DNA of 32,011 bases from an uncultured beta proteobacterium (GTDB taxonomy: Bacteria; Pseudomonadota; Gammaproteobacteria; Burkholderiales; Burkholderiaceae_C). Shown in pieces: positions 1 to 32,011 of the stretch (its first letter is position 1; each line of letters starts with the position of its first letter). The translations under genes were made by a program, and so were the position numbers. The notes beneath the pieces are model-generated. The model made no database searches. It was not told where the DNA came from and saw nothing but the letters and a program-made list of their open reading frames with translations. Location: positions 1 through 32,011 of the forward strand of contig CAIYDK010000309.1 of the NCBI GenBank assembly GCA_903924955.1, written 5' to 3'.

Positions 1-464
1 CGCCCCCGCAGCCGGGCAGTTGGGCCGTTTTGACGGGCGACAGCGTGCATTGCTTTGGCGATGGCATCCTCATCGCGTCGGCCTTCATGGCCGATATGCG
101 CCTGGGCGCCATCGCATCACTGGCGGTTCTGGCGCATGAGGTGCCGCACCACATGGGTGACCTGATGGTGCTGCGCACCGGCGCCAACAACAAACGCATG
201 GCGCTGGTCAAGGTGTCACTGGCCGGTGCGGTCACGGCCATAGGGGGCATGGCGGGGTACTGGCTGGTGGATTTGTTGCACGACTACCTGCCGTACTTTC
301 TGGTGATTGCGTCGAGCAGTTTTGTCTATGTGGCGCTGGCCGACCTGATTCCACAGTTGCAAAAGCGGTTGACCCTTTCGGAAACCATCGCGCAGGTGAG
401 CTGGCTGGCGGTGGGGATTGGCATGGTCACATTGTTAAGCGGACTGGCTCACAGCGGGCATTAG
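1..464 (+). CDS. ZIP-family metal ion permease, C-terminal part (5' end outside window)
   Basis: This is the end of an inner-membrane ZIP-type divalent metal (zinc/iron) permease. The reading frame is open from the first bases of the window, so the TTG at position 30 is an internal codon and the gene begins upstream. Two ZIP signatures are visible. The first is a His-Cys-Phe-Gly-Asp-Gly motif around 48-68, corresponding to the HN-x-x-DG metal site of TM4. The second is HEVPHHMGD around 136-162, corresponding to the HE-x-PHE-x-GD site of TM5. Three further hydrophobic segments follow, as expected for TM6-TM8. In the family the metal passes through a binuclear centre formed by TM4 and TM5. The Cys in place of the usual Asn in the first motif may alter metal preference. 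Substrate cannot be assigned from a fragment. Confidence 0.88.
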   Translation, partial: PPQPGSWAVLTGDSVHCFGDGILIASAFMADMRLGAIASLAVLAHEVPHHMGDLMVLRTGANNKRMALVKVSLAGAVTAIGGMAGYWLVDLLHDYLPYFLVIASSSFVYVALADLIPQLQKRLTLSETIAQVSWLAVGIGMVTLLSGLAHSGH

Positions 465-489
465 GCGCCTGACAGGCACCTAACGGTGC

Positions 490-1386
490 TCAGCCTTGTG
501 CGACAGGGCGCGCAGGGTCACTGCACCACTCGCTCCAACTGCCTGCAAACAAGGTTGATCCTTTCAGCCCGGCAATTTCCATGGCCAGAATGTTCGGCAC
601 GGCGCTTACCCCACTGCCGCAGTGGTGTACCACGCTTGCGGGGTCACGGCCAGCGAGCAATGCGTCAAACTCTGCGCGTAAATCTGCGGCGGGCTTGAAG
701 CGACCGTCGGGGCCGATGTTGAGGCTGAACAACCGGTTCAGCGCACCGGGAATATGTCCGGCCACCGGGTCCAGCGGCTCGACCTCGCCCCGAAAACGCG
801 GCGCAGCGCGTGCGTCGATCAGTGTCTGGGCGTTGTCGCCCGTTGTGTTGCTCAGTCGAGTTGCTACGGTTTCGATAGTGGCCAGCGCAATCAATTCGGG
901 CTCTAGCGCGTAGTTTGATGCGTGCGTTTGGGGTTGGACGCCGCTGGTGATGGCGCCACCGGCGGCCTGCCAGGCCTGTATGCCACCGTCCAGCACCGCC
1001 ACGTTGTCATGGCCGGCCCAATTGAGCATCCACCACAGACGGCCGCAGTAGTTGGCGTTTTGACGGTCATAGACCACGGCTTGCATGGTGTTGTCAAAAC
1101 CGACGGAACCCAGCCAGGCTGCAAACGCCTCGCGCGTGGGCAGCGGGTGACGTCCGCCTGATGCGCTGGTGCCCGGGGGGGGCTTGCCGTTGGCAGGGTC
1201 CTTGGCGGCGCTGAGGTGCTTGTCCAGGTGGGCGTAGAGGGCACCGGGCAGGTGAGACTCGGCATACATGGCCTCGCCAGCCTGCGCGTCGGCTAAGTTA
1301 AAGCTGCAGTCAAACACCATGTACGGCTGACCGCTGGTCATCAGGGTCTGCAGTTGGGTGGCGGAGATCAGGGTGGTGTAGGACAT
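490..1386 (-). CDS. sseA: 3-mercaptopyruvate sulfurtransferase (two-domain rhodanese)
   Basis: The 298-residue product is a tandem rhodanese protein that transfers sulfur from 3-mercaptopyruvate to thiol acceptors or cyanide in the cytoplasm. The inactive N-terminal rhodanese domain spans about residues 5-150 and the catalytic domain about 165-295. The active-site loop is CGSGVSA at about 256-262. This matches the CGSGVTA loop of mercaptopyruvate sulfurtransferases rather than the CRKGVT loop of thiosulfate sulfurtransferases. I chose the ATG at 1386, which gives the usual SseA length. A frame extension to 1491 adds 35 low-complexity Pro/Arg-rich residues encoded by a GC-rich palindromic intergenic element and is unlikely to be translated. 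A 53-nt interspersed repeat copy overlies codons at 862-914. Downstream, 25 bp separate it from the convergent ZIP gene. Confidence 0.93.
   Translation of the reverse strand: MSYTTLISATQLQTLMTSGQPYMVFDCSFNLADAQAGEAMYAESHLPGALYAHLDKHLSAAKDPANGKPPPGTSASGGRHPLPTREAFAAWLGSVGFDNTMQAVVYDRQNANYCGRLWWMLNWAGHDNVAVLDGGIQAWQAAGGAITSGVQPQTHASNYALEPELIALATIETVATRLSNTTGDNAQTLIDARAAPRFRGEVEPLDPVAGHIPGALNRLFSLNIGPDGRFKPAADLRAEFDALLAGRDPASVVHHCGSGVSAVPNILAMEIAGLKGSTLFAGSWSEWCSDPARPVAQG
862..914 (+). repeat. Copy 1 of a 53-nt degenerate interspersed repeat (inside sseA, antisense to it)
   Basis: This 53-nt stretch aligns without gaps to 4978-5030 (minus), 19462-19514 (minus) and 23900-23952 (plus). Counting from its 5' end, it shares TGCTA at 1-5, TAG at 15-17, GCGCA at 24-28, C at 36, GGG at 37-39 and CTA at 42-44. 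By hand it matches the 4978-5030 copy at about 34 of 53 positions. It sits in the sseA coding sequence without breaking the frame. Confidence 0.5.
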
Positions 1387-1415
1387 AAATACTTTCTTTA
1401 AGGCAGAACTTGAGT

Positions 1416-1490
1416 GCCGCCGGGCCGCCCCAAGGCACGAGGGCCCCCTCGGGGGGCAGCGACCCGCATAGCGGCGGAGCGTGGGGGCCA
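1416..1490. repeat. GC-rich palindromic intergenic element
   Basis: The 108-nt spacer between the EamA transporter stop and the sseA start holds an extremely GC-rich block. It contains a hairpin GCCCCC-TCG-GGGGGC at 1443-1457 and a second short hairpin CCGC-ATA-GCGG at 1464-1474. It resembles the multi-copy GC-rich palindromes that I associate, from memory only, with intergenic regions of Comamonadaceae genomes. It may act as a transcription barrier or RNA stabiliser between the two minus-strand genes. No second copy was found in this window. Confidence 0.5.
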
Positions 1491-1494
1491 CATG

Positions 1495-2382
1495 CTAATG
1501 GTCTTCGGCCGGAGTATTGGGCATGGCGCGTGCGCGCAGGGCAGTTGCCAGTATGCCGCTGGTGACGATAACCGCAATGCCGGCCCAGCCAATGGGGGCG
1601 ATGTGGTCGCCAAACAGCGTCAAACTGTAGACGGACGCAAACACAATGCCGCTGTACTGCATGCTGGCTACCACCAGGGTGGCGCCATGGCTGTAGGCGC
1701 GTGTCATGCACCATTGGCCGAGCGATGCCAGCACGCCAATGGGTATCACCCAGGCCGCCGCCACGAAGCTCACCTCGGACCACGGCGTGATATTCGTGAA
1801 CAGGGCGCCTATGGCCCCAACGACCACCGTGCCGATGGAAAAATAGAAAACGGTGCGCACTTCAGGCTCACCGACCTTGCCCAAAGCCGTGACCTGCATA
1901 TAAGCCAGCGCCGCGCCCATGCCCGAGAGCAGGCCGATGACGCCGGCAAACAGCTGGTTCTGGTCGATGGTGGGGCGCAGCGTCAGCACCACGCCAATGA
2001 AACCCAGCAGCACCGTGCCCAGCAGCGGACCTTGGCGCTGTGCCTGGCCGTAGAGCAGGGCGCCGCCCACGATGAAGGCTGCCACCCAGACACCGCTCAT
2101 ATAGTTGAGTGTCATGGCCGTGGCCAGGGGCAGGTGGCCAATGGCATAAAACCAGGAACTCAAGGACAACACGCCAATCGTGCTGCGCCACACATGCATC
2201 ATGGGAACAGGGGTTTGCAAGGGAACGCCTCGCGCACGCAGCACCACGCCCATGAACACCACACTGACGATGCCCCGGTACAGCACCAGTTCGAGGGTGC
2301 CAAAGCTGGCGGATGCGAACTTGATCCCGACGGCCATGGTGGCAAACAGGAACGATCCCAGCACCATCCACAGTGCCTGCAC
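1495..2382 (-). CDS. EamA-family (DMT superfamily) transporter
   Basis: The product is an inner-membrane protein of about 295 residues with roughly ten hydrophobic helices arranged as two EamA repeats, the usual size and topology of drug/metabolite transporters that export amino acids or other small metabolites. The substrate is not predictable. I prefer the GTG at 2382: it overlaps the TAG stop of the upstream Rieske gene by one base (TAGTG) and has a GGGA motif just upstream, suggesting translational coupling. The same frame can be extended to a GTG at 2409, but no ribosome binding site is evident there; an ATG lies at about 2367. The first repeat starts immediately, with the first membrane helix in the first 20 residues. 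The C-terminus is short and charged. Confidence 0.9.
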   Translation of the reverse strand: MQALWMVLGSFLFATMAVGIKFASASFGTLELVLYRGIVSVVFMGVVLRARGVPLQTPVPMMHVWRSTIGVLSLSSWFYAIGHLPLATAMTLNYMSGVWVAAFIVGGALLYGQAQRQGPLLGTVLLGFIGVVLTLRPTIDQNQLFAGVIGLLSGMGAALAYMQVTALGKVGEPEVRTVFYFSIGTVVVGAIGALFTNITPWSEVSFVAAAWVIPIGVLASLGQWCMTRAYSHGATLVVASMQYSGIVFASVYSLTLFGDHIAPIGWAGIAVIVTSGILATALRARAMPNTPAEDH

Positions 2383-3563
2383 TAGAGTCCCATCTGTCGG
2401 CGATACCACTGGTGGAAGTGCGGCATGCCATCTTCCATCGGGCTTTGATAAGGGCCTACTTCGTTGTCACCGCGCTTGAGCAGTGCGGCGCGCCCGGCGT
2501 CCATGCGCTCGCCAATCTCGTCGTCCTCGATGCAGGTTTCGTTATAGGCGGCCTGCTGCGCCTCCACAAACTCGCGCTCAAAGGCCACGATTTCCTCCGG
2601 GTAGTAGAACTCGACCATATTCATGGTCTTGTTGGGCCCCATCGGGTGAAGGGTGGACACGGTCAGCACATGCGGGTACCACTCCACCATGATGTGTGGG
2701 TAGTAGGTTAGCCAGATAGCGCCCTGTTTGGGCGGCACCCCGTTGCGATAGGCCAGCAACGCCTTTTGCCAGCGCTCGTACACCGGGGAGCCGCCGGTCG
2801 CGTCAGCCTTTGCCAACTGAGCCGCCACGCCCACGGTCTGCACGGAGTAGCTATCGGAAAACTGCCAGCGCAAGTCGTCACAGGTGACGAATTTTCCCAG
2901 TCCGGGGTGGAACGGGCCGACATGGTAGTCCTCCAGATAGACCTCGATAAAGGTCTTCCAGTTGTAGTTGCACTCATGCATCACCACTTTGTCGAGCACA
3001 AAGCCTTCAAAGCTCAGCGCATCGCGCAAGCGCATGCCACCCAGATCGGCGGCGACATCACGTCCGTTCTGCTCGAACAACAGGCCATTCCACTCTTGTA
3101 GCGGGTAGTTCTTCAGGTTCAGGCACGGGTCCTGGTTGAAGTGAGGTGCGCCAATCAAGGTTCCGGCTGGCTGAGGTGTACCCTGGGTGTTGGCACCGCT
3201 GTAGGTCCAGCGGTGCAGCGGGCAAACAATGTTGCCCCCGGCACTGGCGACTTGGCGTCCAGGGTCGGTCACCGGATTAACCAGCGAGTCGCGGCCCTTG
3301 AGCATGATGGCCTGGCGGTGGCGGCAGACATTGGAGACAAGCTCCACCACCCCACTGGCATTGCGCACCAGCGCCCGCCCTTCCAGCTCTTGCGGCAGGG
3401 CGTAGTAGTCCCCGACATGGGGAACGCTCAAGGTGTGCCCCACATAACGGGGCCCTTGCTGAAAGATACTTTGCAGTTCGCGCTGGTACAGCGCTTCGTC
3501 AAAATAGCTTGAAACTGGTAGTTGGCAAGATGCCGGCTGCAGTTGAAGACTTAAATCAGACAT
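2382..3563 (-). CDS. Rieske non-heme iron oxygenase, alpha subunit (aromatic-ring-hydroxylating dioxygenase family)
   Basis: This 393-residue cytoplasmic oxygenase has an N-terminal Rieske [2Fe-2S] domain with Cys80-x-His82 and Cys114-x2-His117, followed by a catalytic domain. The mononuclear iron site is seen as NWK at 201-203 and an EDYH-x4-H motif, giving likely ligands His214 and His219. The residue three before the first His, which relays electrons from the Rieske cluster, is Glu211 rather than the Asp of naphthalene dioxygenase. The carnitine oxygenase CntA is known to use Glu at that position. The ATG at 3563 has AGGA upstream; earlier in-frame codons encode unrelated sequence. No reductase, ferredoxin or beta subunit is encoded nearby, so electrons must come from a distant partner. 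It diverges from xseB-ispA-dxs and is followed by an exporter. The substrate is unknown. Confidence 0.88.
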   Translation of the reverse strand: MSDLSLQLQPASCQLPVSSYFDEALYQRELQSIFQQGPRYVGHTLSVPHVGDYYALPQELEGRALVRNASGVVELVSNVCRHRQAIMLKGRDSLVNPVTDPGRQVASAGGNIVCPLHRWTYSGANTQGTPQPAGTLIGAPHFNQDPCLNLKNYPLQEWNGLLFEQNGRDVAADLGGMRLRDALSFEGFVLDKVVMHECNYNWKTFIEVYLEDYHVGPFHPGLGKFVTCDDLRWQFSDSYSVQTVGVAAQLAKADATGGSPVYERWQKALLAYRNGVPPKQGAIWLTYYPHIMVEWYPHVLTVSTLHPMGPNKTMNMVEFYYPEEIVAFEREFVEAQQAAYNETCIEDDEIGERMDAGRAALLKRGDNEVGPYQSPMEDGMPHFHQWYRRQMGL

Positions 3564-3736
3564 GTTGTCCTGACCTAAAGACTCCCCACAGGGGGATGCG
3601 CTCCATGGCGCGGTGATAAAAAGAAACCGGTCTTTGCTTCGTGCAGCGACCGGAAACGGGAGGGGGCATTGTACCCGGGGGCCAGGCAACAACCATAGAG
3701 CCTAAAATCACGGTTTACTGTTTTTTACCCATTTCC

Positions 3737-3997
3737 ATGCCCAAGGCCAGTGCCAAACCCCATTCTGCTGACGAAGCAACCGTTTCCAGCGTAAAGCCAG
3801 CTACCTATGAGGACGCCATGCGTGAGCTCGAGCAGCTGGTTGGGAGCCTCGAATCCGGGGAAATGCCCCTGGAGCAGATGCTGTCGGGCTACGAGCGCGG
3901 GGCATTGCTGTTGCAGTTGTGCCGGGATAAATTGCAGGCGGTGGAAGACCAGATCAAGGTGCTGGACGGCGGTGCGCTCAAGCCATGGAAACCGTAA
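3737..3997 (+). CDS. xseB: Exodeoxyribonuclease VII small subunit
   Basis: The 86-residue product matches XseB, the small subunit of exonuclease VII, which binds along XseA to form the nuclease that degrades single-stranded DNA to oligonucleotides. The family core runs from [12 protein letters not shown] through [10 protein letters not shown] to the C-terminal helix ending with a QIKVLDGG-like segment. The start ATG at 3737 leaves a polar, Ala/Ser-rich tail of about 20 residues before the core, a common variation. An in-frame extension to 3641 would reach into the divergent promoter region and is not supported. The stop codon overlaps the ispA start (TAATG), so xseB and ispA are translationally coupled. 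The xseB-ispA-dxs order is widely conserved in proteobacteria. Confidence 0.93.
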
Positions 3998-4959
3998 TGA
4001 CCAGTGCAACAACGATGGACACCTCCGTGCGGCAGAAATTTGAACTCGAAGCCTGGAGTAGCCTGCGGCTGGTGCAAGTTGAGCACGCGTTGGGTGACTG
4101 GGTGACCGCGGATGCACCGCAGGGGCAGAATCATGGTGCGCCGGCACAACTGGTCGACGCCATGCGCTACGCCGTGCTGGACGGTGGAAAACGATTGCGA
4201 CCCCTGTTGGTGCTGGCCGCGCACGAGGCAGTGTGCCCGATTGCGAGTGATGCGGGGGTGAACGCCGCCCTGCGCGCCGCATGTGCCGTGGAGTTGATTC
4301 ATGCCTATTCCCTGGTTCACGACGACATGCCCTGCATGGACAACGATGTGCTGCGCCGTGGAAAGCCCACTGTGCATGTGCAGTTTGGCGAGGCCTGCGC
4401 TTTGCTGGCCGGAGATGCATTGCAGGCGCTGGCATTCGAGTTGATGACCCCTCAGGACGGCTCGGTGCCAGAGGCCACGCAAGCGCGCTTGTGCGCGTTG
4501 CTGGCCCGCGCTGCGGGTAGTGCCGGAATGGCTGGCGGGCAGGCCATTGATCTGGCCAGCGTGGGGCAGTCGCTGACGGAGGCGCAGTTGCGCGAAATGC
4601 ACGAATTGAAGACCGGCGCCCTGTTGCAGGCCAGCGTCATGATGGGTGCGCAGTGCGGCGAACCCGGCGCGCAGGCGCTGGCTGCGCTGCAGCGCTATGG
4701 GGCGGCCATTGGCTTGGCTTTCCAGGTGGTTGATGACATACTGGACGTGACTGCGGATTCCAGTACCCTGGGCAAAACGGCCGGCAAGGATGCCGATAAC
4801 AACAAACCTACCTATGTGTCGTTAATGGGCCTGCAGGCCAGCCGGGACTACGCCCAGCGGCTCCTGCTTCAGGCGCAGTCCGCACTGGACAACAGTGGCC
4901 TGGCGCAAACCCAGGCCTTGCGCGCCTTGGCTGACATGGTTGTCAATCGTGCACATTAA
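3997..4959 (+). CDS. ispA: Farnesyl diphosphate synthase (short-chain polyprenyl diphosphate synthase)
   Basis: This cytoplasmic enzyme condenses DMAPP/GPP with IPP to make farnesyl diphosphate for quinone side chains, undecaprenyl phosphate and hopanoids. The 320-residue product carries both aspartate-rich motifs. The first is DDMPCMD at about 109-115, with two residues between the aspartate pair and the next acidic position as in bacterial type II FPP synthases. The second is VVDDILD at about 244-250. The GGKRLRP substrate-binding motif is at about 63-69. The ATG at 3997 shares bases with the xseB stop; another ATG at 3985 in the same frame is possible and would add four residues. Downstream, a 72-nt spacer largely filled by an interspersed repeat separates it from dxs. 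Confidence 0.95.
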   Translation: MTSATTMDTSVRQKFELEAWSSLRLVQVEHALGDWVTADAPQGQNHGAPAQLVDAMRYAVLDGGKRLRPLLVLAAHEAVCPIASDAGVNAALRAACAVELIHAYSLVHDDMPCMDNDVLRRGKPTVHVQFGEACALLAGDALQALAFELMTPQDGSVPEATQARLCALLARAAGSAGMAGGQAIDLASVGQSLTEAQLREMHELKTGALLQASVMMGAQCGEPGAQALAALQRYGAAIGLAFQVVDDILDVTADSSTLGKTAGKDADNNKPTYVSLMGLQASRDYAQRLLLQAQSALDNSGLAQTQALRALADMVVNRAH

Positions 4960-4977
4960 CCCCACTGTATCGACTGA

Positions 4978-5030
4978 AATGGCCGCTAGGCCCCGAAATA
5001 CCTGCGCCAGCCGCTACTAAAAGAATAGCA
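4978..5030 (-). repeat. Copy 2 of the 53-nt interspersed repeat (fills the ispA-dxs spacer)
   Basis: Read on the minus strand, this stretch starts TGCTATT and has TAGC at 15-18, GCGCA at 24-28, GGGG at 37-40 and CTA at 42-44. It aligns without gaps to the copies at 862-914, 19462-19514 and 23900-23952. It occupies 53 of the 72 nt between ispA and dxs and ends one base before the dxs ATG, so the dxs translation initiation region lies inside it. Confidence 0.55.
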
Positions 5031-5031
5031 T

Positions 5032-6921
5032 ATGCCGAAAAATAAATTTCCTTTGCTGCACACGATCAATTCGCCCGAAGACCTGCGACTGGTGGAGCGG
5101 GATCAGTTGCGCGAGTTGACCGACGAGTTGCGTGCCTTTCTGCTTGAGAGTGTCGCCAAGACCGGCGGGCATCTCAGTTCCAACCTGGGCACAGTGGAGT
5201 TGACGGTGGCCTTGCACTACGTCTACAACACACCGCATGACCGCATCGTGTGGGACGTGGGCCACCAAACCTACCCGCACAAAATCCTGACGGGTCGGCG
5301 TGATCGTATGCCCACCTTGCGTCAGTTGGGTGGTCTGAGTGGCTTTCCGCAGCGTGGCGAGAGTGAATACGACACCTTTGGAACGGCACACTCCAGTACC
5401 TCCATTTCTGCGGCCTTGGGTATGGCAGAAGCCGCTCGCATTCAGGGTATCGACCGGCATTGCATTGCGGTGATTGGTGACGGCTCCATGACGGCTGGCA
5501 TGGCGTTTGAGGCGCTGAATAACGGTGGTGTGTCTGACTGCAACCTGCTGGTCATCCTCAACGACAACGACATGAGCATCAGTCCGCCGGTAGGTGCTTT
5601 GAATCGCTATTTTGCCAAGCTCCTGAGTGGTCGTTTCTATGCGTCGGCCAAGAACGTCGGCAAGAGTGTGCTCAAGGGCGCGCCGCCCCTGTTTGAACTC
5701 GCAAAACGGCTGGAGGAGCAGGCCAAGGGCATGGTGGTGCCGGCCACGTTGTTTGAGAAATTCGGGTTCAACTATATCGGCCCCATCGATGGGCACGATC
5801 TGGATTCGCTTATTCCCACGCTGGAAAATATTCGCCAGCTCAAGGGTCCTCAATTCCTGCATGTGGTCACCAAAAAAGGCCAGGGCTACAAGCTCGCCGA
5901 GGTCGATCCGGTGGCCTACCATGGCCCCGGCAAGTTTGATCCCGTGGTGGGCTTGCAAAAGCCCAGCGTGGCGCCCAAGCCCACGTTCACCCAGGTCTTC
6001 GGTCAGTGGCTGTGCGACATGGCTGAGCAGGACAAGCGTCTGGTGGGCATCACACCGGCCATGCGTGAGGGTTCAGGGATGGTCGAGTTTGAGCAACGCT
6101 TTCCAGAGCGTTACTTTGATGTCGGCATTGCCGAGCAGCATGCCGTGACCTTTGCCGCAGGATTGGCAGCGGAAGGTCTCAAGCCGGTGGTGGCGATCTA
6201 TTCCACCTTCTTGCAGCGCGCTTATGTCCAGCTGATTCATGACGTGGCCATCCAGAACTTGCCGGTGGTGTTTGCGCTGGACCGCGCCGGGCTGGTGGGT
6301 GCCGACGGTGCCACCCATGCGGGTGCGTACGACATTGCTTACCTGCGCTGCATTCCCAACATCAGCGTGGCCTGCCCGTCGGATGAAAACGAGTGTCGGC
6401 AATTGCTCAGCACGGCGTTTGCACAGGACCACTCTGTGGCAGTGCGCTATCCGCGTGGCGCGGGCGCTGGTGTAGCCCTACAGGCCGGCCTCGACAGTCT
6501 GCCTTTTGGTAAAGGTGAAATTCGTCGTTCGGGAACCAGTGGCATCGCCATTCTGGCGTTTGGAACCTTGCTCTACCCGGCGCTCGAAGCAGCACAGGCA
6601 GTGGGCGCTACGGTGGTCAATATGCGCTGGGCCAAACCGCTGGACACCGAACTGTTGTTACAGGTGGCGCGCAGTCATCAGGCACTGGTGACGGTCGAGG
6701 AAGGGTGCATTATGGGCGGCGCTGGCAGTGCAGTTGCCGAGGCGCTGCATGCAGCAGGTGTCGAGGTACCGGTATTGCAACTCGGGCTGGATGATGTGTT
6801 TATCGAGCATGGCGACCCCACGCGACTTCTCGCTATGCAGGGGCTGGATGCGGCGGGGATTCAGGCGTCCATTGCGCGCCGATACGCCACACTGCTGGCG
6901 CCGGTAGCGCGCGCTGCTTGA
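5032..6921 (+). CDS. dxs: 1-deoxy-D-xylulose-5-phosphate synthase
   Basis: DXS is the thiamine-diphosphate enzyme that condenses pyruvate and glyceraldehyde 3-phosphate, the first step of the MEP isoprenoid pathway; its product feeds IspA encoded just upstream. The 629-residue length is typical. The N-terminal ThDP/Mg2+-binding motif [16 protein letters not shown] lies at about 149-164 with NDND at 177-180. The central pyrimidine-binding transketolase domain includes the [15 protein letters not shown] segment around residue 365, and a C-terminal transketolase domain follows. The HSSTS segment near 120-124 is also typical. The ATG at 5032 has only a weak A-rich ribosome binding site, which lies inside the interspersed repeat. 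It is the last gene of the xseB-ispA-dxs run. Confidence 0.97.
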
Positions 6922-6979
6922 GGGTGAGAAGGTCTAGGCTTACAGAATGCTGAAGACTTCGGCATCGAATGGATTTCGA

Positions 6980-7020
6980 GGGAAAACCCCCACGTTTGGT
7001 ATCCCCCGGGTTTCTACAAT
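6980..7020 (+). promoter_or_regulatory. Candidate promoter and activator site upstream of the TakP-like gene
   Basis: A TACAAT -10-like box lies at 7015-7020. Directly upstream is an imperfect inverted pair: GGGAAAACCCCC at 6980-6991 and CCCCCGGGTTTC at 7003-7014, whose GAAAACCC and GGGTTTC arms mirror each other. No good -35 box is present at the usual spacing, which fits an activator-dependent promoter. This is inference from pattern only. Confidence 0.3.
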
Positions 7021-7098
7021 CTTCGGTGGCTCTTAGAAGTCCTTGCCGCGCGGAAATTTCTGTTCGATAAGATTGTTTAACCCTGTTGGAGTACATCG

Positions 7099-8181
7099 AT
7101 GGATCGTCGCTCAATTCTTAAAAACGCCGGCATTGCCGGTGTCCTTGCAGCTGGTGCAGCACCTGCTGTCCATGCGCAGGCAGCCATTCGCTGGCGCTTG
7201 GCGTCCAGTTTCCCCAAGTCGCTTGATACGATTTTCGGAGGGGCTGAGGTGTTCGCAAAGGCTGTCAAGGCTATGTCGGGTGGCAAGTTTGAGATTTCAG
7301 TCCACGCAGGGGGAGAGCTGATGCCTCCTTTTGGCGTCATTGATGGCGTGCAAAATGGCACCGTGGAAATGTGCCACACGGTTCCCTATTACTTCTACGG
7401 CAAGAACCCGGCCTTTGCATTGGGTTCTGCGATTCCATTCGGACTGAATGCGCGCCAGATGACAGCCTGGATGCTGCATGGCAACGGTCGAAAGCTGATG
7501 AATGAACTGTATGCGGGCTACAACATGGTCAGCTTCGCTGGCGGCAATACCGGCACGCAAATGGGTGGCTGGTTCCGCAAGGAAATCAAATCGACCGCCG
7601 ACTTCAAGGGACTGAAGATGCGTCTGGGAGGTGCTTTGGTCGGCGAGGTGATGACCAAACTGGGCGCCGTTCCACAGAGCATTCCTGGTGGTGAAATTTA
7701 CCAGGCCCTCGAAAAAGGCACCATTGACGCAGCCGAATGGGTCGGTCCTTATGACGACCAGAAGCTGGGCTTTAACAAGGTCGCCCCGTTCTATTACTAC
7801 CCCGGCTGGTGGGAGGGTGGTCCTGAGGTTGACTTCTTTGTCAACCAGAAGGCGCTGGACGGCTTGTCGGCTGAAAACAAGGCCATCATTGATGCAGCCA
7901 GCCAACTGGCGGCGGTGGATATGCTGGCCAAGTACGATGCCTTTAATCCAAAGGCACTGAAACAGTTGGCTGCTGCCAAGACCAAGATTCTGCCGTTCTC
8001 GCAGCAGGTGCTGGAGGCATCGTTCAAGGCATCGTTGGAAGTGTTTGCCGAAAATGATGCCAAGAGCCCCGAGTGGAAGAAAATTTATGCCGACCTTCGC
8101 GAGTTCCAGCGCGATCAGGTTTTATGGTTCCGCTTTGCCGAGTCACGTTTCGACAGTTTCATGGCATCGCAAAAGCTGTAA
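7099..8181 (+). CDS. TRAP transporter substrate-binding protein, TakP/FcbT1-like
   Basis: This 360-residue periplasmic protein binds an organic acid and hands it to a TRAP permease. The N-terminus has a Tat-like signal (DRRSILK followed by a hydrophobic stretch and AVHAQ, cleavage near residue 27). The mature part resembles the family containing TakP, the Na+-dependent 2-oxoacid binder of Rhodobacter sphaeroides. Shared features include the RLGG segment, AAEWVGPYDD around 210-220 and WWEGGP around 235-240. The GTTGGAGTA sequence before the ATG at 7099 contains a GGAG ribosome binding site. It is followed directly by a strong terminator, so it is monocistronic. The matching permease genes are probably the TakQ/TakM-like pair at 14961-17362, about 6.8 kb away. 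The likely substrates, 2-oxoacids or similar monocarboxylates, are inferred. Confidence 0.87.
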   Translation: MDRRSILKNAGIAGVLAAGAAPAVHAQAAIRWRLASSFPKSLDTIFGGAEVFAKAVKAMSGGKFEISVHAGGELMPPFGVIDGVQNGTVEMCHTVPYYFYGKNPAFALGSAIPFGLNARQMTAWMLHGNGRKLMNELYAGYNMVSFAGGNTGTQMGGWFRKEIKSTADFKGLKMRLGGALVGEVMTKLGAVPQSIPGGEIYQALEKGTIDAAEWVGPYDDQKLGFNKVAPFYYYPGWWEGGPEVDFFVNQKALDGLSAENKAIIDAASQLAAVDMLAKYDAFNPKALKQLAAAKTKILPFSQQVLEASFKASLEVFAENDAKSPEWKKIYADLREFQRDQVLWFRFAESRFDSFMASQKL

Positions 8182-8195
8182 GCCCATTGCCTACC

Positions 8196-8230
8196 CAACA
8201 AAAAGCCCCGCATCGCGGGGCTTTTTGTTG
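8196..8230. terminator. Bidirectional rho-independent terminator
   Basis: A perfect 15-bp inverted repeat spans 8196-8210 and 8216-8230. Its GC core, GCCCCG/CGGGGC, is flanked by five A residues on the left and five T residues on the right, so it can end transcription from both sides. It lies between the stop of the TakP-like gene (8181) and the convergent TRAP large permease gene (stop at 8262). Confidence 0.93.
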
Positions 8231-8261
8231 ACGGGAATCATGGTGTGTCAGGCTTATCAGC

Positions 8262-9566
8262 CTATCGGTAAAACAGGGTCGGCAACCACATTGTCAGCGG
8301 GGGCCACAAGGCTGCAACCAACAAGTCCAGCAAGGCCACGATGACCAGTGGCATCACGGCGCGGGAGATTTTTCCCAACGATACACCCGCAATTCCGCAA
8401 CTGACGAACAGACAAATCCCGACGGGTGGCGTCAACATGCCAATTGCCAAATTAACGACGACCAGCACACCAAACTGAACCGGGTCCACTTGCATTTGCG
8501 GCGTCAACAGTGCCAGAACGGGCACCAGCAATAGCAAGGCTGCAGTTGTTTCCATGACGCAACCCACCACCAGCAGCAAGGCCATGACGAGCAGCAGCAG
8601 GCCTGTTGGCGGTAAGGACAAGGAATTTACAAAAACATCCAGCAGGCGTGCGCCCTGCTGCATGGCCAAAAGCCACCCGAAGACCTTGGCCATTGCAATG
8701 ATAAACAGGATGCCGCCTGCGGCGACTTGCGATCGCATGATGAGGGCAGGCAGTTCGCTCCATGGCAGCTCACGGTTAATCAGGGTACCCACCAGCAATG
8801 CATAGAACACTGCCAATGCTGCGGCCTCTGTCACGGTCACAATGCCCGTCAAGATACCGCCCAATACGACGACCGGGGCACCCATCGACCAGATTGCAGC
8901 CTTGCCGGTAACCATGACCTTATTCCACGAGAAGGGCTGACGCTCGCCGTATCCCTTGCGCCAGGAAATAAAGACCGCCACGATCAGGAAGGACGTTCCA
9001 AGCAAGATGCCAACCATCATTCCACCGGCAAACAATTGCGACGTGGAGATATTGGTCATGAAGCCAAAGATCACCATAGGGATAGACGGCGGAATAATGA
9101 TGCCAATTGATCCACCTGCGGCCACCACCGCGGCCGCGAACGCTGGCGGATAGCCTTGGCGAATCATGGCCGGGATCACCACACCACCAATGGCAGCCGT
9201 GTCTGCCGCGGCAGAACCTGAAATACCCGCAATGATCATGGACGCCACAATCGCCGCCGCAGCCAATCCGCCAGGGGCCCAGCCCACCAGACTGTCACAA
9301 AAATCAATCAGGCGGCGCGAGATGCCGCCCACCTCCATGATCGATCCCGCAATCATGAAAAGCGGTACGGCCAGCAGGTCGAACGAGTCGACGCCGGAGA
9401 AGATCTGCTGGACGACCGTCTGACCCAGCGCAGCCAGGGTAATCGTGTCAGGAAAGACGCCCGGTGTGACAATTAATCCGATTGCTGGCAACCCTATCGA
9501 CAATGCGATGGGCAGCCCCAGCGTCATCAGCAAAAACATAAGCGCAAAAAGCAGGATGATGATCAT
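8262..9566 (-). CDS. TRAP transporter large permease (DctM), system A
   Basis: The 434-residue product is a DctM-type inner-membrane protein with about 12 hydrophobic helices, the Na+-coupled channel subunit of a TRAP importer. Typical features are the GLPIA segment near the N-terminus, FMIAGSIMEVGGISRR, the AGISGSAAADTAAIG segment, IIIPPSIPMVIFG, and the C-terminal LTPPVG motif. The ATG at 9566 overlaps the stop of the dctQ gene (ATGA) and is preceded by AAGGAG. The same frame is open further upstream, but that part would be encoded within dctQ. It is the last gene of the SDR-dctP-dctQ-dctM operon and converges on the terminator at 8196-8230. Confidence 0.93.
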   Translation of the reverse strand: MIIILLFALMFLLMTLGLPIALSIGLPAIGLIVTPGVFPDTITLAALGQTVVQQIFSGVDSFDLLAVPLFMIAGSIMEVGGISRRLIDFCDSLVGWAPGGLAAAAIVASMIIAGISGSAAADTAAIGGVVIPAMIRQGYPPAFAAAVVAAGGSIGIIIPPSIPMVIFGFMTNISTSQLFAGGMMVGILLGTSFLIVAVFISWRKGYGERQPFSWNKVMVTGKAAIWSMGAPVVVLGGILTGIVTVTEAAALAVFYALLVGTLINRELPWSELPALIMRSQVAAGGILFIIAMAKVFGWLLAMQQGARLLDVFVNSLSLPPTGLLLLVMALLLVVGCVMETTAALLLLVPVLALLTPQMQVDPVQFGVLVVVNLAIGMLTPPVGICLFVSCGIAGVSLGKISRAVMPLVIVALLDLLVAALWPPLTMWLPTLFYR

Positions 9567-10045
9567 GGTGCCAACTCCTTTTTCTTGGCCATGTCGGCCA
9601 GAATGTGCAGCAGGAAGATGGCGCCGCTGAGGGGCACGACCGCGATCGGGAATGACATGGGCATTTGCACGGCCGTGGAAGTCTGCTCCCAGGAGTTCAG
9701 GGTATAAATTGACCCATACCATGTGATCAGTCCAAAACACGCCAGAGTCATCAACTGCAATGCCCGCATGATGAGTTGTTCAACCAACAGTCCAAAGCGT
9801 GCACCGAACCCGGCCAGCCCAATGAAGTGCGCACGTTTGTACGCCACGGTGGCGCCCAAAAAAGTGGTTGCTACCAGCAAATAGCGACCAATTTCTTCTG
9901 ACCAGCTCAGCGAGTGGCCCATGTAGCGGGCGAATACCTGGATAAAGAGAATGACTGAAATGGCGACGCCAACGACCAGCAATATTTTTTCAACCTGGCT
10001 ATTCACCCACTCGCTGGCTGCCAGCAGCTCTTGGCTCAATTTCAT
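9563..10045 (-). CDS. TRAP transporter small permease (DctQ), system A
   Basis: This 160-residue protein with four predicted membrane helices is the DctQ subunit. It bridges the periplasmic binding protein and the DctM channel. The family signature between helices 1 and 2 is seen as FARYMGHSLSWSEEIGRYLL. The ATG at 10045 has CGGAG upstream; a longer frame to 10096 covers a hairpin region and is unlikely to be used. The stop overlaps the dctM start by four bases. An 85-nt spacer with a strong hairpin separates it from the upstream dctP. Confidence 0.9.
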   Translation of the reverse strand: MKLSQELLAASEWVNSQVEKILLVVGVAISVILFIQVFARYMGHSLSWSEEIGRYLLVATTFLGATVAYKRAHFIGLAGFGARFGLLVEQLIMRALQLMTLACFGLITWYGSIYTLNSWEQTSTAVQMPMSFPIAVVPLSGAIFLLHILADMAKKKELAP

Positions 10046-10084
10046 GAAATCTCCGAAAGGGACCGGCGCACAAAAACCATCTCT

Positions 10085-10105
10085 GCGTAGCGCCAAACGC
10101 TACGC
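10085..10105. promoter_or_regulatory. Stem-loop in the dctP-dctQ intergenic spacer
   Basis: A perfect 8-bp stem, GCGTAGCG and CGCTACGC, with a 5-nt loop lies between dctP (stop at 10131) and dctQ (start at 10045). No U-tract follows on the minus strand, so it is not a classic terminator. It may protect the 3' end of the upstream dctP message and favour excess binding protein over permease, as known for many binding-protein-dependent transport operons. Function is inferred. Confidence 0.5.
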
Positions 10106-10130
10106 TTCCAAATCAATCACTAGTCAGCGC

Positions 10131-11111
10131 TTATTTGACGGTTTTGCGAATGTCTTCCACGATCTTCTTGGTGTCACCACTCAAGGACGCGTAGACAGAC
10201 TCGGTCTTGCCACGGAAAGCAGCCAGGTCAGGGTTCTCGACCACCTGCATACCAGCAGCCTTCAGGCCGGCCAGTTGGCTGGCTTCGTTGTCGCGGACAA
10301 AACGACGACCGGCAATGGACGCAACATTGGCGGCATCCATGAAAGCCTTGCGGTCAGCAGTCGGCAGTTTGTCCATGAATGGCTTGCTGCCAACAAACAC
10401 CAGCGCCGAATAGACGTGGCGCGTGATCGAAAGGTATTTTTGACCTGCTTCATTGAGCTTGCCAGCCGAAATGACAGAGATCGGGTTTTCCTGTCCATCC
10501 AGCACGCCTTGCTGCAGTTGTGTGGTGATGGGCCAGGCCATGGGAGTTGGGTTGGCACCAATCGCACGCCAAATGGCAAGATGCGTGGGGGATTCCATGG
10601 TGCGAATCTTCATGCCTTTGAGGTCATCGGGGCCATTGACCGCATGCTTGGAATTGGTGACGTTGCGAAAGCCATTGTCCAAAAAGTGCATGCCTACCAA
10701 GCCCGCTTTGTCGAAACGTTTCAACAGGTCCTGGCCAATGGGCCCATCCAGCACCTTGTCAGACGCTTCATAGGAATTAAACAAGAAAGGCAACTCCAGC
10801 GCCTTGATTTCCGGGACAAAGGCTTCCACCGGGCCGGTTGTGCACACGCTCATCTGAACGGTACCCAGTTGCAATTGCTGCAACACCTGGGTCTCACTGC
10901 CCAGCGCCGCCGAATGGTGCACGACGACGTCGTATTTGCCAGGCAATGCCTTGTCAAGCTCTTCCTTGAATTTCTGCGCAGCAACAGTATGCACAAACGT
11001 CGGACCGGTAACGACGGCAATGTTCACTTTCTCGGCGGCCAACAGGGGGGCGCTAAAGGCCAGGGCCAAGGCGCAAGACAGACCGGTGAGTGTGCGGGTA
11101 ATGAGTGTCAT
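10131..11111 (-). CDS. TRAP transporter substrate-binding protein (DctP family), system A
   Basis: This 326-residue periplasmic protein has a Sec signal peptide (MTLITRTL followed by a hydrophobic core, cleavage after about residue 25 at LLAAE). The mature DctP fold carries the conserved KIRTMESP segment with the Arg that anchors the substrate carboxylate, and the downstream GQENPISVI segment typical of DctP/SiaP proteins. The ATG at 11111 has AAGGAAA upstream. It lies 35 nt after the short-chain dehydrogenase gene and before dctQ-dctM, all on the minus strand. The ligand is unknown; an organic acid, possibly a hydroxy or sugar acid oxidised by the adjacent dehydrogenase, is a reasonable guess. 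Confidence 0.92.
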   Translation of the reverse strand: MTLITRTLTGLSCALALAFSAPLLAAEKVNIAVVTGPTFVHTVAAQKFKEELDKALPGKYDVVVHHSAALGSETQVLQQLQLGTVQMSVCTTGPVEAFVPEIKALELPFLFNSYEASDKVLDGPIGQDLLKRFDKAGLVGMHFLDNGFRNVTNSKHAVNGPDDLKGMKIRTMESPTHLAIWRAIGANPTPMAWPITTQLQQGVLDGQENPISVISAGKLNEAGQKYLSITRHVYSALVFVGSKPFMDKLPTADRKAFMDAANVASIAGRRFVRDNEASQLAGLKAAGMQVVENPDLAAFRGKTESVYASLSGDTKKIVEDIRKTVK

Positions 11112-11146
11112 ATGTTTCCTTGCATAGCTTTTGTAAGGTGCCAATC

Positions 11147-11938
11147 CTACTCCGATGCCATTTTGCGCAAAGTAGGCAAGCCCACGCCGGTTGCTTCAAA
11201 TCCGCCATCGACCGCCAGGACCTGGCCGTTGACGTATGCGGCGTCCGCGCTGCACAGGAAACCGGTTACGGCCGCAATCTCTTCCACCAACCCGTAGCGG
11301 TTCAATGGAATGACATCGTGGTAATCCGACCGGATGGCAACGCTGTGCACCAGTTTGGCCATTTCAGTTTCCACCGGTCCAGGAGCCACGGCATTGACAC
11401 GAATACCAACAGTTCCCAGTTCTGCTGCCTGTTGTTTGGTCAAATGAATCAGCGCCGCCTTGCTGGTGCCGTAAGCCACCCGCAGCGTACTGGCGCGCAA
11501 GCCCGAGATCGATGCAATATTGACGATGCTTCCTCCGCCACTGCGCAGCATGGCCGGTACACAGGCCTGCGAGCACAGGAATGCTCCGTCCAGATTGGTG
11601 GACAGGACGGCGCGCCACTCCGCGTAACTGGTTGTCCCGATGGTTTTGAACACGGCGATGCCGGCGTTGTTGACCAGTGAGTCGATGCGGCCAAAAACGT
11701 TGTCAACTTGTTCGATCGCCCTGTCAACCTGCTCCGGGTTAGATACGTCGCAGACCAGTGCCAAAACGCGCGCTTTGTCGTTTAGCTCGGTCTCGGTTCG
11801 GGACAGGGTGACCGCATCAATATCGAGCAGCGCGACCCGGTATCCACGCGACAGAAACCAGCGGGCAATGCCAAGACCAATGCCACGGGCGCCCCCCGTC
11901 ACTACGGCCACGGGGGTTAAGGTAAGTGCGGTTGTCAT
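11147..11938 (-). CDS. Short-chain dehydrogenase/reductase (SDR family)
   Basis: This 263-residue classical SDR oxidises or reduces an alcohol/carbonyl with NAD(P)(H). Visible motifs are TGGARGIG (14-21, cofactor loop), Asp39 after beta-2 (LLDI), which favours NAD(H), NNAG (90-93), catalytic Ser143 in IASISG, and Tyr156/Lys160 in YGTSK. PGPVETEM follows, as in many 3-oxoacyl-ACP-reductase-like or sugar dehydrogenases. It is probably the first gene of the operon with dctP-dctQ-dctM of system A and diverges from the dctP of system B at 12046, with 107 bp between. Context suggests it performs the first oxidation step on an imported acid or polyol. The substrate is unknown. Confidence 0.9.
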   Translation of the reverse strand: MTTALTLTPVAVVTGGARGIGLGIARWFLSRGYRVALLDIDAVTLSRTETELNDKARVLALVCDVSNPEQVDRAIEQVDNVFGRIDSLVNNAGIAVFKTIGTTSYAEWRAVLSTNLDGAFLCSQACVPAMLRSGGGSIVNIASISGLRASTLRVAYGTSKAALIHLTKQQAAELGTVGIRVNAVAPGPVETEMAKLVHSVAIRSDYHDVIPLNRYGLVEEIAAVTGFLCSADAAYVNGQVLAVDGGFEATGVGLPTLRKMASE

Positions 11939-12045
11939 GGGTGCTTGAAGTGGTATTTTGAGCGTCTGACTTTACCGCCATAATGTCCTGTCGCCCCATC
12001 ATTTCAGGGCGGCAATGAACAATAAATATTTACCGGAGACTCTCC

Positions 12046-13047
12046 ATGCAAATTTCCCGTCGCTCCTTACTGGCCGCAGCTGGCGCAAGCGCCATCGCCC
12101 TGCCGACTTTCGCGCAGAAGGCGGATTTCACCTACAAGTACGCGAATAATCTGCCGGTCACCCACCCCATGAACGTGCGTGCAAAGGAGATGGCAGATGC
12201 CATTCGTGCAGAGACGCAAGGGCGTGTGGATATTCAGCTTTTTCCCAACAACCAGTTGGGTTCTGATACCGACATGCTGAGCCAGTTGCGCTCCGGTGGC
12301 ATTGAGTTTTTCACGCTGTCCGGTCTGATTCTTTCCACGCTGGTTCCGGCAACTTCCATCAGCGGCATAGGCTTTGCCTTTTCGGATTACGACGCAGTCT
12401 GGAAAGCCATGGATGGTGATCTGGGAGCCTATATCCGTGCGCAGATCGTCAAAGCCGGTCTGGTGCCCATGGACAAGATCTGGGACAACGGCTTTCGCCA
12501 TATCACTTCGTCCAGCAAACCCATTACCAGTCCGGCAGATTTGAAAGGTTTCAAAATCCGCGTGCCCGTGTCTCCGCTGTGGACCTCGATGTTCAAGGCC
12601 TTCGACGCATCTCCCGCGTCCATCAACTTTGGCGAAGTCTACTCGGCGCTACAGACCAAGGTGGTCGAGGGGCAGGAAAATCCGTTGGCCATCATCTCGA
12701 CGGCCAAACTCTACGAAGTGCAAAAATACTGCTCCCTGACCAACCACATGTGGGATGGTTTCTGGTTCCTGTCCAACCGCAAAGCCTGGGAGCGTCTGCC
12801 CAAGGATTTGCAGGTCATTGTGGCCAAACACATCAACGCAGCAGGCATGAAGGAACGCGCCGACGTGGCAGACATGAATGCATCGTTGCAAAAAGATCTG
12901 GCCAGCAAGGGCTTGGTGTTCAACCAGCCCAAGACGCAAGCGTTCCGCGAGCATTTGCAAAAGGCCGGCTTCTACGCCGAATGGAAGGCCAAGTATGGTG
13001 ATGAAGCCTGGGCGATTCTGGAGGCCAACGCCGGCAAGCTGGCATGA
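12046..13047 (+). CDS. TRAP transporter substrate-binding protein (DctP family), system B
   Basis: The 333-residue product begins with a twin-arginine-like signal (SRRSLL, hydrophobic stretch, TFAQ, cleavage near residue 23). The mature part is a DctP-type binding protein with FKIRVPVSP (conserved carboxylate-binding Arg) and VEGQENPLAII. CCGGAG lies just before the ATG at 12046. It is the first gene of a two-gene operon with the fused DctQM permease 48 nt downstream. It diverges from the SDR gene, so the two TRAP operons could share regulation. A short palindrome, TAAATATTTA, lies at 12023-12032 upstream. The ligand is unknown. Confidence 0.92.
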   Translation: MQISRRSLLAAAGASAIALPTFAQKADFTYKYANNLPVTHPMNVRAKEMADAIRAETQGRVDIQLFPNNQLGSDTDMLSQLRSGGIEFFTLSGLILSTLVPATSISGIGFAFSDYDAVWKAMDGDLGAYIRAQIVKAGLVPMDKIWDNGFRHITSSSKPITSPADLKGFKIRVPVSPLWTSMFKAFDASPASINFGEVYSALQTKVVEGQENPLAIISTAKLYEVQKYCSLTNHMWDGFWFLSNRKAWERLPKDLQVIVAKHINAAGMKERADVADMNASLQKDLASKGLVFNQPKTQAFREHLQKAGFYAEWKAKYGDEAWAILEANAGKLA

Positions 13048-13095
13048 GCCGACACTCCGTGTTCTCCCTGATTCTTTAATGTATTCTGGTATGGC

Positions 13096-14952
13096 ATGAC
13101 GCCCGCGCCCGACCTGGTACTCCCCGACCGCCCCTGGCTCAATCGCATCGACCACGTTCTGGGGATGCTCGTGGAAGTCCCGGCGGCGGCGCTGGTGCTG
13201 GCCGACATTTCCGTGCTTTTTGGTGGTGTGTTTGCCCGTTTTGTGCTGCACCGACCCCTGGTTTGGTCGGACGAGCTGGCATCCATGCTGTTTCTCTGGT
13301 TGGCCATGCTGGGCTCGGTCGTTGCGTTACGCCGGGGGGAGCATATGCGCATGACCGCGTGGGTGAGCAAGGCCACCGGGGCACGAGCAGCATTGCTGGA
13401 AGCGTTTGCAACGGCTGCCTGCCTGTCGTTTCTGTCGATGGTGGCGTGGCCTGCATGGGAATACGCATCGGAAGAAGCGTTTATTACCACACCGGCGCTG
13501 GAGATTTCCAACGCCTGGCGCGCTGCGGCCTTGCCGGTGGGTATTCTGCTCATGGCTGTGTTCGCCGCCTTGCGGCTGGCCCGTGTGACCCACCTCAAGC
13601 AAGCGTTGCTGGCGCTGGCAGGCACTGCTGCCATCGCAGGCGCATTCTGGCTGGCCAAGCCGCTGTTTGAAGACCTTGGACGCTTGAATCTGGTGATTTT
13701 CTTTGTGGGCGTGGTGGCGAGTTGCGTGTTTGCGGGTATTCCCATTGCTTTCGCTTTTGGCCTGGGCACCTTTGGTTACCTGGCCCTTTGCACGGGCACG
13801 CCGCTGCCGGTGATTGTGGGGCGCATGGACGAGGGTATGTCCCACCTGATTCTGCTGGCGGTACCGCTATTTGTCTTTTTGGGCTTGCTCATCGAGATGA
13901 CGGGTATGGCCCGGGCCATGGTGAATTTTTTAGCCAGCTTTCTGGGTGGTGTGCGGGGAGGCCTGTCGTATGTGCTGGTGGGGGCCATGTACTTGGTGTC
14001 GGGCATTTCCGGCTCCAAGGCGGCGGATATGGCCGCTATTGCGCCCGCGCTTTTCCCGGAAATGCGCAAACGCGGCGCCAAGGACGGCGAACTGGTGGCC
14101 CTGCTGGCCGCAACCGGTGCCCAGACCGAGACCGTTCCACCCAGCTTGGTCCTGATTACCATTGGCTCGGTGACTGGCGTATCCATTGCAGCCTTGTTCA
14201 CCGGCGGTCTGTTGCCCGCCCTTGTTTTGGGACTGCTGCTGTGCGCCTTGGTGGGCTACCGCTACCGGCATGAAGACGTGAGCATGGTGCAGCGCACGCC
14301 CTGGCCTCAGGTCCTGCGACTGGGCCTTATTGCATTGCCCGCATTGGCATTGCCAGTCGTGATTCGAGCCGCTGTGGTCGAAGGCGTAGCGACTGCCACT
14401 GAAGTGTCAACCATTGGTATTGCCTATGCCGTGCTCGCAGGGTTGCTGGTTTACCGCCAATTTGACTGGAATCGTTTGGGTCCTCTGCTGGTCAGTACGG
14501 CATCACTTTCGGGCTCCATCCTGCTGATCATCGGCACTGCAACCGCCATGGCTTGGGGGTTGACCCAGTCAGGGTTCTCCAACTGGCTGGCCTCTGTCAT
14601 GCAGGCGCTTCCGGGCGGGGCTCCGATGTTTCTGGGTGTATCGATTGTGGCATTCGCTGTACTGGGCTCGGTGCTGGAGGGCATTCCGGCCATCGTGCTT
14701 TTTGGGCCGCTGCTCTTCCCGATCGCCCGCCAGCTGCACATCCATGAGGTGCACTATGCGATGGTGGTCGTGTTGTCCATGGGGTTGGGACTGTTTGCGC
14801 CGCCGCTGGGGGTGGGGTATTACGCGGCCTGCGCCATCGGTCGGGTCAACCCCGACGAAGGCATTCGCCCCATCGTCGGGTATCTGCTGGTCTTGCTACT
14901 TGGAACCGTCATCGTAGCGGCCATACCCTGGATCTCGACGGGCTTTCTTTAG
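13096..14952 (+). CDS. TRAP transporter fused permease (DctQ-DctM in one chain), system B
   Basis: The 618-residue protein joins both TRAP membrane subunits. Residues 1 to about 165 form a DctQ-like part with helices near 25-45, 60-80, 105-125 and 140-160, plus the LVWSDELASMLFLW segment typical of DctQ between helices 1 and 2. An extra hydrophobic segment around 168-190 links it to a full DctM domain starting near residue 197. That domain has GIPIA at 214-218, SGISGSKAADMAAIAP around 300-315, TVPPSLVLI and a C-terminal LFAPPLGVG motif. The fused layout is known in the TRAP family, including SiaQM of Haemophilus influenzae. The gene ends only eight bases from the stop of the convergent DctM at 14961, with no terminator between. 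Confidence 0.92.
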   Translation: MTPAPDLVLPDRPWLNRIDHVLGMLVEVPAAALVLADISVLFGGVFARFVLHRPLVWSDELASMLFLWLAMLGSVVALRRGEHMRMTAWVSKATGARAALLEAFATAACLSFLSMVAWPAWEYASEEAFITTPALEISNAWRAAALPVGILLMAVFAALRLARVTHLKQALLALAGTAAIAGAFWLAKPLFEDLGRLNLVIFFVGVVASCVFAGIPIAFAFGLGTFGYLALCTGTPLPVIVGRMDEGMSHLILLAVPLFVFLGLLIEMTGMARAMVNFLASFLGGVRGGLSYVLVGAMYLVSGISGSKAADMAAIAPALFPEMRKRGAKDGELVALLAATGAQTETVPPSLVLITIGSVTGVSIAALFTGGLLPALVLGLLLCALVGYRYRHEDVSMVQRTPWPQVLRLGLIALPALALPVVIRAAVVEGVATATEVSTIGIAYAVLAGLLVYRQFDWNRLGPLLVSTASLSGSILLIIGTATAMAWGLTQSGFSNWLASVMQALPGGAPMFLGVSIVAFAVLGSVLEGIPAIVLFGPLLFPIARQLHIHEVHYAMVVVLSMGLGLFAPPLGVGYYAACAIGRVNPDEGIRPIVGYLLVLLLGTVIVAAIPWISTGFL

Positions 14953-14960
14953 CGATCCGC

Positions 14961-16748
14961 CTATTTCTTGGGCTTGTCCAACGCATCCTGCATGGCTTTC
15001 ATGGGATCGTCATTGTTGGCGGCAGGAGTCGGGGCGGCATCGGGTTGGCCAGCTTGCGGTTCTCCTGGCGCAGAGGCTTCCAGCGCCGGCGGTTGTGCCG
15101 CAGACATGTCCACCTGCATTTGGGCTCCCACCTTGTCGAGGTCGTACACCTCCTCCTTGTCCAGTCCGCTAGACACAATACCAGGGAAGAAAATGATCAA
15201 GCCGACCATGATGACCTGGATCAGCACGAAGGGCACAGCACCCCAGTAAATCTGCATGGTGGTGACTGGCTGGATTTCCTTCTTCGTCAGGCGGTCGGTA
15301 TAGGCGGAGGTGGGTGCCACACTGCGCAAGAAGAAGAGGGCAAATCCAAAGGGCGGGTGCATGAACGAGGTCTGCATGTTCACGCCCAATAGCACTCCAA
15401 ACCAGATCAGGTCAATGCCCAGCTTGTCGGCCACCGGCGCCAGCAGGGGCACCACGATGAACGACAACTCGAAGAAGTCCAGGAAGAACGCCAGGAAGAA
15501 GATCAACAGATTGACCACAATCAGGAACCCGGTCTGACCGCCGGGCAAGCCGGTCAGCAAGTGCTCGACCCACTTGCCTCCGTCCACACCCTGGAACACC
15601 AGGCTGAAGATGGTGGAGCCGATCAGGATAAACACCACAAAGCTGGCGAGCTTGGTCGTCGATGTCAAAGCCTGCTTGAGCAGCGTCATGCTTAGGCGTC
15701 CGCGGGCCATGGCCATGATGAATGCGCCCAAGGCCCCCATGGCACCCCCTTCAGTCGGTGTGGCAACGCCCAGGAAAATGGTTCCCAACACCAGGAAGAT
15801 GAGAAGTAGCGGTGGAATTAGTACGAAAGTGACCCGCTCAGCCATGCGCGACAGCAGGCCCATGCGGGTGATCTTGTTGATGGATGCGATGACAAAGGCC
15901 AGCATGACCCCGGCACACAGGGACACCACAATGGTTTCGTCGGTGGCAACCGTTTCCACTGTTTCACCTTTGAACCAGCTCAGAACGGCGGCGTAGTGTT
16001 CGCCAAGATAGATGGCGACGCCGGTAGAAATAATCGTCAGAATCAACAGCGACAGCAGGCCACTTTTTCCGTCATCTTCGCGGATGGTGCGTGCTTCGAG
16101 CGGCAATGCTGGAACCCAAGCGGGACGAAAGACTGCCACACCAACGACGTAAAGAATATACATGCCAGTGAGTGCGAAGCCAGGGACGAACGCGCCTTTG
16201 TACATCTGCCCCACGCTGCGGCCCAACTGGTCAGCCAGAATGATCAGCACCAGGGAGGGCGGAATGATCTGCGCCAAAGTGCCCGAGGCGGCGATCACGC
16301 CGGATGCGATGCGACGGTCATAACCGTAGCGCAGCATGATGGGCAGGGAAATAAGGCCCATGGAAATGACGGATGCCGCCACCACGCCGGTCGTCGCCGC
16401 CAGCAGCGCGCCGACAAAAATGACTGCAAAAGCCAGGCCGCCTCGGACCGGTCCAAAGAGCTGTCCGATAGTGTCCAGCAAGTCCTCGGCCATACCGCTG
16501 CGCTCCAGGATCAGCCCCATGAGTGTGAAGAACGGAATCGCAAGCAGGGTGTCGTTTTGCATGATACCGAACAGTCGCAACGGCAAGGCCTGCAACAGGG
16601 CTTCAGGCAGCATGCCCAATTGGACGCCGATAAAACCGAAGAAGAGTCCGCAGGCCCCGAGGCTGAATGCCACTGGAAACCCCATAAGTAGAAAGAGGAT
16701 GAGCCCCCCGAACATGATGGGGGCCATATTGCTGGTAATGAATTCCAT
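14961..16748 (-). CDS. TRAP transporter large permease, TakM/FcbT3-like
   Basis: This 595-residue protein is much longer than ordinary DctM (about 430). It belongs to the subgroup that pairs with TakP/FcbT1-type binding proteins. N-terminal landmarks are GFPVAFSLG and LERSGMAEDLLD. In the middle there is an extra block between the two halves (about residues 230-330) with additional hydrophobic helices. ATPTEGGAMGALG and HPPFGFALFF lie in the second half. After the last helix, a 68-residue hydrophilic Pro/Ala-rich tail (nt 14964-15167) ends in an Asp/Lys-rich segment. It follows the dctQ gene by 14 nt. The cognate binding protein is probably the TakP-like protein at 7099-8181. Confidence 0.92.
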   Translation of the reverse strand: MEFITSNMAPIMFGGLILFLLMGFPVAFSLGACGLFFGFIGVQLGMLPEALLQALPLRLFGIMQNDTLLAIPFFTLMGLILERSGMAEDLLDTIGQLFGPVRGGLAFAVIFVGALLAATTGVVAASVISMGLISLPIMLRYGYDRRIASGVIAASGTLAQIIPPSLVLIILADQLGRSVGQMYKGAFVPGFALTGMYILYVVGVAVFRPAWVPALPLEARTIREDDGKSGLLSLLILTIISTGVAIYLGEHYAAVLSWFKGETVETVATDETIVVSLCAGVMLAFVIASINKITRMGLLSRMAERVTFVLIPPLLLIFLVLGTIFLGVATPTEGGAMGALGAFIMAMARGRLSMTLLKQALTSTTKLASFVVFILIGSTIFSLVFQGVDGGKWVEHLLTGLPGGQTGFLIVVNLLIFFLAFFLDFFELSFIVVPLLAPVADKLGIDLIWFGVLLGVNMQTSFMHPPFGFALFFLRSVAPTSAYTDRLTKKEIQPVTTMQIYWGAVPFVLIQVIMVGLIIFFPGIVSSGLDKEEVYDLDKVGAQMQVDMSAAQPPALEASAPGEPQAGQPDAAPTPAANNDDPMKAMQDALDKPKK

Positions 16749-16762
16749 GGTGGGTGCTCCTG

Positions 16763-17362
16763 TCAGGCTGCTTTGTTCTTGGATTCAGCCAATTGGCGAA
16801 TCGCTTCGGCCAGCTCTTCTTCAGCCGTCTTTTCAATCTTCTTGGCAGTCGGGTCGTCAATCAGGCCCTGAAGGAAGGCCAATCGCTTGATCAACTCTGA
16901 CCAGCCCTGCAACAGTAGCAAGGAGAAGCCCAGAGGGATCATCGAGTAAACCGGCCAACGGATCAGACCACCTGCATTGGAAGACATCTCGCCGGACTGG
17001 TAGCCTTTGAGTGCGAAAGGAATGCCGTAATAAAGAATGGCCAAGCACACGGGGGTCAGGAAGAAGCTGAAGCCGATGACGTCAATCCAGATTTGCGCGC
17101 GCTTGGACAGGCGACTGGAAACGACGTCGATTTTGACGTGTTCGCCGTTGAGCAATGTATAGGCTGACGCAATCAGGAATGATGCAGCGAACAAATACCA
17201 CTGCACTTCCAGAAAGGCATTGGAGCCCACATTGAATGCCTTGCGAACGATGGCATTGACCGCGCTGATCACGGTAGAGCCCAGAATCAGCCAGATGACA
17301 TGCTTGCCGATCTGGCCATTCAACCAGTCGACCGCTCTTGAAAATTTAAGTAGGGCGTTCAT
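16763..17362 (-). CDS. TRAP transporter small permease, TakQ/FcbT2-like
   Basis: The 199-residue product has four hydrophobic helices and the DctQ-like segment FLEVQWYLFAASFLIASAYT, which is followed by GEHVKIDV. It is longer than a standard DctQ because of an acidic and lysine-rich, probably helical or coiled-coil, C-terminal tail (about residues 165-199) rich in Glu, Ala and Lys. This form accompanies TakM-like large permeases, here 14 nt downstream. GGAGA precedes the ATG at 17362. The 169-nt spacer upstream contains an inverted repeat and probably the operon promoter, although the same-strand nhaD gene lies further upstream. Confidence 0.9.
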   Translation of the reverse strand: MNALLKFSRAVDWLNGQIGKHVIWLILGSTVISAVNAIVRKAFNVGSNAFLEVQWYLFAASFLIASAYTLLNGEHVKIDVVSSRLSKRAQIWIDVIGFSFFLTPVCLAILYYGIPFALKGYQSGEMSSNAGGLIRWPVYSMIPLGFSLLLLQGWSELIKRLAFLQGLIDDPTAKKIEKTAEEELAEAIRQLAESKNKAA

Positions 17363-17462
17363 TTTGTCTCCGCTTTGGATGGGGGTATCGCTGGCCCGGG
17401 GTGGCTTTGGGCACAGCGCAAAGTCTATCGGGTATTGCTTCCTATGGCTTTAGAAAAGCTGA

Positions 17463-17495
17463 CGGGTTTGGGCATTTTTGGGGTGGGTAAACCCG
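17463..17495. promoter_or_regulatory. Inverted repeat in the nhaD-takQ spacer
   Basis: The arms CGGGTTT at 17463-17469 and AAACCCG at 17489-17495 are perfect inverted copies separated by 19 nt, upstream of the TakQ-like gene and downstream of nhaD. It lacks a T-tract on either strand, so an operator or weak RNA structure is more likely than a terminator. Function is not known. Confidence 0.3.
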
Positions 17496-17531
17496 ATGTA
17501 CAACAGCAAGTTGTTTCGGATCGCAGCCGTC

Positions 17532-18815
17532 TCAGTGCATCAACCGGTACTGCGCGACATAGACTGCGGCGCCTGCCAGATAGCCCACCAGCGCCAGCAA
17601 GCTGATCTTTTTCATGTACCAGAAGAAGTCAATTTTTTCCAGACCCATCGCCGCAACGCCTGACGCAGAGCCAATGATCAGAATGGAGCCGCCTGTGCCC
17701 GCGCAGTAGGCCATGAACTCCCATAGAAAGCTGTCGGTCGGGTATTGCGCCAGGTTGTACATACCCATGGAGGCGGCCACCAACGGCACGTTGTCCACGA
17801 CGGCGCTGACCAGTCCAATCAGGACCACAATCACGTCCTGGCGGCCAATGGTTTGCTCCAGCCACTGGGCTAGCGCACTCAATATGTGGGTGTGCTCCAG
17901 AGTCGCCACGGCCAACAGGATGCCGATAAAGAAAACAATCGAGCCCATGTCGATCTTGGTCAGGGCGCGTACCAGCGTCAGGTGCTCCTTGTCGTCATCG
18001 GTTTTGCCTTGGTGCATCAGGTCGCCCACTGCCCACAAAATGCCCAAGCCAAAAAGAATGCCCATGAAGGGTGGCAGACCGGTGAGGCCTTTGAACAGGG
18101 GCACCGCAACCAAAATGCCAAGCCCTAGGTAGAACATCAGTGTTTTTTCAAAGTGGCTCGCCATGCAAGTGATAGTGTTTGCATCGCGTTGCGGTGCGAC
18201 CACCATCTTGCCCCGCAACATCCGGGCAGTAACAGCGAGTGGTACCAAGAGACTGACGATGGATGCCAGAAACACCGACTTCATGATGTTCCACGAGGTG
18301 ATTTGGCCGCCAATCCACAGCATGGTGGTGGTCACGTCGCCAATGGGGGTCCAGGCGCCTCCGGCATTGGCGGCAATGATGATGATGCCGGCAAAGAACA
18401 GACGGTCTTCATGCTTGCCCAGCAATTTTTTCATGAGCGAGACCATCACGATGGTGGTGGTCAGGTTGTCCAGGATGGAGCTCAGAAAGAAGGTCACAAA
18501 GCCTACCATCCACATCAGCGAGGAAAGCTTGGCCGTGCGGATGCGCGAGGTGATGACGTAAAAGCCGTCGTGCGCATCCACTACTTCAACAATGGTCATG
18601 GCACCGATCAGAAAGAACACGATTTGCGCCGTGCCCATCAGTGACTGCCCCAGTTCTGCGCCAACCATGGTGTGCTCGCCCGTCCCGACGGCGTAGACCG
18701 TCCACAGCAAACCCGCACCAATCAGTGCGGTAGCTGACTTGTTAATTTTGAGCGGATGTTCCAGTGCGATAGCGGCGTACGCGATCACAAAAATGGCGAT
18801 GAGCGCAGTCAGCAT
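17532..18815 (-). CDS. nhaD: Sodium:proton antiporter, NhaD family
   Basis: The 427-residue product is an inner-membrane antiporter of the NhaD type (ion transporter superfamily) that extrudes Na+ (or Li+) in exchange for protons. It has about 12 hydrophobic segments. Characteristic segments include SSILDNLTTTIVMV around residues 110-125, the GGAWTPIGDVTTTMLW segment around 150-170, VDNVPLVAA and GTGGSILIIGSASGVAAMG near the C-terminus. AGAGGAAC lies upstream of the ATG at 18815. It lies 169 nt upstream of the TakQ-like gene on the same strand. Because TRAP importers use the Na+ gradient, an antiporter in the same island could keep that gradient. Confidence 0.93.
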   Translation of the reverse strand: MLTALIAIFVIAYAAIALEHPLKINKSATALIGAGLLWTVYAVGTGEHTMVGAELGQSLMGTAQIVFFLIGAMTIVEVVDAHDGFYVITSRIRTAKLSSLMWMVGFVTFFLSSILDNLTTTIVMVSLMKKLLGKHEDRLFFAGIIIIAANAGGAWTPIGDVTTTMLWIGGQITSWNIMKSVFLASIVSLLVPLAVTARMLRGKMVVAPQRDANTITCMASHFEKTLMFYLGLGILVAVPLFKGLTGLPPFMGILFGLGILWAVGDLMHQGKTDDDKEHLTLVRALTKIDMGSIVFFIGILLAVATLEHTHILSALAQWLEQTIGRQDVIVVLIGLVSAVVDNVPLVAASMGMYNLAQYPTDSFLWEFMAYCAGTGGSILIIGSASGVAAMGLEKIDFFWYMKKISLLALVGYLAGAAVYVAQYRLMH

Positions 18816-18904
18816 AGCTTTGTTCCTCTTTTTTGTAGTCCGTTCTGCGGAGTCTAAGGGCTATTGCGGCGTTAGCGGCTGAAGAATCCCTGACATGAAA
18901 CCAT

Positions 18905-19429
18905 TCAGCCTATACGCCCACGTATCCACTGCAACATGGAGCGCGCACTGCTGCGCAAGGCACGCGCACTGGCTGCGGTGGCACGCCAGACCGGGGAATT
19001 TTTCACGCGGGCGATCAGGGCGTCCTTCCAGAGTTTCCAGCGCCCATACAGGCGGGCAAACCAGGCCAGCCGCATCAGGGCCGGTTGGGTGAGGGCAAAC
19101 AGGCGTGCCACCGCTGCGGTGCCCAGCATCTTGGCCGCCAGCACAACGGCAACGCCTAGTACGGCATGCCCCCGACTGATCCAGTACAGGGCCAGTAGCT
19201 TGACCGGCAACAACAGGAGTGCTGGCACGAAGAACACCACGAGCGCTCCATAGGGCGGCAGACGGGCAATGAAGGCTTCCATGCGTGCCCACAGGGGCAA
19301 CTTTGCAAGCCGCTCCATCAGGCGGGCCAGCGGCTCCCAGCCCCATTCCTCAAAGATCAGCACCAGAGCCAATACCGGCGCGATGGTGAGGTTGAACAGG
19401 TTGGCGAGCAGGCGTCGCAGGAATGTCAT
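18905..19429 (-). CDS. Conserved small membrane protein of unknown function
   Basis: I do not recognise a characterised family in this 174-residue product. It has about three hydrophobic segments (roughly residues 8-27, 58-82 and 88-115). A strongly basic C-terminal third follows, rich in Arg, Lys, Ala and Trp, and probably cytoplasmic. The coding frame is well kept over its whole length, and the ATG at 19429 gives a sensible membrane-proximal N-terminus, although the ribosome binding site is weak. It lies 68 nt downstream of crcB and 89 nt upstream of nhaD on the same strand, so it may be a late gene of the TRAP-crcB transcript. Similar short membrane proteins occur in Burkholderiales genomes by my recollection only. 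Confidence 0.72.
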   Translation of the reverse strand: MTFLRRLLANLFNLTIAPVLALVLIFEEWGWEPLARLMERLAKLPLWARMEAFIARLPPYGALVVFFVPALLLLPVKLLALYWISRGHAVLGVAVVLAAKMLGTAAVARLFALTQPALMRLAWFARLYGRWKLWKDALIARVKNSPVWRATAASARALRSSARSMLQWIRGRIG

Positions 19430-19461
19430 GGGTTTATGGAGCGCCGATAGTTATGAGTCAT

Positions 19462-19514
19462 ATGGTGCTGTAGCCCCCGTAGAGTGTGCGTAACGCGCTA
19501 TTGAAAAGATAGCA
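19462..19514 (-). repeat. Copy 3 of the 53-nt interspersed repeat (overlaps the crcB 3' end)
   Basis: Read on the minus strand, it starts TGCTATC and has TAGC at 15-18, ACGCA at 24-28, GGGGG at 37-41 and CTA at 42-44, aligning without gaps to the copies at 862-914, 4978-5030 and 23900-23952. The last codons of crcB (Leu-Ser-Phe-Gln) and its TAG stop are encoded by the first 17 bases of the element; the remainder lies in the crcB-membrane protein spacer. Confidence 0.55.
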
Positions 19515-19878
19515 TGTTTTGCACGCTCCAGATACCTGCAACGGTCAGTAGCAATGAGCCGACTAAATGTAAGGCAGCGGTGCCCAGGGCCAGCGCATAG
19601 CGCTGCTGCATCAGCATACCCACCACTTCGGCGCTGAAACTGGAAAACGTGGTGAGGGCACCGAGAAAACCGGTGACCAGTGCCAATCGCCACACGGGGT
19701 CGAGCTGGGGCAGAGCTTGAAAGACGGCCACGCAAATGCCGATCAGATAACCGCCAATCAGGTTGGCGGCCAGCGTACCCCAGGGAATAACACCTCCAGG
19801 GCTGAGCCAAAGACCCAGTCCCCAGCGCGCCAGGGCTCCCGCACTGGCGCCCAGACAAATTGCAATGACAGGCCACAT
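19498..19878 (-). CDS. crcB: Fluoride ion channel/exporter CrcB (Fluc)
   Basis: The 126-residue product has four hydrophobic helices and the signature segments of Fluc/CrcB: GASAGALARWGLG near the N-terminus, GTLAANLIGGYLIG around residues 34-47 with the pore-lining Asn, and GFLGALTTFSSFSAE around 70-84 with the Phe-box and TTFS motif. It forms dual-topology dimers that let fluoride leave the cell. The ATG at 19878 is four bases after the stop of the upstream dctM (19883), so crcB is probably translated from the TRAP operon mRNA; only a weak AGG ribosome binding site is visible. No room exists for a fluoride riboswitch directly upstream. Its last residues and stop codon are supplied by an interspersed repeat copy. 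Confidence 0.94.
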   Translation of the reverse strand: MWPVIAICLGASAGALARWGLGLWLSPGGVIPWGTLAANLIGGYLIGICVAVFQALPQLDPVWRLALVTGFLGALTTFSSFSAEVVGMLMQQRYALALGTAALHLVGSLLLTVAGIWSVQNMLSFQ

Positions 19879-19882
19879 GCGC

Positions 19883-21184
19883 CTAGTTTGCCATTTTTTC
19901 GGGTAGCCAGGTCACGATGCCGGGAAAGACGTAAATCAATGCAACCGCGATGCACATCAGGAAGAACATGGGCATCGTCACCTTGGCAATCCAGGTGAGT
20001 TGGCGTCCGGTCATGCCTTGCAGCACAAAGAGGTTGAAGCCCACGGGCGGTGTGATTTGCGCCATCTCCACCACCAGCACGATGAAAATGCCAAACCAGA
20101 TGGGGTCGATGCCGGCCGCGTTCACCGTGGGCATGAGGACGCCCATGGTCAGCACCACCATGGAGATGCCGTCCAGAAAGCAGCCCAGGATGATGAAGAA
20201 AATGGACAGCGCCACAATCAGCTGCCACTTGCTCAAAGCCATTGACGCAATCCACTCGGCCAGGTGGCGCGGCAGGCCGATGTAGCCCATGGCCAGGGTC
20301 AGGAATGCAGCGCCCGCCAGGATCAATGCAATCATGCAATACAGCCGCGTGGCACCCATGATGGCGTCCCGAAAGGTGGCCCAGTTCATGGAGCCCTGCA
20401 GGGTAGAGAGCACCAATGAACCCACAACACCCACGGCCGCCGCCTCAGTGGCCGTGGCAATACCGGAGTAGATCGAACCCAGCACCGCGGTGATGAGCAG
20501 GACCACCGGAATCAGACTGCGCGAGGCGCCCAGTTTCTCCATGAATGTGGTCTGCTCGTCGGACGCCGGCACCTGGTCCGGGTGGCGCAGTGCCCAAAAA
20601 ATGATATAGCCCGAGAACAGGCAAGCCAGCATGATGCCCGGAATCACGCCGGCAATGAACAGCTTGGAGATGGATACCTCGGCTGCCACGCCATAGACGA
20701 TCATGATGATGGAAGGCGGTATCAGCAGTCCCAGTGTGGCCGCACCGGCCAGAGTGCCAATCACCATGTGGTCGGGGTAGCCGCGGCGCGTCAGTTCGGG
20801 CAGGGTCATCTTGCCGATGGTGGCGCAGGTGGCCGCGCTGGAGCCGGACACCGCGGCAAAGATGGTGCAGCCAATCACGTTGGTGTGCAACAGGCGCCCG
20901 GGCAGTGCTTGCACCCATGGGGCCAGGCCTTTGAACATGTCTTGACTTAGCCGCGTTCGAAACAGGATTTCCCCCATCCACACGAACAGGGGTAGGGCGG
21001 TCAGCGTCCAACTGCTCGACGACCCCCACACTGTGACCGCCATGGCGTCGCCGGCCGGACGTGACGAGAACAACGTAACGGCCATCCAGGCCACGCCGGT
21101 AAGGGTCAGGCCGACCCAGACGCCGCTGCCCAGAATCAGCAGCAGGGCAATGAGCAGAGCGGCGGTTATGGCGAGATCATTCAT
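19883..21184 (-). CDS. TRAP transporter large permease (DctM), pyroglutamate-type system C (candidate)
   Basis: The 433-residue protein is a standard-length DctM with about 12 helices. Visible features are WTLTALPLFVWMGEILFR, the AAVSGSSAATCATIGKM segment, GLLIPPSIIMIVYG, the TATEAAAVG segment, and MAQITPPVGFNLFV near the C-terminus. It follows the small permease gene by 23 nt and precedes crcB by four bases. Together with the DctQ at 21208 and the DctP at 21738 it forms a complete importer, divergent from a 5-oxoprolinase-type gene. That context suggests 5-oxoproline (pyroglutamate) as substrate; this is inference. Confidence 0.92.
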   Translation of the reverse strand: MNDLAITAALLIALLLILGSGVWVGLTLTGVAWMAVTLFSSRPAGDAMAVTVWGSSSSWTLTALPLFVWMGEILFRTRLSQDMFKGLAPWVQALPGRLLHTNVIGCTIFAAVSGSSAATCATIGKMTLPELTRRGYPDHMVIGTLAGAATLGLLIPPSIIMIVYGVAAEVSISKLFIAGVIPGIMLACLFSGYIIFWALRHPDQVPASDEQTTFMEKLGASRSLIPVVLLITAVLGSIYSGIATATEAAAVGVVGSLVLSTLQGSMNWATFRDAIMGATRLYCMIALILAGAAFLTLAMGYIGLPRHLAEWIASMALSKWQLIVALSIFFIILGCFLDGISMVVLTMGVLMPTVNAAGIDPIWFGIFIVLVVEMAQITPPVGFNLFVLQGMTGRQLTWIAKVTMPMFFLMCIAVALIYVFPGIVTWLPEKMAN

Positions 21185-21207
21185 GGACTTTGGCTACTGG
21201 TGGGTTG

Positions 21208-21717
21208 TTATTCATTGCGCAATGGCTCGTCACTGCTCTGGACCACACGCTGACCGCGAATCTCCAACACCAGTTCATCGACAAAGGCAATCGCCAGAAT
21301 CACGGCTCCCACCGCCATGCCAATCTGTGGAATCCACAGCGGCGTGGCGTCAGTGCCGGTGGAGATGTCGTTGAACGTGCGGGATTGCCAGGACAGGCGG
21401 CAGCAGTAGAAGGCGAACATGGCGGTCAAGGCGCAGGCAAAGGCCAGGGCCCACACTTCCAGTCCTTTCTTCCAGCCGCCAGACAGGGCAGCGAGGATCA
21501 GCGTCACACGGATGTGTTCCCCCCGCTTGAGCGTATGTGCCAGAGCAAGAAAGCCGCTAGCAGCCATCAGATAACCGGCATAGGCGTCGGTTCCCGGCAC
21601 ATAAAAGTTCAGTTGCCGCCCCCCCACGGAGAGCAGCACCATGATCAGCAAGCCGAATAAAAACAGTGCCGCCAGTGCGGCAGCACCGTCGTACAGTGTG
21701 TCCAATGCCTTTCGCAT
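21208..21717 (-). CDS. TRAP transporter small permease (DctQ), system C
   Basis: The 169-residue DctQ has four hydrophobic helices, with the GTDAYAGYLMAASGFLALAHT segment following helix 1 and KRGEHIRV after helix 2 as in other DctQ proteins. I chose the ATG at 21717, which has an AGGGG sequence upstream. An alternative TTG at 21741 would overlap the dctP stop (TTGA) and add eight residues. It is the middle gene of the dctP-dctQ-dctM run, with the dctP stop about 20 nt upstream. Confidence 0.88.
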   Translation of the reverse strand: MRKALDTLYDGAAALAALFLFGLLIMVLLSVGGRQLNFYVPGTDAYAGYLMAASGFLALAHTLKRGEHIRVTLILAALSGGWKKGLEVWALAFACALTAMFAFYCCRLSWQSRTFNDISTGTDATPLWIPQIGMAVGAVILAIAFVDELVLEIRGQRVVQSSDEPLRNE

Positions 21718-21737
21718 GACCGCCCCTGCGTTCCGGA

Positions 21738-22724
21738 TCAAGGCTTGGTGAAAGCGTCAACCACCGCTTTGCCTTCAGCACCGGATTTTTCCAGCCACTC
21801 CTTGACCATGGTGTCACCTACCTTCTTCATGTCGGCCTTGAGTTGGGCTGATGGCACGACGATGTTCATGCCATTGGCCTTGAGCTTCTCGATCGACTCC
21901 ACGTTAACCCGCTTGCTGGCCGCAAGGCCGCGCACTTCCGCGTCGGCCGCGGCCTTCAAGACCACAGCTTGTGTGGGCTTGTCCAGTGCGTCGAATGCGG
22001 CTTTGTTGACGAGGACGGCATTCTTGGGCAGCCAGGCTTGCATGTCGTAGTAATACTTCAGGTTCTCGTACAGCTTGCTGTCCACACCGGAGGCGCCAGA
22101 CGTCATGGTGGCCTCCACAACTCCGGTAGCAAAGGCCTGCGACAGTTCCGCTGCCTGCACGGTCACCGGCTGTGCACCCACCAGCTCGGCAATGCGGCTG
22201 GTAGCGGGGCTGTAGGCGCGCCATTTGATACCCTTGAGGTCGGCGGCGGTTGCCAGCGGCTTCTTGCTGTAAATACCCTGAGGCGGCCAGGCTACCGCGT
22301 ACAGCAGGTTCATACCTTGCTCGGCCAGTTTCTTCTCCAGCGCGGGCTTTTGGGCCTTGTAGAGCTTGGCGGATTCATCGTAGCTGTCGGCCAAAAAGGG
22401 CAGGCCATCCACGCCAAAAAGCTGCCATTCATTTTGATAATTGACCAGCAAAATCTCCCCGGCCTGGGCTTGGCCACCTTGCACGGCGCGTTTGATTTCG
22501 GGAGCCTTGAATAGCGCGGCATTGGCGTGCACCGTGATCTTGAGCTTGCCGCCACTGGCCTTGTCCACGTCATTGGCGAACTGCTGCAGGTTTTCGGAGT
22601 GGAAATTGGTGGCAGGGTAGGCGCTGGCCAGATCCCACTTCACTTGGGCCAAAGCGGCTCCACTGGCCAGGCTCAGGGCAAGCGCTGCGGCGGTGGCGGT
22701 CAGGGCAAACAGGCGACGTTTCAT
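21738..22724 (-). CDS. TRAP transporter substrate-binding protein (DctP family), candidate pyroglutamate binder
   Basis: This 328-residue periplasmic protein has a Sec signal peptide (MKRRLFALTATAAALALSL, cleavage around ALAQ, residue 26). The mature part starts KWDLASAYPATNFH and has a DLKGIKWRAYSPATSRIAEL segment with the conserved ligand Arg, and a MTSGASGVDSK segment where other DctP proteins have QENP. Bordetella pertussis DctP6 and DctP7, TRAP binding proteins, have been crystallised with pyroglutamate. Given the divergent 5-oxoprolinase gene here, the same ligand is plausible. CGGAG precedes the ATG at 22724. The promoter region upstream contains a palindrome shared with the regulator gene. 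Confidence 0.9.
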   Translation of the reverse strand: MKRRLFALTATAAALALSLASGAALAQVKWDLASAYPATNFHSENLQQFANDVDKASGGKLKITVHANAALFKAPEIKRAVQGGQAQAGEILLVNYQNEWQLFGVDGLPFLADSYDESAKLYKAQKPALEKKLAEQGMNLLYAVAWPPQGIYSKKPLATAADLKGIKWRAYSPATSRIAELVGAQPVTVQAAELSQAFATGVVEATMTSGASGVDSKLYENLKYYYDMQAWLPKNAVLVNKAAFDALDKPTQAVVLKAAADAEVRGLAASKRVNVESIEKLKANGMNIVVPSAQLKADMKKVGDTMVKEWLEKSGAEGKAVVDAFTKP

Positions 22725-22823
22725 AAAAAACTCCGTTGGGTTGAATGAATGGATAGCGTGGTGGGGCAGACAGTGGAATGTAAATCGCAATTGGGCAGGG
22801 CATCTCGGTGTTTTCCCTAAATG

Positions 22824-22838
22824 TCAACAAATTGTTGA
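22824..22838. promoter_or_regulatory. 15-bp palindromic operator candidate between divergent transcripts
   Basis: TCAACAA-A-TTGTTGA is a perfect inverted repeat with 7-nt arms. It lies between the TRAP operon (start codon at 22724, minus) and the MarR-like regulator (start codon at 22901, plus). Its outer ends overlap two back-to-back -35-like boxes: TTGACA on the minus strand (22827-22822) and TTGATA on the plus strand (22835-22840). One dimeric repressor could thus control both directions. The adjacent MarR-like protein is the obvious candidate. Confidence 0.6.
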
Positions 22839-22864
22839 TAAATTGTCATCTTGCTGCCTACAAT
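22835..22864 (+). promoter_or_regulatory. Candidate sigma-70 promoter of the regulator-oxoprolinase operon
   Basis: TTGATA at 22835-22840 and TACAAT at 22859-22864 are separated by 18 bp and lie about 37 nt upstream of the regulator start codon. The -35 box overlaps the right arm of the 15-bp palindrome. The matching minus-strand promoter has a good TTGACA box but a poor -10 region. Confidence 0.5.
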
Positions 22865-22900
22865 TCGGCCACGCAACAAAGATGCCAACCTGGAGCGCCC

Positions 22901-23461
22901 ATGTCCAATAAACCTGCCCCCCCCGCATTGGGGGCCGATACCGTAGGCACGGCTCCGGCCAGTGGGCCCATCGTGTCGTCTGCGCATCTGGTGTCGCCCC
23001 GCAGTGCCGAGATGAGCGAGTTTGAGTTTGGCCTGATCGTGGCGGGTAATGCCTTTCACCGCTGGATCACGCACTGCATGAGTGCGGCGGGCCTCAAAGA
23101 CCTGACGCCGCTGGACGTTTTGGTGCTGCACCATGTAACCCACCGTGCGCGCAACAAGCGGCTGGCCGACATTTGTTTCATCATGAATGTGGAAGACACC
23201 CACCTGATCAACTACGCGCTCAAGAAATTGCAAAACCTCGGCGTGGTGGTGTCAAGCAAGAGCGGCAAGGACGTGACCTACGTTTCCACCGAAAGTGGGC
23301 GCGACTTTGTGGCGCGCTACCGCGAAATCCGCGAGTCCTGCCTGATCAATGCGCTCAATGCTGATGATGGACTGAACCGCGACATTGGCGAGTTGGCGCG
23401 GCTATTGCGCCTGCTCTCCGGCATCTACGACCAGGCCGCTCGTTCGGCAGCATCCTTATGA
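22901..23461 (+). CDS. MarR-like winged-helix transcriptional regulator
   Basis: The 186-residue product has a Pro/Ala/Ser-rich N-terminal tail of about 45 residues. A helical segment and a winged-helix domain follow at about 65-150: [33 protein letters not shown] as the recognition-helix region, then [22 protein letters not shown] as the wing. A C-terminal dimerisation helix completes it. The order of elements is that of MarR-type regulators. The ATG at 22901 has GGAG upstream; an in-frame ATG at 22808 would read through the promoter. The stop overlaps the oxoprolinase start (ATGA), so both are co-translated. It probably senses pyroglutamate or a product and controls both the divergent TRAP operon and its own operon. 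Confidence 0.83.
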
Positions 23462-26400
23462 ACCCATCCAATACTTCACGCTGGCAATTCTGGATCGACC
23501 GCGGCGGTACTTTCACCGATGTGGTGGGCAAGCGCCCGGACGGCGCGCTGGTCACGCACAAGTTGCTGAGCGAAAGTCCAGAGCAGTACCGCGACGCGGC
23601 CGTGGCCGGCATTCGCCACCTGTTGGGTCTGAAGTCCAGTGAGCCAGTTACGCCCGATGTGGTGGAGTGCGTGAAGATGGGAACCACCGTGGCCACCAAC
23701 GCCCTGCTGGAGCGCAAAGGCGAGCCCACATTGCTGGTGACAACGCGGGGTTTCAGGGATGCGTTGCGCATTGCCTACCAAAACCGCCCCCGCATTTTTG
23801 ACCGCAACATTGTGTTGCCCGAGTTGCTCTACAGTGCGGTGGTCGAGGCGCAGGAACGGGTGGGTGCGCATGGGGATGTGATCGAGTCCCTGAATGAACT
23901 GCTATTAAAAGAGGAGCTGCTTGCGCAGTATGCACGGGGGCTACGCGGCGTTGCAATAGTTTTTATGCACGGCTACCGCTATACAGAGCATGAAAAGGCG
24001 GCGGCCCGATTGGCGCGGGAAGTGGGCTTTACCCAGGTCAGCACCTCACACCAAACCAGCCCGATGATGAAGTTTGTGAGCCGGGGCGACACCACGGTCG
24101 TGGACGCCTACCTTTCACCCATTTTGCTGCGCTATGTGGATCAGGTTGCAGCCGACATGCCCGGTGTGCCGCTGTACTTCATGCAGTCGTCGGGTGGCCT
24201 TGCCGACGCCCATGCGTTTCAGGGCAAAGACGCGATTCTGAGTGGCCCCGCGGGCGGCATTGTCGGTATGGCCCGCACCGCCGCGATTGCAGGCATTGAG
24301 AAGGTCATTGGCTTTGACATGGGTGGCACGTCGACCGATGTGTCGCACTACGCGGGCGAGTTTGAGCGCGAGTTCGAGACACAGGTCGCCGGCGTGCGCA
24401 TGCGCGCGCCGATGATGAGCATCCACACCGTGGCAGCGGGTGGCGGCTCGATTCTGGCGTTTGACGGTTCGCGCTTTCGGGTGGGTCCGCAGAGCGCCGG
24501 TGCCAACCCGGGCCCGGCCAGCTACCGCCGCGGCGGCCCGCTGGCTGTAACGGATGCCAATGTGATGCTGGGCAAGGTGCAGCCGCGCTACTTTCCCAAG
24601 GTGTTTGGCGCGCAGGCCAATGAGGCGCTGGACGCTACCGTGGTGCATGAAAAGTTTGCGGCACTGGCGGGGCAGACGGGCCGTGCACCCGAAGAAGTGG
24701 CCGAAGGTTTCATTGCCATCGCCGTGCAGCAGATGGCCAATGCCATCAAGAAAATTTCAGTCGCCCGTGGCTACGATGTGACCCGTTACACCCTGCAGTG
24801 CTTTGGTGGTGCCGGTGGTCAGCACGCCTGCCTGGTGGCCGATGCGCTGGGCATGACGCGGGTGTTTGTGCATCCGCTGGCCGGGGTGCTGTCGGCCTAC
24901 GGCATGGGGCTGGCAGACCAGACGGTTATTCGCGAACAGGCGGTGGAGGTCAAGTTGGAGCCACAAGCCGTCATTCAGATCAGTGGACAACTCGATGCAC
25001 TGGCCAAGGTGGCCGAAGCGGAATTGGCTCAAGAGCAGGTCAACCAGGGTCAGGTCACGACGCATCTGCGCGTCCATGTTCGCTATGAGGGAAGTGATGC
25101 GGCGTTGGTGATTGCGTACCCGACAGGCGTCGAATTGGCGCCGCAGGACATTGTGTCGCAGATCGAAGCAGGGTTTGAAGCGGCCTATCGCCAGCGATTC
25201 TCGTTCTTGATGCACGGCAAGGGGTTGATCGTTGAGGCGGTGTCGGTGGAGGCGGTCATTGCCGGCGATGCCCCGGTCGAGCCGCGCTACACCATGCATG
25301 CTCCGCGTGACCTGCTTCAGAGCGGTGCGGTAGCCGAGATGGTGCGTATGTACTGCGATGGTGAGTGGATGGAGGCGGCATTGGTGGTGCGTGAAGCACT
25401 GCGTCCGGGTGACGTGATTCACGGCCCGGCCATCATTGCCGAGAAGAATGCCACCACCGTGGTGGAGCCGGGCTGGCAAGCCACTTTGACAGAGTTTGAC
25501 CACCTGGCCCTTGTCCGCATTGCGCAACGCGCTATCAAATTTGCAGCAGGAACCACGGTGGACCCGGTACTGCTGGAGGTGTTCAACAACCTGTTCATGA
25601 ATATTGCCGAGCAGATGGGCCTGCAGTTGCAAAACACCGCTTACTCGGTCAATATCAAGGAGCGGCTGGACTTTAGCTGTGCACTGTTTGATGCCGAGGG
25701 CAACCTGATTGCCAACGCGCCGCATATGCCGGTGCATTTGGGAAGCATGGGCGAGAGCATCAAGACCGTGATTCGCGAGAACAAGTCCAGCATGCAGCCG
25801 GGCAATGTGTATGTGCTCAACGACCCCTACCATGGGGGCACGCACTTGCCAGACATTACCGTCATCACGCCGGTGTATCTGGGCGACAAGCCCCTGTTTT
25901 ATGTCGGCAGTCGCGGCCACCATGCCGATATTGGTGGCACCACACCGGGCTCCATGCCGCCGTTTTCCACGCGCATTGAAGAGGAGGGCGTGCAGATCAT
26001 TAACGTGCTGCTGGTGGACCGGGGTGTGTTGCGTGAGGCGGAGATGATTGAGCTGCTGCAAAGCGGTGAATTTCCTTCGCGCAACCCGCAGCAGAACATG
26101 GCCGACCTGAAAGCCCAGATTGCAGCCAATGAAAAAGGCGTGCAGGAACTGCGCAAGATGGTGGAGCACTTCAGTCTGGACGTGGTGCAGGCCTACATGG
26201 GCCATGTGCAGGACAACGCGGAAGAGTCGGTGCGACGTGTCATTACACGTCTGAAAGACGGCCAATTCACGCTCAAGCTGGACAATGGCGCGCAGATTCA
26301 GGTGGCGATTCGCGTGGATGCCAAAGCGCGGAGTGCCGAGGTTGATTTCACCGGCACCTCACCGCAGCAGACCAATAATTTCAACGCGCCCACAGCGGTG

Positions 26401-27111
26401 TGCATGGCGGCGGTGCTCTACGTGTTTCGCACACTGGTAAACGATGACATTCCGCTTAACGCGGGTTGCCTCAAACCCATCAAGGTGATTATTCCAGCGG
26501 GCTCCATGCTCAACCCCAATTCACCGGCATCGGTGGTGGCGGGTAATGTGGAGACATCGAGCTGCATCACCAACGCGTTGTATGGCGCGCTGGGCGTGAT
26601 GGCGGCCAGTCAGTGCACCATGAATAACTTCACATTTGGCAACGCGCGTTACCAGTACTACGAAACCATCAGCGGCGGCAGTGGCGCTGGTGCACTGATC
26701 AACAACGCGGGCGAGGTGGTGGGTGGCTTCAACGGCACCAGTGTGGTCCAGACCCACATGACCAACTCGCGCCTGACCGACCCGGAAGTATTTGAGTTTC
26801 GCTTCCCGGTGCGGCTCGAGAGCTATTGCATTCGCTCTGGTTCGGGTGGCGCCGGGCGATGGACGGGCGGCGATGGCGGTGTGCGTCGTGTGCGTTTTCT
26901 GGAACCGATGACGGCCAGCATTCTTTCCAACGGGCGCACGCAAGCGGCATTCGGAATGGACGGTGGGCAGTCGGGACAAGTTGGCATCAACCGTGTGGTG
27001 CGCAGCGACGGAACGGTGGAAGAACTAGCCCACATTGGCCAAGCCGAGATGCAGCCGGGTGATGTGTTTGAAATCCACACGCCGGGCGGCGGGGGATTTG
27101 GGCCCCTTTGA
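23458..27111 (+). CDS. 5-oxoprolinase-type protein (fused hydantoinase A/B, ATP-dependent)
   Basis: The 1217-residue cytoplasmic protein has the layout of full-length 5-oxoprolinase (OPLAH, about 1290 residues). The N-terminal hydantoinase/oxoprolinase domain (about 8-200) has [10 protein letters not shown] at 13-22 and [16 protein letters not shown]. The hydantoinase A domain (about 210-520) has the ASKHA-like phosphate loop [11 protein letters not shown] near 284. A linker is near 690, and the hydantoinase B domain (about 700-1215) has [28 protein letters not shown] and a Gly-rich C-terminus (HTPGGGGFG). The enzyme opens 5-oxo-L-proline to glutamate using ATP. The start overlaps the regulator stop, and a terminator follows. 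Related hydantoinases act on other cyclic amides, so the substrate is likely but not certain. Two copies of an interspersed repeat lie within the coding frame (23900-23952, 25496-25548). Confidence 0.88.
23900..23952 (+). repeat. Copy 4 of the 53-nt interspersed repeat (inside the oxoprolinase gene, sense)
   Basis: It begins TGCTATT and has GAGC at 15-18, GCGCA at 24-28, GGGGG at 37-41 and CTA at 42-44, aligning without gaps to 862-914, 4978-5030 and 19462-19514. It encodes about residues 148-165 of the oxoprolinase (around [18 protein letters not shown]), in the helix before the conserved [11 protein letters not shown] segment, without changing the frame. Confidence 0.5.
25496..25548 (-). 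repeat. Weaker copy 5 of the 53-nt interspersed repeat (inside the oxoprolinase gene, antisense)
   Basis: On the minus strand it begins TGCT and has TAGC at 15-18, GCGCA at 24-28, C at 36 and A at 44. Positions 1-36 align well with the other copies, positions 37-53 poorly. It lies over the linker between the hydantoinase A and B parts (around [15 protein letters not shown]). Confidence 0.35.
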
Positions 27112-27134
27112 CAGTAGACACTGTTTGTTCAAAT

Positions 27135-27158
27135 AAAAACCCGCCGAGGCGGGTTTTT
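27135..27158. terminator. Bidirectional rho-independent terminator
   Basis: AAAAACCCGCC at 27135-27145 and GGCGGGTTTTT at 27148-27158 form a perfect stem closing on a GA-centred loop, with T-tracts on both strands. It ends the regulator-oxoprolinase operon (stop 27111) and the convergent ComEA-like gene (stop 27178). Confidence 0.92.
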
Positions 27159-27177
27159 ATGGAAACGCAGTAAACGT

Positions 27178-27489
27178 TTATTTCTTGGGGGCACTGGCAG
27201 GCGCTGTAGGCGCGGCAGTTGCACCCTTGAAACCGGAGCCGTTGACCGTCAGGCCTTCGGAGGAAAACTTGGCTGCATTGCTATCGCCAACGCCTTTGAC
27301 GCGCTCAATGAAATCGTTCCAGTCCTTGAAGTTGCCTTTCTTGCGCTCGTCAAGAATTTTTGTGGAAATAGCGGGGCCGATACCTTTAATGCCATCGAGC
27401 TCAGCGGCGGTAGCCTTGTTGACGTCTACAGCGGCGAAAGCAACGGCTGCGTACAACATGGCCACAATGGCCAGAATCTTCTTCAACAT
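27178..27489 (-). CDS. ComEA-like helix-hairpin-helix DNA-binding protein
   Basis: This 103-residue protein has an N-terminal Sec signal or membrane anchor (MLKKILAIVAMLYAAVAFAA). One helix-hairpin-helix repeat pair follows: VDVNKATAAELDGIKGIGP at about 21-39 and WNDFIERVKGVGDSNAAKF at about 57-75. ComEA proteins bind double-stranded DNA in the periplasm during natural transformation. The Ala/Pro/Lys-rich C-terminal tail is low complexity. AAGGAA lies before the ATG at 27489; the frame is open to 27549, but that extension encodes no recognisable part of the family. It follows hldD on the same strand by 140 nt. A role in competence is inferred from the family. Confidence 0.87.
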   Translation of the reverse strand: MLKKILAIVAMLYAAVAFAAVDVNKATAAELDGIKGIGPAISTKILDERKKGNFKDWNDFIERVKGVGDSNAAKFSSEGLTVNGSGFKGATAAPTAPASAPKK

Positions 27490-27563
27490 GTGTGATTCCT
27501 TCAGGATTGGGGTAAATGGGCACAAATGGCGCCAAATGACCAGCGCCATCGGTAAACAACGGC

Positions 27564-27591
27564 CATTGGCACTATGGCGTTGACGCCAATG
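27564..27591. promoter_or_regulatory. Nested inverted repeat between hldD and the ComEA-like gene
   Basis: CATTGGC (27564-27570) and GCCAATG (27585-27591) pair around a 14-nt centre. An alternative hairpin, GGCG-TTGA-CGCC (27576-27587), uses part of the same arm, so two mutually exclusive structures are possible. No T-tract accompanies it. It may be an inefficient terminator for hldD or part of the comEA-like promoter region. Confidence 0.3.
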
Positions 27592-27629
27592 CCCAATTCA
27601 AGCGAAGGTTAAACCCGAAAACGCAACGG

Positions 27630-28652
27630 TCATGCAGACGCGGCCGACAGAGCATGCACGTAGCTGCGAACACCTTCTTGTACATTGGCGAATGCGTGAT
27701 CGCAACCTGTGCTTCGCAGTGCGCTGAGATCAGCCTGCGTATAGCTCTGGTACTTGCCGCGTAGTGCATCGGGGAATGTGATGTATTCAATGAGACCGCC
27801 TGAAACCGCTTGCTCCAGCGTCAGTGCGGTGTCGCCCTTCTGTTCGCGCAGGGTGTTCACCACCGTGATCGCAATGTCATTGAATGGCTGAGCCCGGCCG
27901 GTCCCCAGGTTGTAGATGCCTGATTCGCCGGGATGGTCGAAGAACCACAGGTTGACGGCGACCACGTCGTCGATGAAAACGAAATCGCGCATCTGCCCAC
28001 CTGCGCAGTAGCCGCCGTATTCACCAAACAGCTTTACCTTGCCATCCGCCTGAAACTGATTGAACTGGTGGAAAGCAACGCTGGCCATACGACCTTTGTG
28101 TTGCTCCTGCGGACCATACACATTGAAGTAGCGAAAGCCGACCACCTGATTGGTCTTGCCCGCCTTGGTACGCTGGAAGTCGTTCCCACAGTCCCGGCGC
28201 ATGCGTTGATCAAATAGCAGCTTGGAGTAGCCATAGACATTGAGCGGGCGCTCGAATGAGGGATCTTCGCGAAAGGTGTCTGAGCCGCCGTAGGTGGCGG
28301 CAGATGATGCATACAGCAGTCGCGCACCGCGCTTTTGGCAGGCTTGAAACAGATGGCAAGAGAGTGTGTAGTTGTTGGCCATCATGTATTTGCCATCCAT
28401 CTCCATGGTGTCGCTACAGGCACCTTCATGGAAGACCGCTTCAATCTGGCCATAGGCTCCACCCGCAAAAGCATCGTAGAAGGTGTCGGCATCCACATAG
28501 TCGGCGATGCGCAGCGCAGCCAGATTGCGAAACTTGTCGCCTTGCTTGAGGTCGTCTACGGCAATGATGTCGTCAATGCCGCGTGCGTTCAGCCCTTTGA
28601 TGATGTTGCTTCCGATAAAGCCGGCTGCGCCGGTCACAACGATGCGGGTCAT
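27630..28652 (-). CDS. hldD: ADP-glyceromanno-heptose 6-epimerase
   Basis: HldD (RfaD) converts ADP-D-glycero-D-manno-heptose to the L-glycero form used in the LPS inner core. The 340-residue extended SDR has the Rossmann loop GAAGFIG at about 8-14, [12 protein letters not shown] around 76-87, the catalytic SSAATYGG segment with Ser116/Ser117, and Tyr140-x3-Lys144 in [20 protein letters not shown] is highly typical of HldD. AGAGGA precedes the ATG at 28652. It lies 13 nt downstream of the hldE1 gene and is the last heptose gene of this run. Confidence 0.96.
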
Positions 28653-28665
28653 GGGAATCCTCTAC

Positions 28666-29601
28666 TCAATTCTTTGTGAATAATTCGGTGTAGCTCACGG
28701 TGGCAGTACCAAACTTGCCGACCACAATGCCACCTGCCTTATTGGCTACGGGTACCGCGTCACGCAGACTCACGCCTGCAGACACCAGCGCGGCCATGGT
28801 GGCAATGACTGTGTCGCCAGCACCGGTCACGTCAAACACTTCACGGGCCTGTGCGCTGACATGCAACTCACCCTGGCCATCGAACAGGGTCATGCCTTCT
28901 TCACTGCGGGTCAGTAGCACGGCGTCCACGTTCAGTTGTGCTCGCAGGGTTCGGACTCTGCTGCGTAAATCTTCTTCGTCGCGCCATATGCCGATTACCT
29001 GCTGGAGTTCAGCACGATTCGGGGTGATGACGGTTGCGCCTTGGTAGCGGGCATAGTCGCTGCCCTTGGGGTCGACCAAAATGGGCTTGCCCGCCACTCG
29101 CGCTCGCGCAATCATGTCGGTGATGTGACCCAGACCGCCTTTCCCATAGTCCGAGAACAGCACGGCGCCGTGCGAGGGCAGCAGGGTCTCAAAAGCTGCC
29201 GTTTGCGATGCCAGTAACTCGTTTTTTGGGGTGTTCTCAAAGTCCAGGCGCAACAGTTGTTGTTGGCGCCCGATGACCCGCAGTTTCACGGTGGTGGTGA
29301 GATCCGCATCGCGTCCGAAATGGGGCTGAATGCCGGTTTTGGCCACCAGCGCTTCGAGCTTGTGACTCGCTTCGTCGTCCCCCACCACGGTCAGCAAGGA
29401 GGCCTGCGCGCCCAGCGTGACCACGTTGTAGGCGACGTTGGCGGCGCCGCCATTTCGCTCTTCTTCTCGGGTGATTCGAACCACCGGGACGGGGGCTTCG
29501 GGGGAGATGCGGTCGACCGCGCCGTACCAGTAACGGTCCAGCATGACGTCGCCGACGACCAGCACGCGGGCGTTGGCCATTTGATCTTTGGAAATGTTCA
29601 T
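28666..29601 (-). CDS. rfaE1: D-glycero-beta-D-manno-heptose-7-phosphate kinase (HldA/RfaE domain I)
   Basis: The 311-residue PfkB-family sugar kinase phosphorylates heptose 7-phosphate at C1 for ADP-heptose synthesis. Visible motifs are VGDVMLDRYWYG at 16-27, ERNGGAANVA at 48-57, VDPKGSDYARYQGAT around 176-190 and the catalytic DVTGAGDT at 257-264. The protein ends after the kinase domain; the nucleotidyltransferase domain fused to it in E. coli HldE is absent and must be encoded elsewhere, as usual in Burkholderiales. The ATG at 29601 overlaps the lapB stop (ATGA). The frame is open to 29655, but that extension overlaps the LapB zinc-ribbon coding region. Confidence 0.95.
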   Translation of the reverse strand: MNISKDQMANARVLVVGDVMLDRYWYGAVDRISPEAPVPVVRITREEERNGGAANVAYNVVTLGAQASLLTVVGDDEASHKLEALVAKTGIQPHFGRDADLTTTVKLRVIGRQQQLLRLDFENTPKNELLASQTAAFETLLPSHGAVLFSDYGKGGLGHITDMIARARVAGKPILVDPKGSDYARYQGATVITPNRAELQQVIGIWRDEEDLRSRVRTLRAQLNVDAVLLTRSEEGMTLFDGQGELHVSAQAREVFDVTGAGDTVIATMAALVSAGVSLRDAVPVANKAGGIVVGKFGTATVSYTELFTKN

Positions 29602-30755
29602 AGCTCTTCTACTCTTCGGGCGGGGTAGCTGTCCCACGCCTGGCAACCTGGGCATTGCCAGAAATGTTGTTTGGCTTCAAATCCGCAGGCCGCACAGCGG
29701 TAGCGGGTCAAGGGCTTGACGGCCGTATCCAGTGCGCGCTGGACCTGCGGGTGAAACTGTTCGTGTTCCAGCTTTTCACCCGCAATCCATTTGGCAGCTG
29801 CCACCAATGACGGTTCGCTTTCAAGGTGGTGCGCATACCATTCGCGGGCGGTGGCGGTCGGCGCGCCACTGGCAGCCTCCAGCGCGACGATGGCGTCCAG
29901 CACGTCCAGTGAAGGCGTATGGGCGTAGACCGCTTTCAGGCGGGCCAACGCGTGCGCGCCCTGGTCACAGGCAATCGCGTATTGGGCGAGTAGTGGTGCG
30001 ATGAGGGCAATGGCTCCAGGCGCCGTGGTGAGCGCCTGGGTCAGCGTGTCATACGCAAGCGCGGGGTTACCCTGCAAACTTTGAATCCGGGCCAGATCCA
30101 TGCGGGGTCTGGGCGCATCAGGTGCAATGTGCATGGCCTGCGTCTGGTAGGTTAACGCCTGCGGCAAGCTATTGTTTGCGGCACTGGCCGCCGCCTGCTC
30201 ACAAAGGTAGTGGGACAAGCGCCCCTTGAAGCTGCCTTGGCCATTGGATTCGAGCTTTTGAGCGATGTAAGCCGCGTGCTCCCAATCGCGTGAGCGTTCG
30301 TAGTTGGCAAGGAGTGCCAACCGCGCCTGACCTTCAAAACGGGTGCCCTCCAGTTTCAGAAGGGCTTCCTCGGCCCGGTCCAGAAGGCCGGCCTTGAGGT
30401 AGTCCAGCGCGAGTGCGTGTTGCGCCCGGTGTCGGTCGTCCTGACTCAGATCCCCACGCGAAAGTAGATGCTGGTGAACCCGCACTGCCCGTTCGTACTC
30501 GCCACGCCGGCGGAACAGGTTTCCAAGAGCGAAATGCAGTTCAGAGGTGTCGGGGTCGCTTTGAACGGCTTCGATGAAGGCGTCGATGGCCTGATCCTGC
30601 TGCTCATTGAGTAAGAAATTCAGACCTTTGAAGTACGCTTTTGGTGCCTGGCGGTTCTCCATGCGAAGCTGGCGCATGTCGAATCGCGATGCTACCCAAC
30701 CCAGCACAAAGGCCACCGGCAGTGCCATCAGGATCAGACTGAGGTCAAATTCCAT
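29598..30755 (-). CDS. lapB: Lipopolysaccharide assembly protein B (LapB/YciM)
   Basis: The 385-residue product has an N-terminal membrane anchor (about 7-23, MALPVAFVLGWVA). A long TPR region follows at about 40-340, including YFKGLNFLLNEQQDQAIDAF and ELHFALGNLFRRRGEYERAV. The C-terminal rubredoxin-type metal-binding domain has Cys354, Cys357, Cys368 and Cys371 (CAAC-x10-CPGC). In E. coli LapB works with FtsH to degrade LpxC and so limits LPS synthesis. The ATG at 30755 overlaps the lapA end by 11 nt; the frame is open to 30875, but that would duplicate lapA sequence. It is coupled to rfaE1 by a four-base overlap, tying LPS control to heptose supply. Confidence 0.95.
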   Translation of the reverse strand: MEFDLSLILMALPVAFVLGWVASRFDMRQLRMENRQAPKAYFKGLNFLLNEQQDQAIDAFIEAVQSDPDTSELHFALGNLFRRRGEYERAVRVHQHLLSRGDLSQDDRHRAQHALALDYLKAGLLDRAEEALLKLEGTRFEGQARLALLANYERSRDWEHAAYIAQKLESNGQGSFKGRLSHYLCEQAAASAANNSLPQALTYQTQAMHIAPDAPRPRMDLARIQSLQGNPALAYDTLTQALTTAPGAIALIAPLLAQYAIACDQGAHALARLKAVYAHTPSLDVLDAIVALEAASGAPTATAREWYAHHLESEPSLVAAAKWIAGEKLEHEQFHPQVQRALDTAVKPLTRYRCAACGFEAKQHFWQCPGCQAWDSYPARRVEEL

Positions 30756-31053
30756 AGGGAGGCTGTCCTGTGGGTGCTTTTTCTGTTGCGGCGACTGGCG
30801 CTTGTGCGGCGGATCGACGCGCAAGGGTTGCTGCCCTGCGGTGCTGCCACCATCGCGGCACCATACCCAAAACACCTATGAGCAGCCCAAGGGCAAACGC
30901 GCTCAACACGACCAGAACCAGCGGCGCGGTCCATTGCTGTCCAAAGAAAAAGCGCACTGTGGCATCGTGCTGGTTGTTCAGCGCGAAGGCGAAAAGGGTA
31001 AAAAAAATGGCTGCTTTAAGTATCCACTTAAAGAACCATGCAATCTGTTTCAT
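30745..31053 (-). CDS. lapA: LapA-domain membrane protein
   Basis: This 102-residue protein has two hydrophobic helices (about 8-25 and 43-65) with a short loop containing NNQHDATVRFFF between them, the hallmark of the LapA (YciS, DUF1049) family. A basic C-terminal tail follows. LapA acts together with LapB in the envelope. AGGGAG precedes the ATG at 31053; a TTG three bases upstream is in frame but less likely. It lies between ihfB (47 nt upstream) and lapB. Confidence 0.9.
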   Translation of the reverse strand: MKQIAWFFKWILKAAIFFTLFAFALNNQHDATVRFFFGQQWTAPLVLVVLSAFALGLLIGVLGMVPRWWQHRRAATLARRSAAQAPVAATEKAPTGQPPYGI

Positions 31054-31099
31054 CAATCTCCCTTGTGGTGGCTAGGAATTCTAATAGCCGCCAAGTACA

Positions 31100-31411
31100 T
31101 CAGGGTTTGACTTTGGCTTCGAGTTCAGCGGTGCGCTGATCGACCGATTCGCGCAGTGCTTTGCCTGGCTTGAAGTGGGGAACACGTTTTTCAGGAATCG
31201 CCACGCTTTCGCCGCTGCGTGGGTTGCGACCCATGCGAGGCGGTCGATGGCTGATGGAGAAACTGCCAAAACCGCGAATCTCAATTCGGTGCCCTGCAAC
31301 CAATGCGTCGTTCATGGCGTCCAGAATGGCCTTGACGGCGAATTCTGCGTCCCGATGGGTGAGCTGGCCAAAACGGTTGGCGAGTTCTTCAACAAGGTCA
31401 GAGCGTGTCAT
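31100..31411 (-). CDS. ihfB: Integration host factor subunit beta
   Basis: The 103-residue protein of the HU/IHF family binds and sharply bends DNA together with IHF-alpha. It starts [11 protein letters not shown] and carries [12 protein letters not shown] at about 42-53, the DNA-contacting arm with [13 protein letters not shown] around 58-70, and [12 protein letters not shown] at 77-88, which are the IHF-beta signatures. The C-terminal 13 residues extend beyond the E. coli protein. It follows rpsA, with an 87-nt spacer that contains a probable terminator or attenuator. Confidence 0.96.
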
Positions 31412-31432
31412 GGGTGGGAAGGCTTATCCAAG

Positions 31433-31467
31433 AAAAAACGACCGGTACCCCAACACATGCAGGGGTA
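31433..31467 (-). terminator. Probable rho-independent terminator/attenuator after rpsA
   Basis: On the minus strand, TACCCC (31467-31462) pairs with GGGGTA (31451-31446) around a 10-nt loop. A further imperfect stem extends outwards, followed by six T residues at 31438-31433. It lies between the rpsA stop (31499) and the ihfB start (31411). It probably lowers rpsA readthrough into ihfB. Confidence 0.6.
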
Positions 31468-31498
31468 GCCAGCCGTTCATTCAGTTCAACAGCAGGGA

Positions 31499-32011
31499 TT
31501 AGTTGTTGTTGTCGAGCTTGGCGCGCAGCAATGCGCCCAGGCTGGTGGTTCCGGCGTTTTCACGGGCCGATTGCTGGCTCAGCGTTTGCATGGCTTCGCT
31601 CTGGTCAGCAGCGTCCTTGGCCTTGATGGACAACTGGATGTTGCGGGTCTTGCGATCCACGTTCACCACCACAGCGGTCACTTCGTCGCCTTCTTTCAGA
31701 ACGTTGCGGGCATCTTCCACGCGGTCGCGGGAGATTTCGGAAGCGCGCAGGTAGCCGATGATGTCATCGCCCAGGTCGATTTCAGCGCCCTTGGGATCAA
31801 CCGTCTTGACCTTGCCGGTCACAACCTGGCCCTTGTCGTTGATCGACACGAAGGTGGTGAAAGGATCGGAATCCAACTGCTTGATGCCCAGGGAGATGCG
31901 CTCGCGGTCCACGTCCACAGCCAGGACCAAAGCCTCGACTTCTTGACCCTTCTTGAATTCGCGCACAGCGGCTTCGCCGGTTTCGTTCCAGGACAGGTCG
32001 GACAAATGCAC
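31499..32011 (-). CDS. rpsA: 30S ribosomal protein S1, C-terminal part (5' end outside window)
   Basis: The 171-codon open frame runs off the right edge of the window; the GTG at the edge is an internal Val codon. It covers the last part of S1 repeat 5 (HLSDLSWN, then a [14 protein letters not shown] region and [10 protein letters not shown]) and the complete repeat 6 ([12 protein letters not shown] through [11 protein letters not shown]). An Ala/Gln/Ser-rich tail ends in three Asn residues. S1 brings mRNA to the 30S subunit. The rpsA-ihfB-lapA-lapB order is conserved in proteobacteria. Confidence 0.96.

Follow-up and report, generated by a model that had tools for sequence, protein, structure and literature searches.

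Five motif copies in the window

The window is the whole stretch of DNA analyzed here (32,011 nucleotides). Five copies of one motif lie in it and are given below together with the genes around them, in coordinates of the window. Bit scores are from an independent matrix, for which 110 further copies of this genome were used, none of them from the window.

490-1491, minus strand: rhodanese/sulfurtransferase gene
862..921, plus strand: copy 1, antisense within the rhodanese/sulfurtransferase gene; 25.3 bits
3985-4959, plus strand: ispA-like polyprenyl synthetase gene
4960..5031: ispA-dxs spacer, 72 nt, nearly all taken up by copy 2
4971..5030, minus strand: copy 2, filling the ispA-dxs spacer and ending just ahead of the dxs start codon; 51.8 bits
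5032-6921, plus strand: dxs
19455..19514, minus strand: copy 3, straddling the crcB end; 64.4 bits
19498-19878, minus strand: crcB
23458-27111, plus strand: hydantoinase/oxoprolinase gene
23900..23959, plus strand: copy 4, sense, within the hydantoinase/oxoprolinase gene; 43.4 bits
25489..25548, minus strand: copy 5, antisense, within the same hydantoinase gene as copy 4; weakest copy, 11.3 bits

The original prediction described a repeat of 53 nt that is present five times, and the coordinates and strands of all five segments proved correct. The family is real; its unit reaches about 60 nt, extending to the right (ATTT), and the five copies belong to a family with hundreds of members. All five share TGCT at columns 1-4, AG at 16-17, CGCA at 25-28, C36, G39, C42 and A44, and the first four additionally share A5, GG at 37-38, T43 and T53; the earlier list of shared columns was therefore right yet incomplete. 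The AT-centred inverted repeat at the left side was borne out, as was the occurrence of copies both in spacers and inside genes, which sets the family apart from an ordinary intergenic REP element. The ATAGC of copy 3 includes the crcB stop codon (TAG).

With the 110-copy matrix, the best score in the window outside the five copies was -31.3 bits, and the peak across 30 first-order Markov windows was -11.0 bits. Leave-one-out matrices gave the omitted copy 19.1-35.3 bits, and any other place in the window at most 5.0. Synonymous-codon shuffling reached the observed score in 0 of 200 shuffles for each of the in-gene copies 1, 4 and 5, and in 2 of 200 for copy 3 at the crcB end. Copy 5 (25496-25548) is real, although it is the weakest of the five.

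Motif architecture, abundance and carriers

The motif is composed of an inverted repeat on the left (TGCTAT-N7-ATAGC), the block GCTTGCGC, a variable stretch (~7-9 bp), a block that is either G-rich or GCGC and has GCTAGAGGC at its end, and a tract of A/T (ATTT). It contains two inverted repeats and A/T tracts. Its core is constrained and the other positions vary freely, with a G+C content of 48% in the 110 own-genome copies and 53% in the relative G007, and an R_sequence of 45-46 bits versus an R_frequency of 12.5-13.8. Versions of the motif are genus-specific and differ in the centre, which in the Acidovorax and G075 versions is a good inverted repeat.

At least 150 copies were found in the window's own genome (G000) at E<2e-8, and a pattern scan of it gave 77 matches versus 0 for a control pattern. 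A matrix from G007 found 55 copies in 400 kb of that genome and 25 in 200 kb of G313, with 0 in the reversed decoys of each. The outcome named as refuting the original prediction, no more matches than in shuffled sequence, did not occur in the 400 kb of G007, where the three Markov versions and the reversed decoy had 0 matches each against the 55 observed. The expected scatter through other Comamonadaceae was also found: many of them have the motif in hundreds of copies per genome, on both strands, and Acidovorax, Polaromonas, Rhodoferax and Simplicispira are among the carriers. In 14 of 37 genus genomes, the motif has 0 matches. With one consensus query at E≤0.01, matches numbered 0 among 50,697 phage records and 5 among 72,556 plasmid records. 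A ComEC match is present in 14 of 17 motif-rich versus 19 of 20 other genus genomes and does not separate rich from poor; one motif-rich genome that is 99% complete (G026) has no ComEC match.

Copies inside genes and in spacers

We compared in-gene copies with homologues at 15 alignable sites (14 within genes and 1 at a gene end); sites g7 192631 and 196018 (no alignable row) and A 73225 (low-complexity protein) were left out, and G337 served as a comparison genome without a whole-genome motif count. A homologue judged motif-free has identical length at 10 of the 15 sites, the length differs by 1-8 residues at the remaining 5, and a clean insertion of ~20 residues is absent at all 15. At 7 of the 15 sites, the relatives' homologous DNA was given a score as well; it reached at most -4.6 bits, and the copies there score 24.9-66.0 bits. 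The sites of copies 4 and 5 have the same length in G008 and score -38.8 and -51.6 bits, respectively. Copy 4 shows no gap within the copy against 7hk5, and copy 1 is ungapped against PDB chain 1urh and has a 2-residue gap against 3olh (two alignments). Among four relatives aligned at the copy 3 site, orthologous copies are present in G346, G335 and G331 and missing in G003. Several in-gene copies swap codons with protein length unchanged, and in a printed alignment the protein is kept while synonymous sites differ (rsgA and A64669 were compared by this printed alignment and not by score).

Synonymous shuffling of G007 reduced its 25 in-gene matches above 30 bits to 0-2. Half of the G007 and G313 copies are intragenic, in both orientations (sense 18, antisense 22) and with preferred frames (sense phase 2 in 13/18, antisense phase 0 in 17/22). 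From these alignments, the in-gene copies seem to have been built in place by base changes and not pasted in, which makes a genome-wide recognition signal likelier than a jumping repeat.

The ispA-dxs spacer differs from the genes in this respect. The motif is present in the orthologous spacer of 22 of 35 relatives examined, where the spacer measures 53-103 nt; without the motif it measures 4-43 nt in 9 of 13 relatives and 77-80 nt in the other 4. Motif presence thus goes with a longer spacer in most comparisons, which may count against an in-place origin there.

Distribution along the chromosome

With the replication origin of G007 taken at dnaA, its 150 best copies showed no fork bias (67:83, p=0.22), and a fork-directed motif of the KOPS or Chi kind was rejected for this lack of strand bias relative to replication. 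No pair of copies lies less than 500 bp apart in the 400 kb of G007. In G313, 23 copies occur in 128 kb syntenic with G312 and 0 in the following 39 kb, which is non-syntenic (the G312 sequence compared runs to about 175 kb).

Relations among copies and RNA signal

The highest pair identity among the 110 high-scoring own-genome copies was 0.855, and neither copy lineages nor near-identical copies were found among them. Low-information columns are independent in the own genome (the observed maximum was matched or exceeded in 68 of 300 permutations), and G007 likewise has no shared free letters and no long-range linkage at these columns. G313 and G312 are about 95% identical, and the 21 copies alignable between them are all shared, with differences at 3.6% of high-information columns, 4.8% of flanks, 9.4% of mid-information and 7.0% of low-information columns. 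The idea of a scattered repeat as copied DNA failed here, given the lack of copy lineages in the own genome and the replacement of codons without length change.

The RNA covariation proposed as a check was absent in G000 and G007. For G000, the left palindrome gave z -2.7 and the four best-paired hairpin registers gave z -0.2 to -1.7. One G313/G312 pair keeps a stem and T-run with stem letters exchanged, and the window has 0 Rfam matches at gathering scores.

Interpretation

It is well supported that the element is a recognition motif of double-stranded DNA, large at about 60 bp, and in these comparisons it looks to behave neither like a mobile repeat nor like an RNA. Our leading reading, held tentatively and with less than even confidence, is a recognition motif that is maintained by selection or molecular drive and is most likely similar to the uptake signals of Pasteurellaceae (USS) and Neisseriaceae (DUS). 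A putative protein would read the motif, and copies would arise through point mutation and small indels and be kept because they are read. Motif-bearing DNA may be preferentially taken up and recombined, by which chance matches would be improved and spread through molecular drive. Slightly more guardedly, we propose a Comamonadaceae uptake-signal system with a 60-bp motif of two inverted repeats, genus dialects and hundreds to more than 1000 copies in each genome. Biased uptake and recombination would have driven the motif into coding sequence, and a putative receptor would recognize it; to our knowledge, it would be the first in Burkholderiales.

Known DUS and USS are roughly 10-30 bp. They share with the motif many copies on both strands, in genes and spacers, as well as preferred frames, in-place origin, genus-differing versions and some copies that may act as terminators. 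Over-representation against shuffled DNA, as expected of such signals, was found here, and so were coding copies with preferred frames and an apparent in-place origin, although the spacer copies differ (ispA-dxs). The motif is unlike them in its length (about 60 bp, several times longer), its two inverted repeats and its Burkholderiales host, and in being mostly intergenic in Acidovorax ebreus. Further observations count against an uptake signal. Copies become slightly rarer towards the terminus in G007 (KS p=0.035), and even spacing is not general, being confined to G313 (p=0.01): G007 gave a CV of 0.91 (p=0.33), and the copies of G075 are clustered. When the cut-off is 14 bits, 5-10 of the 28 in-gene matches in G007 outlast synonymous shuffling; the aroA copy has 5 and the fabD copy 6 additional residues, far under 20. 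In G075, 102 of 140 copies are in spacers, low-information pair identity varies beyond any of 200 permutations (0.0175 vs 0.0163), and weak covariation is seen at the centre (0.600 vs 0.577, z 3.5). A reader protein for uptake was not found, and ComEC presence does not follow the motif.

A site for a chromosome-organizing or nucleoid-associated protein, which would bend or anchor DNA under ordinary selection, is possible but on balance unlikely. Two inverted repeats with A/T tracts suit a large nucleoprotein site, and the near-uniform, non-polar spread, the in-place origin within genes and the few copies in divergent spacers agree with it; however, fork-directed or ori/ter-bound systems misfit a near-uniform motif that has no strand bias, the 14 of 37 genus genomes with 0 matches would be odd for a housekeeping role, and no candidate protein is at hand. 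We consider it improbable that the family is an old inserted repeat, akin to a MITE, a REP or a Rickettsia palindromic element, whose spread lies far back and which is now decaying with its core constrained. The longer spacers with the motif in most comparisons, the additional residues in aroA and fabD, and the many copies on both strands in genes and spacers would fit such an insert, but, spacers left aside, the 15 alignable sites hold no clean insertion, the 110 high-scoring copies include no near-identical ones, simple decay gives no pattern of free weak columns and fixed core columns, and the alignable G313/G312 copies are all shared.

Templated overwriting, in which copies convert partly similar residents via ectopic gene conversion or single-stranded annealing, would explain replacement without full insertion together with mixed small indels, and agrees with the faster change of mid-information columns than flanks and the slight excess sharing at low-information columns in G075. 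We hold it to be quite improbable, as the donor's free letters are expected with it and neither G000 nor G007 shares low-information letters, G007 has no long-range linkage, and an unchanged protein with changed synonymous sites suits point mutation. Least probable, and very unlikely in our judgment, is a transcript-level element such as an intrinsic terminator or other RNA hairpin. The good central inverted repeat in Acidovorax and G075, the exchanged stem letters of the one G313/G312 pair, and the G075 spacer copies (27 of 102 convergent and 7 of 102 divergent, versus 36 and 38 of 215 spacers) speak for it; against it stand the lack of covariation in G000 and G007, the location of half of the G007/G313 copies in genes in both orientations, and the lack of an Rfam family in the window.

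Genome-wide recognition motifs built in place are rare. If the motif is an uptake signal, a further bacterial group would join the two textbook cases and offer a natural experiment, with motif-rich and motif-poor species in a single genus and dialects among genera. A chromosome-organizing site would instead point to a putative DNA-binding protein whose footprint spans about 60 bp. In both cases, a DNA-level constraint invisible to protein-based analysis appears to act on hundreds of codon stretches in the genes of these bacteria and to shape them.

Comparison with described repeats

REP/REPIN with RAYT transposase and Rickettsia palindromic elements (RPE) are short, partly palindromic repeats with many copies, and RPE occur in frame inside genes. 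The motif differs from both in having no insertions at the gene sites compared and no own-genome copy lineages, and an RPE-type in-frame peptide insert was rejected because of the same length at 10 of the 15 sites and only 5 (aroA) and 6 (fabD) additional residues.

No paper that describes the whole motif was found in a literature search largely outside subscription journals, and the accessible parts of PMC2755013 hold nothing on it. Part of the motif is known from a 2017 paper (PMC5217627), the accessible parts of which report as unexplained and potentially novel two motif pairs that are both frequent between convergent genes: GCTTAT(N)5AAGCG, with 114 copies in Acidovorax ebreus, and ATAGCT(N)22CAAAAG, with 125 copies in Polaromonas naphthalenivorans. 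The former lies centrally in the Acidovorax version; 21 Acidovorax loci gave 14 matches, all of them flanked by the motif's arms, as judged by eye. The identity of the latter with the motif is a guess, since it has 0 matches in 14 Polaromonas loci. Those parts of the paper give the pairs as fragments only, and contain neither the full-length motif nor its in-place origin nor a survey across the family.

The Beta-proteobacterial repeat element (BRE) of Bordetella is described in the accessible parts of PMC3110155 as 75-91 bp long, 69% G+C, often tandem and present in up to 29 copies, with likeness to the motif in being reported from Polaromonas, Acidovorax and Rhodoferax and in having some copies in coding sequence. 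The motif is unlike BRE (~60 nt, 48-53% G+C, hundreds of copies), and BRE was rejected for the differences in size, G+C and non-tandem spacing, the comparison being with that published description. Another GC-rich repeat of the window, at 1416-1488, fits BRE better, by description and not by sequence.

Copies in the window and genome-wide abundance

The original prediction placed a degenerate repeat at five stretches of the window, and its coordinates proved correct on the sequence. The copies of the motif, which spans about 60 nt, are:

862 (+), sulfurtransferase gene
4971 (-), ispA-dxs spacer (predicted stretch from 4978)
19455 (-) (predicted stretch from 19462)
23900 (+), hydantoinase gene
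25489 (-), hydantoinase gene (predicted stretch from 25496)

Leave-one-out matrices recovered every left-out window copy (19.1-35.3 bits), and no other place exceeded 5.0 bits. With a matrix built from 110 other copies of the source genome, the window copies scored, in order of strength, 64.4, 51.8, 43.4, 25.3 and 11.3 bits, the next window place -31.3 bits and the peak of 30 Markov windows -11.0. Under codon-preserving shuffling, the observed score was reached in 0/200 synonymous shuffles for each of 862, 23900 and 25496; the in-gene window copies thus depend on codon choice.

A sequence-only model of 27 copies gave at least 150 matches in the source genome (E < 2e-8 each; 1339 first-look candidates), and 110 of the best 150 yielded the consensus tTGCTATtaaTTT.ATAGCTGCTTgCGCAtatTc.ACGGGGGCTAgAGgCc.ATTT.act. 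The pattern TGCTAT-N7-ATAGC had 38 forward and 39 reverse matches there, several being a single palindromic site counted on both strands, vs 0 in the backwards control. In related genomes we found 55 copies in 400 kb of G007 (matrix trained on the same 400 kb) and 25 in 200 kb of G313, outside the training set (G007 matrix), with 0 reversed decoys in either; G075 had 140 copies per 400 kb (own matrix, looser threshold). Extrapolated whole-genome totals are ~500 copies for G007 and ~1500 for G075, and scaling from five per 32-kb window gives a rough figure of ~700 for the source genome.

Distribution and published motifs

Similar sequences had been predicted to be scattered in other Comamonadaceae, and among 250 family genomes 32 indeed had at least 20 occurrences of the core ATAGCTGCTNGCGC (maximum 392), with ≤2 control matches in those 32. 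By the source-genome model, 17 of 37 genomes of the source genus (presumably Rhodoferax) had at least 88 matches, 6 had 1-20 and 14 had none; none of 24 genomes drawn from elsewhere in the order matched. Species G023, G006 and G021, with 20, 4 and 2 matches, and other members of this genus are intermediate or nearly motif-free, and the system may have been lost in them. Among the matches listed (80 of at least 118 stretches), carriers were Acidovorax, Polaromonas, Rhodoferax, Simplicispira, Giesbergeria, Ottowia, Curvibacter, a Rubrivivax MAG, Comamonadaceae OS-4 and unnamed Burkholderiales MAGs.

Table. Centres of genus versions, from 58 of 80 loci; several loci share one genome, and the search pattern fixes part of the letters.
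Acidovorax: GCGCTT..AAGCGC, 20 copies
Polaromonas: GCGCcCGT..TGGGC, 14 copies
Rhodoferax: GCGCA..GNGC, 17 copies

Two motif pairs are presented as potentially novel, without explanation, in PMC5217627. One, GCTTAT(N)5AAGCG, has 114 copies in Acidovorax ebreus, 107 of them intergenic and 44 convergent; the other, ATAGCT(N)22CAAAAG, has 125 copies in Polaromonas naphthalenivorans. The former lies in the middle of the Acidovorax version, matching 14 times in 21 Acidovorax loci, each match flanked by the motif's arms as judged by eye; the latter had 0 matches in 14 Polaromonas loci. Identity with the Bordetella repeat element (BRE) was rejected, as BRE is unlike the motif in length, G+C content and copy number and also in its tandem arrangement, according to its published description (PMC3110155). 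A separate GC-rich repeat at 1416-1488 of the window (~75 nt, 80-97% alike among the relatives compared) may correspond to BRE; it sits where the sulfurtransferase ORF begins, and the true start of that ORF may lie further inside.

A single consensus query (E ≤ 0.01), which misses degenerate copies, matched 0/50,697 phage records and 5/72,556 plasmid records, the latter at 7 places in all. Plasmid NZ_CP019241.1 (Rhodoferax antarcticus, 31.9 kb) has three motif places, and 8 stretches of viral contigs carry the exact pattern.

Position and origin of copies

By rough ad hoc gene calls, 80 copies in G007 and G313 comprised 40 in genes, 25 in spacers and 15 across gene ends, in line with the predicted occurrence in both genes and spacers. 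The in-gene copies (18 sense, 22 antisense) started at codon phase 2 in 13/18 sense and phase 0 in 17/22 antisense cases. Both frames avoid the TAG within ATAGC, and this TAG is missing from all four sense copies in phase 1. Divergent spacers held few copies and convergent spacers somewhat more than expected. The 150 best G007 copies were not biased towards either fork direction (67:83), and their origin-to-terminus spread was nearly uniform, with slightly fewer near the terminus. An error-prone DNA polymerase-like gene (L139:7334-10834, a G007 contig) carries three copies and, as read from the sequence, the copy at L006:1487-1560 codes for most of a lipoprotein-like signal peptide directly after the start codon.

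Homologues were alignable at 15 sites (14 in genes, 1 at a gene end; three further sites were set aside). Length was equal in at least one homologue at 10/15, and a clean insertion of ~20 residues was found at 0/15.

Table. Homologue comparison at motif sites.
RsgA gene: same length in G004 and G035; other motif-poor genomes shorter
Gene-end site A64669: same length, LSATQIIA kept, codons differ; comparison covers the first ~30 nt only
DNA polymerase I gene (presumed name): same length in G018, G032, G035, G028, G337
23S rRNA methyltransferase-like gene: same length, 6/6 genomes; name below curated cut-off
RNase II-like gene: same length, 6/6 genomes; name below curated cut-off
tldD: same length, 6/6 genomes
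icmF: same length as PDB chain 4xc6
Sulfurtransferase, window copy: same length as 1urh
Hydantoinase, two window copies: same length as G008 (both copies) and 7hk5 (copy at 23900)
dapF: 2-3 residues difference within genus; ~11 gap positions around the copy vs one PDB chain
Two unnamed genes: differ by 1-5 and 1-8 residues
aroA: +5 residues
fabD: +6 residues

Homologous DNA at six G007 sites (the 23S rRNA methyltransferase-like, RNase II-like, tldD, dapF and two unnamed genes) and the DNA polymerase I site scored ≤-4.6 bits vs 24.9-66.0 in the copies, and G008 scored -38.8 and -51.6 bits at the two hydantoinase copies. PDB homologues were compared as proteins and assumed to be motif-free because of their hosts. 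The source-genome model gave 0 matches in G018, G032, G035, G028 and G004 and 2 in G008 (G337 was outside the count).

The ispA-dxs spacer contained the motif in 22/35 relatives examined and measured 53-103 nt in these; the 13 relatives lacking the motif had either a 4-43 nt spacer (9) or 77-80 nt of other sequence (4). Since this spacer is mostly longer with the motif, spacer copies may be gained, or lost, together with DNA, which counts against in-place origin in spacers. Of the 25 G313 copies, 21 were alignable to G312, all shared; the remaining four were A73810 at a rearrangement, one copy at an edge and two that fell beyond the shared stretch. The 128 kb syntenic with G312 held 23 copies, the adjoining non-syntenic 39 kb none, and the final 32.5 kb, of which only a minor part is comparable, 2.

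Copying, structure and constraint

The 110 source-genome copies, picked as high-scoring, had a mean pair identity of 0.64 (maximum 0.855). With 6 pairs of similar flanks set aside, their low-information columns showed no sharing beyond permutation (maximum reached in 68/300, variance in 41/300). RNA covariation, for which the original prediction proposed a test, was absent in this genome: z lay between -0.2 and -1.7 for the four best-paired hairpin registers, while pairing in the left palindrome was slightly lower within than between the 110 copies (z -2.7). G007 agreed on copying and structure. G075 showed a small hairpin pairing excess (0.600 vs 0.577, z 3.5), borderline long-range linkage (5/100) and pair-identity variance above all 200 permutations; its most alike pairs (identity 0.97-1.0, flanks common to both) look like segmental duplicates.

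High-information columns changed more slowly than flanks, and mid- and low-information columns faster. Freely varying columns beside conserved ones indicate that letters are maintained rather than an old repeat decaying uniformly. Matrix information was 45-46 bits in G007 and G075 vs 12.5-13.8 bits needed to locate that many sites. Neighbouring letters of the two A/T tracts (columns 20-22 and 63-66 of the source-genome copies) were correlated in G007 and G075; shape recognition is only a hint, because at columns 20-22 of the source genome ATT (21) and AAT (15) are frequent beside the commonest TTT (43/110).

Candidate mechanisms

The features of uptake signal sequences (USS of Pasteurellaceae, DUS of Neisseriaceae) served for comparison. 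The motif resembles them in its in-place origin in genes, occurrence on both strands, tolerated frames and genus versions. Further resemblances are that it is missing from the non-syntenic stretch, is rare on phages and on plasmids, and carries more information than its abundance requires. We tentatively suggest, at less than even confidence, that it is an uptake-signal-like sequence whose copies would spread by molecular drive, as uptake signals do; what places this reading first is the motif's dialects, its patchy presence in a single genus and its information excess. A site for a putative architectural protein fits several of these points equally well. A ComEC match was present in 14/17 motif-rich and 19/20 other genus genomes, and G026, motif-rich and 99% complete, gave none; this last result makes uptake slightly less likely and a nucleoid role slightly more so. 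That Comamonadaceae would carry an uptake-signal system is the bolder and slightly less likely form of the uptake reading.

One copy may have a further role. At A97643 (G313, contig L165 near base 17643), stem letters are exchanged on both sides relative to G312, with stem and T-run kept. Compensatory stem change with a T-run is typical of intrinsic terminators, which suggests that this copy doubles as one.
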